In this document: in pieces, positions 1-41,435 of the stretch
How positions within the stretch are numbered: position 1 is the stretch's first letter
Layout of the letters: every line of letters begins with the position of its first letter
Notes under the pieces: generated by a model
What the model was told of the DNA's origin: nothing
Databases searched by the model: none
Seen by the model: only the letters and a program-made list of their open reading frames with translations
Translations under genes and position numbers: made by a program
Origin: a virus
Length of the DNA stretch: 41,435 bases
Reading direction: 5' to 3' (one strand)
Virus record (IMG/VR): IMGVR_UViG_3300028920_000141
Location: 1 to 41,435 of that record

Positions 1-15
1 CTGCAGTAGCTTGAC

Positions 16-148
16 AGAAGTTAATACCATCTTAATACCGAAAGAGGGGGTCGCAAGATCCCCTCTCTTTCTATCTGTAGTATTATTATTTGTAAACTAC
101 ACTCAGATGATCACAGTACCCTCTTGTGGTATTAAGATTGTATTAACA
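16..148. repeat. Control element copy 1: inverted arms of phased TTAATAC sites around an AT-rich core
   Basis: Two arms face each other. The left arm (20-48) has TTAATAC at 21-27 and 32-38, an 11-bp period, followed by CCGAAAGAGGG. The right arm (116-147), read on the other strand, has TTAATAC twice with the same 11-bp period followed by AAGAGGGTAC. Between them is an AT-rich stretch with the core at 81-108 (TATTATTTGTAAACTACACT and onward). The whole unit recurs in reverse orientation at 15337-15475. The phased direct repeats look like a protein-binding array, either a replication origin or an operator. The function is inferred; the repeat structure is seen directly. Confidence 0.8.
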
Positions 149-224
149 ACTCCCAGAACTAGCCGCCACCACATACTCTATATCCCCGTATATCAATGGG
201 TTATAACTCGGGTGAATGAAAACA

Positions 225-253
225 TTGACTTTCCCCGTGTTCGTGTGTATATT
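225..253 (+). promoter_or_regulatory. Early promoter, sigma70/SigA type
   Basis: TTGACT at 225-230, a 17-bp spacer, then TATATT at 248-253. This is close to consensus and faces the early genes. The expected start of transcription is near 260. Confidence 0.75.
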
Positions 254-263
254 CTGTAGTGAC

Positions 264-281
264 GGTCGGGGGGTCCCGACC
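264..281 (+). promoter_or_regulatory. Leader hairpin directly after the early transcription start
   Basis: GGTCGGG (264-270), loop GGGT, CCCGACC (275-281): a perfect 7-bp stem at the predicted 5' end of the transcript. A related stem follows the promoter at 16.95 kb. It could stabilise the mRNA 5' end or bind a regulator. There is no U-run, so it is not a classical terminator. Confidence 0.6.
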
Positions 282-309
282 ACCTACCACAAACGAAGGG
301 GTGCCACCC

Positions 310-456
310 ATGAACGAATCGCTGTACGACTACCTCTCGTACGTGCCTGACGAGAACCCCGACGACCCGTCACTCGAAGTGACAGTCGCCGGCCAGTTCT
401 CGCGCGAGCGTGACGACGAGGTGTCTGATGTACAGTCGCTGGCGGAGGGGGCATAG
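310..456 (+). CDS. Small acidic hypothetical protein (48 aa)
   Basis: First gene behind the early promoter. The ATG at 310 follows a GAAGGGG ribosome binding site, and the stop directly abuts the next start at 457. The protein is short and strongly acidic (MNESLYDYLSYVPDENPDDP, then DD/EE-rich), with no signal peptide or membrane segment. I do not recognise it. First-transcribed small acidic proteins in phages are often host-takeover or DNA-mimic factors, but nothing here proves that role. Confidence 0.6.
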   Translation: MNESLYDYLSYVPDENPDDPSLEVTVAGQFSRERDDEVSDVQSLAEGA

Positions 457-1239
457 ATGCCCGGAAAGAAACGCACAGCGACCACACCGACCATCGTCGA
501 GGTCAGCGAGAAAGACATCACTCGCTACCCTCGCAAGTTCTTCCCCCGGTACTGGGAGTACTCGAGGAGTATGCGCGAGGCTCGTAGTTCGGGGGTGAAG
601 TATGACCTGACCGAAGTCGCCTTCCAGCGCGTGTTCGGTCGGGCCGTTCCAGATGGTCTACACCCGAACCACGCAGAGGTCATCGCGCGGTACGGGCTGA
701 TGCAACATGATGCCGATCTGTACAACGTCTGTGACTTGGGTGAGCAGTTCAAGCGTCGGTATGCCGCGGCGATGAAACTGGCAGATGGGCTCGATGACTT
801 CAACGGCATGACACGTGTACCTATTACCATACATATACCCGCCGACGATGAGTTGGCAGAACCAGAGGAGGGCGAGATGGCCGCCAAAAAGAAAACCACC
901 ACCACCACCACGAAGAAGGCTACGGCGAAGAAGAAGGCTCCGGCGAAGAAGAAGGTCGTCGCCAAGAAGGAGAAGAAGATCGGTGCCACGAGCCGCGTGT
1001 GTGAGCTTCTGTGTGAGCGGGCGCACACCGACGAGGAGATCATCAAGATCATCGAGAAGGAGTACCCCGACCGCAACGAGAAGCAGATCAAGATGTACCT
1101 GTCGTGTCAGCGTGGTGACATCAACTCAGGTCGCAAGCCGATATGGACCGGGCTGGCGAAGGCTGACGAGAACCCGATCGTACGTCTGTACCGCGATGCC
1201 AAGGGTAAGGTGACGACAGAGAAATCCGCCGCGGCGTAG
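457..1239 (+). CDS. Hypothetical protein with histone H1-like lysine-rich linker (260 aa)
   Basis: Residues 1-140 form a globular region I do not recognise, ending in an acidic stretch. Residues 141-175 are a low-complexity basic segment (AAKKKTTTTTTKKATAKKK, then PAKKK repeats) like the tail of histone H1 or bacterial Hc1 proteins. Residues 176-230 look like a small helical or winged-helix DNA-binding domain (TDEEIIKIIEKEYP). The start at 457 directly follows the previous stop. An internal ATG at 877 (residue 141), with a GAGGAGGG ribosome binding site at 865-872, could give a separate basic 120-residue protein. DNA binding is inferred from composition. Confidence 0.75.
   Translation: MPGKKRTATTPTIVEVSEKDITRYPRKFFPRYWEYSRSMREARSSGVKYDLTEVAFQRVFGRAVPDGLHPNHAEVIARYGLMQHDADLYNVCDLGEQFKRRYAAAMKLADGLDDFNGMTRVPITIHIPADDELAEPEEGEMAAKKKTTTTTTKKATAKKKAPAKKKVVAKKEKKIGATSRVCELLCERAHTDEEIIKIIEKEYPDRNEKQIKMYLSCQRGDINSGRKPIWTGLAKADENPIVRLYRDAKGKVTTEKSAAA
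877..1239 (+). CDS. Possible internal in-frame start: basic H1-like protein (120 aa)
   Basis: Inside the 457-1239 gene, ATG at 877 follows GAGGAGGG (865-872) by 4 bases and begins exactly at the lysine/threonine-rich segment. Independent initiation would release the basic tail plus the C-terminal helical domain as its own DNA-binding protein. This is an alternative product rather than a separate gene, and it is unproven. Confidence 0.35.
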   Translation: MAAKKKTTTTTTKKATAKKKAPAKKKVVAKKEKKIGATSRVCELLCERAHTDEEIIKIIEKEYPDRNEKQIKMYLSCQRGDINSGRKPIWTGLAKADENPIVRLYRDAKGKVTTEKSAAA

Positions 1240-1265
1240 GTGGCACCCCGACCCGCAGCGGTGAA

Positions 1266-1294
1266 GGGCATCCCGGTTTAGCGCCGGGGTGCCC
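1266..1294 (+). terminator. Strong intergenic hairpin
   Basis: GGGCATCCCGG (1266-1276) pairs with CCGGGGTGCCC (1284-1294) through 11 bp with one G-U pair and a 7-base loop. No U-run follows. It may act as a partial terminator, an mRNA processing site or a stabiliser between the H1-like gene and the helicase gene. Confidence 0.5.
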
Positions 1295-1318
1295 GAACTA
1301 CAAAACGGAGACTCGCTA

Positions 1319-2698
1319 ATGCTACGACTTCGACCATACCAACGAGACGCGCTCAAGTTCTCCCTGGCACGGCAGTTCTCAGCCCTATACATCGACATGC
1401 GACTTGGCAAGACACGGGTCGCCATTCGTAGGGTCAAGGTCAGTCGTGCCTCGTTCATACTGGTGGCGGCGCCGTACTCCGCGCTCAGTGGGTGGGCGGA
1501 CCAACTGGCGCAGGAGGGGGAGCGGGCGGTGTTCAGTCTGGTGGGGACTCGCACCGCTCGTCTCTCTCTGTTACAGGAGGCGTTTAAACAGGCGAGCGAG
1601 GTACCGTCACGTGGTAGGGTCTGGTGTCTGATCAACAAAGAGGGTCATCGTGTGATCAGAGAACTAGCCAACTCCCACTTCGATGCGGTCATCATCGACG
1701 AGAGTACCTTCATTAAGAACCCCCGCGCAGACGTGACGAAGTATTACACCCAGAACTTCCGCGAGACGATACTCCGACTCGTCCTGACAGGTACCCCAGC
1801 GCCAGAGCACCCGCTCGAGTACCTGTGTCAGCTGATGTTCCTCGACCCGTCACTTCTTCCGGGCAACTACTACGAGACGCGTATGGCGTGGTTCTCTCTA
1901 CCCAAGGACCGACCCGACTCGCACGTGTGGTTCCTGACCCGACAGGGCAAGAGGAGACTTGCGGCCGTACTCGAGCGTGTCGCCTTCTTCCTGTCACGTG
2001 ATGACGTGAACCTGGGAGGCGAGAAGTTTTACCAGACCCGCAAGGTGCGACTCTGCTCGAAGGCACGCAAGGCGTACCAGACAGTCGAGGACGAGTTCAT
2101 CCTCAGTATAGACGACCTCAACGAGTCAACCATCTGGGCGACCCAGCAGTTCATCTGGATGCGCCGGCTGACGGGTGGTTCGGTACCCGTCGAACACGAC
2201 GACCCGATACCCGTTGACGATGCGAAGGTCAGGGCACTCGCGGAACTGGTGACGGGTGAACTCGCGGGTCAACGTCTCGTGGTGTGGGCGGTGTTCCACA
2301 CCGAACTCGACTACATATACGACCGACTCAGGAAGCAGGGAGTCGAGAGCGCAATCATCAGTGGTGACGTACCACCACCCCAGCGCGAGTGGGCTCGTGA
2401 GCAGTTCAACGCCGGCAAGATCCGGGTGCTCATCTGTCAGCCGGAGGTGTTTAAACATGGTGTCGATCTGGGTGAGGCCGACACGATGGTGTACTACTCG
2501 ACACCCTGCGGACTAGAGACACGACTCCAGAGTGAGGATCGCATCGTTCGTGTCGGCAAAGAGAAGTCGCTGTTGATCATCGACCTCGTTGCTGAGGACA
2601 CGATCGATGAGGACATACTGACGAGTCTGCGTGGCAAAGAGCGGCGCAGTCAGATGATGAAACGTATAGTCGAGGGGGCGAAGGTCAGACATGGTTAG
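1319..2698 (+). CDS. SNF2-family DNA helicase/translocase (459 aa)
   Basis: This is a superfamily 2 ATPase. Motif I is DMRLGKT (residues 26-32), a slightly degenerate Walker A. Motif II is DEST (127-130), motif III is LTGTP (156-160), and motif VI near the C-terminus is SEDRIVRVGKEKS, the QxxDRxxRxGQ signature of SNF2 proteins. Phage members of this compact form are thought to act in replication or recombination by remodelling protein-DNA complexes. ATG 1319 has GGAG 8 bases upstream; the in-frame GTG at 1289 lies inside the hairpin and is unlikely. The gene carries two GTTTAAAC sites (1582, 2449). It overlaps the next gene by 8 bases. Confidence 0.9.
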   Translation: MLRLRPYQRDALKFSLARQFSALYIDMRLGKTRVAIRRVKVSRASFILVAAPYSALSGWADQLAQEGERAVFSLVGTRTARLSLLQEAFKQASEVPSRGRVWCLINKEGHRVIRELANSHFDAVIIDESTFIKNPRADVTKYYTQNFRETILRLVLTGTPAPEHPLEYLCQLMFLDPSLLPGNYYETRMAWFSLPKDRPDSHVWFLTRQGKRRLAAVLERVAFFLSRDDVNLGGEKFYQTRKVRLCSKARKAYQTVEDEFILSIDDLNESTIWATQQFIWMRRLTGGSVPVEHDDPIPVDDAKVRALAELVTGELAGQRLVVWAVFHTELDYIYDRLRKQGVESAIISGDVPPPQREWAREQFNAGKIRVLICQPEVFKHGVDLGEADTMVYYSTPCGLETRLQSEDRIVRVGKEKSLLIIDLVAEDTIDEDILTSLRGKERRSQMMKRIVEGAKVRHG

Positions 2699-3137
2699 TA
2701 TCGACCCGGGACTGAACACTGGTATCGCCGTGTGGAGTCGCAACGGTCGGTTGAAGTTCACCGACCTCTGCAAGTGTCCGAAGATCACCGACGACTGCGT
2801 ACGTGTCGGTGTGCTGTGTTCGTGGGTGTACGCCCGGCTCCTGGCTCTGCCAGATGGTCCGGTGTACATCGAGGGTGTGAGGTCGTTTGCGTCAGCCCGT
2901 TCATGGGCGGCCAGTACACGTGGAAACCTATCGCTACTCGCCTACATCGTCGGGGGGTACATCAGAGTATGTCAGGAGTTAGGAAGAGCAGTATACGTCA
3001 TAGACCCGCAGTGGAAGGGTCAGCTGACAGAGAAGGCGCTCGAGTTGAGAATCAGACGGGCGGGCATCGCACAGCCGCTGGGCGACCATGTACGCGAGGC
3101 AGTCGGTCTTGGTCTGAGTGTGTTGCAGAGGCTATAG
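2691..3137 (+). CDS. RuvC-like Holliday junction resolvase (148 aa)
   Basis: RNase H-fold nuclease. SIDPGLNTG at the N-terminus supplies the first catalytic Asp (D5), VYIEGV supplies E61, and the C-terminal DHVREAVGLGL supplies D132 and a further acidic residue. Length and motif order fit phage RuvC/RusA-replacing resolvases that cut branched DNA before packaging. The start overlaps the helicase gene. The end leads straight into the uracil-DNA glycosylase in another frame. Confidence 0.8.
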   Translation: MVSIDPGLNTGIAVWSRNGRLKFTDLCKCPKITDDCVRVGVLCSWVYARLLALPDGPVYIEGVRSFASARSWAASTRGNLSLLAYIVGGYIRVCQELGRAVYVIDPQWKGQLTEKALELRIRRAGIAQPLGDHVREAVGLGLSVLQRL

Positions 3138-3628
3138 GATGTACACGTTGTCGCCTTCACTCGACGCGCCGCAATGTGGTACTGGGCAGAGGGGAGTTAC
3201 CCTGTGATGTCTTATTCGTGGGCGAGGGGCCGGGACAGGTGGAGGACACATTGGGCGAGGCGTTTGTCGGGCCGAGCGGCAGGCTCCTCGACCAGATGCT
3301 CCGAGAGGCAGAGTGCCGACTCAGGTGCGCCTTCACAAACGTGGTTCTCTGTCACCCTACAGATCATCCGCGCGGCGACAACCGTACTCCTTACCCTGAC
3401 GAGGTACTCGCTTGCCTGCCTCACGTCCTCGAAGTCGTACGGGCGGCGAGTCCGAGACTTGTGGTCTTTGTGGGTGACGTGTCTGAGCGTTACCTACAGC
3501 GTCATATCGATGGTGTTCGTATGCTTCATCCTGCGGCTCTACTACGCAAAGGTGGGCGCGCGGCGCCACACTACGATAGAGTAGTCACTCAACTATGGAG
3601 GTGGTTCAATGTCGATCTGGCCCGATGA
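2969..3628 (+). CDS. Family 4 (4Fe-4S) uracil-DNA glycosylase; start uncertain
   Basis: The homologous part begins near 3122 (VAEAIGCTRCRL). It has the cluster cysteines CTRC, then C in VVLCHP and C in ACLPH. Motif A is GEGPGQVEDTLGEAFVG and motif B is HPAAL. These are hallmarks of type 4 and 5 UDGs, which remove uracil from DNA. No ATG, GTG or TTG lies in frame near the expected N-terminus. The nearest are GTG 3011 and ATG 2969, which would add about 40-50 residues read through the RuvC gene in a second frame. Initiation at a non-canonical codon, or a -1 frameshift from the RuvC-like gene, is possible. The gene overlaps the next one by 20 bases. Confidence 0.75.
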   Translation: MSGVRKSSIRHRPAVEGSADREGARVENQTGGHRTAAGRPCTRGSRSWSECVAEAIGCTRCRLHSTRRNVVLGRGELPCDVLFVGEGPGQVEDTLGEAFVGPSGRLLDQMLREAECRLRCAFTNVVLCHPTDHPRGDNRTPYPDEVLACLPHVLEVVRAASPRLVVFVGDVSERYLQRHIDGVRMLHPAALLRKGGRAAPHYDRVVTQLWRWFNVDLAR

Positions 3629-4520
3629 GTACAGCATGAGCAGTGACGGGGTGACACAGTCACTCCTTGCGGCGGCGGCGGTCTGCCCAGTGAAGGCGGC
3701 GCTGATGGCCGACAGGTGGTACAGTCCCAGTATCGTCAAGAGCACCGCGTTCGGGTCACTGTGTCACGACATCCTCGAGACGGTCTACGGTGACGTGTAC
3801 ACGGGGACGTACGAGGACATCCGCGATGCGGTCAACACGGCTATCGACGCCCACCTGACGAAGAACCGGGACGAACTCTACGAGGTGCTTGGTGCTGAGG
3901 AGTGGGAGAGTGTGGCGACGAAGGCGTACGATGTGATGGTGGCGTACATCGACCACTATCTTGACGACTGGCAGAAGAACAAATACACAGGGCTCGAGCA
4001 CCTTGCTGAGTGTCGGTTCGGTGACTGGCGTCTGCGGGGTAAGCTCGACGGTATCTTCACCGCCAAGGACGGCACACGGTGGTTGCTCGAACACAAGACC
4101 ATGAGCCGTATCGATGAGGACTCGTTGTGGCTCCGGGTGTCGTTCGATTCCCAGGTCCAGTTCTACCTGCTCATGTACGAACTCGCAACGGGCGAACGGC
4201 TCGACGGGGTGATCTACAATGTGATCAGGAACCCGTCACACAAGAAGCGCGAGTCGTTGCAGGCAGACCTTGCCAAACGTCCCGAGCACTTCTTCATACG
4301 GGGCGAGGTGAAGTTCACCGACTCAGACCGGGAACGGTTTAAACACGACCTCGAAGCACAGCTGATGGAACTCGACATGCGCGTGAGTGGTCTGCTCCCC
4401 ACCTGGAGAAACACGACCGCCTGCGACAAGCCGTATCGGTGTACGTTCCTTGGGTGGTGTGCCACCAACAACATAGAAGGGCTGAGACAGAATGACACGC
4501 TGTTTCCAGAGTTGCAGTAG
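3609..4520 (+). CDS. Cas4/RecB-like PD-(D/E)XK nuclease with Fe-S cysteines (303 aa)
   Basis: Nuclease core: H53 (GSLCHDILE), D147 (KLDGIF), E161-x-K163 (LLEHKT) and QVQFY (182-186), the RecB-type order. C26 at the N-terminus and C272, C278 and C284 near the C-terminus match the split cysteine pattern that holds a 4Fe-4S cluster in Cas4/AddB nucleases. The likely role is 5'-end resection of phage or host DNA, working with the ATPase encoded next. No cas1/cas2 or CRISPR repeats are nearby, so it is a phage recombination exonuclease rather than a CRISPR part. Confidence 0.85.
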   Translation: MSIWPDEYSMSSDGVTQSLLAAAAVCPVKAALMADRWYSPSIVKSTAFGSLCHDILETVYGDVYTGTYEDIRDAVNTAIDAHLTKNRDELYEVLGAEEWESVATKAYDVMVAYIDHYLDDWQKNKYTGLEHLAECRFGDWRLRGKLDGIFTAKDGTRWLLEHKTMSRIDEDSLWLRVSFDSQVQFYLLMYELATGERLDGVIYNVIRNPSHKKRESLQADLAKRPEHFFIRGEVKFTDSDRERFKHDLEAQLMELDMRVSGLLPTWRNTTACDKPYRCTFLGWCATNNIEGLRQNDTLFPELQ

Positions 4521-4671
4521 TCGGCTAGGTGATACTCAATCATGGGGTACACAGACCCGCGTATACACGCTACGCGGCTGGGTACTGTGTGACACCTGGA
4601 AGGAGGTCGATGAGGAACTGCGGCGCATAGATTCACTCTCAATCAAGGAGGTGTGTGATGGGCGTGGTTAG
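4492..4671 (+). CDS. Small hypothetical protein (59 aa)
   Basis: Short open frame bridging the nuclease and ATPase genes, beginning inside the end of the nuclease gene (ATG 4492) and ending 14 bases inside the ATPase gene. The N-terminus holds clustered cysteines (MTRCFQSCSS) and the C-terminal half is charged and helical (TWKEVDEELRRIDSLSIKEV). It fills an otherwise empty 130-base gap. Function unknown. Coding status is likely but unproven. Confidence 0.45.
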   Translation: MTRCFQSCSSRLGDTQSWGTQTRVYTLRGWVLCDTWKEVDEELRRIDSLSIKEVCDGRG

Positions 4672-5542
4672 GAAGAAGGTAGCAGGGCGCCCGGCTACGA
4701 AAGGGGCTCCGGCTCCGGATCGGTTGAAGTTGCCAACGGTGAAGTCGAAACCACCGAACGACCTCGCGCAGTACCGTGTGTTCGTGTACGGCGAGGGCGG
4801 CGTGGGGAAGTCGTCACTGATGGCTCGGTTCGGCGGCAAGACGGACACGCTGTTCTTCTCGTTCGAGTTGGCGAACACGGGGCTCGAGATCTACCGGACG
4901 CCCCTGCTCACCGACTGGGAGATGACACGCAAGTTCGTGACCATGTTGAAAGAGGGCGACCACAACTACGGTGCCGTGTGTTTCGACACAGGCACCCCAG
5001 CGTACCAGCGTTGTCTGGAGTGGGTGTGTAAGCAGAGGGGTGTGAAGCACCCCCATGACGCCAACGACTTCGGGGCGACCTGGAAGGCTGTGACCGACGA
5101 GTACCGACAGGTGCAGTTCGACCTCGCGTCAGCCGGGCTCGTGGTTTGTGTCGTCGCTCACGACAAGCTCACCGAAATCGAGACGCGCACGGGTCAGAAG
5201 ATCTGGCGCATCGAGCCGAACATGGGCGGTCAGTGTCTGCAGTACTTCCGAGAGAACTCAGACGTGATCGGGTACTACCACATGGTAGGTCGGCACAGGT
5301 ACCTGCAGATCATCGGTGACGACTACGTGATGGCCAAGGCGAATCCTGAAAACCATTTCCGCACCCCGAAGGGAGAACGGGTTGTGCGCATTCCGATGGG
5401 TGACAGCGCCGATGAGGCTTATGCGAATCTCATCGCGGCGTTCAACAACAAGCAGACAGAGACATACGCCGATGTCATCGCCAACAAGGCCTTGACAGAG
5501 GAAACCGCGGCGAAGGGTCGCCGCAAACACTCAAAGCGATAA
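4658..5542 (+). CDS. Sak4-like RecA-fold ATPase, single-strand annealing recombinase (294 aa)
   Basis: A basic, disordered N-terminus (1-35) precedes a RecA-type core. Walker A is GEGGVGKS (45-52) and Walker B is GAVCFD (D110). Size and context (DUF669-like protein immediately downstream, Cas4-like nuclease upstream) match phage Sak4 proteins, which promote annealing with an SSB-like partner. ATG 4658 has AAGGAGGT five bases upstream. The C-terminus is basic (KGRRKHSKR). Confidence 0.8.
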   Translation: MGVVRKKVAGRPATKGAPAPDRLKLPTVKSKPPNDLAQYRVFVYGEGGVGKSSLMARFGGKTDTLFFSFELANTGLEIYRTPLLTDWEMTRKFVTMLKEGDHNYGAVCFDTGTPAYQRCLEWVCKQRGVKHPHDANDFGATWKAVTDEYRQVQFDLASAGLVVCVVAHDKLTEIETRTGQKIWRIEPNMGGQCLQYFRENSDVIGYYHMVGRHRYLQIIGDDYVMAKANPENHFRTPKGERVVRIPMGDSADEAYANLIAAFNNKQTETYADVIANKALTEETAAKGRRKHSKR

Positions 5543-5554
5543 GGAGGGCTGTAG

Positions 5555-6424
5555 ATGGACCCCGCAATGAAAGAGAGAGTCGATGCGGCTCGCAAGGCGT
5601 CAGAGCGAGCGAAGGACATGGACGGTGGTGAGTTCCCGCCCGACCCGCCCCCTGGGATTTACGAGGGGCGACTGCAGACCTGCAAGGTGTTCGTGTCTGC
5701 GCAGGCCGGCCGACCCATGTTGCAGAGGTGCTTCGTGATCGAAGGTGGCGAGAGCCACGGTATGCAGGCACGTGACTTCCTCAACCTCGAGCAGGACTTC
5801 CTGATCGCTCGCATGCGGGCGTTCGTTGAGTCGTGCGGGTACGAGATGCCGGACGACCTGTTCGACTACGAGGCGTGCGAGCGCGAGGACACGTGGGTGT
5901 TCGTACCCGACCTCGTGGACACCATGTCGGCGATCGAGGGCGAGAACCGGGAGTACAAGTTCGAGTTCAAACAGCGGCCCGGGAGAGACGGTCGTGTGTT
6001 CAACTCGATCAGCGTCATCGAGGTGGGTCCGGTCGAGGACGGCGCCCCGAAGAAGTCGGCGAAGAAAGAGGAGCCGGCTGATGAGGAGCCCGCCGACGAG
6101 ACACCGAGCGAGCCGGAAGATGGTGACGACGACGAGGTGCTTCGCACCGAACTGCTCGCGTTCTGTGTGGACGAGGGCAACGTCGAGGGCGTCGAGGACG
6201 GTATGTCACTCGATGATGTGAAGGAGAAGATCGGGGAGTACGTGTTCTGGCCCGACACCATCGACGAGGACACACTGCACGCCGTTGACGGGCTCGAGGA
6301 CGAGTCGCCCAGCGATGGTGTCAGTGCTGACGCGATCGACCTGCTCATCCGCGCTGGTCTGGAGGACAGTGTGGTGAAGGTCGAGGCACCGAAGCGCAAG
6401 CCTCGTTCGAGGAAGAAGAAGTAG
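5555..6424 (+). CDS. DUF669-like ssDNA-binding partner of the ATPase (289 aa)
   Basis: The N-terminal domain (about 20-155) has the DUF669 pattern: PPGIYEGRLQTCKVF, then GGESHGMQARDFLNL and an OB-fold-like strand set. A long acidic, Pro/Glu-rich linker (170-200) follows. A second small acidic region (200-270) leads to a basic tail (KRKPRSRKKK). Genes of this type usually sit beside Sak4 ATPases and are thought to bind single-stranded DNA. The acidic linker plus charged tail resembles SSB tails that recruit partners. AAGGAGGG lies just upstream of ATG 5555. Confidence 0.65.
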   Translation: MDPAMKERVDAARKASERAKDMDGGEFPPDPPPGIYEGRLQTCKVFVSAQAGRPMLQRCFVIEGGESHGMQARDFLNLEQDFLIARMRAFVESCGYEMPDDLFDYEACEREDTWVFVPDLVDTMSAIEGENREYKFEFKQRPGRDGRVFNSISVIEVGPVEDGAPKKSAKKEEPADEEPADETPSEPEDGDDDEVLRTELLAFCVDEGNVEGVEDGMSLDDVKEKIGEYVFWPDTIDEDTLHAVDGLEDESPSDGVSADAIDLLIRAGLEDSVVKVEAPKRKPRSRKKK

Positions 6425-6425
6425 C

Positions 6426-6477
6426 GGTGGGCCGCATGGGGGAGGGGGCTGTCGTCCCCTCTCCTGTCTAGCCCACC
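6426..6477 (+). terminator. Nested intergenic hairpin
   Basis: GGTGGGC (6426-6432) pairs with GCCCACC (6471-6477). Inside, GGAGGGG (6441-6447) pairs with CCCCTCTCC (6456-6464) with a bulge. There is no U-run. Likely a terminator or mRNA processing structure between the recombination genes and the peptidase gene. Confidence 0.5.
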
Positions 6478-6494
6478 TCAACCAGGAGAGAGAG

Positions 6495-6794
6495 ATGGAG
6501 ACACTGTTTAAACAGGGCGTGTGCGGTGAACTCGTACCAGAGGCGGCAGAGGGTCTGCGCCAGTGCGCGAAGTTCTGGGCGCTCGAAGATCAGGATCAGA
6601 TGGTCGTCACCTCGATACGTGAGGGCACACACGGCTACGCCTCGTTCCACCCCAGTGGTCGCGCGTTCGACCTTCGGTTCCCGGTGAACGTGAACATCAA
6701 GCAGTTCGTTGAGCGGCTCAAGAAACATCTTGGCGCCGACTTCGATGTGGTTCTGGAGAGCACGCACATACACGTTGAGTACGACCCGAAGTAG
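6495..6794 (+). CDS. Small M15/VanY-like (Hedgehog/DD-peptidase fold) protein (99 aa)
   Basis: Zinc-site signatures of the M15 fold are visible: HPSGRAFDLRF (H-x-x-G-R-A-x-D) and, near the C-terminus, THIHVEYD (H-x-H). M15 enzymes usually cut D-Ala-containing peptidoglycan peptides. At 99 residues this is a minimal domain with no signal peptide or cell-wall-binding domain, and it lies among replication genes instead of beside a holin. It may be a lysis enzyme placed early or have another role. ATG 6495 follows AGGAGAGAGAG; codons 4-6 contain a GTTTAAAC site. Confidence 0.65.
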   Translation: METLFKQGVCGELVPEAAEGLRQCAKFWALEDQDQMVVTSIREGTHGYASFHPSGRAFDLRFPVNVNIKQFVERLKKHLGADFDVVLESTHIHVEYDPK

Positions 6795-6800
6795 CACACG

Positions 6801-6888
6801 GCCGCCGTCAGACACCTAGCCCGCCGACATGACCGTGCGGGTAGGGACTTTATCTGGTATAGGGACTGTCAGACCGTCTGGCGGCGGC
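6801..6888 (+). ncRNA. Candidate structured RNA in the leader of the next gene
   Basis: GCCGCCGTCAGAC (6801-6813) pairs with GTCTGGCGGCGGC (6876-6888): 13 bp with one G-U pair. Inside, CCCGC (6820-6824) pairs with GCGGG (6837-6841). GTCAGAC also recurs at 6868-6874 and could form a competing arm. The structure ends about 10 bases before the ribosome binding site of the gene at 6907. It could be a terminator-like structure or a cis-regulatory switch. It matches no riboswitch class I recognise. Confidence 0.4.
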
Positions 6889-6906
6889 TCACTTTCAGGA
6901 GAACAC

Positions 6907-7200
6907 ATGAAGGGCAAAGACAAACTGCTGGCGGCGATTGAGTCAATGACTATCGCCCTCATGGAGGAGAAGGGGTGGAACAGGCGCCGTGCGAGACGAG
7001 CGGCAGAGGCGAAGGTCGGGCGACACCTACGACGAGCCCTGCGCACCGCGAAGCCCGGCGCCCCAGTGATTCAGACCCTAGGCAAGATGCGGCTCCTCGA
7101 GTTGGGTGAGACGGGCTGGCACTGGGTTCTCACACGTGGTGTATACCTTCTCGTGGGCCTCGCAATTGGTGGTCTGCTCGTCGCCGTGGGGGTCCTATGA
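6907..7200 (+). CDS. Small basic protein with C-terminal membrane segment (97 aa)
   Basis: ATG 6907 has AGGAGA upstream. An earlier in-frame ATG at 6829 lies inside the RNA structure and lacks a ribosome binding site. The N-terminal two thirds is basic and helical (NRRRARRAAEAKVGRHLRRA). The last 20 residues are hydrophobic (GVYLLVGLAIGGLLVAVGVL), giving one membrane anchor. The stop overlaps the polymerase start (ATGA). Function unknown; a membrane tether for the replication complex is a guess from position only. Confidence 0.65.
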   Translation: MKGKDKLLAAIESMTIALMEEKGWNRRRARRAAEAKVGRHLRRALRTAKPGAPVIQTLGKMRLLELGETGWHWVLTRGVYLLVGLAIGGLLVAVGVL

Positions 7201-8966
7201 GGGTCGGTAGGGTCGAAGCCTTTGACGTTGAAACGGACGCGCGTATCGGGGTGGGTCCTCGACCGTATGCTGGCGACAAGATCTTCGCATGGCAGACGTG
7301 TGACACAGAGGGGAACAAGCGCGCGTTCCGTATCGACCCGAACAAGAAGGACCCGCGGCTCCAGGCGTGGCTCGACGACCCGTCGATCGAGAAGGTCTGC
7401 CACAATCTCAAGTTCGAGTTGACGATGCTCCGGGTGTGTGGGTACACGTGGCACCCCGACACCGTGTGGCATGACACGATGATCATGTCACAGCTGATCG
7501 ACAACCTCAGACACACGCACGCCCTGGGAGAACTCGCATACGCCTTCACCGCTCGAAGTGACAACCCGTACGACCTCGACCTTGACCACGAGGTACAGAG
7601 ACTCGCTCGCACGATGGGTGGGTACCACCGTGTACCACATGACCTCATGCGAGCGTACCAGGAGTATGACGTTGAGCGGACGATCGTCCTGTTCATGGTG
7701 TTCGCCCCTGACATAACTGGTCAGCTGTACGACGACTACCGCAACGAGATCAACCTCATCGTGTACCCGACCATCGACATGGAGGCGCGGGGCATCATGG
7801 TTGACCCGAAGCGCACAGCCGACCTGCTCGAGTGGTTAGAGACTGAGTGTATACGGGCCGAGCGTGAACTGCTCGACGTGACCGGGACAGAGATCAACCT
7901 GCGGTCCCCCGATCAACTGGCGTGGCTGTTGTACAGTCACCTGCGCCTGCCGATACTGGGGTACACCAGCACCCGCAAACCGTCAACGAAGGACGAGGTG
8001 ATAGCCCGTTTAAACCACCCCGCCGTGGACATCATCAAACGCCACCGCGCGTACACGAAGGGGTACGGTATCATCACGGGGTACCTCAACCTCATGGACA
8101 GCGACAACATCATACACCCGAACATTCAAACGAACCGCGCGGTGACAGGTCGAGAGGCCTGCTCCGAACCGAACCTGCAGAACGTCAGCAAGTCGGACAT
8201 CGTGTTCGATGAGGAGACGGGCCGGCAGAAGAACTACCCAGTGCCGGCGCGTCGATGCTTTCGACCTCGCCCGGGTCATATCCTCATGGTGTGTGATCAG
8301 GCGGGTATCGAGTTGCGTCTGCTCATCGAGGCGGCGGGCTGTCAGAAGATGATGGACTTGATGCGAGACGGACACCACCCCCATGTCGTCGCCAACCAAC
8401 ACTTCTGGAAGGGTACCGCCAGACAGTTCACGACGAAGAAGGGGGACGAGGCTCGATACGGTACTGGTAAGAACGGCCACTTCTGTATCTGGTACGGTGG
8501 CTCTGCGGAGAAGTTTGCACAGACCATCGACCTTCCCGTGAGTCAGGCGATGGTCGGCTACTCGTCGTACTGTCGTGAGTTCCCCGAAGCACCCGCACTG
8601 AACCGTGAGGGCATACACAAGGTGAAGCGAGACGGTCACAAGGTCGTCACCCCGTTCGGTCGCCCGCTTCGGATCCAGAGAGACGAGGTGTATGCGTGGC
8701 TCAACTACTACATCCAGGGAACAGCCGCAGGCATCATCAAGCGGGGCCAGACCCGGCTCAAACCGATGGACGGTGTGTACCCAGTACTGACCGTTCACGA
8801 TGACATCATGTTCGAGATCGAACGACCGTACGTGAAGTACCTGCCAGACATCGTTGAGCAGATACGGCGCGCGATGGTAGACATAGACGAGATCAAAGTA
8901 CCGCTCGAGATCGAACCAAAGATCTCTGCGACAACCTGGGACGCTGTGAAGGAGGTCAATGTATGA
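7197..8966 (+). CDS. Family A DNA polymerase with 3'-5' exonuclease (589 aa)
   Basis: Exonuclease motifs: D10-x-E12 (AFDVETDA), N70 (CHNLKFE) and Y154QEYD158. Polymerase motif A is CDQAGIELR (366-374), where most family members have DYSQIELR. Motif B has R420, K425, F429 and Y433-G434 (GKNGHFCIWYGG). Motif C is VHDD (533-536). There is no 5' nuclease domain, as in T7-type replicative polymerases. Phe at the O-helix selectivity position predicts normal discrimination against dideoxynucleotides. A GTTTAAAC site lies at 8008. It starts within the previous stop and is translationally coupled. Confidence 0.95.
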   Translation: MRVGRVEAFDVETDARIGVGPRPYAGDKIFAWQTCDTEGNKRAFRIDPNKKDPRLQAWLDDPSIEKVCHNLKFELTMLRVCGYTWHPDTVWHDTMIMSQLIDNLRHTHALGELAYAFTARSDNPYDLDLDHEVQRLARTMGGYHRVPHDLMRAYQEYDVERTIVLFMVFAPDITGQLYDDYRNEINLIVYPTIDMEARGIMVDPKRTADLLEWLETECIRAERELLDVTGTEINLRSPDQLAWLLYSHLRLPILGYTSTRKPSTKDEVIARLNHPAVDIIKRHRAYTKGYGIITGYLNLMDSDNIIHPNIQTNRAVTGREACSEPNLQNVSKSDIVFDEETGRQKNYPVPARRCFRPRPGHILMVCDQAGIELRLLIEAAGCQKMMDLMRDGHHPHVVANQHFWKGTARQFTTKKGDEARYGTGKNGHFCIWYGGSAEKFAQTIDLPVSQAMVGYSSYCREFPEAPALNREGIHKVKRDGHKVVTPFGRPLRIQRDEVYAWLNYYIQGTAAGIIKRGQTRLKPMDGVYPVLTVHDDIMFEIERPYVKYLPDIVEQIRRAMVDIDEIKVPLEIEPKISATTWDAVKEVNV

Positions 8967-9193
8967 GAATGAAACCGGGGAGGCGAGACCTGATCCTGCA
9001 GGTCTGCTCGACCACGCGTATCAAACACGAGCCGGCGCAGGACAGATTCACTCGACGCCAACTCGAGCAACTGGCACTATGGTGTAGTAAGGCCGTGCAA
9101 TTCAACCGACACATAGACAGGACGGTACGCGATGGCGAAGAAGGCACAGGTGACAAACCAACCCCCGCTGGCGTTCCGTCAGCACGGGGTTGA
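8963..9193 (+). CDS. Small basic hypothetical protein (76 aa)
   Basis: ATG 8963 overlaps the polymerase stop and has GGAGGT 6 bases upstream. It runs 62 bases into the primase gene. The protein is Arg/Gln-rich and helical (RRQLEQLALWCSKAVQFNRH). A rival start at 8959 in another frame gives only 42 residues. Not recognised. Its position between polymerase and primase suggests a replication accessory role, which is inference. Confidence 0.5.
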   Translation: MRMKPGRRDLILQVCSTTRIKHEPAQDRFTRRQLEQLALWCSKAVQFNRHIDRTVRDGEEGTGDKPTPAGVPSARG

Positions 9194-11168
9194 GTTCACA
9201 CGACGAGCCTCGACTCAGTGGGTCGGCACCTGTCCGTTCTGCGGTAAGGCGAAGCACCTATACGTCAACGCAACCTCGCTGAAGTGGGACTGCAAGTCGT
9301 GTCATAAACAGGGAACGATCGAGACGTTTCTCCACCGTATACACGAGATGAGTGTGGCGGCGATGAACCGCCGCCGGGCTGTCGCCCTGTCTCGTGATAG
9401 AGGTCTGCCGACCTCTGCTCTACGCAAAGCCGGGTGGGGGTACAATGAACTGTCCGACCGATACGTGATGCCCGTGTGGTATGCTGACGGTGGCGGTGGG
9501 GTCTGGGACCTCCGTCACTACAAACTCGCCAGCGGTCGGGTGAACAGTACCGCAGGGCTACACATCGGTCTGGCGGGGTGGGAGGAACTCGACGGGTGGA
9601 AGGGTGAGGTGTGGTTGTGCGAGGGTGAGTGGGACTGGATCGCCCTGCGCACCATCATCAAGGAGTCGGGTCGAGACGCGCTCGCCCTGTGTTGCCCGGG
9701 AGCGGGGTCGTTTAAACGGGAGTGGGTTCAGATGTTCGACGGTCACGATGTGGTCGTGGCGTTCGACAACGACGACCCGGGACGTGATGGGGCGAAACGT
9801 CTCGCCGGCCTGCTCGAGGATACCGTCAAGGTGATGAGGTTCGTACGGTGGCCGGACGCTCGCCCGAAGGGGTGGGACGTTCGTGACGTGTACATCGCCT
9901 CGCACCGTAGTGGGTCACAGGCGATGCGAGAACTCGACGGGTGTCTCTCACCAGTGCCGCCGGGACTCGACGTGACCGCCGACCCTGGGAAGGGCTCCAA
10001 GTACGATGGTCCGGGTGTCGAAGCGACTGAGGTGTACAGCAGGTACCGTCGATGGTTCCACCTGCCCGATAACATGCTCGACGTACTCGACATCGTGTAC
10101 GGTTCGGTCATCGCGAACCGTATCGTGGGCGACCCGTTGTGGACGTTCATCATCGCTCCTCCTGGTGGGTTCAAGACGGTACCGATCATGGCACTCGACG
10201 GGTGCAAGAACATCGAGACGACCGACACCCTGACACCTGCCGGGCTCATCAGTGGGGCGACTATGGCAGGAGGTGTTGACCCGTCTCTGCTCAAACGACT
10301 ACACCGCAAGATGCTCCTCGTCAAAGACTTCACGACCGTCCTCAACCTACCCGCCCAGACACGCGAGGAGGTGTTTGGTATCTTGCGCGCGGCGTACGAT
10401 GGTAAGGCCGAGCGGGTACTGGGGAACATCGGCAAGAAAACGATCAAGGCTACGTTCGGTGTACTGGCCGCAGTGACCCCAGCCATCGAGCAGTACTACG
10501 ACCAACACGTACAACTGGGCGAGCGGTTCCTTGGGTTCCGTACACCCATCCCGTCGAGCATGAAAGATCAGCGCGAGTTCCTCAAGCGGGCTCACGGCAA
10601 CGTGGGGAAAGAGGACGAGATCGGTGCCGACTTGCGTGAGGTGTCAGCTGAGATCCTCAACTATGACTACGGCCCCGCACCTGACGTACCGGGAGACATC
10701 GCCGAGCGACTGATTGCGATGGCACTGGTGATCGGTCGGCTTCGTGGTGTGGTGACACGTGAACGGTACAGTGCCCAGCGTGAGGTGACACACATACCGT
10801 ACACCGAACTGCCGACCCGACTCATCAAACAGATCACGAAAGCGGCGATGGGCGTCACCCAGTTCAGACGCAAGACGGTCGTGACACACTCCGAGCTGTC
10901 GGTCGTGAAGCGACTGGCAGAGGGGTCAGTCCCTACGGGGGTGTACCGTGCCGTGTGTAGTATGTATCGAGGTGGACGTGAGCGTGCGTGGACATCTGCC
11001 GAACTCGCAGACGTGATCGGTCTACCTGAGTGGCCGACCGTCAAGCGGCTGTTGCAGAACCTCGTACTGCTCGGAGCGGCGAAGGTCGTCACGGTCGGCC
11101 GACAGCATTGCTGGACGCTGGCTGGTGACATGGCAGAGGTCCTTGAACTATCAGGGATGATGGACTAA
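9132..11168 (+). CDS. Primase-helicase (678 aa)
   Basis: The N-terminal zinc finger C34PFC37...C54KSC57 binds the template. A TOPRIM catalytic domain follows, with E164 (LCEGEWD) and DNDD (212-215). The AAA+ region begins near 335 with an atypical Walker A, APPGGFKT (342-349), in which Phe replaces the usual Gly before Lys, and D399 (LLVKDFT). The C-terminal 100 residues look like a winged helix (SAELADVIGLPEWPTVKRLL). The layout matches fused phage primase-helicases acting at the fork with the upstream polymerase. A GTTTAAAC site lies at 9710. Confidence 0.9.
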   Translation: MAKKAQVTNQPPLAFRQHGVEFTRRASTQWVGTCPFCGKAKHLYVNATSLKWDCKSCHKQGTIETFLHRIHEMSVAAMNRRRAVALSRDRGLPTSALRKAGWGYNELSDRYVMPVWYADGGGGVWDLRHYKLASGRVNSTAGLHIGLAGWEELDGWKGEVWLCEGEWDWIALRTIIKESGRDALALCCPGAGSFKREWVQMFDGHDVVVAFDNDDPGRDGAKRLAGLLEDTVKVMRFVRWPDARPKGWDVRDVYIASHRSGSQAMRELDGCLSPVPPGLDVTADPGKGSKYDGPGVEATEVYSRYRRWFHLPDNMLDVLDIVYGSVIANRIVGDPLWTFIIAPPGGFKTVPIMALDGCKNIETTDTLTPAGLISGATMAGGVDPSLLKRLHRKMLLVKDFTTVLNLPAQTREEVFGILRAAYDGKAERVLGNIGKKTIKATFGVLAAVTPAIEQYYDQHVQLGERFLGFRTPIPSSMKDQREFLKRAHGNVGKEDEIGADLREVSAEILNYDYGPAPDVPGDIAERLIAMALVIGRLRGVVTRERYSAQREVTHIPYTELPTRLIKQITKAAMGVTQFRRKTVVTHSELSVVKRLAEGSVPTGVYRAVCSMYRGGRERAWTSAELADVIGLPEWPTVKRLLQNLVLLGAAKVVTVGRQHCWTLAGDMAEVLELSGMMD

Positions 11169-11314
11169 TGAGACTACACCCGACCCAATGGCTACCGACC
11201 ATATTCATCGTTGAGTACATCGCGTGCGCGATCGTGTATGCGAGTTACCATGACTGGCGGCGTGTCGCGTACTGGCTCGCGGCGGCCGTCCTCAATGCGT
11301 CGATCACATTCTAA
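11168..11314 (+). CDS. Small two-helix membrane protein (48 aa)
   Basis: ATG 11168 overlaps the primase stop (TAATG). Two hydrophobic stretches (IFIVEYIACAIVYASY and VAYWLAAAVLNASITF) flank a short basic turn (HDWRR), giving a likely hairpin in the inner membrane. It has no resemblance to a known holin beyond size. Function unknown. Confidence 0.55.
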   Translation: MRLHPTQWLPTIFIVEYIACAIVYASYHDWRRVAYWLAAAVLNASITF

Positions 11315-11330
11315 CCTAGGAGGTAGAGCA

Positions 11331-11969
11331 GTGCCTGCGAAGAAGAAGAAGGAGCAGACAGTCAAGACAGGTGGTGCGTTCCCCGTCAATCGGGACTCAC
11401 AGTACTATCTGATACCACACCCCCTGCAGGCGTTGGCGGTACCCATCTCGAGCGTCAAGCTCTGGAAGAAGAACCCCCGCGCGAACGACGAGGCCGCGAA
11501 GAAGTTGGCGACCATCATCGAGGAGCATGGATTCCGGATCCCGGTGGTCATCGACTCGAACGGTATCATCATGGCGGGCAACACGAGGTACAAGGCCGCA
11601 AAACTTCTGGGCATGAAGAAGATACCCGCAGTCAAGCAGGAGTTCGTGAGTGAGGCACAGGCGACTGCGTTCGCCCTCGCCGACAACAAGGCGAGCGAGT
11701 GGTCCACCTGGGACGACGACCTTCTCGCCGACCTGTTCGGTGCCAAGTCGTTCGAGGGGTACAAGGGTCGCACGGGGTTCAGTGACGCCGAGCGCCGGGC
11801 TATCACGATGGAACCGGACATCGACCGCATCAACAAGATCAAGTCGAAGGAGTCTGGTATCAAGGGGAAGATGATCGTGCTCGTGATGGACATGGCACAG
11901 CGCGACGAGATCAAGGAGATGTTGAAGCTATGGGTGGAATCAAAAGGCCTAAACGTCGAGATCAAGTAA
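11331..11969 (+). CDS. ParB/Srx-fold domain protein (212 aa)
   Basis: GTG 11331 follows AGGAGGT. After a basic N-terminus (MPAKKKKEQ), residues about 35-105 have the ParB N-terminal fold: SVKLWKKNPR, then IIMAGNTRYKAAKLLG, matching the conserved GxxRxxA box. Phage proteins of this type are variously nucleases, CTP-dependent switches or companions of DNA-modifying enzymes. It overlaps the dpdA-like gene by 40 bases and belongs to the same transcription unit, suggesting a role in targeting or checking DNA modification. That link is inference. Confidence 0.75.
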   Translation: MPAKKKKEQTVKTGGAFPVNRDSQYYLIPHPLQALAVPISSVKLWKKNPRANDEAAKKLATIIEEHGFRIPVVIDSNGIIMAGNTRYKAAKLLGMKKIPAVKQEFVSEAQATAFALADNKASEWSTWDDDLLADLFGAKSFEGYKGRTGFSDAERRAITMEPDIDRINKIKSKESGIKGKMIVLVMDMAQRDEIKEMLKLWVESKGLNVEIK

Positions 11970-12835
11970 AGTGGCGAGTACCACTCCTGATCTCGTACGC
12001 GTACTGGAATAAGAACACGGCGCGCGACCTGTTGGCGTGGGGTCCCGAGCACTTCCGTCTGTTCCTCGACAGCGGGGCGTTCACCGCACACAAGCAGGGG
12101 AAGCAGGTAGACTTCGACGAGTACTGCGCGTTCGTGAAGTCACCGCCAGTGCCCGTCGAGAGATACTTCATGCTCGACGTGATCGGGGACCCGACCGCCA
12201 CGAAGAAGAACCTGGACCGGATGTTGCAACGGGGTTTAAACCCCATCCCCGTGTTCACCCGTGGTGAAGATGTCAAGACGCTCGACGAGTTCTATGCGGT
12301 GTCTGACCTCGTGGGTCTGGGCGGAGTGGCTGGTACTCCCGGTGCGGCGGCTTACGTCAAGTGGTTCGAGGAGGACGTACGTCAGGGCCGGCCGATACAC
12401 TGGCTGGGGTTCGCCAACCGTGACTTCGTGTTGTACTTCAAGCCGACATCGTTCGACTCGACCTCGTGGGTCAACGGCTGTCGGTACGGGTTCATTCAGT
12501 TCTTCCACGATGGGTGGAAGAAGGCAGAGCGCAAGGACATCCTCGCCGGCAAGTTCCGCCGGCAGGTCACAGAGTTGGGCTTCGACTACGGTGAGTTGAA
12601 GAAGGAGGTCAACTGGCGCCGACAGCAGAGGCTCTGCTCGACAGGTCAGATCACCGCGGCGAGTTGGTTGAGGTGGGCCAAGCGGCTCGAGACGATACCA
12701 TCGACGGCGGTCGCGGCGATACACCCTGACCTTGACATACCGAACATTACCGTGGCGTACGCCGCCTGCGAGAGTGGGTCGGCCGACTCGTCACACAACA
12801 ACCTGCAACGCGCATACGAAAGGGGTGACACGTGA
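11930..12835 (+). CDS. dpdA: DpdA-like DNA 7-deazaguanine transglycosylase (301 aa)
   Basis: A TIM-barrel relative of tRNA-guanine transglycosylase that exchanges guanine in DNA for a 7-deazaguanine base. Visible landmarks are FLDSGAF (D47), MLDVIGD (D83), GLGGVAGTPG (129-138) and FDSTSWVNGCRYG (D176, the likely nucleophile). Immediate neighbours are queC, queD, queE and folE, which make preQ0. No QueF or amidotransferase-fused QueC is present, so preQ0 itself is the expected inserted base. A GTTTAAAC site is at 12234. AAGGAG lies upstream of ATG 11930. Confidence 0.85.
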   Translation: MGGIKRPKRRDQVKWRVPLLISYAYWNKNTARDLLAWGPEHFRLFLDSGAFTAHKQGKQVDFDEYCAFVKSPPVPVERYFMLDVIGDPTATKKNLDRMLQRGLNPIPVFTRGEDVKTLDEFYAVSDLVGLGGVAGTPGAAAYVKWFEEDVRQGRPIHWLGFANRDFVLYFKPTSFDSTSWVNGCRYGFIQFFHDGWKKAERKDILAGKFRRQVTELGFDYGELKKEVNWRRQQRLCSTGQITAASWLRWAKRLETIPSTAVAAIHPDLDIPNITVAYAACESGSADSSHNNLQRAYERGDT

Positions 12836-13500
12836 AGGTTCTTCATGTACTCAGCGGCGGGCTCGACAGCACGGTGCTGTTGGCAGACAACGTAGCACAG
12901 CACGGGGCTGGTAACGTGGTGTGCGTCAACTTCTCGTACGGGTCCAAACACAACGACCGTGAGCGGGCCGCCGCCATACTCGTGACCCAGCATTACAAGG
13001 TCACACTCGTCAAGGTCGAACTGCACCTGCGTGGGTTCAAGAGCACACTGATGTACGAGGGCGGTGAGATACCCGAAGGTCACTATGAGGACGAGACGAT
13101 GCGCTCGACGGTCGTACCCTTCCGCAACGGTATCATGTTGTCGTACGCGGTGGGCATGGCGGAGTCGATGGGGCTCGAACTCGTGACGATCGGTGCGCAC
13201 TCAGGCGATCACGCAATCTACCCCGACTGTACCCCTGAGTTCATACACGCGATGGATTCTGCCGCGGCCCTGGGAACGTACAAGTGTGTACACATCGTCG
13301 CCCCGTTCAGTGACATGGACAAGGCTGAGATCGTCAAGGCTGGGTTCGAGTTGAACGCACCTATGCACCTGACGTACACCTGCTACAACGGTGGGCGAAA
13401 GCACTGCGGTCGGTGTGGGGCGTGTGTCGAACGGGCCGAAGCGTTTACCTTGGCGGGGGTCGAGGACCCGACCCAGTGGGAGGAACCATGTTCCGAGTGA
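12832..13500 (+). CDS. queC: QueC, 7-cyano-7-deazaguanine (preQ0) synthase (222 aa)
   Basis: ATP-dependent conversion of CDG (7-carboxy-7-deazaguanine) to preQ0. The PP-loop is SGGLDS (8-13). A C-terminal zinc site is formed by C184, C192, C195 and C198 (CGRCGACVERAEAF). Standard family length; no fused amidotransferase domain. GTG 12832 overlaps the dpdA stop (GTGA) and its end overlaps queD, so translation is coupled. Confidence 0.95.
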   Translation: MKVLHVLSGGLDSTVLLADNVAQHGAGNVVCVNFSYGSKHNDRERAAAILVTQHYKVTLVKVELHLRGFKSTLMYEGGEIPEGHYEDETMRSTVVPFRNGIMLSYAVGMAESMGLELVTIGAHSGDHAIYPDCTPEFIHAMDSAAALGTYKCVHIVAPFSDMDKAEIVKAGFELNAPMHLTYTCYNGGRKHCGRCGACVERAEAFTLAGVEDPTQWEEPCSE

Positions 13501-13823
13501 CGAAGAGGATGGAAGTCGCCGGCGCTCATCATCTCAACCTGCCGTACGAAAGCCCGTGCACCTACCCGCACGGCCACAACTGGGTCATCGAGATCACGAT
13601 GGAGTGTGACGACGATAGTCTGAGCGACTACGGTATGGTGTATGACTTCGCCCTCATCAAGCGAGAGATACACGGGCGACTCGACCACCGGACGATCAAC
13701 GAGTACGTCGAACAGCCCACCGCCGAGAACATCGCCAAGTGGATCTGCGACCTACTGGGTGAGGCATGCACGCAGGTGATGGTACAAGAGAGTGAGGGCA
13801 ACCGCGCATGGTATATAAGGTAA
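13488..13823 (+). CDS. queD: QueD, 6-carboxy-5,6,7,8-tetrahydropterin synthase (111 aa)
   Basis: Makes the tetrahydropterin precursor of CDG from the FolE product. Zinc ligands are H14, H28 and H30 (AGAHH, then PHGHNW), with catalytic C24 (SPCTYPHGH). LDHRTIN and PTAENIAKWI are typical of the family. ATG 13488 has GGGAGGA just upstream. It overlaps queC and queE. Confidence 0.95.
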   Translation: MFRVTKRMEVAGAHHLNLPYESPCTYPHGHNWVIEITMECDDDSLSDYGMVYDFALIKREIHGRLDHRTINEYVEQPTAENIAKWICDLLGEACTQVMVQESEGNRAWYIR

Positions 13824-14392
13824 ACGAGGTCTTTCGGTCGGTGCAGGGAGAGGGCATCGACACGGGGAGGTCGGCCGTGTTCATACGGCTGGCGGGGTGC
13901 AGTGTGTGGTGTGACTTCTGTGACACCGACCACACCTGCAAGTTCAAAGCGAAGGAGCAGGAGTTGATCAGAATGGTGACTGACCTGACCACCGCGCAGG
14001 GGGAACTCGTCGTCATCACTGGTGGCGAACCGCTCGAGCAGAACTGCCGACCTCTGTACACGGCGCTCTCCTCCCTACGGTATGACGTGACGTTCGAGAC
14101 GAGTGGCACGGTACGGTTCCCGGCGTGGTGTCCGACGACCCGTTTAAACGTCTCGCCGAAAGGGAACTGGCACGTGTACGACGACACGTGTGTGCGGTCG
14201 CTGAAACTGTTGTACCCGTTCCAAGAGAGGGCGACACCCTGGGACGTGCGACACTTCGACGCTCTATGGTATGGTATTCAACCCATCGACGGTGTGGAGG
14301 GCTCGTTCGATGGGGCTCTGACTGAGGTCAGACGATACGGCCCTCCTTGGCGTGTGTCAGTACAGACGCACAAACTCGTGGGGGTACGATGA
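13808..14392 (+). CDS. queE: QueE, 7-carboxy-7-deazaguanine synthase (194 aa)
   Basis: Radical SAM enzyme that contracts the pterin ring to CDG. C31-x3-C35-x2-C38 (CSVWCDFCD) binds the 4Fe-4S cluster, TGGEPL is the SAM-binding strand, and the N-terminal SVQGEG motif is characteristic of QueE. A GTTTAAAC site is at 14142 in the Leu-Asn frame. It starts inside queD and ends overlapping the folE fusion gene. Confidence 0.95.
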
Positions 14393-15267
14393 TGTCGGAG
14401 ATGCTAAAGAACTCAGAGGTGATGAAGATGGTCGTGAAGATGGCGAGCGACCACGACCTGCCGACCGGGGCGAGGATCTACGGGGTACCCCGCGGTGGTG
14501 TACCCGTGGCGTACCTTCTCGCCCCAGTGCTTGCCGGCACCGTGGTTGACCGACCTGAGGACGCCACCATCATCGTGGACGACCTCATCGACTCAGGTGC
14601 GACGATGACGTGGTACCTCGACAACTACCCGGACACACCCTTCGTCGCCCTGCTCGACAAACGCAACCAGGAGCATCAGACGTGGTACGTGTTTCCCTGG
14701 GAGGGTACGGTCGAGGGGTCTGCTGAGGACATCCCCACACGGCTCCTGCAGTACCTTGGCGAGGACGTGAGCCGTGACGGTCTGGTGGACACCCCCGCGC
14801 GGTTCCTCAAGGCGTGGGGTGAACTGACAGCCGGATACAAGGTAGACCCGAAGTCGTACCTGGAGCGGTCGTTCAGCAACGAGGCGGGGTACGACCAGAT
14901 GGTGATACTGCGAGACATCGAAGTGTGTTCGGTGTGCGAGCACCACCTGCTACCGTTCGTCGGCAAGGCACACGTGGCCTACATCCCCAGCGCCGATGGG
15001 CGGGTGGTCGGTATCTCGAAGCTGGCCCGTCTGGTCGATGGGTACGCCCGACGACTACAGATACAGGAACGGTTGACCCAGGAGGTCGCCGGAGCCCTGG
15101 AGGAATGCTTGAACCCGAAGGGTGTTGCGGTGTTCATCGAGGCACAGCACCTGTGTATGCGAGCCCGTGGTGTACGTGAGCGTGACAGTGTGATGGTCAC
15201 GTCAGCCATCCGCGGGGCGTTCGTCAACGAGCCGGCCCGGCTCGAGTTCCTTCTGTTGCGACAGTAG
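14389..15267 (+). CDS. folE: Phosphoribosyltransferase-GTP cyclohydrolase I fusion (292 aa)
   Basis: Residues 1-110 are a type I phosphoribosyltransferase domain with the PRPP loop [12 protein letters not shown] (61-72) and YGVPRGG (31-37). Residues 115-292 are FolE, which opens GTP to dihydroneopterin triphosphate, the first step towards preQ0. Zinc ligands are C183 and H185-H186 (CEHHLLPF) and C256 ([12 protein letters not shown]). FolE is usually encoded alone. The fused transferase could recycle a purine base to nucleotide for the pathway; that is inference. Last gene of the early unit. Confidence 0.9.
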
Positions 15268-15279
15268 GGGAGGGGTAGC

Positions 15280-15300
15280 GGGGGGGCTAATCGCCCCCTC
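15280..15300 (+). terminator. Hairpin after the early unit
   Basis: GGGGGGG (15280-15286) pairs with CCCCCTC (15294-15300) including one G-U, with loop CTAATCG. No U-run follows. It is the last element before the second control element and probably ends or slows early transcription. Confidence 0.55.
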
Positions 15301-15336
15301 GTGAAAACAATGACTTACGAGAAGAGCGCCCCGCTT

Positions 15337-15475
15337 GTTAATACGAAGTTAATACCGAAAGAGGGTACTGGTGACTACTATCTGAGTGTAGTTTACAAAT
15401 AATAATTATACATATACACACAGACAGACATACGGCAGGAGCTAGTACCCTCTTTGGGTATTAAGGTTATATTAA
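15337..15475. repeat. Control element copy 2, reverse orientation to the copy at the window start
   Basis: The left arm (15337-15368) has TTAATAC at 15338 and 15349 followed by CCGAAAGAGGGTAC. The right arm (15445-15475), on the other strand, has TTAATAC and a one-mismatch copy, again 11 bp apart, with AAGAGGGTAC. The core 15380-15408 (ATCTGAGTGTAGTTTACAAA and onward) is the reverse complement of the core at 81-108. Together the two elements bracket the 0.3-15.3 kb early region. The 229-base gap they occupy has no convincing gene. Confidence 0.8.
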
Positions 15476-15496
15476 GAACTGGGTAGGGGGTGGGTG

Positions 15497-15655
15497 ATGA
15501 CACGCGAGCAGGCGAGCGAGTACCTGGAGACGGTCGCACACGACCTGACCAAAGTGGCAGACGAGGAGACGGCGGACGGGTACGTGTCGATACCCGAAGT
15601 GAGCGTACGCATCATGGTAGACCTGCTCAAGCAGGTGAAGGAGGTGCTAGGGTGA
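15497..15655 (+). CDS. Small hypothetical protein (52 aa)
   Basis: First gene after the second control element. ATG 15497; the TGA overlaps the GTG of the next gene. Acidic and helical (MTREQASEYLETVAHDLTKV). It is tightly coupled to the following genes. Not recognised. Confidence 0.55.
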   Translation: MTREQASEYLETVAHDLTKVADEETADGYVSIPEVSVRIMVDLLKQVKEVLG

Positions 15656-15945
15656 TACACAAGTGGGAGGTGCTGGCGAGTGACGCGATGTTCGGGCTGA
15701 TGTATGACGAGGCTCGAGGTCGTGCGTCGATCGGTGGGCTTGCCCGACTGCGTGACGTGATGGAGACGCTGGGCGAGGTCGGGTTCGAGCGGCCCGAGCG
15801 TATGCGGTGGGCGTACGTTCAGAAGAACAAGATCAGACACACGTGGACGTGTACCTGGGAACAGGTACAGCAGGGGATTCGTCGGGGTGTCGAGCAGGGG
15901 TACGCCTTCCAGAAGGTTCAGCGTCTGGGGAGGGTGATGATATGA
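15652..15945 (+). CDS. Hypothetical protein (97 aa)
   Basis: GTG 15652 follows AAGGAGGT (15638-15645) and overlaps the previous stop (GTGA). The protein is basic and Trp/Arg-rich (HKWEVLASDAMFGLMYDEAR, then TWTCTWEQVQQGIRRGVEQG). It has no cysteine motif or membrane segment. The four genes from 15497 to 16885 overlap by 4 bases each and form one unit. Function unknown. Confidence 0.6.
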   Translation: MIHKWEVLASDAMFGLMYDEARGRASIGGLARLRDVMETLGEVGFERPERMRWAYVQKNKIRHTWTCTWEQVQQGIRRGVEQGYAFQKVQRLGRVMI

Positions 15946-16223
15946 CGTGCCGACGAGCAGAGACGAGAGAGTACCACATCGCGATCAACACAGACGCCAA
16001 CGTGTTCCGGGTCGAACTCAACATGCTACAGGAGGGGATGATGTACCCCACCATCGAATCGGCTACGCCGCGGTGGGTCATGGTCCGGTTCACGGTTCGA
16101 CACGGCGGCGATGTCGCATGGTTCGTGACCATCGCACTGAGCAATCGCACGGGTCGTTCGTGGGCCATCGACTATGTACACGAGAAGTACTACCTGACCA
16201 TCGGACTGGAGGAGCCAGAATGA
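15942..16223 (+). CDS. Hypothetical beta-rich protein (93 aa)
   Basis: ATG 15942 overlaps the previous stop and its own TGA overlaps the next ATG. The sequence alternates hydrophobic and polar residues as in a small beta sandwich (RWVMVRFTVRHGGDVAWFVT). Not recognised. Coupled to a possible clamp-like protein downstream. Confidence 0.6.
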   Translation: MTCRRAETREYHIAINTDANVFRVELNMLQEGMMYPTIESATPRWVMVRFTVRHGGDVAWFVTIALSNRTGRSWAIDYVHEKYYLTIGLEEPE

Positions 16224-16885
16224 TCTTGAGCAAGGGGCAGTTGAGTCTAGCGAAGGCGGGGGCCGAAGTCGTGAACCTACACCGTGACGGGTCGGCGTCT
16301 GTCGCATCGGCAGGTATCGGTGCGGTAGTTGTTGGTCCGGTACCCGATGACGTGTCAGCCGAAGCGGTGGTTCCCGACACTGGGTCGGTCGAGTGTTCGG
16401 TGCCGGCGAAGGGGCTGGCGACCGTGACGGTGCCGGCTGACAAGATGTTCGGCGGTCGGCTCGAGATGGTCGATGCTCAAGACGACGATGACGTGGTGTC
16501 GGTTCGGGTACGTGACGAGACACGCCGCGAGGACGTGACGCGCGTGGTCAAGAGTCGTCGGGGGAACGGTGATGGTGTACGTCGAGCACTACGCAAGGGG
16601 CTACGGGCAGAGGGTGAAGGTGTACGGGTGGTGGTCAACCGCAAGTGGTTGCTCGCCGCACTGACCGTCATCGACCGTGCCTGTCCTGACCCGGAGGGCC
16701 GCGCGCCTGTGTGGTTGTCGGTCGGGTCGGGTGGTGAGTTGGTCCTGAGGTCGGTCAACATGAGAACCGACCAGAGGGCCGTGGCGGTGGGTCAGTCGTA
16801 CGGTCTGACCCGTGACGAGTGGCTCGAGGACTCTGCCTGGGAGAAGGGGCTCAGGAGGGGTGGGGGCAAAAAGCGGGCCGTATAG
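16220..16885 (+). CDS. Hypothetical protein, weakly sliding-clamp-like C-terminus (221 aa)
   Basis: ATG 16220 overlaps the previous stop. The first 105 residues are small-residue and beta-rich; 125-150 are Arg-rich (RRGNGDGVRRALRKGLRA). The segment VVVNRKWLLAALTVIDRA followed by PVWLSVGSGGELVLRSV resembles the third domain of DnaN-type clamps (helix, then strands). That is only a pattern impression; the first two clamp domains are not obvious. Ends 2 bases before a GTTTAAAC site. Confidence 0.5.
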   Translation: MILSKGQLSLAKAGAEVVNLHRDGSASVASAGIGAVVVGPVPDDVSAEAVVPDTGSVECSVPAKGLATVTVPADKMFGGRLEMVDAQDDDDVVSVRVRDETRREDVTRVVKSRRGNGDGVRRALRKGLRAEGEGVRVVVNRKWLLAALTVIDRACPDPEGRAPVWLSVGSGGELVLRSVNMRTDQRAVAVGQSYGLTRDEWLEDSAWEKGLRRGGGKKRAV

Positions 16886-16886
16886 C

Positions 16887-16894
16887 GTTTAAAC
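16887..16894. promoter_or_regulatory. GTTTAAAC site, intergenic, upstream of a promoter
   Basis: Perfect 8-bp palindrome 1 base after the stop of the preceding gene and about 50 bases upstream of the -35 box at 16945. One of six intergenic copies. Confidence 0.6.
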
Positions 16895-16904
16895 AGCAAT
16901 TCCT

Positions 16905-16973
16905 GGGGTGTATTCTGCTGTTAAGAAAAACTGCTACCCAAAGCTGGAATATCTGAGTAGAGTATACTATAAT
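16905..16973 (+). promoter_or_regulatory. Promoter block A (repeated at 18549-18616)
   Basis: TGGAAT at 16945-16950, 17-bp spacer, TATAAT at 16968-16973. The spacer and about 40 bases upstream (GGTGTATTCTGCTGTTAAGA, then AAAA) are nearly identical to block B. The conserved A-rich upstream part may be an UP element or an activator site, since the -35 box is poor. A leader hairpin GTCGGG/CCCGAC follows at 16985-17001. Confidence 0.7.
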
Positions 16974-17024
16974 TGTAAGTGAGGGTCGGGATGGACCCGA
17001 CACCCGAAACGAGGAGAGAGAGAG

Positions 17025-17576
17025 ATGACACAGACAACCGCCACAATCAAGATGACAGTCGCCCCGGCTTGGGACACCAACGACAAGAAGACCGTGACGC
17101 GCGAGCTCGTCGCTGTTGACGACAATGGTGGTCTGGTCCTGCGTAGCGCGAAGGGGACGTACGGGTTCATGTCCAAGACGCTCGAGGGCAACTACGTGAT
17201 GGCTAGCGGTTCGGGTCTGGGGTTCCGTTCGTATGTGGTCGATGCCTCGACCATCACCTTCACCGTGACCCCAGAAGGCACCGAACTCGTCGGCCAGTAC
17301 CGGGACCCGGGATGGGACGTGTACATGGCGTGGTACAACGGTCAGAACTACGGTGCCCAGCAGAGACTTCGCAACGCCGCACGTACCGCCCTCAACGTCG
17401 AGGCGCTCACGAGTGGTAGTGAGGAGGGTATCGGGTCGAGTGATGTCTCATGCGAGGCGCAGTCGATATTCGTCTCATGGCTGTACAGTGATGTCGTGAG
17501 CTTCGATGAGTACCTGAGTCGGGTCGAGAAGGACAACGCTGATGAGCTGGCGTTCTACGAGCGGTACAATGGGTAG
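17025..17576 (+). CDS. Hypothetical protein (183 aa)
   Basis: First gene behind promoter block A, with GAGGAGAGAGAG before ATG 17025. The N-terminal 100 residues are beta-rich (LVAVDDNGGLVLRSAKGTYG); the C-terminal part is helical and acidic (DEYLSRVEKDNADELAFYER). No membrane segment or known motif. It is probably expressed by itself, because a UUCG hairpin follows at 17588. Function unknown. Confidence 0.7.
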   Translation: MTQTTATIKMTVAPAWDTNDKKTVTRELVAVDDNGGLVLRSAKGTYGFMSKTLEGNYVMASGSGLGFRSYVVDASTITFTVTPEGTELVGQYRDPGWDVYMAWYNGQNYGAQQRLRNAARTALNVEALTSGSEEGIGSSDVSCEAQSIFVSWLYSDVVSFDEYLSRVEKDNADELAFYERYNG

Positions 17577-17587
17577 GTACCCCCACC

Positions 17588-17607
17588 GGAGCCCCTTCGG
17601 GGGCTCC
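17588..17607 (+). terminator. UUCG-tetraloop hairpin
   Basis: GGAGCCCC, loop TTCG, GGGGCTCC: perfect 8-bp stem with the very stable cUUCGg-type loop. No U-run. It sits between a stop codon and a GTTTAAAC site. Confidence 0.7.
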
Positions 17608-17630
17608 CGCGAGGGTATCGACGAGAGAGC

Positions 17631-17638
17631 GTTTAAAC
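17631..17638. promoter_or_regulatory. GTTTAAAC site, intergenic, upstream of a ribosome binding site
   Basis: In the context CGAGAGAGC-GTTTAAAC-ACATTCACC, about 17 bases before AAGGAGG. Compare the copy at 19535 (TCGAGAGC-GTTTAAAC-ATCATC), which has nearly the same flanks. Confidence 0.6.
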
Positions 17639-17666
17639 ACATTCACCAGTTTCAAGGAGGAGAGAG

Positions 17667-18197
17667 ATGATACGGAAGAAGAGCATCGAGGGTGTGTACG
17701 TGACGAGCAGGCAGGCAGAGAGGGCTGGCAAGGTCGAGGGTGACACGGTGGCTGTCGTGATGAACCGCAACGGGAAGTACCTCTCGTACCTGCCGAACGG
17801 GGAACACAGCTGGGTCAAGCGCGAGTGGTCGAGCCGTCTCGATGACGCCGTGTTGCTCGACTCAACTGACGTGGCACTGACCCACCCCCGCATCACGAAG
17901 AGCGATCGGGTGAAGGTCGTGACACTGGTGAAGTACTACTCGATAGATACTGAGGAGAACGAGGACACTGGCGAGGTGATCGGGATGTCATGGGACACGC
18001 GCATCGCTCCTGAGGGTGCCTACGACGACAGCTGGATCTGGTTCCGCACGCGCCGCGCGGCGATACTGATGGAACGGAACAACATCGCCGGCCGTAGGAA
18101 CAAGGCGCAGAAGAAGGTCGATCAGGCGAACTCCGAGATGAGCCTGCTCGGCGTGTTCTCCTCGCTCACTGAGAAGTCAGAGAAGGGGTCGAAGTAA
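17667..18197 (+). CDS. Hypothetical protein (176 aa)
   Basis: ATG 17667 with AAGGAGGAGAGAG upstream. N-terminus beta-rich (GVYVTSRQAERAGKVEGDTV); the C-terminus (130-176) is charged and probably helical or disordered (AQKKVDQANSEMSLLG). No recognised domain. The preceding hairpin and GTTTAAAC site mark it as one of the self-contained gene cassettes of this region. Confidence 0.7.
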   Translation: MIRKKSIEGVYVTSRQAERAGKVEGDTVAVVMNRNGKYLSYLPNGEHSWVKREWSSRLDDAVLLDSTDVALTHPRITKSDRVKVVTLVKYYSIDTEENEDTGEVIGMSWDTRIAPEGAYDDSWIWFRTRRAAILMERNNIAGRRNKAQKKVDQANSEMSLLGVFSSLTEKSEKGSK

Positions 18198-18198
18198 G

Positions 18199-18519
18199 AT
18201 GCGTTGCGACTTCTTCGACAGACCTGAGAGCCGGCACGGGTTCGACCCTAACGGGTCAGCCCGTTGCTGGCGGGTCGATGTCCCGGCAGAGGTGTACGAG
18301 GGGCTGACGGTCGGTTCGGTCGAACGTCTGCAGGCGATACTGACGTGGGCGTGGTCCTGGCAGTCGGCCTTCGCATGTAGGCCGATTCCCAGGGGCTCGA
18401 GCAGGTCGGGGTGCTTCGAGGTACAGACAGACGAGGGTATCTACACAGAGGCGACCCGGAGACGGTTCTCCTTCACGAAGGCAGGGCGGTCGAGGGTAGA
18501 GTGGGTCGCCTGGGAATAG
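18199..18519 (+). CDS. Hypothetical protein (106 aa)
   Basis: ATG 18199 lies 1 base after the previous stop, so it is probably coupled. Contains Trp- and Cys-bearing segments (SARCWRVDVPAEVYEG, ILTWAWSWQSAFACRP). No clear zinc motif. Unknown function. Followed by promoter block B. Confidence 0.6.
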   Translation: MRCDFFDRPESRHGFDPNGSARCWRVDVPAEVYEGLTVGSVERLQAILTWAWSWQSAFACRPIPRGSSRSGCFEVQTDEGIYTEATRRRFSFTKAGRSRVEWVAWE

Positions 18520-18548
18520 CGATTCCTGAGCGTATGGGGCGATTCTGG

Positions 18549-18616
18549 TGGTGTATTCCGCTGTTAAGAAAAAGTGATACGAGAACCTGGAATATCTGAG
18601 TAGAGTAGAGTATATT
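18549..18616 (+). promoter_or_regulatory. Promoter block B (repeat of block A)
   Basis: TGGAAT at 18588-18593, 17-bp spacer, TATATT at 18611-18616. The upstream part GGTGTATTCCGCTGTTAAGA and the spacer ATCTGAGTAGAGTA match block A. About 20 bases after the -10 box is GTTTAAAC (18638), close to the predicted start of transcription and in a position where a bound protein could block it. Confidence 0.7.
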
Positions 18617-18637
18617 CAGTAGTGAAGAGGGGGAGAG

Positions 18638-18645
18638 GTTTAAAC
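18638..18645. promoter_or_regulatory. GTTTAAAC site just downstream of promoter block B
   Basis: Roughly +15 relative to the predicted transcription start and 8 bases before the AAGAGGAGAGAG ribosome binding site: an operator-like position. Confidence 0.6.
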
Positions 18646-18667
18646 GTCACCAAGAGGAGAGAGAACG

Positions 18668-18832
18668 ATGACCACCTTCGAGCGCAGAATCAACAACGAA
18701 GCACGGGCACAGGGTCACACACTCACACGCGGCGAACTGTACGAAGTCGCAAAGAACGTGTACAACGAGTACGGGGTGACCGCGAAGAGCATCGAGATCT
18801 CACTGTCAATCAGCGACTACTTCGGCGACTAA
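18668..18832 (+). CDS. Small hypothetical protein (54 aa)
   Basis: ATG 18668 preceded by AAGAGGAGAGAG. It is the first gene after promoter block B and is probably highly expressed. Two predicted helices (FERRINNEARAQG and LTRGELYEVAKNVYNEYG) with an acidic C-terminus. Not recognised. Clear promoter, ribosome binding site and stop support it as a real gene. Confidence 0.65.
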   Translation: MTTFERRINNEARAQGHTLTRGELYEVAKNVYNEYGVTAKSIEISLSISDYFGD

Positions 18833-18878
18833 CGCAACTCTACTCATATCACCATCACCAGTATCAAGGAGGAGAAGG

Positions 18879-19469
18879 ATGAACGCAAAGACAAAGACCC
18901 GCGAACTGTGGCTCGGTCAGATGGCTCGCAAGTCGGTGGCCCTGTTCAAGAAGGCAGGCTACGAACTCGACCTCAGCAAAGTCCGCGTATCGGTCGGCTG
19001 GCCGGGTCGGGGCGGCGCCAAGGGCAAGAGCATCGGCGAGTGCTGGTCGTCAGTCGTGTCGAAGGATGACCACACTGAGATCTTCATCAACCCCCGCCTC
19101 GACAACGGCGTGCGCGTTGCTGACGTTCTCATTCACGAACTGGTCCACCACGTGGTCGGTCACGCCGCTGGTCACGGGCCTATCTTCCGTAAGTGCGCGG
19201 TCGCACTGGGGCTCGAGGGTCACATGACCGCCACGGTCGCAGGTGCCGAACTGGTCGAGTGGATCCAGAAGCAGGTCAAGGTGCTGGGCGACTACCCGCA
19301 CGGTGCGATGACCGGGATGGCCCCGACCACACCGAAGCAGGGTACACGTCTGATCAAAGTGTTCTGTCCTGACTGCGGGTACATCGCGCGTGTGACTGGC
19401 AAGTGGCTGGGCGAGTTGGGCGCCCCCATCTGCCCCTGCAACGGTCACCCGATGAAGATCGCTGGGTAG
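18879..19469 (+). CDS. SprT-like zinc metallopeptidase (196 aa)
   Basis: HELVH (86-90) with a third ligand at H99 (GHAAGHGPIF), then a C-terminal zinc ribbon (CPDCGYIARVTG ... CPCNGHP). This is the SprT/Spartan layout, a family that degrades proteins crosslinked to DNA. In a phage it may clear DNA-protein adducts or attack host DNA-binding proteins. ATG 18879 follows AAGGAGGAG. A UUCG hairpin follows the gene. Confidence 0.85.
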   Translation: MNAKTKTRELWLGQMARKSVALFKKAGYELDLSKVRVSVGWPGRGGAKGKSIGECWSSVVSKDDHTEIFINPRLDNGVRVADVLIHELVHHVVGHAAGHGPIFRKCAVALGLEGHMTATVAGAELVEWIQKQVKVLGDYPHGAMTGMAPTTPKQGTRLIKVFCPDCGYIARVTGKWLGELGAPICPCNGHPMKIAG

Positions 19470-19480
19470 GTGAACAGAGC

Positions 19481-19500
19481 GGAGGGGCTTCGGCCCCTCC
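19481..19500 (+). terminator. UUCG-tetraloop hairpin (identical copy at 19761)
   Basis: GGAGGGGC, loop TTCG, GCCCCTCC: 8-bp stem. The whole block from GAGC before it to CCCCAGTTCAT after it is repeated exactly behind the next gene. No U-run. Confidence 0.7.
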
Positions 19501-19534
19501 CCCCAGTTCATTTACACGAGGGTGAGTCGAGAGC

Positions 19535-19542
19535 GTTTAAAC
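19535..19542. promoter_or_regulatory. GTTTAAAC site upstream of a ribosome binding site
   Basis: Followed by ATCATCAAGGAGG and the GTG at 19562. Its flanks resemble those of the copy at 17631. Confidence 0.6.
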
Positions 19543-19561
19543 ATCATCAAGGAGGTGTAGG

Positions 19562-19753
19562 GTGGCACAGAATTGGCTGACAGCAGACGCGGTGAAGGTG
19601 GGGCAGTTGATTGACCTCCACGGCGGGGCGCTCATCTCAGTCGAGCGGATTCGTCTCGACGAGGAGTACGGCACGGTGACGTTCTGGTGTGACACCACGA
19701 AGCGCGGTATCACGGTCGGTCGTCACGAGGTGGTTCGTCTGGTCAATGGGTGA
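19562..19753 (+). CDS. Small hypothetical protein (63 aa)
   Basis: GTG 19562 with AAGGAGGTG upstream. The sequence looks like a compact SH3-like or beta-barrel protein (VKVGQLIDLHGGALISVERI, then TVTFWCDTTKRGITVGRHEV). Function unknown. It is bracketed by identical UUCG hairpins. Confidence 0.65.
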   Translation: MAQNWLTADAVKVGQLIDLHGGALISVERIRLDEEYGTVTFWCDTTKRGITVGRHEVVRLVNG

Positions 19754-19760
19754 GCCGAGC

Positions 19761-19780
19761 GGAGGGGCTTCGGCCCCTCC
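19761..19780 (+). terminator. UUCG-tetraloop hairpin (identical to 19481)
   Basis: Same stem, loop and flanks (CCCCAGTTCAT after the stem) as the copy 280 bases upstream. Confidence 0.7.
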
Positions 19781-19814
19781 CCCCAGTTCATCAACTACAC
19801 ACGAGGAGGGCGAG

Positions 19815-20366
19815 ATGATACGGAGACGTGGGTACCAGTGGGAGATGCTGACAGGCGGCACAGAGCGTGTATCGATGACCGTGAGGCTGGGCAACGGTGG
19901 TAAGCCCATCGAGGGCACGGGTCGCAAGTTGAAGGCCGTCACGGGGCTGGTAGACCGCCAGACGTACACGGGTGGTGTGTGGTTCTCGCGGAGGACTGGT
20001 TCCGGGTTCCGCCTGTACACTCTACGGTACAGCCCCCGCCATCAGCAGTGGGTGGTTCACACCCTCGTCGGCCGTGAACTGCGGACGGTTCTGTACTCAG
20101 TGTGGTCGGTCGAGTTCGAGGCGACACCAGCCGGGACTGAGATGGTAGTCCCCGATTCCGCCGGCGAGTTGGTTCGGCTGTTCGACCTGAGAGTGGGAGA
20201 CACGGTACGGCTACACCACGAGTACGCCGAGCAGGGTGTGGTCACTGACCTGCACTACTACCTGGACCAGGACGAGGAGTGTGTCGAGGTCACGTTGTCT
20301 GACGGGGTGGTATACGACCTCGAATCAGACGAGGTGTGTACGCGCGTCAGGAGGCACGTGGGCTAG
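19815..20366 (+). CDS. Hypothetical protein (183 aa)
   Basis: ATG 19815 with GAGGAGGGCGAG upstream; earlier in-frame starts fall inside the previous gene. Basic, beta-rich N-terminal half (RRGYQWEMLTGGTERVSMTV) and a C-terminal region with KOW/SH3-like spacing (DLRVGDTVRLHHEYAEQGVV). It resembles the neighbour at 19562 in style, suggesting duplicated or shuffled small beta domains. No known function. Confidence 0.65.
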   Translation: MIRRRGYQWEMLTGGTERVSMTVRLGNGGKPIEGTGRKLKAVTGLVDRQTYTGGVWFSRRTGSGFRLYTLRYSPRHQQWVVHTLVGRELRTVLYSVWSVEFEATPAGTEMVVPDSAGELVRLFDLRVGDTVRLHHEYAEQGVVTDLHYYLDQDEECVEVTLSDGVVYDLESDEVCTRVRRHVG

Positions 20367-20379
20367 TCTGACACCGCGC

Positions 20380-20411
20380 GGAGGGGGTCACCCCAGTGGT
20401 AGACCCCTTCC
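20380..20411 (+). terminator. Intergenic hairpin
   Basis: GGAGGGGGTC (20380-20389) pairs with GACCCCTTCC (20402-20411), 10 bp with one G-U and a 12-base loop. It sits between a stop codon and a GTTTAAAC site, like the UUCG hairpins. Confidence 0.6.
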
Positions 20412-20424
20412 CCCCAGTGCCAGC

Positions 20425-20432
20425 GTTTAAAC
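20425..20432. promoter_or_regulatory. GTTTAAAC site upstream of a ribosome binding site
   Basis: CAGC-GTTTAAAC-ACAGCGAGAGGAGG; the GTG start is at 20453. Confidence 0.6.
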
Positions 20433-20452
20433 ACAGCGAGAGGAGGCGAGAA

Positions 20453-20794
20453 GTGCTACACAAGTGTGAGTCGTGTTTCGAGTCGTGGGGGTACCAGTAC
20501 GTGCAGGACCATCGTGAGGAGTTCGACCTCGACCCAGCGTCGAGAGAGATCACGAGGTGTCCTGCGTGTCCTGCTGACGGTCGTCACGAGGTGAGTGAGG
20601 ACTCGTTGAGTGACGTACTGTTGAACGGTCAGCCGATACACACGCTCGACCGTGAGCAGACGAGGTACCTGCTCGACCATCCACCAGAGGCTCGCAAGCA
20701 GGCGTGGTTCATAGCGAGAGCCCGTGCGCGGTTCGACTGTGTACCGATCAAGTCGTACGGGTACCGTATCATCTATCGACCAGGAGGTGAGTGA
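20453..20794 (+). CDS. Zinc-ribbon hypothetical protein (113 aa)
   Basis: GTG 20453 with GAGAGGAGGCGAG upstream. Two Cys pairs, CESC (4-7) and CPAC (about 40-43), can form a zinc ribbon. The rest is helical and charged, with a basic C-terminus (FIARARARFDCVPIKSYGYR). Possibly a transcription-associated DNA- or RNA-binding factor, given its place before the late promoter; unproven. The stop overlaps the next start. Confidence 0.6.
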   Translation: MLHKCESCFESWGYQYVQDHREEFDLDPASREITRCPACPADGRHEVSEDSLSDVLLNGQPIHTLDREQTRYLLDHPPEARKQAWFIARARARFDCVPIKSYGYRIIYRPGGE

Positions 20795-20958
20795 TGGGCA
20801 AGCGTCGCAAGCATCGACTGCCCCGTGACGAGAGACGGTCGTCGAGGGTCCAGGTCCTCGTGACTGACGAGGAGTATCGTCGTCTCGAACGAGACGCGGG
20901 TGACGAATCGGTGAGCACGTACGTTCGTAAGGCGTTGATTAGTAAGGGGGTCATGTAG
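20794..20958 (+). CDS. Ribbon-helix-helix (CopG/Arc-type) regulator (54 aa)
   Basis: A basic arm (MGKRRKHRLPRDERR) is followed by one strand and two helices with the RHH pattern: SRVQVLVTDEEYRRLERDAG, then SVSTYVRKALI. The family binds palindromic operators as dimers through the beta strand. Its start overlaps the previous stop, and it ends 6 bases before the -35 box of the putative late promoter. It is a natural candidate for controlling that promoter or for reading the GTTTAAAC palindromes; both are inference. Confidence 0.7.
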   Translation: MGKRRKHRLPRDERRSSRVQVLVTDEEYRRLERDAGDESVSTYVRKALISKGVM

Positions 20959-20963
20959 GTGAG

Positions 20964-20993
20964 TTGACATCCCCCGACCCATGTTGATATATT
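20964..20993 (+). promoter_or_regulatory. Putative late promoter
   Basis: TTGACA (20964-20969), 18-bp spacer, TATATT (20988-20993). The predicted start is near 21000. Directly upstream of the terminase and structural genes. Confidence 0.75.
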
Positions 20994-21022
20994 AGAGGCA
21001 TGGGTGAGTGTGACCTCAGACA

Positions 21023-21064
21023 AGCGAGCTAGGCGAATAGCCCGGCTCGCTCTTTCTCTATTTT
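21023..21064 (+). terminator. Rho-independent terminator immediately after the late promoter
   Basis: AGCGAGC (21023-21029) pairs with GCTCGCT (21045-21051), with inner GGC/GCC around GAATA. A U-rich run follows (CTTTCTCTATTTT). This is the only hairpin in the window with a good U-tract. Transcription from the promoter would stop after about 65 nt unless antiterminated. Confidence 0.75.
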
Positions 21065-21083
21065 GTCAAGCACTAGAATCGCT

Positions 21084-21632
21084 ATGCCTACGAAAACTCG
21101 AGCGCATAAGTCTACACGATCGGCCGCACCGAAGGTCGGCAAAAAGAAACCGGGACGGAAGAAGCAGGCGGCCTCACCGTCAGCGCCTCCGACCATGATC
21201 GAACGGGCTGTGCGTGAGACATCGCTATACAAGGGTCGAGTGAAGAACAACACGAAGCGACCGATACTCGATGGTCAGCGGCCCCAGTACGTGTGCGAGA
21301 TGATCTACGAATGCTACGGTATCGCGTCCCAGGTCGCCAAGTGTTTGGGTGTACACTACACCACCGTGAACAACTGGAAGAAGGTTCTGCCGTGGGTCAA
21401 GGACGCGTTCATCGAGGCACGTGAGACGATGCTCGACGTGGCAGAGTCGTCACTGATGAAAGCCGTCACAGACGCAGAGGGATGGGCCACGTGCTTCCTG
21501 CTCAAGTGTAGGGGTAAGGACAGGGGGTACGTCGAGAAGCTCGTCCTGGGCGGGTCACTAGACAGCACGGTACGTGTCTCGCTGACGGCTGAGAACCCCG
21601 ACGACGAGACATCATTCGAGGAGATCAACTGA
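21084..21632 (+). CDS. terS: Terminase small subunit (182 aa)
   Basis: A basic N-terminus (1-30) is followed by a helix-turn-helix at 82-100 (SQVAKCLGVHYTTVNNWKK) and a helical oligomerisation region. The section ESSLMKAVTDAEGWATCFLL is typical of phage TerS proteins that recognise the packaging site. The stop overlaps the large subunit start. ATG 21084 has no clear ribosome binding site and lies 20 bases after the terminator; TTG 21063 is an alternative start. Confidence 0.85.
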   Translation: MPTKTRAHKSTRSAAPKVGKKKPGRKKQAASPSAPPTMIERAVRETSLYKGRVKNNTKRPILDGQRPQYVCEMIYECYGIASQVAKCLGVHYTTVNNWKKVLPWVKDAFIEARETMLDVAESSLMKAVTDAEGWATCFLLKCRGKDRGYVEKLVLGGSLDSTVRVSLTAENPDDETSFEEIN

Positions 21633-22900
21633 TGGACCTCGACATCCGCGTTGACCTCGCCGCTATCACGAACGACTGCTTCGTGCCTCTGTACACGAAC
21701 CGGGCGCGGCACCTTCACATGTACGGGTCAGCCGGATCCTCGAAGTCTCATTTCGCCGCTCGCAAGATACTCCTGCGGGTACTCGATGGGTTTAAACGCG
21801 GGCTCAAGCATCGGTTCGTCTGCCTGTGCAAGACAGAGCCAGAGGTACGCCGCTCAGTGTTCACCCTATTCAACGACCTGCGTACATCGTTCGGCGGCCT
21901 CGACCGTCTGATGAAACCACTAGGCTCGATGCTCGCCTTCCACTTCGTCAACGGTTCGACCATACACTGCGCCGGCCTCGACAAGCCTGAGAAGTTGAAG
22001 TCGATCGAGCGGCCCACTGGGTTCTGGTTGGAGGAGGCGACACGTTTCACCAGAGCTGACCGACAGCAAGTGAACCTGCGAATGCGTGGGAACCTGGGAA
22101 CGTACAAGCAGACGATGTACACCTACAACCCGGACACGGTTGCCTGCTCACTCTACAAGGACCACCACAAGCCGCTCGAGAACGCGTACACGGGCTGGGG
22201 GGTGGGCCGTGACGACAACCGCTACTTCCACCACTCGACATGGCGTGACAATCGGTTCCTCGACCAGGACTACATCGACGAACTCGAACGCATCAAAGAG
22301 GTCGATGAGGACTACTGGAACGTGTACAGCGAGGGGATGTGGGGCAGTCGTCGTCACCTCATCTATGCCGGCTCGTATCGGGTAGGTGACGCAGACGAGT
22401 GGCCAGAGGTGTACGACGAGCGGGTGTACGGTATGGACTTCGGGTTTAACAACCCGACCGCCCTCGTCGAGATCACAATCGCTGACGGCATACCTCACGT
22501 GCGGCAGGTCATCTATGACCGCAAGCTCACGAACACACAGCTGATTGCGATGATGGACGACCGCGAGGTGGACAAACGTGTGACCATCTTCGCCGACAGT
22601 GCCGAGCCTGCTCGCATCGAGGAGATCGGTCAGGCGGGGTACGACATACGACCAGCGACCAACGCTAAGAAACCAAACGCCGTGCGGGCTCGCATCGACC
22701 ACGTTCGCAGATCACGTATGGTCATTCACCCAGACAGCACCGACCTCATCGACGAGCTAGAGACGTACAAATGGAAACTCGACAAGGACGAGGAGCCCCT
22801 CGATGAGCCGGTGAAGTTCATGGACCATGCCTGCAACGCTACTGAGTACGGCCTGTTCGAGCTTGCCGCAACCGTCACACCGGGAGTATTCAGCGTATGA
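21632..22900 (+). CDS. terL: Terminase large subunit (422 aa)
   Basis: Packaging ATPase and nuclease. Walker A is GSAGSSKS (32-39), Walker B with catalytic Glu is WLEEAT (132-137), and the RNase H-like nuclease residues include D269 (GMDFGFNNP) and D322 (FADSAEP). This is the layout of PBSX/Terminase_3-type large subunits. A GTTTAAAC site is at 21790. It overlaps terS and the portal gene by 1 and 4 bases. Confidence 0.95.
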   Translation: MDLDIRVDLAAITNDCFVPLYTNRARHLHMYGSAGSSKSHFAARKILLRVLDGFKRGLKHRFVCLCKTEPEVRRSVFTLFNDLRTSFGGLDRLMKPLGSMLAFHFVNGSTIHCAGLDKPEKLKSIERPTGFWLEEATRFTRADRQQVNLRMRGNLGTYKQTMYTYNPDTVACSLYKDHHKPLENAYTGWGVGRDDNRYFHHSTWRDNRFLDQDYIDELERIKEVDEDYWNVYSEGMWGSRRHLIYAGSYRVGDADEWPEVYDERVYGMDFGFNNPTALVEITIADGIPHVRQVIYDRKLTNTQLIAMMDDREVDKRVTIFADSAEPARIEEIGQAGYDIRPATNAKKPNAVRARIDHVRRSRMVIHPDSTDLIDELETYKWKLDKDEEPLDEPVKFMDHACNATEYGLFELAATVTPGVFSV

Positions 22901-25077
22901 GATTCTTTGGACTAGACATCAAGCGAGCCACGCCAGAAGAAAAGCAGGGCGACCAAGTTCGGAGTATCGTCAATCAGGCGTTGGCGATCGGGTACGACAC
23001 CTCACTGCCCACCAACTGGACTTGGCAGACGTACGTGAACGCGTACAAGTCCTGGGTGTACATCGCCATTGACAAGATCGCGAGGTCGGTCGCAATGCTA
23101 CCCCTAGAGTTGTATGTGTACCGCAACACCCAGACGGGGAAACTCCTCGAGGGCAAGTCGGTCAAGCAGGGGCTGAGGCAGTGCGAGTCGGAGTATGAGC
23201 GTCGGCTGTACCTCAAGGAGATGCAGGTCGAGAAGGAACCCGTGACCCAGCACCCGTGGCTGACGCTCATGCAACGTCCGAACAACGTGACCGTCCGGTT
23301 CGCCTTGTGGTACGACACACTGGTGAAGATGGAACTGGGCGGGTCGTGTGGGTGGTACATGCCGAAGGGGCCGCTGGGCATACCTGAGTCTATCTACGTT
23401 CTGCCCCTCACGTCGAGTGCGACGCTCACCCCGATACCTGACGCCAAGACAATCATCGGCGGGTATAAGTACGAGGACGGTACGGTGAAGCAGACATTCA
23501 CCGTCGAGGAAGTCATGTACATGCGGTACCCGTCACCACGTTCACCGCTCGAGGGTCAGAGCGCCCTGCGCGCCCAGACCTACCCGTACAGCATTGACGA
23601 CTACATCGACAAACTGCAGTACAACATGTTCAAGAACCGAGCGGTCCCAGGTCTGAACCTTCACACCGACGAGCGACTGAAAGAGACGCAGGTCGATGAG
23701 ATCAAGTCACAGATCGCTTCCGCGTTCGAGGGGGCGAAGAACGCTGGCAAGCTGTTCGTGACTCACTCAGGTCTACAACTGGGCAAGCCTCTCACCCAGA
23801 GCTTCGCCGACCTCATGCTCACCGAAGTCACCGACCAGCAACAGGACAAACTCCTCGCCGCGTACGATGTACCCGCCGGGCTGGTGGGTCTGGTGAAAGA
23901 CGTGAACCGTGCGAACATGGAGACGCTCAAGGAGGGGTTTTACAACGAGACGATCCGAAGCAAGACCATGCTGATCGAGGAGTACATCGAGGCGTTCATG
24001 TTGCCCATGTACGACGAGAACCTGACATGCGACTTCCGTCTGCCCGACATCTCGCAGCGTGAACTTGACATCGAGGAACGCAAGACGAACCTGGAGACGG
24101 GGCTGACGACCATCAACGAGGAACGGGCTCGCCTGCAACTCGATGAGGTCGAGTGGGGTGACGCGCCGTGGTTCCCTATCAACCGTATACAGTATGGTGA
24201 TGGTGAGCCCAGTGGGAACGGCGCCAAGCACTTCGTCGTCAACGACACCTCGACCAAGGCGCTCGACGTTGTGTGGAAGGCGTACACCAGACAGCACGCC
24301 GCCTACGAGAAGTTGATCCTCAGGACCGCGAAGAAGCTGTTTAAACGGCAGGCCGAACAGACCATCGAGCGGGCTGTCGCGGAGACTCGTCGTATAGTCA
24401 ATCGGTTCGCGCAGTCACGCAAGAGCACCCGTGTGCAGTTCGTGAAGGTCAACGGGCTCGTGCGCCGTATCTTCGACCCGTTGTACTGGGAGAAGCAGAC
24501 GCGCGAGGCGTTTGGTCCTGTGTTCGAGTACATCTGGGAGGACGCTGGTACCGAGCAGATGAAACGGCTCGAGGCAGGTGTCAAGCAGTTGGAGTTCCTG
24601 TTCAACGTGAACGATCCCAGGGCTCAGGAACTGCTGGGCAATCGTCTCGACCTGTTCAGTGCTGAGATCACCGGGACCACGTTCGAGGCTGTTGACGAGA
24701 TCCTGACATCGGCGTGGGCAGAGGGTATAGGCGCCACGGCAGTGTCTGACCAACTGGGGGCGATGTTCACCAAGGCTGAACAGTACCGCGCACCACTCAT
24801 CGCCCGAACAGAGGCGACCGCCGCGAGCAATCAAGCCGACCTGGAAGCAGTCCGTCAGTCAGGGCTCGAGCAGGATGTGTTGAAGGTCTGGGTGTCGTCA
24901 CGTGACACACACGTGCGCGAGACTCACACCCTCGCCGAACAAGACTACGTGGACGGTATCCCACTCGACCAGCAGTTTGCGGTGGGCAACGACATGATGG
25001 AAGCGCCAGGACTAGGTAGCATCGCTGAGGAGAACGTCAACTGCCGCTGTACAGTGGCATACATCAGGAGGAAGTGA
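22897..25077 (+). CDS. Portal protein fused to a MuF-type minor head domain (726 aa)
   Basis: Residues 1-440 are an HK97-type portal (WVYIAIDKIARSVAMLPLEL near the N-terminus, then the clip and stem region with DVPAGLVGLVKDVNRANMET). Residues 455-726 match the Mu gpF/SPP1 gp7 minor head family, ending with the conserved HxxxxQ/C block (ARTEATAASNQADLEA, then ENVNCRCTVAYI). The two are usually separate genes. A GTTTAAAC site is at 24339, near the junction. Confidence 0.9.
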   Translation: MRFFGLDIKRATPEEKQGDQVRSIVNQALAIGYDTSLPTNWTWQTYVNAYKSWVYIAIDKIARSVAMLPLELYVYRNTQTGKLLEGKSVKQGLRQCESEYERRLYLKEMQVEKEPVTQHPWLTLMQRPNNVTVRFALWYDTLVKMELGGSCGWYMPKGPLGIPESIYVLPLTSSATLTPIPDAKTIIGGYKYEDGTVKQTFTVEEVMYMRYPSPRSPLEGQSALRAQTYPYSIDDYIDKLQYNMFKNRAVPGLNLHTDERLKETQVDEIKSQIASAFEGAKNAGKLFVTHSGLQLGKPLTQSFADLMLTEVTDQQQDKLLAAYDVPAGLVGLVKDVNRANMETLKEGFYNETIRSKTMLIEEYIEAFMLPMYDENLTCDFRLPDISQRELDIEERKTNLETGLTTINEERARLQLDEVEWGDAPWFPINRIQYGDGEPSGNGAKHFVVNDTSTKALDVVWKAYTRQHAAYEKLILRTAKKLFKRQAEQTIERAVAETRRIVNRFAQSRKSTRVQFVKVNGLVRRIFDPLYWEKQTREAFGPVFEYIWEDAGTEQMKRLEAGVKQLEFLFNVNDPRAQELLGNRLDLFSAEITGTTFEAVDEILTSAWAEGIGATAVSDQLGAMFTKAEQYRAPLIARTEATAASNQADLEAVRQSGLEQDVLKVWVSSRDTHVRETHTLAEQDYVDGIPLDQQFAVGNDMMEAPGLGSIAEENVNCRCTVAYIRRK

Positions 25078-25078
25078 C

Positions 25079-25354
25079 ATGGCACGACCCGGACAAACGT
25101 GGTCAGAGAGTGTGGACGTGTCGGCGGGTGACTACACCATCCCCCAGAACGTCCGCGTGCAGGAGCTTCGCATCAACGCGGCAGGTACCGTGCGGATGCA
25201 GTCGTACGATGGTGACGAGTCGGACTTCGTTGGCACCGACTTCGACATCTTCAAACTCGGACAGGAAGGGTGGAAGTCAGTCAGACAGGTCGGCACCACG
25301 CCCGCAATACGGTCGGGTGCTATCACCCTCATCGGCTACTACGTTTCGGCGTAG
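25079..25354 (+). CDS. Small beta-rich structural protein (91 aa)
   Basis: ATG 25079, 1 base after the portal stop. The sequence (VRVQELRINAAGTVRMQSYD, ending GAITLIGYYVSA) resembles short spike-base or decoration proteins that lie near portal genes. No catalytic motif. The end is followed by a GTTTAAAC site. The structural role is inferred from size and context. Confidence 0.6.
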   Translation: MARPGQTWSESVDVSAGDYTIPQNVRVQELRINAAGTVRMQSYDGDESDFVGTDFDIFKLGQEGWKSVRQVGTTPAIRSGAITLIGYYVSA

Positions 25355-25355
25355 C

Positions 25356-25363
25356 GTTTAAAC
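25356..25363. promoter_or_regulatory. GTTTAAAC site upstream of a ribosome binding site
   Basis: Starts 1 base after the preceding stop, followed by ACTCACGGAGG. It is the last copy before a 5.7-kb stretch without any. Confidence 0.6.
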
Positions 25364-25384
25364 ACTCACGGAGGTCGAGGAACC

Positions 25385-25624
25385 ATGAAAGGCTCAGAGA
25401 TCAAACTGGCACAGCAGGGTGACTTCAGGGAACTCAATGACGCAACGGACTACAAGCTCACTCTCAGAGCGGTGACCGTCCAGGCGGGCTTCAGCTTCGA
25501 GAAGGCGGACCACGCTCACGTAGAGTACGCGCAGTCTGCCTCGCTCACGCCCGATGAGATCGCGGCGCTCACGGCAACCGTCAAGAGCCAGCTGATCGCC
25601 ATCGTCGAGTCACGCATCAAGTAG
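25385..25624 (+). CDS. Hypothetical protein (79 aa)
   Basis: ATG 25385 with GGAGGTCGAGG upstream. It has a mixed N-terminus (LNDATDYKLTLRAVTVQAGF) and a C-terminal helix (PDEIAALTATVKSQLIAIVE). Possibly a small head-associated protein. Not recognised. Confidence 0.55.
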   Translation: MKGSEIKLAQQGDFRELNDATDYKLTLRAVTVQAGFSFEKADHAHVEYAQSASLTPDEIAALTATVKSQLIAIVESRIK

Positions 25625-25639
25625 TAAGGGAGGTCACTC

Positions 25640-27355
25640 GTGGCGAATAGATACTGGGTCGGTGGGGGCGGCAACGTCAACGACACGAACCACTGGAGTA
25701 CGTCGAGTGGTGGGGGTGGCGGTGCGTCTGTCCCAGGTGCCGCAGACACCGCCATCTTCGACAGTGCGTCCGGGTCGGGTACGTGCACGATCAACGTCGC
25801 CTTCTCGCCACAGGGCATTGACCAGCAGGCAGGGAACAACATCGCGATCACACAGGCGGCTTCGGTCAACGTGGGCAACGCTAACTGGAACGTGAACGGC
25901 GGCTCGTTCGATTCAGCATGGTGGAACTGGTCGGTGACGGGGAACCTGAACATCGGCGCCGGCGGGACGTTCACGAACACGGGCATGAGCATCGGAACCA
26001 TCACCGGAGACCTGATCGTGAACGCCTCCGCGACAGTGTCGTGGGGTATCGGCACCGTGATCATGGGAGGGTCTGGAGCGCAGACGCTGACGTGCGACAA
26101 GGATACCGCCGCGTTCTACGACCTCGACATCACGAACACGCTCGCGGTCGTCTCGCTTGGGTCTGACATACGCACGACGCACCAGCTCGATGTGAATGTG
26201 AACGCCCAGCTCGACTGCGTCTCGTTCTACGACATATACGTGCGTGGCACCGGGACACCTCTCGTACTCAGCGGACGTATCTGGGGCAACGGGCGCCGGA
26301 TCAACTACGAGATCAACGCGAGCGGGACGTACAACATCAACGGCTCGACCGGGTGGGGTGCGCAGGGCTGTCTCGCCGGCGCGCAGATGTACATCGTGGT
26401 GATCGCCACGTGCACGGCAACCATCAACCTGACCGCGCAGATACAGGACATCAATTCGTTTATATGTGAGTGTACGACCGACGGGTCAGGCGCGACTATC
26501 ACGTTCAACACGCAGAACAACAACATCAGCGACGGCTCGGGCGGTCGTGGTGTGTTCTCGTATATCCGCATTGGGTCGGACACCGCGGCGGACGACTGCA
26601 CGGCGACGTTCAGCTGGGGCTCGTCGGAGATTGTGCCGGAGTCGTGGTCGTTCATGCGATTGCAGTGGTCAGGTGCGCACCACAACCTTGGGAGCATGAC
26701 CTTCCAAGGAAATGGTGGATCTGGCGGCACGCTCTCTGTGTATGGTCCGGACACTGCGGGCGTCGATGTCGCGCAGACCTTCACGCCTGGAACGAGCCAC
26801 GTGAAGGTCAACAATCTTGGCGAGTCGTGGATGGGGCTCGGGAGCAATCCGGCGACGATCGAGGTGTACGACCTTGAGATGAACAACCCGGGCGCCATTG
26901 CTCACTGCTACATCACGCCCATCGTACACAACCGCCTCACGACTACGGATGATGGCGTCACGTTCGAGTCCGATGTGGAGTTCCAAGCGCCGTTCGATAT
27001 AGAGGAGATGTACCTGACGGCGGTGCTGACGAACATCACCGTGTATCTGTACGAGGTAGGCTTGAGCATCTGGCGCAAGGCTCCGGTGCGCACTGGGACG
27101 AACTTCATCAACATCCGGTCGCGTGTGAACGGCACACAGGCGCGAGTGCGATGCGACGAGTCTGCGCAGGTGAAGCAGAACTTCAACGTGCGCGACAGCG
27201 ACCTCACCTATGACGGCAATTGGATTGACGTGCGTCACGTGAGCAACGTAGACAGCGGAAACAACTCACCGTACTGGTGGTTTACGGGTCCCGAACCCGA
27301 ACCGCCGGCAGACGGTGTACAGTCACGCCGGCTGATGAAAGCCGGGAACATATAG
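25640..27355 (+). CDS. Gly/Asn-rich beta-solenoid surface protein, fibre- or spike-like (571 aa)
   Basis: GTG 25640 after GGGAGGT. It opens with ANRYWVGGGGNVNDTNHWST, a sequence style common at the N-terminus of phage fibre and surface proteins. Next come many short repeats rich in Gly, Asn, Ser, Thr and Ile (INVGNANWNV-type), which suggest a beta-helix. The C-terminal 100 residues differ (EEMYLTAVLTNITVYLYEV). A head fibre or decoration spike is likely, because it lies between portal and protease. Its codon choice looks different from its neighbours and it carries no GTTTAAAC site, consistent with recent acquisition. It is a possible target of the downstream glycosyltransferases. Confidence 0.7.
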   Translation: MANRYWVGGGGNVNDTNHWSTSSGGGGGASVPGAADTAIFDSASGSGTCTINVAFSPQGIDQQAGNNIAITQAASVNVGNANWNVNGGSFDSAWWNWSVTGNLNIGAGGTFTNTGMSIGTITGDLIVNASATVSWGIGTVIMGGSGAQTLTCDKDTAAFYDLDITNTLAVVSLGSDIRTTHQLDVNVNAQLDCVSFYDIYVRGTGTPLVLSGRIWGNGRRINYEINASGTYNINGSTGWGAQGCLAGAQMYIVVIATCTATINLTAQIQDINSFICECTTDGSGATITFNTQNNNISDGSGGRGVFSYIRIGSDTAADDCTATFSWGSSEIVPESWSFMRLQWSGAHHNLGSMTFQGNGGSGGTLSVYGPDTAGVDVAQTFTPGTSHVKVNNLGESWMGLGSNPATIEVYDLEMNNPGAIAHCYITPIVHNRLTTTDDGVTFESDVEFQAPFDIEEMYLTAVLTNITVYLYEVGLSIWRKAPVRTGTNFINIRSRVNGTQARVRCDESAQVKQNFNVRDSDLTYDGNWIDVRHVSNVDSGNNSPYWWFTGPEPEPPADGVQSRRLMKAGNI

Positions 27356-27364
27356 GAGGGCGGA

Positions 27365-27637
27365 ATGGCGGCGAAGAAGAAGAGGACGCGGGTCAAGGCA
27401 CCTGTCAAGTCTCCCCCTGTGGAGACGACACCAGAGACTCAGGCAGAGCCCACCCAGGAGGAGCAGACCAATGACAGCGGCAAGTGCGCCTCGTGTGAGT
27501 CGTGCGATGTCAAGAACTACGGCTTCTGCAACAACCCGGATGCCCGCGCCCAACTTGACATGTGGAATGGTGTAGTTTTCCTCGTACACAAGTTCGGGTG
27601 TATCTTCCACAAACCGCGCCCGACAAAAGGAGGGTAG
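27365..27637 (+). CDS. Cys-rich small protein with basic/proline N-terminus (90 aa)
   Basis: ATG 27365. A disordered N-terminus (MAAKKKRTRVKAPVKSP) is followed by a cysteine cluster (GKCASCESCDVKNYGFC and a later C), plausibly binding zinc or an Fe-S cluster. It lies between the surface protein and the protease. Function unknown. Confidence 0.6.
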   Translation: MAAKKKRTRVKAPVKSPPVETTPETQAEPTQEEQTNDSGKCASCESCDVKNYGFCNNPDARAQLDMWNGVVFLVHKFGCIFHKPRPTKGG

Positions 27638-27640
27638 CGT

Positions 27641-29101
27641 ATGTTGGAGCGCAAGTTCTTCTCAGTGAAGGTGCTCGATGCGGACGAGTCAAACCTGACC
27701 GTCCGACACTTCATCAGCACCGACATGCAGGACCGTTCGGGCGACATCATGGACCCGAGCGGGATGGTACTCGATGGTGTACCCTCTGTCCTGAAACAGC
27801 ACGGCAAGGACCCGGACACGGGCGGTGAGCCTATCGCACGTTGTCTGGGGCTCGAGGTCGGCGAGGACGCAGAGGGTCACAAGGGCATCATCGCCACGAC
27901 CCAGTACTATGACGGTTCGCACCTCACACCTCCCGACAACACGGGGCGGCGTCTGTTCGAGAAGGCGCGCGACGACTACATGCCGTACTGGTCGATCGGG
28001 TTCGCCGCAGAGAAGTGGAAGGGCGTACCCGGCTCTGGCGGTGGTCGGCACATCACCCGCTGGCACTTGTACGAGTACTCCCAGGTAGGGGTGCCCGACA
28101 ACGTATCGGCGAAGAACCTCAAGCCCGAGGACGGTGAGACGCTGGTCGAGTTCGGTGTGCTGGTCGATGGTATGGACTTGCGTGACGAGTTCAGCGACGA
28201 GGACATGAAGGACGCTGTGATGTTCGTAGACACGAAGCCGTACCCGAACGAACACGCGTGTCGTCTGCTCGAGCCTGTCAGTGGCGCACCGACTCGTCGT
28301 CGCAACGGCGAAGGTGACCATGACGGGAAGAAGTACGATGTGATATACCAGAAGCAGGGCGGCTCGTGGAAGCGTCAGGCGTTCCGGTACCCGAAAGAGA
28401 ACTGGAGCGTGTCGGCCGCGAAGAAGCACTGCGAGAGTCACAACGGTATCAAGTTCGAGCCTGCCTCGAAAGAGGCGAAGGCTCTGGAGTATGCGAAGGT
28501 CGAGGTGAACTACCGCGCCATGTTCATCTTGTTCGAGTCGTTTGTCCACGAGCTGTTCGGGGCGAGCGACGCCAAGACAGTCAAAAAGCTCGTCAAGGAG
28601 TTCGTCACCCTTCTCGAGCCTTATGCAGTTGACCTAGTTGAGGAGATCACCGCACTCAACGAGGAGGAGGGTAAGTCCCTCCGGGAGCGCCTCGACACTG
28701 CCGTGCTCAACTTGGCGACGAAGGTCAACGGGGATGACGCGTCTGCCCCTGTGGAACAGCCGACCCAGGGAAACACAGACGACGAACCATCGGCAGGGGA
28801 GGCTGTGGAACAGCCCGAAGGCGATGACCCGCCAGCCGCCCCGAACTCGGAGGAGGAAGTCACCGACCCAGAAGGGGGAGTCGATGACGAACCGGAGGCC
28901 TCCGCCGAGGAACCCCCCGCACCTGCTTCGCCCGTCAAGGGCTTCAAGCTGGTGCAGACCAAGACAGCCCCAGCATCCCAGCGCAAGGGCGTTCGGGTGA
29001 CTGGACTCAAATCACGTAACGATCTCGCCGGCGCCGTCAAGGACATTGCGACCGTGGCAGTGCGGGCAGAGATCGACAAAGCAAAAGGACGGGTATCATA
29101 G
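27641..29101 (+). CDS. Prohead maturation protease with C-terminal scaffold-like region (486 aa)
   Basis: The N-terminal 160 residues match HK97/S78-type prohead proteases, with likely catalytic H54 (LKQHGKD) and S118 (YWSIGFAAEKW). Residues 210-290 contain the phage domain PYPNEHACRLLEP ... QAFRYPKENWSVSAAKKHCE, often found in capsid-protease proteins. Residues 355-430 are an acidic, Pro/Glu-rich segment; the end is basic and helical. The tail probably acts as the internal scaffold and is cut away on maturation. Confidence 0.85.
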   Translation: MLERKFFSVKVLDADESNLTVRHFISTDMQDRSGDIMDPSGMVLDGVPSVLKQHGKDPDTGGEPIARCLGLEVGEDAEGHKGIIATTQYYDGSHLTPPDNTGRRLFEKARDDYMPYWSIGFAAEKWKGVPGSGGGRHITRWHLYEYSQVGVPDNVSAKNLKPEDGETLVEFGVLVDGMDLRDEFSDEDMKDAVMFVDTKPYPNEHACRLLEPVSGAPTRRRNGEGDHDGKKYDVIYQKQGGSWKRQAFRYPKENWSVSAAKKHCESHNGIKFEPASKEAKALEYAKVEVNYRAMFILFESFVHELFGASDAKTVKKLVKEFVTLLEPYAVDLVEEITALNEEEGKSLRERLDTAVLNLATKVNGDDASAPVEQPTQGNTDDEPSAGEAVEQPEGDDPPAAPNSEEEVTDPEGGVDDEPEASAEEPPAPASPVKGFKLVQTKTAPASQRKGVRVTGLKSRNDLAGAVKDIATVAVRAEIDKAKGRVS

Positions 29102-29102
29102 T

Positions 29103-30455
29103 ATGAAGCCTGACGAAAAGAAAACTCAGGAACCCGTTGTCGATCCGCAGGAAGCCCCTGAGGAGATCACTGTCGATGACTTGAAGGGGATCTGCATCGA
29201 GGCCGTGAAGGACGCGACCGCAGAACAGATCAACTCGCTCAAGGCAGAGATCAAGGAAGCCGGCCAGAAGTCGGTGTTCCCCACCTCGTCGCTTGGCGAC
29301 AGCGAACTGCAGGGTATCGGCGACAGTGTTGTGGACACCTCTTACTTCCGCAAGTCGTATCGGTTCGAGGGTCGCGCTGGTATCAAGGCGAACTCGATCA
29401 TGATGGCGAAGGACTTGCTGAACGCGGGTGGCCCGTGGCTCAAGCTGTCTGATTCTGTCAAGGACTTCGTGACGATCATGAAGTGCCGTTTCCAGCCGCA
29501 CGAACTCCAGATTGCGGGTGTTGACATCAAGGAGTACAACGAGCGGTGCCTCGAGGAGTACAAGGCCGCGGGCATGTCGGAAGGCGTGGCGGCGGATGGT
29601 GGTGTCCTTGTGCCTGTCGAGTACGCGGCGACCGTCATTGAGTTCGCCACCCAGCAGTCGCCCATCCTCTCGCGGGTCTGGCAGTTGCCGATGTCGAGCA
29701 ACGTCCTCAAGATCCCGCGTCTGGTACAGGCGGCTGGCTCGTACTTCGGTGGTATCACTCTGTACTGGGCAGATGAGGCAGAGCAGAAAACCAAGACGAA
29801 GCCCCAGTTCCAGCAGTTGACCTTCACCGCGCAGAAGCTCATCGGCCTGTGTTACATGACCGACGAACTGATCGCCGACTCGATGATCAACCTGACCAAC
29901 TACATCACGGGTCTGTTCACCCGTGCGTTCCAGTACGAGATGGAGCGGGTCATCATCGCCGGCACGGGCGTGGGTCAGCCGATGGGGATTGTCAACGACC
30001 CGAGCGTGAACATTGTGCCTCGCGCGGCCGCAGGGACGATCGGCTACACGGACGTTGTGAACCTTGACAACGCTATCGACGAGAGCTTTACCGATCTGAC
30101 GTGGCTGACTCGCAAGACCACACAGAACACGCTCATGGCACTCCGCGACACCAACCAGCGCCCGATCTTCATGTCGGACTATGCGGTGTTCAGCGGCCAG
30201 CCTCTGCATCCCCCGTCAATGATCTCGTACCCTGTCATGCGGACCCGGAATGTCCCGGCGCTGGGTGATCAGGGCGACCTGATCCTGGGCGACCTCTCGA
30301 TGTACCTGTGGACCCCGCGTCAGTCTCTCACGATTGACACGTCAATCCACTCGCGCTTCGAGTACGACGAGACGGGTATCCGGTTCGTCGCCAGGATGGA
30401 CGGGAAGCCGGCTGTGCCGATTGCGTTCGCGATACTCAACGATGCTACCTCCTAG
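29103..30455 (+). CDS. Major capsid protein, HK97 fold (450 aa)
   Basis: ATG 29103. The N-terminal 90 residues are charged and helical (delta-domain-like, probably removed by the protease). The body has HK97-fold features: GVLVPVEYAATVIEFATQQS, WADEAEQKTKTKPQFQQL, and a C-terminal ILGDLSMYLW and RFVARMDGKPAVPIAFAIL. Gene order protease then capsid is canonical. No GTTTAAAC site. Confidence 0.95.
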   Translation: MKPDEKKTQEPVVDPQEAPEEITVDDLKGICIEAVKDATAEQINSLKAEIKEAGQKSVFPTSSLGDSELQGIGDSVVDTSYFRKSYRFEGRAGIKANSIMMAKDLLNAGGPWLKLSDSVKDFVTIMKCRFQPHELQIAGVDIKEYNERCLEEYKAAGMSEGVAADGGVLVPVEYAATVIEFATQQSPILSRVWQLPMSSNVLKIPRLVQAAGSYFGGITLYWADEAEQKTKTKPQFQQLTFTAQKLIGLCYMTDELIADSMINLTNYITGLFTRAFQYEMERVIIAGTGVGQPMGIVNDPSVNIVPRAAAGTIGYTDVVNLDNAIDESFTDLTWLTRKTTQNTLMALRDTNQRPIFMSDYAVFSGQPLHPPSMISYPVMRTRNVPALGDQGDLILGDLSMYLWTPRQSLTIDTSIHSRFEYDETGIRFVARMDGKPAVPIAFAILNDATS

Positions 30456-30496
30456 TCACTGACTAGGCGGCGGCACTAACCATGGAGGGCGGCTCT

Positions 30497-31585
30497 ATGG
30501 GTGGCGGTTTTGTTAAGTGCAAGGTCATCGACGAAAACATGCGGCGACACCTTGGCGACTTCGCTTTCTACGACGAAGCCAAAGCTCAGGAGCTGTCCTC
30601 ACTGGGACTTGTTGAGGTACCATCAGAGGCAGGGGGCGAGTCAGACTCACTCACTCGCGACACCCATACTGGCCGCGCCCCCGCCTCACCCCCTTCCGGC
30701 GCTCCGACCTACCTGACACGAGGAGCCGGCTACCGTGAGGATTCGGTCGGCTACCGTGTCGCGTGGATACAAGACTTCAGCAAGGTCGGCGGTGCCGAAC
30801 TCAGCAACTATGAGGTCGTGCGAGTAGGCGAGGACATCGGGTACGACATCATCGGTGTCACCCCTTCGCTGTTTGACACTCGCGCACTCGAGCAGGCTGA
30901 CATCGTGATCGTCAACAACTGCTTCGAGTTCAGCGGCCCGCAACTCACAACGATACGACAGTTCCTACACGAGAAGCGTGTGCCGTACGTGAAGTACGAA
31001 CACGACTATCGGGAACTACGCCGTTTAAACATCTCGCGTCCCCTGTTCCGCGACGCCTCGCTCGTGGTGTTCATCTCGCCACGACATCGAGACGAGCACG
31101 GCGCGTCACTTGGGTGGGAGGCGACCGCTCGTTCTATCTGTCTGCCTCTCGCGATGAACCCGGACATCTATGGTCCTGTGAAGGGCGTCGAGCGTGAGAA
31201 GGGGCTGACACTGGTCCCCGCGTTGAAGAAGGTAGACCCGAAGGTGCTAGAGAAGTACCTGGACGAGAACCCGCGGCGTGACCTGCTTCTCCTTGGCCAG
31301 TGCCAGGCACCTCTGCCAGCGGGTCGTGTCAGACATCACAAGAAAGTGCCGACGACTGACATGCCGGCAGTGTACTCGCAGTGCGAGTTCATGTTGCACC
31401 AGCCTCGCCAGAAGTGGGCCGGCGAGCGAATCTATTTCGAGGCTCTGCTGTGTGGGTGTGAACCCATCGTGAACGACAACGTAGGACACGCCAGCTGGGA
31501 CTACGACCGCAACGACTTGTCTCAGGTCCTCGCAGAAGCCCCGACGACATTCTGGGGAGCGGTCGAGGAGGTGCTACATGGGTAG
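30497..31585 (+). CDS. GT-B glycosyltransferase with N-terminal head-protein-like domain (362 aa)
   Basis: Residues 1-45 (VKCKVIDENMRRHLGDFAFY, then QELSSLGLVEV) look like the small proteins often found right after phage capsid genes. A Pro/Ser-rich linker follows (about 46-75). Residues 80-362 are a glycosyltransferase family 4-type domain (WIQDFSKVGGAELSNYEVV; C-terminal GERIYFEALLCGCEPIVND, the nucleotide-sugar site). ATG 30497 has GGAGGG 7 bases upstream; ATG 30482 is an alternative. A GTTTAAAC site is at 31023. First gene of the glycan cluster. Confidence 0.8.
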   Translation: MGGGFVKCKVIDENMRRHLGDFAFYDEAKAQELSSLGLVEVPSEAGGESDSLTRDTHTGRAPASPPSGAPTYLTRGAGYREDSVGYRVAWIQDFSKVGGAELSNYEVVRVGEDIGYDIIGVTPSLFDTRALEQADIVIVNNCFEFSGPQLTTIRQFLHEKRVPYVKYEHDYRELRRLNISRPLFRDASLVVFISPRHRDEHGASLGWEATARSICLPLAMNPDIYGPVKGVEREKGLTLVPALKKVDPKVLEKYLDENPRRDLLLLGQCQAPLPAGRVRHHKKVPTTDMPAVYSQCEFMLHQPRQKWAGERIYFEALLCGCEPIVNDNVGHASWDYDRNDLSQVLAEAPTTFWGAVEEVLHG

Positions 31586-32183
31586 ACACCTCCCGGTCGT
31601 CGTACCGTTTAAAGAGGGTCAGCAGATTGGCCGCGCGTACAACCGTGAGATGGAACGACTGCCCGATGACGGATGGACAGTGTTCCTCGACTACGATGTG
31701 ATGATCATGAACCCACACTGGCACGAGATCTGCTGTCGAGCAATCAATCGTGTGGGCGACCGCGCGGGCCTCATCACCTGCTTCACGAACCGTATCGGGT
31801 GCAAGACTCAGGTGGCTCCCGGTGTTGACCCGGACAACTTCGACATGCACTATCATCGGGAGTTCGCCCGCAAGTTGTGGCAGACCAGGAAGGGGACCAT
31901 ACACGACCACACCGACACGCGAGGGTGTCGCTTCTCCGGGTTCTTCATGTTGACGAGTCGTCGTGCCTGGGAGCGGGCTGGTCGGTTCAAAACCGACAGC
32001 TTCTTCCACGTTGACGTTGACTACTACGACAAGGTGAAGCGAGCCGGTATGCGTGTGTACCTGTTGGAGGATCTCTACTGCTTCCACATGTACTTGCGTG
32101 AGGTGTTGTCGCCATTCTTCACGGAGGATCCGAATGCGCAGGTCAAAGAAAATCCCCGCACGCCGAAACAAGTCACGGTCTAA
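31578..32183 (+). CDS. GT-A (family 2-like) glycosyltransferase (201 aa)
   Basis: The metal-binding DxD is DYD (FLDYDVMIM, about 38-40). Later, FSGFFMLTSRRAWERAGRF and HVDVDYYDKVKRAG give the acceptor and catalytic region. A compact single-domain enzyme without membrane segments. It contains GTTTAAAG at 31607, a one-mismatch relative of the palindrome. Starts within the end of the previous gene. Confidence 0.8.
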   Translation: MGRHLPVVVPFKEGQQIGRAYNREMERLPDDGWTVFLDYDVMIMNPHWHEICCRAINRVGDRAGLITCFTNRIGCKTQVAPGVDPDNFDMHYHREFARKLWQTRKGTIHDHTDTRGCRFSGFFMLTSRRAWERAGRFKTDSFFHVDVDYYDKVKRAGMRVYLLEDLYCFHMYLREVLSPFFTEDPNAQVKENPRTPKQVTV

Positions 32184-32197
32184 GGAGAAGGGTGAGT

Positions 32198-33139
32198 ATG
32201 GATTCCACCGTGGCGTACTTCAAAAACGGAATCGGAAACTGGGTGCTGATGACACCAGCACTGAGAGCGATGGCGAGCATGACTGACAGCGGCACGGTTG
32301 ATATGGTCATCGATGGTGATTGGTCGGACTCACGCACGCCGGCGATACTCGACCTCGTTGAGTCGTCGCCGTTCGTGGGTAAGATCATGCGGTACCCATC
32401 GCAGGCACTCAACCCCCGCAAGTACGGTCGGTGGTTCTACTCACGCCACAGCGAAGGGTCAGCCGCCCTGCAGTTCTTCGAGACGAAGAACCCGACGACA
32501 GGTCACCGTATCAACTGGCGGGCGTCACTGGTACACGAGATGGACTACTACATGAACATCGCCCGCATGGGGTTCGGGTACAAGGGCGAGACGCCACTGC
32601 AGTACGTGAAGCGACTCGACTCTCTACCCGCGGGTGTCGCCCGGGCGTTCGACAGCCGCAACAGGTGGGTAGCCCTGTGCAACGGGGGCTTCGCGCGTAT
32701 GCGCGGCCCGAAGTGTTGGCCCCACTTCAACGAACTCGCCAGTGCCTTGCGCAAGCGGTACGGTGTGTCGATCGTCGGGGTAGGTGCGAAGGGTGAGTTG
32801 GCGGGGGTCAAGCTCGACCTCGACCTGACCGGAGAGCTTTCGATCCTCGAGACGGCTCGAGTGCTTTGCGGTGAGGTCGATCACTTCGTGACGACTGACA
32901 CAGGGCTGATGCACATAGCAGACGCCCTGGAGGTGAACATGACCGTGCTGTTCGGTGGCAGTATCGTATCGAAGAACGGACCAGTGAACCACACGGCGAC
33001 CATCGTCCGGGCAGACCTGGGATGTGTACCGTGTCAGTACGTGGGTGACTTCGAGAAGTGCAGGGACCCGCAGTGTATGTCACGTTTGAAGGTGGGGCAG
33101 GTCATGCGAGCCCTGTCCCGGTGGGGTGAGTCACTATGA
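32198..33139 (+). CDS. Family 9 (heptosyltransferase-like) glycosyltransferase (313 aa)
   Basis: GT-B enzyme with the family 9 signature FVTTDTGLMHIADALEVNMT and a C-terminal cysteine cluster (GCVPCQYVGDFEKCRDPQC) like that of ADP-heptose transferases. N-terminus GIGNWVLMTPALRAM is typical. GTG 32192 (AAGGAG 4 bases upstream) is an equally possible start. It transfers a sugar, identity unknown, to a growing glycan. Confidence 0.85.
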   Translation: MDSTVAYFKNGIGNWVLMTPALRAMASMTDSGTVDMVIDGDWSDSRTPAILDLVESSPFVGKIMRYPSQALNPRKYGRWFYSRHSEGSAALQFFETKNPTTGHRINWRASLVHEMDYYMNIARMGFGYKGETPLQYVKRLDSLPAGVARAFDSRNRWVALCNGGFARMRGPKCWPHFNELASALRKRYGVSIVGVGAKGELAGVKLDLDLTGELSILETARVLCGEVDHFVTTDTGLMHIADALEVNMTVLFGGSIVSKNGPVNHTATIVRADLGCVPCQYVGDFEKCRDPQCMSRLKVGQVMRALSRWGESL

Positions 33140-33906
33140 GCCGTCTGAAACACGAAGAAGCGATCGCACACATGCGGCAGGCTGTCGTGAGTGGTCGCCC
33201 GTACATGTTCGCGCGGTACGGTGACGGCGAGGGTCTGGTGTTGGGGTTCCCTGAGAGGACGCCCCTCCACAAGTATCGCGCCCGGCTTGACAAGTGGTTC
33301 GGCAGTGACGGTATGTCGATGCCCCAACTGGTGACGCTCGCCGACAACATGCGTGAGAGTGTGAAGCATTGCGACCTCGTAGGTCTGCCAGAGCGACGAC
33401 ACCACGAGATGGACTCGAACTGGCGGAGCGTCGAACCGTACATGAAGCGGTACCAGTTGATCAACGGTCAGAAGGTCTGCGGGATGGACGCCGTGTTGTG
33501 GTTGCAGAGGCGCCGCTACCTTCCCAAGTTGTTGGCTGGTGTCGAGACTCTGTGCTGTATCACCTGCCGTAACGTCCGTAAGGAACTGAAGCGAGTCTGT
33601 CACGGGCTGAAACGTGTCGAGATGTTTTACCTGCCACCGCAGAAGCGACCGCAGATGGGACCCGACATGGCGAACGGGCAGAGACACTACCCGACACTGT
33701 ACCTGGAGATCCCCAAGTGGCTCGACGTGGTATGCAAGCCGGGTCAGGTGGTTCTCATCGGGGCAGGTGGTCTGGGTAAGCTCTACGCCCAGATGGTGAA
33801 AGAGCGCGGCGGTGTTGCGCTCGACGTGGGTAGTCTGTTCGATGGGTGGGCGGGGCTAAACACTCGCTCGCACATTCGGAACGAACCGATGACGTGGAGA
33901 CTGTAA
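33136..33906 (+). CDS. GT-D fold glycosyltransferase, paralogue 1 (256 aa)
   Basis: The DGE motif (FARYGDGEGLV, about 26-36) and the C-terminal VLIGAGGLGKLYAQMVKERG with DVGSLFDGW are characteristic of GT-D (DUF1792-type) enzymes known from serine-rich protein glycosylation loci. The next gene encodes a diverged paralogue, suggesting tandem duplication. It overlaps the previous gene by 4 bases. Confidence 0.8.
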   Translation: MSRLKHEEAIAHMRQAVVSGRPYMFARYGDGEGLVLGFPERTPLHKYRARLDKWFGSDGMSMPQLVTLADNMRESVKHCDLVGLPERRHHEMDSNWRSVEPYMKRYQLINGQKVCGMDAVLWLQRRRYLPKLLAGVETLCCITCRNVRKELKRVCHGLKRVEMFYLPPQKRPQMGPDMANGQRHYPTLYLEIPKWLDVVCKPGQVVLIGAGGLGKLYAQMVKERGGVALDVGSLFDGWAGLNTRSHIRNEPMTWRL

Positions 33907-34721
33907 TGGCGTTGACATGGCTCAAGCCAGAACAACTTGATCAGGCGCTCCTCTCTCGCCTAGACGATGGTACGCCGTTCACCCTCTTGCGGTTCGGTGA
34001 CGGTGAGTACGAGGTGTGCAAGCATGTCGTCGGCGCCAGTCACAATGATGTCGAGTTCATCGACAAGTTCCGCAGGTGGTTCGGTGCCGAACGAGTCGGT
34101 CGAATCAAGCACGCGGATCTGATGGGGCTCGGCGCGAGGATCCTCGAGGCGTTTAAACACTGCACATTCCTGGGTATCCCCTCGTTCCGCGAGGCGTACT
34201 CGTACCCGAAGTGGCGGGGCGTGGACAAGTTCGTGAACAAGCACTTGCCCAACGGCATCACGTTCCACTTCCACGATGTCCTCGCCCTGTGGCGTCGCTG
34301 GAGTACGTTGAAAGAGATCCTCGGGAACCGTGAACACGTTGACCTGATCACGTGCCGGCCCAGACTACGAGAGAAACTACACGACCGCTTCCCGAACCTC
34401 GAACACGTGGGTATGGAACTGCTACAGCCTGAGTACTTTCTCTGGAAACGAGACAACAGCGGACTGCAGAAGTACATCGACGCCTGGGAAGGGGCGCCAC
34501 ACTACCCGAACAGGTACAACGAGATCTGTGACTCGCTTCATCGACAGGCACCACTCAACGGTCGCTTGTTCCTCGTGGGTGCCGGCGGGCTAGGGAAGAT
34601 CTACTGCGAGGTGGTTCGGTCGCTGGGTGGTATCGCGTTCGACCTGGGAGCCCTGCTCGACGGGTGGGACGGGCTGATCACTCGACCGTACCTCGAATCG
34701 ATACAGGAGTTCAGACTATGA
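33906..34721 (+). CDS. GT-D fold glycosyltransferase, paralogue 2 (271 aa)
   Basis: Same layout as its neighbour: LLRFGDGEYEV at the N-terminus and LFLVGAGGLGKIYCEVVRSL with DLGALLDGWDG at the C-terminus. The middle has diverged. ATG 33906 overlaps the previous stop. A GTTTAAAC site is at 34151. Two GT-D enzymes in a row suggest successive additions of sugars to a protein-linked glycan. Confidence 0.8.
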   Translation: MALTWLKPEQLDQALLSRLDDGTPFTLLRFGDGEYEVCKHVVGASHNDVEFIDKFRRWFGAERVGRIKHADLMGLGARILEAFKHCTFLGIPSFREAYSYPKWRGVDKFVNKHLPNGITFHFHDVLALWRRWSTLKEILGNREHVDLITCRPRLREKLHDRFPNLEHVGMELLQPEYFLWKRDNSGLQKYIDAWEGAPHYPNRYNEICDSLHRQAPLNGRLFLVGAGGLGKIYCEVVRSLGGIAFDLGALLDGWDGLITRPYLESIQEFRL

Positions 34722-35431
34722 TCGAAGGTATCAACATATTCCTACCGTCACGCGGACGACCGGACAGGCTGACCAAGTTCCTCGAGTCGATGCAGGAGAC
34801 AGCCACCAGCCCCGACCGCCTGCACGTGGTGTTCGTCCTCGACGTTGGCGACCAGGAGTCGCTCGACGCCGTGAAGGTGTGTAAGGTGAGTTCGCAGGTT
34901 GAGTGGGTACTCGACACGGGCAAGCCGCACCTCGCCAATCTGTACAACCGTTGCTTCGACAGAACCATACGCGGGGGAGACGAGTGGGCCGTGAGCATGT
35001 TCGGCGATGACATGGTGTTCGCCAGCGAAGGGTGGGACGTGCGGTTCGTCAACGAGATGAACAACGCCGAAGGGAAGGCGATCGTGTTCGGCGATGACGA
35101 CTACATTCAGCACGGCAAACTCCCGGTACACCTCGTCGTTCCGCGGCCCCTCGTCAGGGCTACGGGCCGACCGTTCATGGCGCCAGAGTTCCGGGCTGAC
35201 ATGATCGACACAGTGTGGCAGGTCGTGGGGAAGAAGTGCGGCCTGCTCCGGTACCTCGAGGACGTTCACATCAGACACGAACACAACAGTCAATTGCCCG
35301 CCGACCAACGCGACGAAACTTGGAGACGTTTAAACGCCGTGAAGATGCACCAAGGCAAGGGCTACAAACTGGTTGAGGAGATCGCAACTGGCATCGCCGC
35401 CAACTTGAAGGAGGCAGGATATGTCGGGTAA
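34718..35431 (+). CDS. GT-A (family 2-like) glycosyltransferase (237 aa)
   Basis: FLPSRGRPDRLTKFLESMQE at the N-terminus and the metal-site SMFGDDMVF (about 91-99) are typical of GT2-like enzymes; a later FGDDDYIQHG supports this. ATG 34718 has AGGAG upstream. A GTTTAAAC site is at 35328. Overlaps its neighbours on both sides. Confidence 0.75.
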   Translation: MIEGINIFLPSRGRPDRLTKFLESMQETATSPDRLHVVFVLDVGDQESLDAVKVCKVSSQVEWVLDTGKPHLANLYNRCFDRTIRGGDEWAVSMFGDDMVFASEGWDVRFVNEMNNAEGKAIVFGDDDYIQHGKLPVHLVVPRPLVRATGRPFMAPEFRADMIDTVWQVVGKKCGLLRYLEDVHIRHEHNSQLPADQRDETWRRLNAVKMHQGKGYKLVEEIATGIAANLKEAGYVG

Positions 35432-36140
35432 GAATATCATCGCATTCTCTGTCTGGGGAGACGACCCAGTGTACACACGTGGGGCCATCTCGAACCTCGT
35501 GCTACGTGAGAGGTTTTACCCCGATTGGGAGTACCGCTTCTATCTCGATCCACGACGACCCCCCAACATGGTCAAATTGGGTCGGGAAATCGAGGAGCGA
35601 GGGGGTGCTATCTCGTTTGACGGCCCGGAGGGTCCTCCCGGTAGGGTCGGGCTCTACTGGAGACTTGCGGCCCTCTTTGACGAGGGGGTTGATCACGTAC
35701 TGTTCCGCGACACCGACAGTCGGCCCAGCGACCGCGAGGCTGTGTGCGTGTTCGAGTGGTTGCAGTCGGACTGTCCGGTTCACGTCATCAGGGACCACCG
35801 CTCACACACCGCACCGCTCATGGGCGGTCTATGGGGCTGTGTGCCGGCGGCCGTACGTGAGATGGTACCAGACCTGCGTGAGCAGTTCGACGCGCGTCTG
35901 CAGTACGTGTTGACGACACCAATGGCGAACAGCAAGCCGCGGGTGGGACACCTACCGTTCAGCGACCAGGAGTTCCTCGCCGATACGATATGGCCGTGTG
36001 TGAAGGGTGACACGTTCGTTCACGACGAGAGCACCGCTCCTGGTCGTGGTGGGCACCCGTTCACGGTGCCGACCCTTCACCCGTCTCAGTTCTGCGGTCA
36101 GGCCTACAACGTGCAGGGAGTACCGAAGTGGAAAGTGTGA
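35421..36140 (+). CDS. GT-A fold glycosyltransferase-like protein (239 aa)
   Basis: NIIAFSVWGDDPVYTRGAIS at the N-terminus and LFRDTDSRPSDREA (DTD, about 95) match capsular-polysaccharide-type GT-A transferases. HVIRDHRSHTAPLMGGLWG is a conserved second block. AAGGAGG lies upstream of ATG 35421. Confidence 0.7.
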   Translation: MSGKNIIAFSVWGDDPVYTRGAISNLVLRERFYPDWEYRFYLDPRRPPNMVKLGREIEERGGAISFDGPEGPPGRVGLYWRLAALFDEGVDHVLFRDTDSRPSDREAVCVFEWLQSDCPVHVIRDHRSHTAPLMGGLWGCVPAAVREMVPDLREQFDARLQYVLTTPMANSKPRVGHLPFSDQEFLADTIWPCVKGDTFVHDESTAPGRGGHPFTVPTLHPSQFCGQAYNVQGVPKWKV

Positions 36141-36171
36141 GCCTCGCAACGATCGGACGTTTGGAGAAGGT

Positions 36172-36747
36172 ATGAGCGAGTTGCATCTCATCACGACTGG
36201 CGGCACGGGTACCTACGCGATCGAGGAGTGGGGCCGACCGAACTGGAGCGAGAGTAGACTTCGCGCACACACCCGTTCGCCCAGCGCCCCGGCTACTGGT
36301 GATCGAGTGCTGTACGTGTTCGGTGATCCTCGCAATCAGCTGTTGTCGTTCTTCCACCGTGGGTTTATGAAGGCGCCGTACACACACTGCCAGAACGTGA
36401 ACGGCAACGTGAACTATCTGGGAACCCGCAAGTCGTGGTCGCTCGAGAGCTACCTGCAAGAGGAGTATGACGCGTACCAGTTGTACGAACATCTGCAGGG
36501 GTGGTTGTCACACCACGCGCGTGACTACTCGATCATGTTCGTACGGTACGAGGCGATAGCCAAGACGAGCGTGCGCCGACAGTTGAGGGAGTTCGTCGGC
36601 CAGTACAGACCGTTCGAGTTCAAGCCGCGCGCAAGTAACTTCGAGGGGTTGTCGGCTTCCCTGCGTCAATCGATCGATCGTATGTTCTCTCACATGGTAC
36701 TGCTCACGAGTCAACTGCCAGACGTAACGGAGATACGATGCTACTGA
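36172..36747 (+). CDS. Sulfotransferase-like protein (191 aa)
   Basis: HLITTGGTGTYAIEEW near the N-terminus could be the phosphosulfate-binding loop. LYVFGDPRNQLLSFFHRGF resembles the RDPRxxxxS 3'-phosphate motif of sulfotransferases, and IMFVRYEAI the conserved RYE-L block. Sulfation of glycans would fit its place among glycosyltransferases. The first loop is not canonical, so this is a moderate call. ATG 36172 follows GGAGAAGG. Confidence 0.5.
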   Translation: MSELHLITTGGTGTYAIEEWGRPNWSESRLRAHTRSPSAPATGDRVLYVFGDPRNQLLSFFHRGFMKAPYTHCQNVNGNVNYLGTRKSWSLESYLQEEYDAYQLYEHLQGWLSHHARDYSIMFVRYEAIAKTSVRRQLREFVGQYRPFEFKPRASNFEGLSASLRQSIDRMFSHMVLLTSQLPDVTEIRCY

Positions 36748-37595
36748 TAGTACAGAGCAAGGGCAAGCACCGACCGAACTTGCGGTACCGTGAGTGCGAA
36801 TGTCTGGCACGCGCGTTCACCCGGCTCGGTGTGAAGTCTCAGGTGACAGGTCTGGGCTACGAGTCGTTTGACTGTTGGAACGATCTCATCGCGCAGGCCT
36901 CGTCGGTTCTCGTCCTCGAGAACTACGGCATGCTCGAGTGGTTGCCCAAGACACTGACGCACATCAACGTCCCTAAAGTGTTCTGGTGTATCGACAGTCA
37001 CGTGGCGCTGAAGCGACACCTGCGTGAGTGTGACACGTACCAGTTCGACATGGTGCTATGCTCAGTCGGGGCGCACGTTGACAAGTTCGGTGATCGGGCG
37101 CTCTGGATGCCCAACGCGTACCCGTCTGATCTCATCGGCCCGAACGCCGACATCCGCAAGCGACATGATGTCGGGTTCTGTGGGAACTGGGTCAGAGGTC
37201 GTCGCGAGTTCTACGACAACGTGATGATGCGCGAGGTGCCTATACACACTGACATTATGGTACTGGGCGACTCGATGGTGCGTGCGATACAAGGCTACCG
37301 CATTCACCTCAACCGCAACCATAGTATCGACCTCAACTACAGGACATACGAAACACTGGGCGCCGGGACTTTCTTGCTCACGAACAAGACAGACCACCTC
37401 CTTGATCTGTTTAAACCCGGCGCCCACCTCGACACGTACGAGTCGGCTGACGACTGCGTTGAGAAGATACGACACTACATCAACCACCCCGACGAGCGTG
37501 AGGCGATTGCCAAGCGCGGCCACGAGGTCGTGAAGCAGTCACACACGTATGACGCCCGGGCGCGGTGGTTGCTTCGGAGAGGAGTCTTGCGATGA
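36738..37595 (+). CDS. GT-B (CgeB-like) glycosyltransferase (285 aa)
   Basis: The C-terminal half has the donor-site pattern of CgeB/Glyco_trans_1_2 enzymes: NYRTYETLGAGTFLLTNKTD, then HLDTYESADDCVEKI and HPDEREAIAKRGHEVV. The N-terminal half has VLVLENYGMLEWLPK and FWCIDSHVALK. A GTTTAAAC site is at 37409. Last gene of the glycan cluster; it overlaps the connector gene by 4 bases, so the cluster belongs to the structural operon. Confidence 0.8.
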   Translation: MLLIVQSKGKHRPNLRYRECECLARAFTRLGVKSQVTGLGYESFDCWNDLIAQASSVLVLENYGMLEWLPKTLTHINVPKVFWCIDSHVALKRHLRECDTYQFDMVLCSVGAHVDKFGDRALWMPNAYPSDLIGPNADIRKRHDVGFCGNWVRGRREFYDNVMMREVPIHTDIMVLGDSMVRAIQGYRIHLNRNHSIDLNYRTYETLGAGTFLLTNKTDHLLDLFKPGAHLDTYESADDCVEKIRHYINHPDEREAIAKRGHEVVKQSHTYDARARWLLRRGVLR

Positions 37596-37930
37596 GCGTT
37601 TCGATCACGGTGGCGGCACTCAAATCGAACTACATCCAGAAGCTCAACAGCGTCACCGACTACGATGCGGTGCTGACGAGTATCATCGACGATGTGATCG
37701 CGTTGGCGGTTGACTACCTGGACGACGAGGACATCACCAACGCGGCGACGATGCCCTCAGTGCTGACGCGCCCGCTGATGAAACAGTGCGCATACGAGTT
37801 CAACCGCCGGCAGGATCTGGGCCTCGTGTCTGTGACCGCACCGGACGGTACGCTGACTAAGATGGAGGTGGATGAGTGGCTGTCAGACACTAAGGCGGCA
37901 CTCGACCGTCATCGTTACTACGCGCTCTGA
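37592..37930 (+). CDS. Head-tail connector protein (112 aa)
   Basis: Mostly helical small protein (ALKSNYIQKLNSVTDYDAVL, IIDDVIALAVDYLDDEDITN, ending in a helix AALDRHRYYAL). Size, helical pattern and position fit gp6-type head completion adaptors. ATG 37592 overlaps the previous gene. Confidence 0.65.
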   Translation: MSVSITVAALKSNYIQKLNSVTDYDAVLTSIIDDVIALAVDYLDDEDITNAATMPSVLTRPLMKQCAYEFNRRQDLGLVSVTAPDGTLTKMEVDEWLSDTKAALDRHRYYAL

Positions 37931-37940
37931 GGAGGTCGAG

Positions 37941-38240
37941 GTGGAAGGTATCAATCCGGTCACGGCGGCAATCATCGCGCTCGTCGCCACGCTATTCGGT
38001 ATCGTAGTGAGAGAGGGTGCCCAGCTGATCCTGAAACTCGTGAACGGTAAGGTGGCAGACGCGAACCTAGGGAACGGCAACGGGAAGTACGTGAGGAAGG
38101 ACCTGTGCGAGGAGAGACACAAGCTAGTAGAGACTCGACTCGATGAGGCGAAGGGTCAACGGCAGGCGATACTCGACACGGCGAACCAGACGCAGAAGGA
38201 CGTTCGCATGTTGACCCAGCACCTACTGGAGAACGACTGA
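37941..38240 (+). CDS. Small membrane-anchored coiled-coil protein (99 aa)
   Basis: GTG 37941 follows GAGGAGGTCGAG. One hydrophobic N-terminal segment (VTAAIIALVATLFGIVV) is followed by a charged, helical tail (VETRLDEAKGQRQAILDTAN). Possibly a holin-like or inner-membrane protein. Its place inside the connector genes is unusual for a holin. Role unknown. Confidence 0.55.
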   Translation: MEGINPVTAAIIALVATLFGIVVREGAQLILKLVNGKVADANLGNGNGKYVRKDLCEERHKLVETRLDEAKGQRQAILDTANQTQKDVRMLTQHLLEND

Positions 38241-38452
38241 TGCCCAAAGAACTGACGCAAGACGAAGAACAGGAACTGCTCGCGGTCATCGACACTGGCG
38301 GTACGTTTAAACAGATCACGATGGCTAGCGGGCGACAGTACACGATCGGTATGTCAGCCGCGCAGTGGCTCAAGACGAATGACTATCTGGCCGCGGTGAC
38401 GCCAGACGACTCAGCCCTCTCGGAAGAGGACATGTACGGTGCTGAACTATAA
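38240..38452 (+). CDS. Hypothetical protein (70 aa)
   Basis: ATG 38240 overlaps the previous stop. Acidic, with a helix at the start and a GTFKQITMASGRQYTIGMSA stretch that includes a GTTTAAAC site (38305). Likely a small head-tail protein from context only. Confidence 0.6.
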   Translation: MPKELTQDEEQELLAVIDTGGTFKQITMASGRQYTIGMSAAQWLKTNDYLAAVTPDDSALSEEDMYGAEL

Positions 38453-39068
38453 TGTGCTCGGCAAACAGAGCCTAGAGCGGCTCATCAAAAAGTGGGGCGT
38501 CAAGAGCGTCAGGCGTGCCACGAAGAAGGTGATGAGTCTGCACGTGGTTCTACTGGTCAGCCGTATCCGGGTGCAGGACCTGTCAGGGCCGACCAGCCGC
38601 AAGACGGTATCGGCTCGTACTGGTAGACTGCGCAGAGAGATCAAGGCGAAGCGGGCCACGGTCGTCGGGAACTCGATCACGGCTGGCGTCACTGCGGGTA
38701 CTGCCTACGCCGGGGTACACATCGGCAAGCGGGGGAAGCGCACGACCATACGGCCGAAGAACGTGAAATATCTGACCATCCCCCTCGACGCCGCCAAGAC
38801 GAAGGCAGGGGTCGCGCGGGGTGGGGCGCGTAGTGGTGTGTTCGGCGAGACGTTTGTGATGAAGTCGAAGGCAGGGAACCTGCTCATCATGGGCAAGCGT
38901 GTTCGTCAGCGAGGAAAGAGTGCGGGGCAGACGTTCGGGGACGTGACCCCGTTGTTCGTGTTGAAGAAGAAGGTCGTCGTCACGGCTCGCGTCGATACAC
39001 GTGAGCGGGTACAGTGGGTACAGCGGCGTATCGGTCGTGACATTATCAAGGAGCTACAACGTGGCTGA
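38439..39068 (+). CDS. HK97 gp10-like tail completion protein (209 aa)
   Basis: GTG 38439 overlaps the previous gene; GTG 38454 is an alternative. Basic protein with RTGRLRREIKAKRATVVGNS and AGTAYAGVHIGKRG, the conserved centre of gp10/minor tail-type proteins that cap the tail. An inserted loop (RPKNVKYLTIPLDAA) is also seen in family members. Confidence 0.75.
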   Translation: MLNYNVLGKQSLERLIKKWGVKSVRRATKKVMSLHVVLLVSRIRVQDLSGPTSRKTVSARTGRLRREIKAKRATVVGNSITAGVTAGTAYAGVHIGKRGKRTTIRPKNVKYLTIPLDAAKTKAGVARGGARSGVFGETFVMKSKAGNLLIMGKRVRQRGKSAGQTFGDVTPLFVLKKKVVVTARVDTRERVQWVQRRIGRDIIKELQRG

Positions 39069-39528
39069 CAGTGTGAAGATCGAAGTGATGGATGCGCTCG
39101 TCGCAGACGTTGAGAGTGTGGCAGACTTCAAGCCTGAGATGGTCGAAGGTCGGCCACCGACTGTCATCGACCAGGACACAGCCGTGTACCCGCTGGGGTT
39201 CGTGTGGGATGACACAGAGACGATCGAACAACGCAACCGGCTCGAGGTGGGTACCATCTCGGCGAACATTGGAATCTGGTGTCAAGGCAGAGACTATCAT
39301 AAACAGGCGGAGAACCTTCGCGCCAAAATCAAGATGCGACTCTACAGTGACGGAAGCTCCCTTCGGGCGCTGAGAGCAACGTGTCGAGAGGTCGGCTCGG
39401 ATAAGTTCTACGTCATCCTTGAGGACGAGTCTGACGATACTATCCTGGGTCTGGGTGGTCTGACCATGCGGTTGGAGATCCGGTACCTGACGAAGTACAA
39501 GGACCCGTTCTCGCAAATCAACTACTAA
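39061..39528 (+). CDS. Tail terminator-like protein (155 aa)
   Basis: GTG 39061 with AAGGAG upstream overlaps the previous stop. Mixed fold with GIWCQGRDYHKQAENLRAKI and a C-terminal TMRLEIRYLTKYKDPF, the pattern of neck/tail terminator proteins (gpU-like). Directly upstream of the tail tube gene. Confidence 0.65.
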   Translation: MADSVKIEVMDALVADVESVADFKPEMVEGRPPTVIDQDTAVYPLGFVWDDTETIEQRNRLEVGTISANIGIWCQGRDYHKQAENLRAKIKMRLYSDGSSLRALRATCREVGSDKFYVILEDESDDTILGLGGLTMRLEIRYLTKYKDPFSQINY

Positions 39529-39541
39529 GGGAGGTGACTGT

Positions 39542-40336
39542 ATGTCACGTTTCGGTCCCGATACCGACAACTATATCTTGGGAAAAGGCAAGGTCTATTT
39601 CGACCGCCTCGACTCAGATGGCAATCGGACGGGCGAGATTGATCTCGGCAACACTCCCGCGTTCACTCTGACACCTTCGATCGAGTCGCTCGATCACTAT
39701 GAGTCAATGAGCGGCATACGTGAGAAGGACAAGAGCGTGGACACCTCGATCGGTTTCACGGGGACGTTCACCCTCGATGAGTACGCGCGCGAGAACTTGA
39801 AGCTCGCTCTGATGAATGACGGTGGCGAAGCCAGCTACACGCAGGTCACTGGCCACCAGACCAACGAACCGATCACGGCTCGGCTGGGCAAGTGGGTGCC
39901 TCTGTCGAAGCGCAATGTCCACGCAGTCAACGTCACCGACAGTACGGGGACGGTGACGTATGTCGCCGACACCGACTACGCGGTGGACGCTTCGATCGGT
40001 CGCATCCGGGCAATCCCGGGCGGCTCGATCAGTGACGCGCAGGCTCTGCTCGTGGACTACAACTACGATGCGACCGAATACCCGAAGGTGTCTGCGCTGT
40101 CTGACAGCACCATCGAGGGCTACGTGCGTTTCGTAGGGGCGCCGGCAGTTGGCCCGACATACGAGCTCGAGATCTGGAGGGTCAAGATCAAGCCTTCGGG
40201 TGACATCCCCTGGATCACTGAGGAGTGGGGACAGATCCCGTTCGAGATGGAAGTGCTGAAAGACGCGGAGAACCACCCCAGCGAGCCGTGGTTCATCCTG
40301 ATTGACAAGACGACCAACGAGGCGACACAGTCGTAG
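39542..40336 (+). CDS. Major tail tube protein (264 aa)
   Basis: Starts MSRFGPDTDNYILGKGKVYF, continues with FTLTPSIESLDHYESMSGIR and SIGFTGTFTLDEYARENLKL, all typical of siphovirus tail tube subunits. The second half (TVTYVADTDYAVDASIGRI) resembles an added beta domain. GGGAGGTG precedes ATG 39542. The 33-base gap to the next gene holds only a ribosome binding site. Confidence 0.85.
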   Translation: MSRFGPDTDNYILGKGKVYFDRLDSDGNRTGEIDLGNTPAFTLTPSIESLDHYESMSGIREKDKSVDTSIGFTGTFTLDEYARENLKLALMNDGGEASYTQVTGHQTNEPITARLGKWVPLSKRNVHAVNVTDSTGTVTYVADTDYAVDASIGRIRAIPGGSISDAQALLVDYNYDATEYPKVSALSDSTIEGYVRFVGAPAVGPTYELEIWRVKIKPSGDIPWITEEWGQIPFEMEVLKDAENHPSEPWFILIDKTTNEATQS

Positions 40337-40369
40337 CGTAGGTCACAACCAACACGTGGAGGGCGTACG

Positions 40370-40843
40370 ATGGAACAGAGTAAGAAACCAGGAGTCAACA
40401 CACTGGTACCTGACCAGGAGATCGGCGGTCATGTGATACGACCGTGGACTCTGGCACAGGTGATAGAGTTGACCGACGACATCGAGGACACCGCAAAGAC
40501 GCTAGTCAAGGCCGGGCTGAGTATGGACAAGTTCCAAAAGGACCCGATGTCACTTGTGAAGGTGATTGCTCCTCGCCTTCCCAGGTACATCGGTGTCACG
40601 CTCGGTATACCAGAAGATGAGGCGGGTAGTCTCCCGGTAGGCGATGCGACTCTGATTGCTCTGACCATCGTGCGCCAGAATCTCAACCATCTAAAAAACT
40701 TGTTCGGCCCGGCGAACCAAGCACTGCGGGAGCTGGCACTCCTGATGACACTGAGTGGCAACTCGTCCGGGCCGTCGAAGGACTCATCGCCAGAGGACAC
40801 AACGAGCGAGCCGTCATCCACGAGTACGGACTTGACAAGCTAG
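40370..40843 (+). CDS. Tail assembly chaperone, short form (157 aa)
   Basis: Position between tail tube and tape measure, helical content, and the slippery site define the gpG-type chaperone. It binds the tape measure during tail assembly. The last 30 residues are Ser/Thr-rich (SSPEDTTSEPSSTSTDLTS). Confidence 0.85.
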   Translation: MEQSKKPGVNTLVPDQEIGGHVIRPWTLAQVIELTDDIEDTAKTLVKAGLSMDKFQKDPMSLVKVIAPRLPRYIGVTLGIPEDEAGSLPVGDATLIALTIVRQNLNHLKNLFGPANQALRELALLMTLSGNSSGPSKDSSPEDTTSEPSSTSTDLTS

Positions 40844-41007
40844 AGGCATACTTTATGGCTTCACAGGAGAACCTTCGCACCGAAGCACTGCGTGTTGCGA
40901 CCGCCCTCCACGCGCCAGATAAGCTGAGGAGCGGGGGTTCTCCCCAGCCACCCCAGAGCGGTAAGGAAAAGATCGCCAAGCTCGCGGAACTAGGGAAAGG
41001 TAAGTAA
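40370..41007 (+). CDS. Tail assembly chaperone, frameshifted long form (212 aa)
   Basis: The slippery heptamer A-AAA-AAC lies at 40693-40699 in the zero frame (CTA AAA AAC). A -1 slip leads into an open frame of 102 codons ending at TAA 41005-41007. The extension is charged and helical (WQLVRAVEGLIARGHNERAV, then KLEAYFMASQENLRTEALRV), like gpT of lambda gpG-GT. The -1 frame has no start of its own with a ribosome binding site near the slip. Confidence 0.85.
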
Positions 41008-41009
41008 CT

Positions 41010-41435
41010 ATGCCCGCCGACATTGCCGAACTGATCATACAACTGCGTGCCGACATCAGTGACCTCAAGACGAAGATGGGGACGGCTGAGAAGCAGACCA
41101 CGGGCTTTGCGAAGCGAGCAGGTGGGGCGCTCGACTCATTGAAGCAGAACTGGCTCGGTCTGACAGCCGCCACCGCTGGGTTCGTCATCGTCGCGCGTCG
41201 CTCGTTCCAGGCGTTCGCTGGGTTCGAGAACAAGATGCGCGAGACGAACACGCTGATGGGTCAGTCGGAGAAACAGTTTGCAGAGATGACAGAGGCAGTG
41301 CGGCAGATGTCAACGGCCCTGCCCCAGACCTCGACAGAGTTGGCGACAGCCTTGTACGACATCGTGTCGGCTGGTGTCGATGCGAGCAACGCTCTTGCGG
41401 TTCTCTACCGTTCGGCACAAGCGGCGACTGCTGGT
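41010..41435 (+). CDS. Tape measure protein, N-terminal part (cut by window end)
   Basis: ATG 41010, 2 bases after the frameshift product stop. The first 142 residues are present. ADISDLKTKMGTAEKQTTGF is followed by a hydrophobic stretch and FENKMRETNTLMGQSEKQFA, typical of TP901-type tape measure proteins, with STALPQTSTELATALYDIVS. Sets tail length. Confidence 0.85.
   Translation, partial: MPADIAELIIQLRADISDLKTKMGTAEKQTTGFAKRAGGALDSLKQNWLGLTAATAGFVIVARRSFQAFAGFENKMRETNTLMGQSEKQFAEMTEAVRQMSTALPQTSTELATALYDIVSAGVDASNALAVLYRSAQAATAG

Follow-up and report, generated by a model that had tools for sequence, protein, structure and literature searches.

The window analyzed here, a 41,435-base stretch of virus DNA, carries two elements of ~130–145 bp, each consisting of two facing arms with an AT-rich core between them, on either side of its replication and DNA-modification genes. 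Pairs of this kind also bracket the helicase–PolA–primase cassette in the relatives G002, G003, G009, and G019, with cassette amino-acid identity of roughly 25–45%. We consider it probable that these pairs are paired replication-initiation elements (origin or accessory origin) of an exchangeable phage module. Origins are unknown for most uncultured phages, and here comparison alone singled out a cis pair, arm words particular to each phage, and a candidate initiator.

Anatomy of the paired elements

The features of the pair are as follows:

20–147, + strand: left element (arm, AT-rich core, and facing arm)
20–48, + strand: arm 1 of the left element, GTTAATACCATCTTAATACCGAAAGAGGG, with two TTAATAC sites 11 bp apart
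64–108, + strand: left core, reading forward, with TTATTATTTGTAAA at 83–96 in common with G002
119–147, − strand: arm 2 of the left element, facing, GTTAATACAATCTTAATACCACAAGAGGG
15337–15480, − strand: right element, the left element copied in inverted orientation
15337–15365, + strand: arm 3, in the right element, GTTAATACGAAGTTAATACCGAAAGAGGG
15380–15424, − strand: right core, the left core sequence inverted, with TTTACAAATAATAA at 15392–15405
15452–15480, − strand: arm 4, in the right element, facing, with a degenerate outer site (TTAATAT) and an inner TTAATAC

An earlier note on this DNA had placed two near reverse-complementary elements at 16–148 and 15337–15475. Both are present as inverted copies, with 87% reverse-complementarity between 64–108 and 15380–15424, and the right one is 5 bases longer than proposed (15337–15480). 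The facing arms around a shared AT-rich core that the note described were likewise recovered, with complementarity of 90% between the left-element arms (20–48 and 119–147) and 80% between the right-element arms (15330–15369 and 15444–15483). Its description of two TTAATAC sites per arm, 11 bp apart, is exact for seven of the eight sites, the exception being TTAATAT at the outer site in the right-hand arm. In local alignments, the cores of the window scored 35 in inverted and 11 in direct orientation, against a shuffle maximum of 15.

Further copies, which the earlier note had suggested looking for, were not found in the window: a search allowing ≤3 mismatches returned exactly the four arms, and TTAATAC occurs seven times in the 41,435 bases, each time within an element (expectation 0.59; maximum of three in 100 shuffles). 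A scan for facing 11-bp-phased arms matched the window in three registers and none of 500 local shuffles, and a period-11 facing-arm scan of ~170 loci matched only the window and G002. The two most AT-rich separate 100-bp sites of the window lie inside the elements, at 66–67% AT compared to a background of ~41%. The TAATAC string also brought T7-type promoters to mind; a search for the RNA-polymerase family was without match, as was its control.

Gene setting

The genes and other features between the elements include:

225–253, + strand: promoter-like sigma-70-type site TTGACT-17-TATATT, outside the left element, a probable early promoter
457–1239, + strand: Lys-rich protein with a small C-terminal domain
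1289–2698, + strand: SNF2-type helicase, with which the conserved replication cassette begins
2699–5542, + strand: UDG-family, PDDEXK nuclease, and AAA_24 ATPase genes of the cassette
7197–8966, + strand: family A DNA polymerase
9132–11168, + strand: Zn-ribbon/Toprim primase fused with an MCM-fold AAA+ domain and a C-terminal winged helix
11930–15267, + strand: 7-deazaguanine DNA-modification cassette (DpdA-like, QueC, QueD (PTPS), QueE-like, and FolE)

The proposal that the elements enclose replication and DNA-modification genes was borne out, with SNF2 helicase through FolE lying between them, together with a ParB_N protein. The window starts at base 1 of the virus record, with the left element close to that end, and the last open frame of the 41,435-base record runs past the other. 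A gap of 69 bp separates the end of the DNA-modification cassette from the right element, which has folE immediately upstream and the next possible start codon ~14–17 bp on, and terminase and portal follow at 21.6–25 kb. A megablast of the first 25 kb of the window against cultured phages gave no match, and the best cultured-phage protein matches for PolA, portal, primase, DpdA, and helicase had <32% identity among the matches listed. A portal scan of genome contigs yielded no relative.

Distribution across related phages

G003, G009, and G019 were found via a primase-alignment scan, with PolA E values of 1e-90 or better; most relative records are fragments. For the relatives, element borders were drawn by eye on inverted-repeat output, and the pairs are located as follows:

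G002, 34146–34278 and 1613–1757: word TTATAC, 11-bp phased
G003, 66414–66534 and 34873–35013: around the cassette
G009, 25209–25352 and 43368–43530: around the cassette
G019, 59078–59190 and 19672–19788: around the cassette

The cassette sits between the elements in every pair, in G002 and G019 only with the contig ends joined. The G019 map probably closes, because its contig ends overlap (98% over 173 bp), and its right element is placed after folE, as in the window. Loss of the pair from relatives with the same gene order, which the earlier note had regarded as speaking against its proposal, was not seen: G002 (46,822 bp), syntenic with the window, has its pair on the corresponding sides. 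These two phages have an identical core, TTATTATTTGTAAA, which in both reads forward in the left element and inverted in the right one, and this identity extends over at least 14 nt despite proteins that are mostly only ~32–60% identical. Additionally, G015 (primase 28%) has four similar arms at 9063–9222 and 27298–27446, and its sequence suggests that it probably has a bracketing pair too. Lone facing-arm candidates in G004, G005, G008, and G012 were left out of the pair count, and the search turned up no elements in eight other primase-bearing records (G006, G007, G010, G011, G013, G014, G016, and G018), which may be fragments or have words too diverged. Across all of IMG/VR, the exact arm pattern had no match, and an extended-core scan returned G002 twice and a single 31% GC contig, which was taken as a chance match, having no homologous gene. 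The facing-arm element was not seen in FolE relatives, mostly unrelated phages.

Constant features were two sites per phage, facing arms, an AT-rich core, one word at both sites, and the cassette in between, with elements of ~110–165 bp that were intergenic or nearly so in the pair-bearing phages. The arm word differed from phage to phage and matched within one phage. The 11-bp phasing was clear in the window, G002, and G009 and absent in G019 and G015; the cross-phage statistic on this spacing is descriptive, because the compared arms were picked after the sequences had been seen. By local alignment, core orientation was inverted in the window and G002, weakly inverted in G019 (score 18 vs. 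16 direct), and direct in G003 (24 vs. 11 inverted) and G009 (48 vs. 21 inverted), with no clear preference in G015. In the window, G002, and G003, the two AT-richest separate 100-bp sites fell within the elements, which ranked first and third in G019 and were not AT outliers in the AT-rich G009.

The phage G001 (30,929 bp) provided a contrast between virion genes and the replication module. Its portal (69%) and neighboring virion genes are 67–80% identical to those of the window, whereas it has a foreign early region, mostly on the opposite strand, with no elements and no match to the primase-helicase profile A4. This profile matched ten primase-bearing records, including all element-bearing ones and excluding G001. 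Given that G001 is close in virion genes and lacks both the cassette primase and the elements, the elements appear to track the replication module rather than the virion genes, a module-swap contrast that comes from this one phage.

Alternative functions

Of three readings in the earlier note, twin origins are best backed, boundary operators fit less well, and inversion of the 15-kb segment is disfavored. The first draws on the AT-rich cores, the conserved facing arms, and the co-distribution with the replication module and primase-helicase across distant phages. Given that many elements sit just upstream of genes, the main rival is a pair of operator or promoter-proximal elements, by which one phage regulator would act on two operons together, the early one at the left element and the following one at the right; we regard this as unlikely. 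Most elements do lie directly 5' of a co-directional gene, within ~50 bp of its start, a sigma-70-like site follows the left element of the window 78 bp downstream, 11-bp-phased words would suit a helix-turn-helix regulator, and one word within each phage fits a single trans-acting protein. However, in a consensus scan limited to sigma-70, the window and G019 had promoter-like sites near the left element and none at the right one; the right element of the window has no such site in it or just after it, and elsewhere none occurs consistently in or beside the elements. Core orientation is also unlinked to gene direction, with cores inverted in the window and G002 though both downstream operons run the same way, and the quasi-palindrome and strongly conserved AT-rich core exceed what an operator would need.

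Site-specific recombination inverting the 15-kb early region could be read from the inverted element orientation in the window and G002 and from the inverted arms around an asymmetric core in each element, reminiscent of recombinase sites. An invertible segment would have inverted sites in all members, but the elements of G003 and G009 are direct repeats, and neither tyrosine recombinase (PF00589) nor resolvase (PF00239) was found in six records, possibly fragments, though the ends of G019 overlap, while control genomes matched. Direct cores together with the lack of a recombinase in these records make inversion highly improbable, and in both the window and G002 the early region points the same way relative to the virion genes. 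Partition (centromere) or packaging sites would accord with the ParB_N-domain protein of the early region, homologues of which occur in G003 and G019, and with a weak similarity of the primase C-terminal domain to TubR-type winged helices. Nevertheless, we find this role improbable: the ParB_N gene was undetected in the element-bearing G009, two copies around replication genes fit a pac or cos site poorly, and G001 lacks the elements despite closely related portal-region genes.

Putative paired origins and candidate initiator

A role in replication initiation remains our preferred reading. The elements accompany the module and its primase-helicase and are missing where the virion genes alone are shared, so a part in replication would be the simplest account. 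GC skew, proposed earlier as a check, did not switch at the elements and was uninformative. In SPP1, two AT-rich origins, oriL and oriR, lie 12–13 kb apart and one protein binds both (PMC6316719, PMC3485210), and the second origin is proposed to block forks and so trigger the change to concatemer synthesis (PMC3485210, PMC6316719). The sequence anatomy of the window, G002, G003, G009, and G019 likewise comprises two related, origin-type cis sites per genome, with repeats and an AT-rich region, which in SPP1 serves as an unwinding element, and the word shared by both sites of each phage is consistent with one initiator, as in SPP1. SPP1 differs in that its sites are described with direct repeats and its initiator, gp38, loads a separate DnaB-type helicase, whereas the window has facing arms and a candidate initiator that joins primase and MCM-fold helicase in a fusion.

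We infer that this primase-helicase (9132–11168) is the leading candidate binder of the elements. It has Zn-ribbon and Toprim primase parts, and its AlphaFold2 model (mean pLDDT 88) matches MCM helicases at residues ~281–607 (Z ~20, 275–304 residues aligned, rmsd 4–5 Å). A C-terminal winged helix was recognized by profile (E values of 1.2e-7 and 1.7e-6 to 2d1h). By analogy, its domain layout is that of self-loading initiators. The helicase of P4 alpha belongs to SF3, and P4, like the window, has two cis sites, the origin and, elsewhere, crr. The winged helix of P4 alpha binds origin repeats, and the protein then unwinds and primes (PMC4234260). As judged from sequence and model, the window protein resembles P4 alpha in carrying a Toprim primase, a helicase, and a C-terminal winged helix on a single chain; its helicase domain, which would be of SF3 type in a P4 alpha-type replicon, has its best solved-structure matches among MCM helicases, arms and spacing differ, and the P4 origin-binding domain was absent among the fold-search matches listed. 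SaPI Rep and SCCmec Cch/Cch2 are also helicase-initiators; Cch is MCM-like, and Cch2 binds short iterons by its C-terminal domain (PMC7581432). Unlike the window elements, these satellite or island origins lie beside the rep gene, the SCCmec primase is a separate protein, and PMC7581432 describes no pair bracketing an early region.

Under the paired-origin reading, the arms would serve as iterons for an initiator encoded by the phage; the likeliest candidate is the Toprim primase–MCM-fold helicase–winged helix protein of the module itself. Its winged helix would read the 11-bp-phased word, the facing arms would position two helicase rings head to head, and melting and priming would take place at the AT-rich core that separates them. 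One of the two sites may fire first, with the other acting as a second origin or a fork barrier, a role also proposed for SPP1 oriR. More tentatively, we suggest that the Toprim primase–MCM fusion of this widespread uncultured module might self-load as two head-to-head rings at two bracketing origins, a viral counterpart, relying on one protein, of MCM double-hexamer loading, with words varying by phage; we lean against this stronger version. If the paired-origin reading is right, the module would offer a self-loading replicon that is minimal and testable, its primase and MCM helicase being one protein, and origins of related phages could be found via facing-arm pairs around the helicase–PolA–primase cassette. 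A second candidate DNA binder is the Lys-rich protein (457–1239), which has homologues encoded immediately before the helicase gene in G002 and G009 and, by eye, in G019.

Module exchange and gene content around the paired elements

In G001, a relative of the virus that is close in virion genes and lacks the paired elements, portal-region genes were 67–80% identical to those of the window, whereas its early region (loci compared, L084 and L087) differed from that of the window and lay on the opposite strand, indicating that whole modules have been exchanged.

The gene at 9132–11168 encodes an MCM-fold helicase and a winged helix in one protein with a Toprim primase. We found approximately 20 homologues of this primase-helicase in uncultured phage contigs, and no full-length match to it in cultured phages. 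A compact 7-deazaguanine DNA-modification cassette occupies 11930–15267, and its FolE ORF (14347–15267) has an N-terminal extension of ∼130 residues, which by eye resembles a phosphoribosyltransferase and was also covered by matches in some phage contigs. Directly 3′ of the right element, ORF 15947–16885, with homologues in the distant relatives G003 and G009, may have its real start codon internally, and on visual inspection the C-terminal portion of its product resembles a sliding clamp.

Additional features at and downstream of the elements

On the inner side of the first arm of the left element, a hairpin, AGAGGGGGTCGCAAGATCCCCTCT, is followed by a T-rich tail (43–66); no counterpart was seen in the right element. 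In the syntenic relative G002, a third TTATTTGTAAA copy without arms (L094:4358–4374) lies ∼150 bp past the left-element copy. Two direct repeats were detected downstream of the right element:

16896–16991 and 18539–18634: 96-nt direct repeat, 77% identity between copies, AT-rich, with TATAAT-like sites
19469–19511 and 19749–19791: 43-nt direct repeat, 95% identity between copies, containing the GGAGGGGCTTCGGCCCCTCC hairpin

The 96-nt copies are possible middle promoters, and the 43-nt repeat is probably a duplicated terminator.

What the first reader, a model, noticed from the sequence alone, without database searches (positions are those of the whole stretch)
1582..38312. 21 copies of the palindrome GTTTAAAC across the window
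The 8-mer is roughly 80-100 times more frequent than base composition predicts. It sits in 15 genes in both reading frames that avoid a stop (ten Phe-Lys, five Leu-Asn), so selection acts on DNA rather than on protein. The TTA Leu and TTT-AAA codons it uses are otherwise uncommon here. The six intergenic copies lie right after stops and mostly just before ribosome binding sites. Candidates are operators or silencing sites of a regulator (as with mycobacteriophage L5 stoperators), DNA-organising or packaging sites, or a target or reader of the 7-deazaguanine modification. The window encodes an RHH regulator and a ParB-like protein that could be readers.
Basis: partly seen in the sequence, partly recalled or inferred. 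Interest (0 to 1): 0.85.

Follow-up and report, generated by a model that had tools for sequence, protein, structure and literature searches.

The report
Phage genome studded with GTTTAAAC tags
An uncultured bacterial virus carries the exact 8-letter palindrome GTTTAAAC about once every 2,000 bases, in most of the places in its genes where its proteins allow it, so the virus is being selected to keep a regularly spaced DNA signal whose reader is still unknown.

Summary
In detail: 21 exact copies of GTTTAAAC, against 0.25 expected from composition and 0.02 from a second-order Markov model. Fifteen lie in genes (10 Phe-Lys, 5 Leu-Asn) and six between genes. One-mismatch variants are at chance level. 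Only 23 coding positions could hold the site without an amino-acid change, and 15 do; other 8-bp palindromes reach at most 30%. Copies are over-evenly spaced (smallest gap 744 bp, P about 1e-4 against uniform). Synonymous codon shuffling gives 0.15 copies on average, never more than 3. The closest relatives (portal 69%, capsid 86% identity) have none; they read TTC-AAG, Val-Asn or Phe-Val there, so sites arose by point substitution. One other relative, L040 (portal 52%, 42% GC), is also enriched: 5 copies, 4 of its 5 permitted coding positions. Among about 2.1 Mb of further related contigs none is enriched. This is selection for a position-flexible, strict, palindromic DNA tag covering the genome, most like HIP1, Chi or the Cluster O mycobacteriophage repeats. 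L5-type stoperators do not fit well. A ParB/7-deazaguanine link is unsupported: phages with that cassette lack the motif. Reader and host remain unidentified.

The parts
1582..1589 (.). GTTTAAAC, coding (Phe-Lys) in helicase gene
2449..2456 (.). GTTTAAAC, coding (Phe-Lys) in helicase gene
4337..4344 (.). GTTTAAAC, coding (Phe-Lys) in exonuclease gene
6506..6513 (.). GTTTAAAC, coding (Phe-Lys); sister phage G001 has Tyr-Lys TAC AAG
8008..8015 (.). GTTTAAAC, coding (Leu-Asn) in DNA polymerase gene
9710..9717 (.). GTTTAAAC, coding (Phe-Lys) in primase gene
12234..12241 (.). GTTTAAAC, coding (Leu-Asn) in DpdA-like gene
14142..14149 (.). GTTTAAAC, coding (Leu-Asn) in QueE-like gene
16887..16894 (.). 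GTTTAAAC, intergenic, one base after a stop codon
17631..17638 (.). GTTTAAAC, intergenic, upstream of RBS of 17667-18197
18638..18645 (.). GTTTAAAC, intergenic, upstream of RBS of 18668-18832
19535..19542 (.). GTTTAAAC, intergenic, between terminator-like hairpin and RBS
20425..20432 (.). GTTTAAAC, intergenic, upstream of RBS
21790..21797 (.). GTTTAAAC, coding (Phe-Lys) in large terminase; three closest homologues have Met at the Phe position
24339..24346 (.). GTTTAAAC, coding (Phe-Lys) in portal; sister phage has same residues with TTC AAG
25356..25363 (.). GTTTAAAC, intergenic, one base after stop, before RBS
31023..31030 (.). GTTTAAAC, coding (Leu-Asn); sister phages have Val-Asn GTC AAT
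34151..34158 (.). GTTTAAAC, coding (Phe-Lys); sister phage has Phe-Arg TTC AGG
35328..35335 (.). GTTTAAAC, coding (Leu-Asn); sister phage has Leu-Gln CTG CAG
37409..37416 (.). GTTTAAAC, coding (Phe-Lys); relatives have Phe-Thr TTC ACG
38305..38312 (.). GTTTAAAC, coding (Phe-Lys); sister phage has Phe-Val TTC GTC
15655..15945 (+). candidate reader: about 96-aa protein of unknown function, found only here and in the other enriched phage (L040 796-1101); weak candidate
   Evidence: fold search inconclusive
20794..20958 (+). candidate reader: small ribbon-helix-helix-like protein (sub-threshold match to NikA-like RHH)
11211..11969 (+). candidate reader, disfavoured: ParB-like protein next to DpdA; this ORF start is probably too far upstream

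Best explanation
GTTTAAAC is a genome-wide DNA tag. Shown: the virus carries strictly conserved 8-bp palindromes far beyond chance, in most positions its proteins allow, at over-even spacing, at the cost of rare codons and some amino-acid changes; the exact positions are not conserved between phages; and two related phages of different G+C content share the same tag while closer relatives lack it. Inferred: a symmetric, sequence-strict double-stranded-DNA reader must find a site within about 1-2 kb anywhere on the viral DNA, so each newly covered stretch is favoured and extra nearby sites are not. The most likely role is genome maintenance or self-recognition (recombination/repair, modification or protection of viral DNA), as proposed for HIP1 and known for Chi, rather than control of single genes.
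For: 21 copies against 0.02-0.25 expected. 15 of 23 permitted coding positions occupied; next best palindrome 3 of 10. Synonymous reshuffling: mean 0.15, maximum 3 in 2000 runs. One-mismatch variants at chance level, so recognition is strict. Smallest gap 744 bp, P=1.4e-4, and CV P=0.015, against uniform placement. Sites arose by point substitution, including amino-acid replacements. L040: 5 copies against 0.2-0.44 expected, 4 of 5 permitted coding positions used, 0 of 5000 reshuffles reach 4, and positions differ from the window's. About 2.1 Mb of other related contigs: 24 copies against 53 expected.
Against: No reader is identified. The host is unknown, so enrichment in a host genome could not be tested. 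Nearest relatives G001/G002, with 57-87% identical structural proteins, live without the tag. The even spacing is partly explained by where sites are permitted (P=0.08 once restricted to permitted positions). The permitted set is defined on today's protein, which the sites may have shaped. Known Chi motifs are asymmetric. L040 is a 16-kb fragment found after screening about 170 loci.
Confidence: 0.5

Rival explanations
1. Operator/silencer network: a phage repressor binds all copies and blocks transcription initiation or elongation, as with stoperators of Cluster A mycobacteriophages.
For: Five of six intergenic copies sit between a gene end and the next RBS; number of sites is similar to L5-type phages (26 in TipsytheTRex, PMC9283540); an RHH-like protein is encoded.
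Against: 15 of 21 copies are inside genes, including structural genes; the site is palindromic whereas stoperators are asymmetric and orientation-dependent (PMC9283540); of two near-identical terminator-containing spacers (19470-19561 and 19754-19814) only one has a copy; no integrase or known repressor family was found in the scanned proteins, though the contig is incomplete.
Confidence: 0.15
2. Structural sites: a phage protein binds the copies to compact, anchor or package viral DNA (possibly like the Cluster O dispersed repeats, whose function is unknown).
For: Even genome-wide coverage; no link to promoters; a palindrome needs no orientation; Cluster O phages carry 34 invariant dyad repeats, about a third within genes (PMC4351075).
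Against: No DNA-organising protein identified; closest relatives with the same capsid and portal genes lack the sites, so packaging itself does not need them.
Confidence: 0.15
3. Loading or target sites of the DNA-modification system: the ParB-like protein or an unknown partner binds GTTTAAAC and brings DpdA (window) or a methyltransferase (L040) to viral DNA.
For: ParB-like gene directly precedes dpdA; DpdB, a ParB-like ATPase, is described as serving dPreQ0 insertion into DNA (PMC12839542); L040 has a ParB-like gene next to an N6/N4 methyltransferase; the cassette has no homologue in unenriched G001-G003.
Against: Sonali, Bipper, Knocker and Nicole72 carry ParB plus the DpdA/Que cassette with 0 copies and no comparable palindrome; G009/L095 has a ParB 45% identical to L040's and 0 copies; window and L040 ParB proteins are very different (18% identity); only the ParB N-terminal domain is recognised, no helix-turn-helix.
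Confidence: 0.08
4. Passive copy of a host-wide motif (HIP-like or Chi-like): the host genome is itself rich in GTTTAAAC and the phage merely matches it. This is a special case of the tag reading.
For: HIP1 is an 8-bp palindrome highly over-represented in many cyanobacteria (PMC4390886); phages over-represent host Chi (PMC3784561); the method recovers a Chi-containing octamer in Streptococcus phage Javan241.
Against: Host not found; G001/G002, probably infecting similar hosts, have none; window (59% GC) and L040 (42% GC) probably infect different hosts; the only bacterial genome with a distant portal homologue has an ordinary count (60 in 2.2 Mb).
Confidence: 0.2

Closest known systems
HIP1 and alternate HIPs (cyanobacteria; Elhai 2015, PMC4390886)
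   Same: Exact 8-bp palindrome, extreme over-representation; alternate HIPs differ between related genomes
   Different: HIP is a cellular-genome motif, GC-rich, with cognate methyltransferases; here a virus, an AT-centred motif, no cognate enzyme known, no enrichment of one-mismatch variants
17-bp dyad repeats of Cluster O mycobacteriophages (Corndog; PMC4351075)
   Same: Dispersed, invariant inverted-repeat arms, tens of copies, intergenic and intragenic, function unknown
   Different: TGTTCGG-N3-CCGAACA against 8 bp without spacer; Cluster O copies are denser towards the right genome end, here copies are over-evenly spread
Chi sites in phages (Bobay et al. 2013, PMC3784561)
   Same: Octamer selected at flexible positions across phage genomes
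   Different: Chi of E. coli is asymmetric, with median O/E 2.5-3.1 in phages that over-represent it and about 0.2 per kb; here palindromic, O/E 84 or more, 0.5 per kb; this phage has its own exonuclease and Sak4
L5/Cluster A stoperators (PMC9283540)
   Same: More than 20 dispersed sites on one phage genome
   Different: Stoperators are asymmetric 13-mers in promoters and short intergenic spaces, oriented with transcription

Membership tests
HIP-type highly iterated palindrome | Palindromic oligomer far above Markov expectation in one genome | tested here: met
   21 vs 0.019; no other 8-bp palindrome comparable
HIP-type highly iterated palindrome | Methyltransferase recognising the motif or its core is present | tested here: inconclusive
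   No methyltransferase found among scanned window proteins, contig incomplete; L040 has an N6/N4 MTase of unknown specificity
HIP-type highly iterated palindrome | Motif abundant in a cellular genome | not testable with these tools
Chi site | Asymmetric motif polarised with replication | tested here: not met
   GTTTAAAC is its own reverse complement
Chi site | Recognised by the host RecBCD/AddAB | not testable with these tools
   Host unknown
Cluster A stoperator | Asymmetric site oriented with transcription | tested here: not met
   Perfect palindrome; only a weak C/A bias in the flanks
Cluster A stoperator | Sites mainly in promoters and short intergenic spaces | tested here: not met
   6 of 21 intergenic
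Cluster A stoperator | Cognate immunity repressor encoded | tested here: inconclusive
   None found in scanned proteins, but contig lacks the rest of the genome
Cluster O dyad repeat | Dispersed inverted repeat with invariant arms in tens of copies | tested here: met
Cluster O dyad repeat | Sequence TGTTCGG-N3-CCGAACA | tested here: not met
   Gapped-palindrome scan finds GTTT-N0-AAAC as the dominant enriched dyad
parS-like ParB loading site | Co-occurs with the ParB-like protein | tested here: not met
   ParB-bearing Sonali, Bipper, Knocker, Nicole72 and G009/L095 have 0 copies
parS-like ParB loading site | Direct binding of the ParB-like protein to the site | not testable with these tools
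   needs a binding assay

The most novel reading that the evidence does not exclude
Probability: 0.3. Interest if true: 0.85.

Novelty: new variant of a known kind. Interest (0 to 1): 0.66.

Why it matters
The functions of dispersed palindromes in genomes (HIP1, Cluster O repeats) are long-standing open questions. Here is a small genome in which selection for the motif is nearly saturated, with a second related phage sharing it and close relatives lacking it. The occupancy test used here (fraction of protein-permitted positions that carry the motif) is a simple general measure for such motifs.

Tried and rejected
Chance or composition: rejected. Codon usage: rejected by synonymous reshuffle. 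Insertion of a linker or mobile element: rejected, aligned relatives show substitutions without gaps at nearly all positions. Helical phasing at 10.4-10.6 bp: no convincing signal. An alternative palindrome in relatives G001-G003, G009, L041, L043: none comparable. ParB/7-deazaguanine link tested in named phages: no comparable motif. ParB relatives in viral contigs: none found. Host search: TerL alignment found nothing, portal alignment found one distant homologue in an ordinary-count genome. Structure of the 96-aa protein shared with L040: moderate-confidence alpha/beta model, only weak matches (best Z 5.8 to a microcompartment shell protein; T4 MotA C-terminal domain Z 4.0), not interpretable. 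Clamp-like protein model: low confidence, not searched. Literature: no report of GTTTAAAC as a phage motif found. Corndog genome for the same occupancy test: accessions tried are not in the collection. Density peak between the AT-rich 15.3-kb region and terminase: 5 of 21 copies, not convincing.

Full report
The window is an IMG/VR virus record of 41,435 bases, 59% GC, with all main genes on the plus strand. It encodes a helicase, exonuclease, Sak4, DNA polymerase, primase, a ParB-like protein, a DpdA-like transglycosylase with QueC, QueD, QueE and FolE, terminase, portal, capsid and tail genes. It is linear and ends at a tail assembly chaperone, so the rest of the tail region is probably missing. 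A good sigma-70 promoter match (20964-20993) and strong Shine-Dalgarno sequences indicate a bacterial host. The host could not be identified.

There are 21 exact copies, 84-fold above composition and about 1,100-fold above a second-order Markov model. Of 22 TTTAAA hexamers, 21 lie in GTTTAAAC, and one-mismatch variants are not enriched (3 against 3.5). This strictness is unusual for transcription-factor operators and resembles sites of methyltransferases, nucleases or other all-or-none readers (inference).

Selection at DNA level. I listed every coding position where GTTTAAAC could be written without changing the protein. There are 23 with the curated gene set, and 15 carry it; with automatic gene of 26 carry it, and among 221 testable 8-bp palindromes the next highest occupancy is 3 of 10. 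Reshuffling synonymous codons gives 0.15 copies on average and never more than 3. Caveat: the permitted set is taken from the present protein, which the sites may have helped to shape.

Origin of the sites. Relatives G001 (portal 69%) and G002 (capsid 86%), perhaps two pieces of one virus, and G003 (capsid 61%), have no copy. At aligned positions they read CTG TTC AAG CGC for Leu-Phe-Lys-Arg, CGT GTC AAT for Arg-Val-Asn, TTC ACG for Phe-Thr, TTC GTC for Phe-Val. In the terminase the three closest homologues have Met where the window has Phe. So copies arose by point substitution, partly at the cost of amino-acid changes.

A second enriched phage. Among about 170 related loci only L040 (16.2 kb, 42% GC, portal 52%) is enriched: 5 copies against 0.2-0.44 expected, in 4 of 5 permitted coding positions and one spacer; 0 of 5000 synonymous reshuffles reached 4. 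After correction for the loci screened this stays significant (roughly 4e-4 to 0.02, depending on the expectation model). Its positions differ from the window's. The other related contigs hold 24 copies in 2.1 Mb where 53 are expected (some loci overlap).

Spacing. The smallest gap is 744 bp (P=1.4e-4 for uniform placement; CV P=0.015). Part of this follows from where sites are permitted: choosing 15 of the 23 permitted positions at random gives such a minimum gap 8% of the time. The unused permitted positions lie mostly near existing sites, and the large gap over the capsid genes has almost no permitted position. I read this as saturating selection for coverage; the spacing part of the claim is moderate.

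Mechanism. Gene regulation fits poorly: most copies are inside genes, the site has no direction, and of two near-identical terminator-containing spacers (19470-19561, 19754-19814) only one has a copy. A link to the ParB/7-deazaguanine cassette was attractive, because the cassette has no homologue in G001-G003 and ParB-like proteins accompany DNA-modification enzymes (DpdA, Mom, methyltransferases, CmoX, PMC12839542, PMC12783734). But Arthrobacter phage Sonali has the same gene order and no copy, Bipper, Knocker, Nicole72 and PSASB_03 have no copy, and 9g has one where 1.4 are expected (Bipper, Knocker, Nicole72 and 9g were read in part). What remains is a genome-wide tag of the HIP1/Chi/Cluster O type. 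Shown: enrichment, strictness, occupancy, origin by substitution, recurrence in L040. Inferred: that a symmetric reader must find a site every 1-2 kb and serves genome maintenance or self-recognition. Unknown: reader and host. The only small protein shared by the two enriched phages alone among the loci examined (window 15655-15945, L040 796-1101; 24% identity) is a weak candidate.

Novelty. Dispersed palindromes in genomes are known (HIP1, PMC4390886; Cluster O repeats, PMC4351075). This sequence, its near saturation of permitted positions and its patchy presence between related phages were not found in the literature searched. I rate it a new variant of a known kind.

Noticed in passing
window 15268-15654: One of the most AT-rich spacers of the window, with GTTAATAC-type direct repeats and a GTACCCTCTTT inverted repeat: possible replication origin; holds no GTTTAAAC.
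   Followed up: partly
window 16907-16970 and 18551-18615: Two similar promoter-like blocks (GTATTCYGCTGTTAAGAAAAA ... GGAATATCTGAGTAGAGTA).
   Followed up: no
window 19470-19561 and 19754-19814: Near-identical duplicated terminator-like spacers; only the first holds GTTTAAAC.
   Followed up: partly
Enterobacteria phage 9g, NC_024146 (L188): TGACCACA/TGTGGTCA occurs 30 times in 50 kb against 1.9 expected; meaning unknown.
   Followed up: no
G003, IMGVR_UViG_3300032516_000047 (L014-L016): ATAAGGATTTTA occurs 7 times against 0.002 expected; possible promoter or operator.
   Followed up: no
G001, IMGVR_UViG_3300018080_000439 (L010-L011): AGAAAGGAGA occurs 15 times against 0.02 expected, probably an extended ribosome binding site.
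   Followed up: no
window 11211-15267 and Arthrobacter phage Sonali 53450-57466 (L183): Same gene order ParB-like, transglycosylase, QueC, QueD, QueE, FolE in unrelated phages; Arthrobacter phage Shade has ParB-like near a Mom-like gene.
   Followed up: partly
window 16220-16885; L040 1098-1847: Divergent family with a sub-threshold match to the DNA polymerase III beta clamp, also in L095 and L081.
   Followed up: partly
L040 4894-6183: B12-binding/radical-SAM-like protein in a phage, near the ParB-methyltransferase pair.
   Followed up: no
Streptococcus phage Javan241, MK448714 (L190): AGCGCGTG, containing the lactococcal Chi GCGCGTG (recalled from general knowledge), 9 copies against 0.27 expected.
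   Followed up: no

Follow-up and report, generated by a model that had tools for sequence, protein, structure and literature searches.

Gene content and arrangement of the cluster

The DNA analysed here, hereafter the window, is a 41,435-base IMG/VR virus record (IMGVR_UViG_3300028920_000141) classed as linear. Between positions 11331 and 15267 it carries six plus-strand genes arranged head to tail, with every neighbouring pair overlapping by 4 to 40 nt. Open reading frames, profile searches and reading of the sequence give the order ParB/DpdB-like gene, DpdA, QueC, QueD, QueE and a FolE fusion, and the successive overlaps measure 40 nt (ParB/DpdA), 4 nt (DpdA/QueC), 13 nt (QueC/QueD), 16 nt (QueD/QueE) and 4 nt (QueE/FolE). 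An earlier note on this DNA had described DpdA, QueC, QueD, QueE and FolE as lying head to tail with overlapping ends, and all five were found in that order on the plus strand. The start of its interval, 11331, is that of a ParB-domain gene absent from its list, and DpdA begins at 11930. While the five listed genes are real, the list overlooked this sixth gene as well as a phosphoribosyltransferase (PRT) domain within the protein called FolE. The description of the cluster as complete is overstated, as the contig breaks off shortly past the major tail protein and may lack genes that tailor preQ0.

The genes for preQ0 synthesis, FolE, QueD, QueE and QueC, are all encoded. QueC (12832..13500, +) matches PF06508 at 8e-57 and TIGR00364 above its cut-off; alignment shows the SGGLDST loop and the zinc cysteines to be conserved, and the protein is unfused, with no GATase partner. 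QueD, a 6-carboxytetrahydropterin synthase of 111 aa (13488..13823, +; PF01242, 1.6e-21; TIGR03367, 4.4e-21), and QueE, of 194 aa (13808..14392, +; phrog_2076, 2.4e-27; TIGR04508, 5e-31), both fall under the curated NCBIfam cut-offs yet hold active-site motifs, which are Cx3HGH in the QueD alignment and CSVWCDFC (Cx3Cx2C) in the QueE sequence.

Compared with known phages, the cluster belongs to the Rosebush/CAjan kind, of which it is a new and distant example. A megablast of the cluster region against phage records gave no match. Genes 86-91 of Arthrobacter phage Sonali (MK411746) run in the same order, from ParB through DpdA, QueC, QueD and QueE to FolE. The Sonali DpdA is 24% identical to that of the window by alignment, its FolE is without the PRT domain, unlike the window, and a further DpdA-like gene, a short one, is present in Sonali as gene 81. 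In Mycobacterium phages CRB2 and Typha a ParB-like gene adjoins DpdA and the preQ0 genes as it does here (PMC6392294; PMC6884629), although Typha has no PRT fusion and no QueC listed. The uncultured and unfinished record L013 (IMGVR_UViG_3300044470_000442) shares the six-gene order including the PRT-FolE fusion, with identities to the window of 60% for DpdA, 56% for PRT-FolE and 43% for ParB, and a second IMG/VR contig (L015) has the same gene order. Because six adjoining genes fit one pathway and recur in the same order in Sonali, L013 and L015, the cluster is not a chance arrangement.

DpdA and the ParB-domain protein

DpdA (11930..12835, +; phrog_887, 1.8e-28), the DNA-guanine transglycosylase, is a distant member of its family. 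A tblastn search matched 219 phage records, none across 80% of the protein length, and identity was at most about 34% among the phage matches listed. A search of IMG/VR with the single protein returned no match, and relatives were found only when an alignment was used as query. The catalytic positions are conserved in spite of this divergence: alignment of ten phage DpdAs left 15 invariant columns, among them D47-S48 and D176-S177, and D47 (in DSGAF), S48, L82, D83, H157 and D176 (in DSTSW) are invariant over 53 DpdA sequences. The DpdA family profile matches the solved DNA-guanine transglycosylase 7ui4 (E 1.2e-5), with the catalytic aspartates D47 and D176 aligned with those of its DCGAF and DST motifs. 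The AlphaFold2 (AF2) model (pLDDT 87) gave no significant structural match with Foldseek alone; the transglycosylase fold came from VIA-align, in which the best 50 listed matches were all tRNA-guanine transglycosylases (Z about 14, rmsd about 3.7 Å, about 244 residues). Loss of key DpdA residues, which the earlier note had held to speak against its prediction, was looked for and is absent, with transglycosylases as the top structural matches and both catalytic aspartates present.

The first gene (11331..11969, +) starts from a GTG at 11331 with AGGAGGT upstream and encodes a ParB_N/Srx-domain protein (PF02195, 4.8e-9; phrog_620, 6e-33) that is DpdB-like by position. A profile built from its relatives matches chromosomal ParB and Noc structures, and PADLOC returned for it solely a methyltransferase model whose common feature is the ParB domain. 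Its association with DpdA is close: of 34 sampled loci with both a ParB_N protein and DpdA, 33 have the two no more than 400 bp apart. The DpdB of bacterial dpd islands has been described as a ParB-like ATPase that serves preQ0 insertion (PMC12839542), and the authors of phage CRB2 proposed a DpdB homologue for that phage (PMC6392294). By analogy, a DpdB-like role for the window protein seems somewhat more probable than not. ParB adjacency and the PRT domain appear to combine freely, with both in 30 loci, ParB only in 37, PRT only in 99 and neither in 42, counts that come from overlapping locus sets biased by how they were drawn.

A phosphoribosyltransferase domain fused to FolE

The last gene encodes a protein of 291-292 aa in which residues 1-104 (14389..14703, +) form a xanthine-guanine phosphoribosyltransferase (XGPRT)-like domain, assigned by profile and structure match, and the C-terminal remainder (14704..15267, +) is an ordinary GTP cyclohydrolase I (PF01227, 2.2e-66; TIGR00063 above cut-off). 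The AF2 model has a pLDDT of 95. Its FolE domain superimposes on Mycobacterium tuberculosis FolE (9p8z) with a Z of 24.9 and an rmsd of 1.5 Å over 183 residues (VIA-align), and the zinc and active-site residues C182, H184, H185 and C255 are invariant. The PRT domain is less readily recognised. A single-sequence search gave a weak XGPRT match (E 0.006) and the Foldseek matches listed for the whole model were FolE only; the XGPRT assignment came from a PRT-only profile of 50 relatives, which matches XGPRT structures at 5e-12, and from VIA-align, which places the AF2 domain on E. coli XGPRT (4jls, Z 13.9) and Yersinia XGPRT (5xtk, Z 12.8, rmsd 2.2 Å over 105 residues).

Among 110 aligned fusions, D63, D64, D67, G69, W98 and E104 are the same in 100% of the sequences, and K90 in 95% (that alignment counts from the first Met, and residue numbers there are one higher). 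A HMMER alignment places D63, D64, D67, G69, W98 and K90 on XGPRT D88, D89, D92, G94, W134 and K115, residues that in XGPRT bind Mg-PRPP, serve as the general base or make contact with guanine. The fused domain thus presents a type I PRT fold with the PRPP loop, the general-base aspartate and the guanine contacts, and it has its fold and ligand-contact residues in common with E. coli Gpt (1a95/4jls). Unlike the stand-alone Gpt, the window domain is fused and is without the flexible catalytic loop of about 24 residues (SSY...). We therefore refer to the domain as XGPRT-like rather than as XGPRT. A stand-alone XGPRT-like protein encoded in another DpdA cluster (L163) has the full flexible loop.

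Distribution of the fusion

The PRT-FolE fusion was found in 33 annotated phage records (Pseudomonas, Vibrio, Stenotrophomonas, Xanthomonas, Variovorax and Sphingomonas phages) and in more than 100 IMG/VR loci, with DpdA as a neighbour in nearly every case. DpdA adjoins it in all six phage regions read (NP1, Vibrio 1.207.B, VpKK5, VPv64, MMDA13 and PSASB_03) and lies within the fetched stretch of 76 of 80 IMG/VR fusion loci, the other four loci being 4.8-10.3 kb long. The fusions of the Queuovirinae phages NP1, VpKK5 and Quinobequin-P09 and of Sphingomonas phage MMDA13 are 44-51% identical to that of the window and are annotated merely as GTP cyclohydrolase. In NP1, VpKK5 and MMDA13 the fusion sits beside DpdA, like the window, but no ParB gene was seen in the stretches read. 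Their preQ0 genes also differ, as NP1 has a GATase-fused QueC and MMDA13 a QueF-like gene, while the window QueC is unfused.

DpdA-selected loci with FolE carry the fusion in 25 of 70 cases; the PRT domain is missing from 42 of 68 DpdA-selected loci, and in three loci, L163 among them, it occurs as a stand-alone protein within the cluster. In a FolE-selected set the PRT domain was present in 27 of 64 loci with DpdA versus 2 of 16 without (Fisher p 0.04, a weak result given that the loci are non-independent). Of these two PRT loci, one carries DpdA at a different place on the contig (L195/L117), while the second is a fragment of 7 kb.

Cellular contigs of 84,980 species yielded at least three fusions. 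Two of them (L171 and L172) are on DpdA-bearing contigs, and the L172 contig is exactly as long as that of the viral locus L071. The third, from Peribacteria (L173), sits by the genes for dihydrofolate reductase and thymidylate synthase; no DpdA was found there, and in a sample of the phylum it was the one fusion among 18 genomes with a FolE match. Strict confinement of the fusion to DpdA genomes is ruled out by this locus, which shows that the fusion does not belong to DNA modification alone and fits a general link of guanine salvage with GTP use by FolE.

No description of the fusion was found in the open-access literature searched. The term "phosphoribosyl" is absent from the main text of Hutinet 2019, and the MMDA13 FolE has been described in the literature without mention of a PRT domain. 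An earlier description elsewhere is possible, and we only tentatively propose the PRT domain as a previously unnamed component of phage 7-deazaguanine clusters.

Proposed guanine recycling and the possible function of the PRT domain

Judging from gene content and structural models, we infer that the cluster is probably expressed and active as a system that puts preQ0 into DNA. The six genes would form one operon, in which FolE, QueD, QueE and QueC would convert GTP to preQ0 and the DpdA transglycosylase would remove guanine from phage DNA and insert preQ0, freeing one guanine per exchange. The ParB-like protein may be a partner of DpdA on the DNA, in the manner of DpdB, and energise or target the exchange. 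The PRT domain could then use PRPP to convert the freed guanine to GMP, which host kinases would return to GTP, refilling the FolE substrate pool; removing the guanine would also free DpdA of a reaction product in competition with preQ0. Our main reading, to which we give a probability of roughly 0.45, is that guanine recycling by a phage PRT domain, usually fused to FolE, drives the base exchange and feeds preQ0 synthesis. Because GMP is not the substrate of FolE, such recycling would proceed without direct channelling and would need the host kinases. The scale of the exchange can be estimated from the 24,545 G:C pairs of the window: if about 30% of guanines were exchanged, as in Rosebush and CAjan, about 7,000 guanines would be freed per 41 kb copy, which over a burst would, we infer, be enough to matter as a competing product. 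Against recycling, most DpdA-selected loci are without a PRT domain, as given above, and the L173 fusion occurs where no DpdA was found.

Catalysis by the fused domain is not assured, since the loop that closes over the XGPRT active site is missing, although the general base, which does not vary, points the other way. The loss of this loop from the fused form, together with near-invariant ligand-contacting residues, would also suit a sensor that has GMP, guanine or PRPP as its ligand and adjusts the FolE decamer in the manner of GFRP or PurR-type domains, with dPreQ0 made as usual. The fusion partner is the first enzyme of the pathway, a common point of control, and structure titles indicate that the partner protein GFRP regulates mammalian FolE. 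Binding alone, however, would not need the general base D67 (XGPRT D92), which is invariant in 110 sequences, and the full-loop stand-alone protein of L163 also counts against a purely regulatory domain. We regard the sensor as a doubtful but serious alternative.

Prediction of the final base

Profile searches for the QueF and GATase_2 families, in which positive controls matched, gave no match anywhere in the contig. In the records of the two closest relatives, which are linear and may be fragments, none scored above cut-off, and the weak QueF matches in these two relatives fall within their FolE through T-fold homology. The combination of DpdA, FolE, QueD, QueE and QueC without amidotransferase or QueF leads to dPreQ0 in Rosebush and CAjan, and Rosebush DNA has been measured as dPreQ0 (PMC6884629). 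From this published gene-content logic, the lack of QueF and GATase_2 in the contig and the unfused QueC, dPreQ0 is the best prediction for the final base and quite likely the correct one. The prediction of preQ0 in the earlier note therefore fits the gene content, but it is provisional: the contig looks unfinished, as genes for a tape measure, a baseplate or lysis were not recognised in it, and preQ0-tailoring genes could lie beyond its end.

The DNA of phage 9g carries dG+ and not preQ0. Since the contig end soon after the major tail protein leaves room for base-tailoring genes, a phage gene beyond the sequenced part, or an enzyme of the host, might convert preQ0 to ADG, G+ or preQ1. Phages with dPreQ1 and with dG+ are known (PMC6884629), and dADG is reported from the DNA of phage MED16 (PMC8306585). 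Such a conversion is nonetheless unlikely here in view of the unfused QueC and of the QueF and GATase_2 results in the window and in the two possibly fragmentary relatives.

We consider it very unlikely that the PRT domain charges preQ0 itself to a ribonucleotide, with some of the modified base then reaching DNA by way of the nucleotide pool. The general base of XGPRT acts at N7 of guanine, and position 7 of preQ0 is a carbon. In addition, DpdA was present in the locus or contig of 28 of 29 FolE-selected PRT loci, the last being the 7 kb fragment, which makes this route needless. PRT domains do use guanine-like bases, of which preQ0 is one, and possible DpdA-independent 7-deazaguanine phages have been discussed (PMC6884629). 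That the cluster is degenerate or unexpressed, as the short, below-cut-off QueD and QueE could suggest, is hardly credible when every gene retains its active-site motifs, the reading frames are uninterrupted and overlap tightly, and the close relatives L013 and L015 hold the same gene set.

Guanine recycling leads to a prediction that is testable in cultured phages such as NP1, whose "FolE" has the same domain, and the pairing of ParB with DpdA makes the targeting or energising of DpdA in phages a testable question as well. If the recycling reading is true, phages would sustain base exchange and spare purines by means of a fused salvage domain.

Genomic context and related loci

The contig ends shortly past the major tail protein gene (window 40336-41435), and nothing in the window was recognized as a tape measure, baseplate or lysis gene; the genome is therefore probably incomplete. 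A series of approximately six to seven glycosyltransferase-like genes (window 30482-37592), lying between the gene for the major capsid protein and that for the major tail protein, perhaps serves in the decoration of virion proteins. The same phage, for which DNA base exchange is predicted, also carries a family-4-like uracil-DNA glycosylase gene (window 2732-3628). Directly beyond the preQ0 cluster, an AT-rich gap contains a 40 nt inverted repeat (window 15330-15369 and 15444-15483), the arms of which are 80% complementary and separated by a spacing of 74 nt. This repeat could represent a regulatory or replication site.

On the Peribacteria contig L173, a fusion of phosphoribosyltransferase and FolE domains (7923-8891) adjoins dihydrofolate reductase and thymidylate synthase genes, and DpdA was looked for and not found. 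Some related loci contain two DpdA genes or an extra short DpdA-like gene (L099 6680-8719, L117 6842-8469 and L002 3029-3646), and this doubling possibly reflects two exchange specificities.
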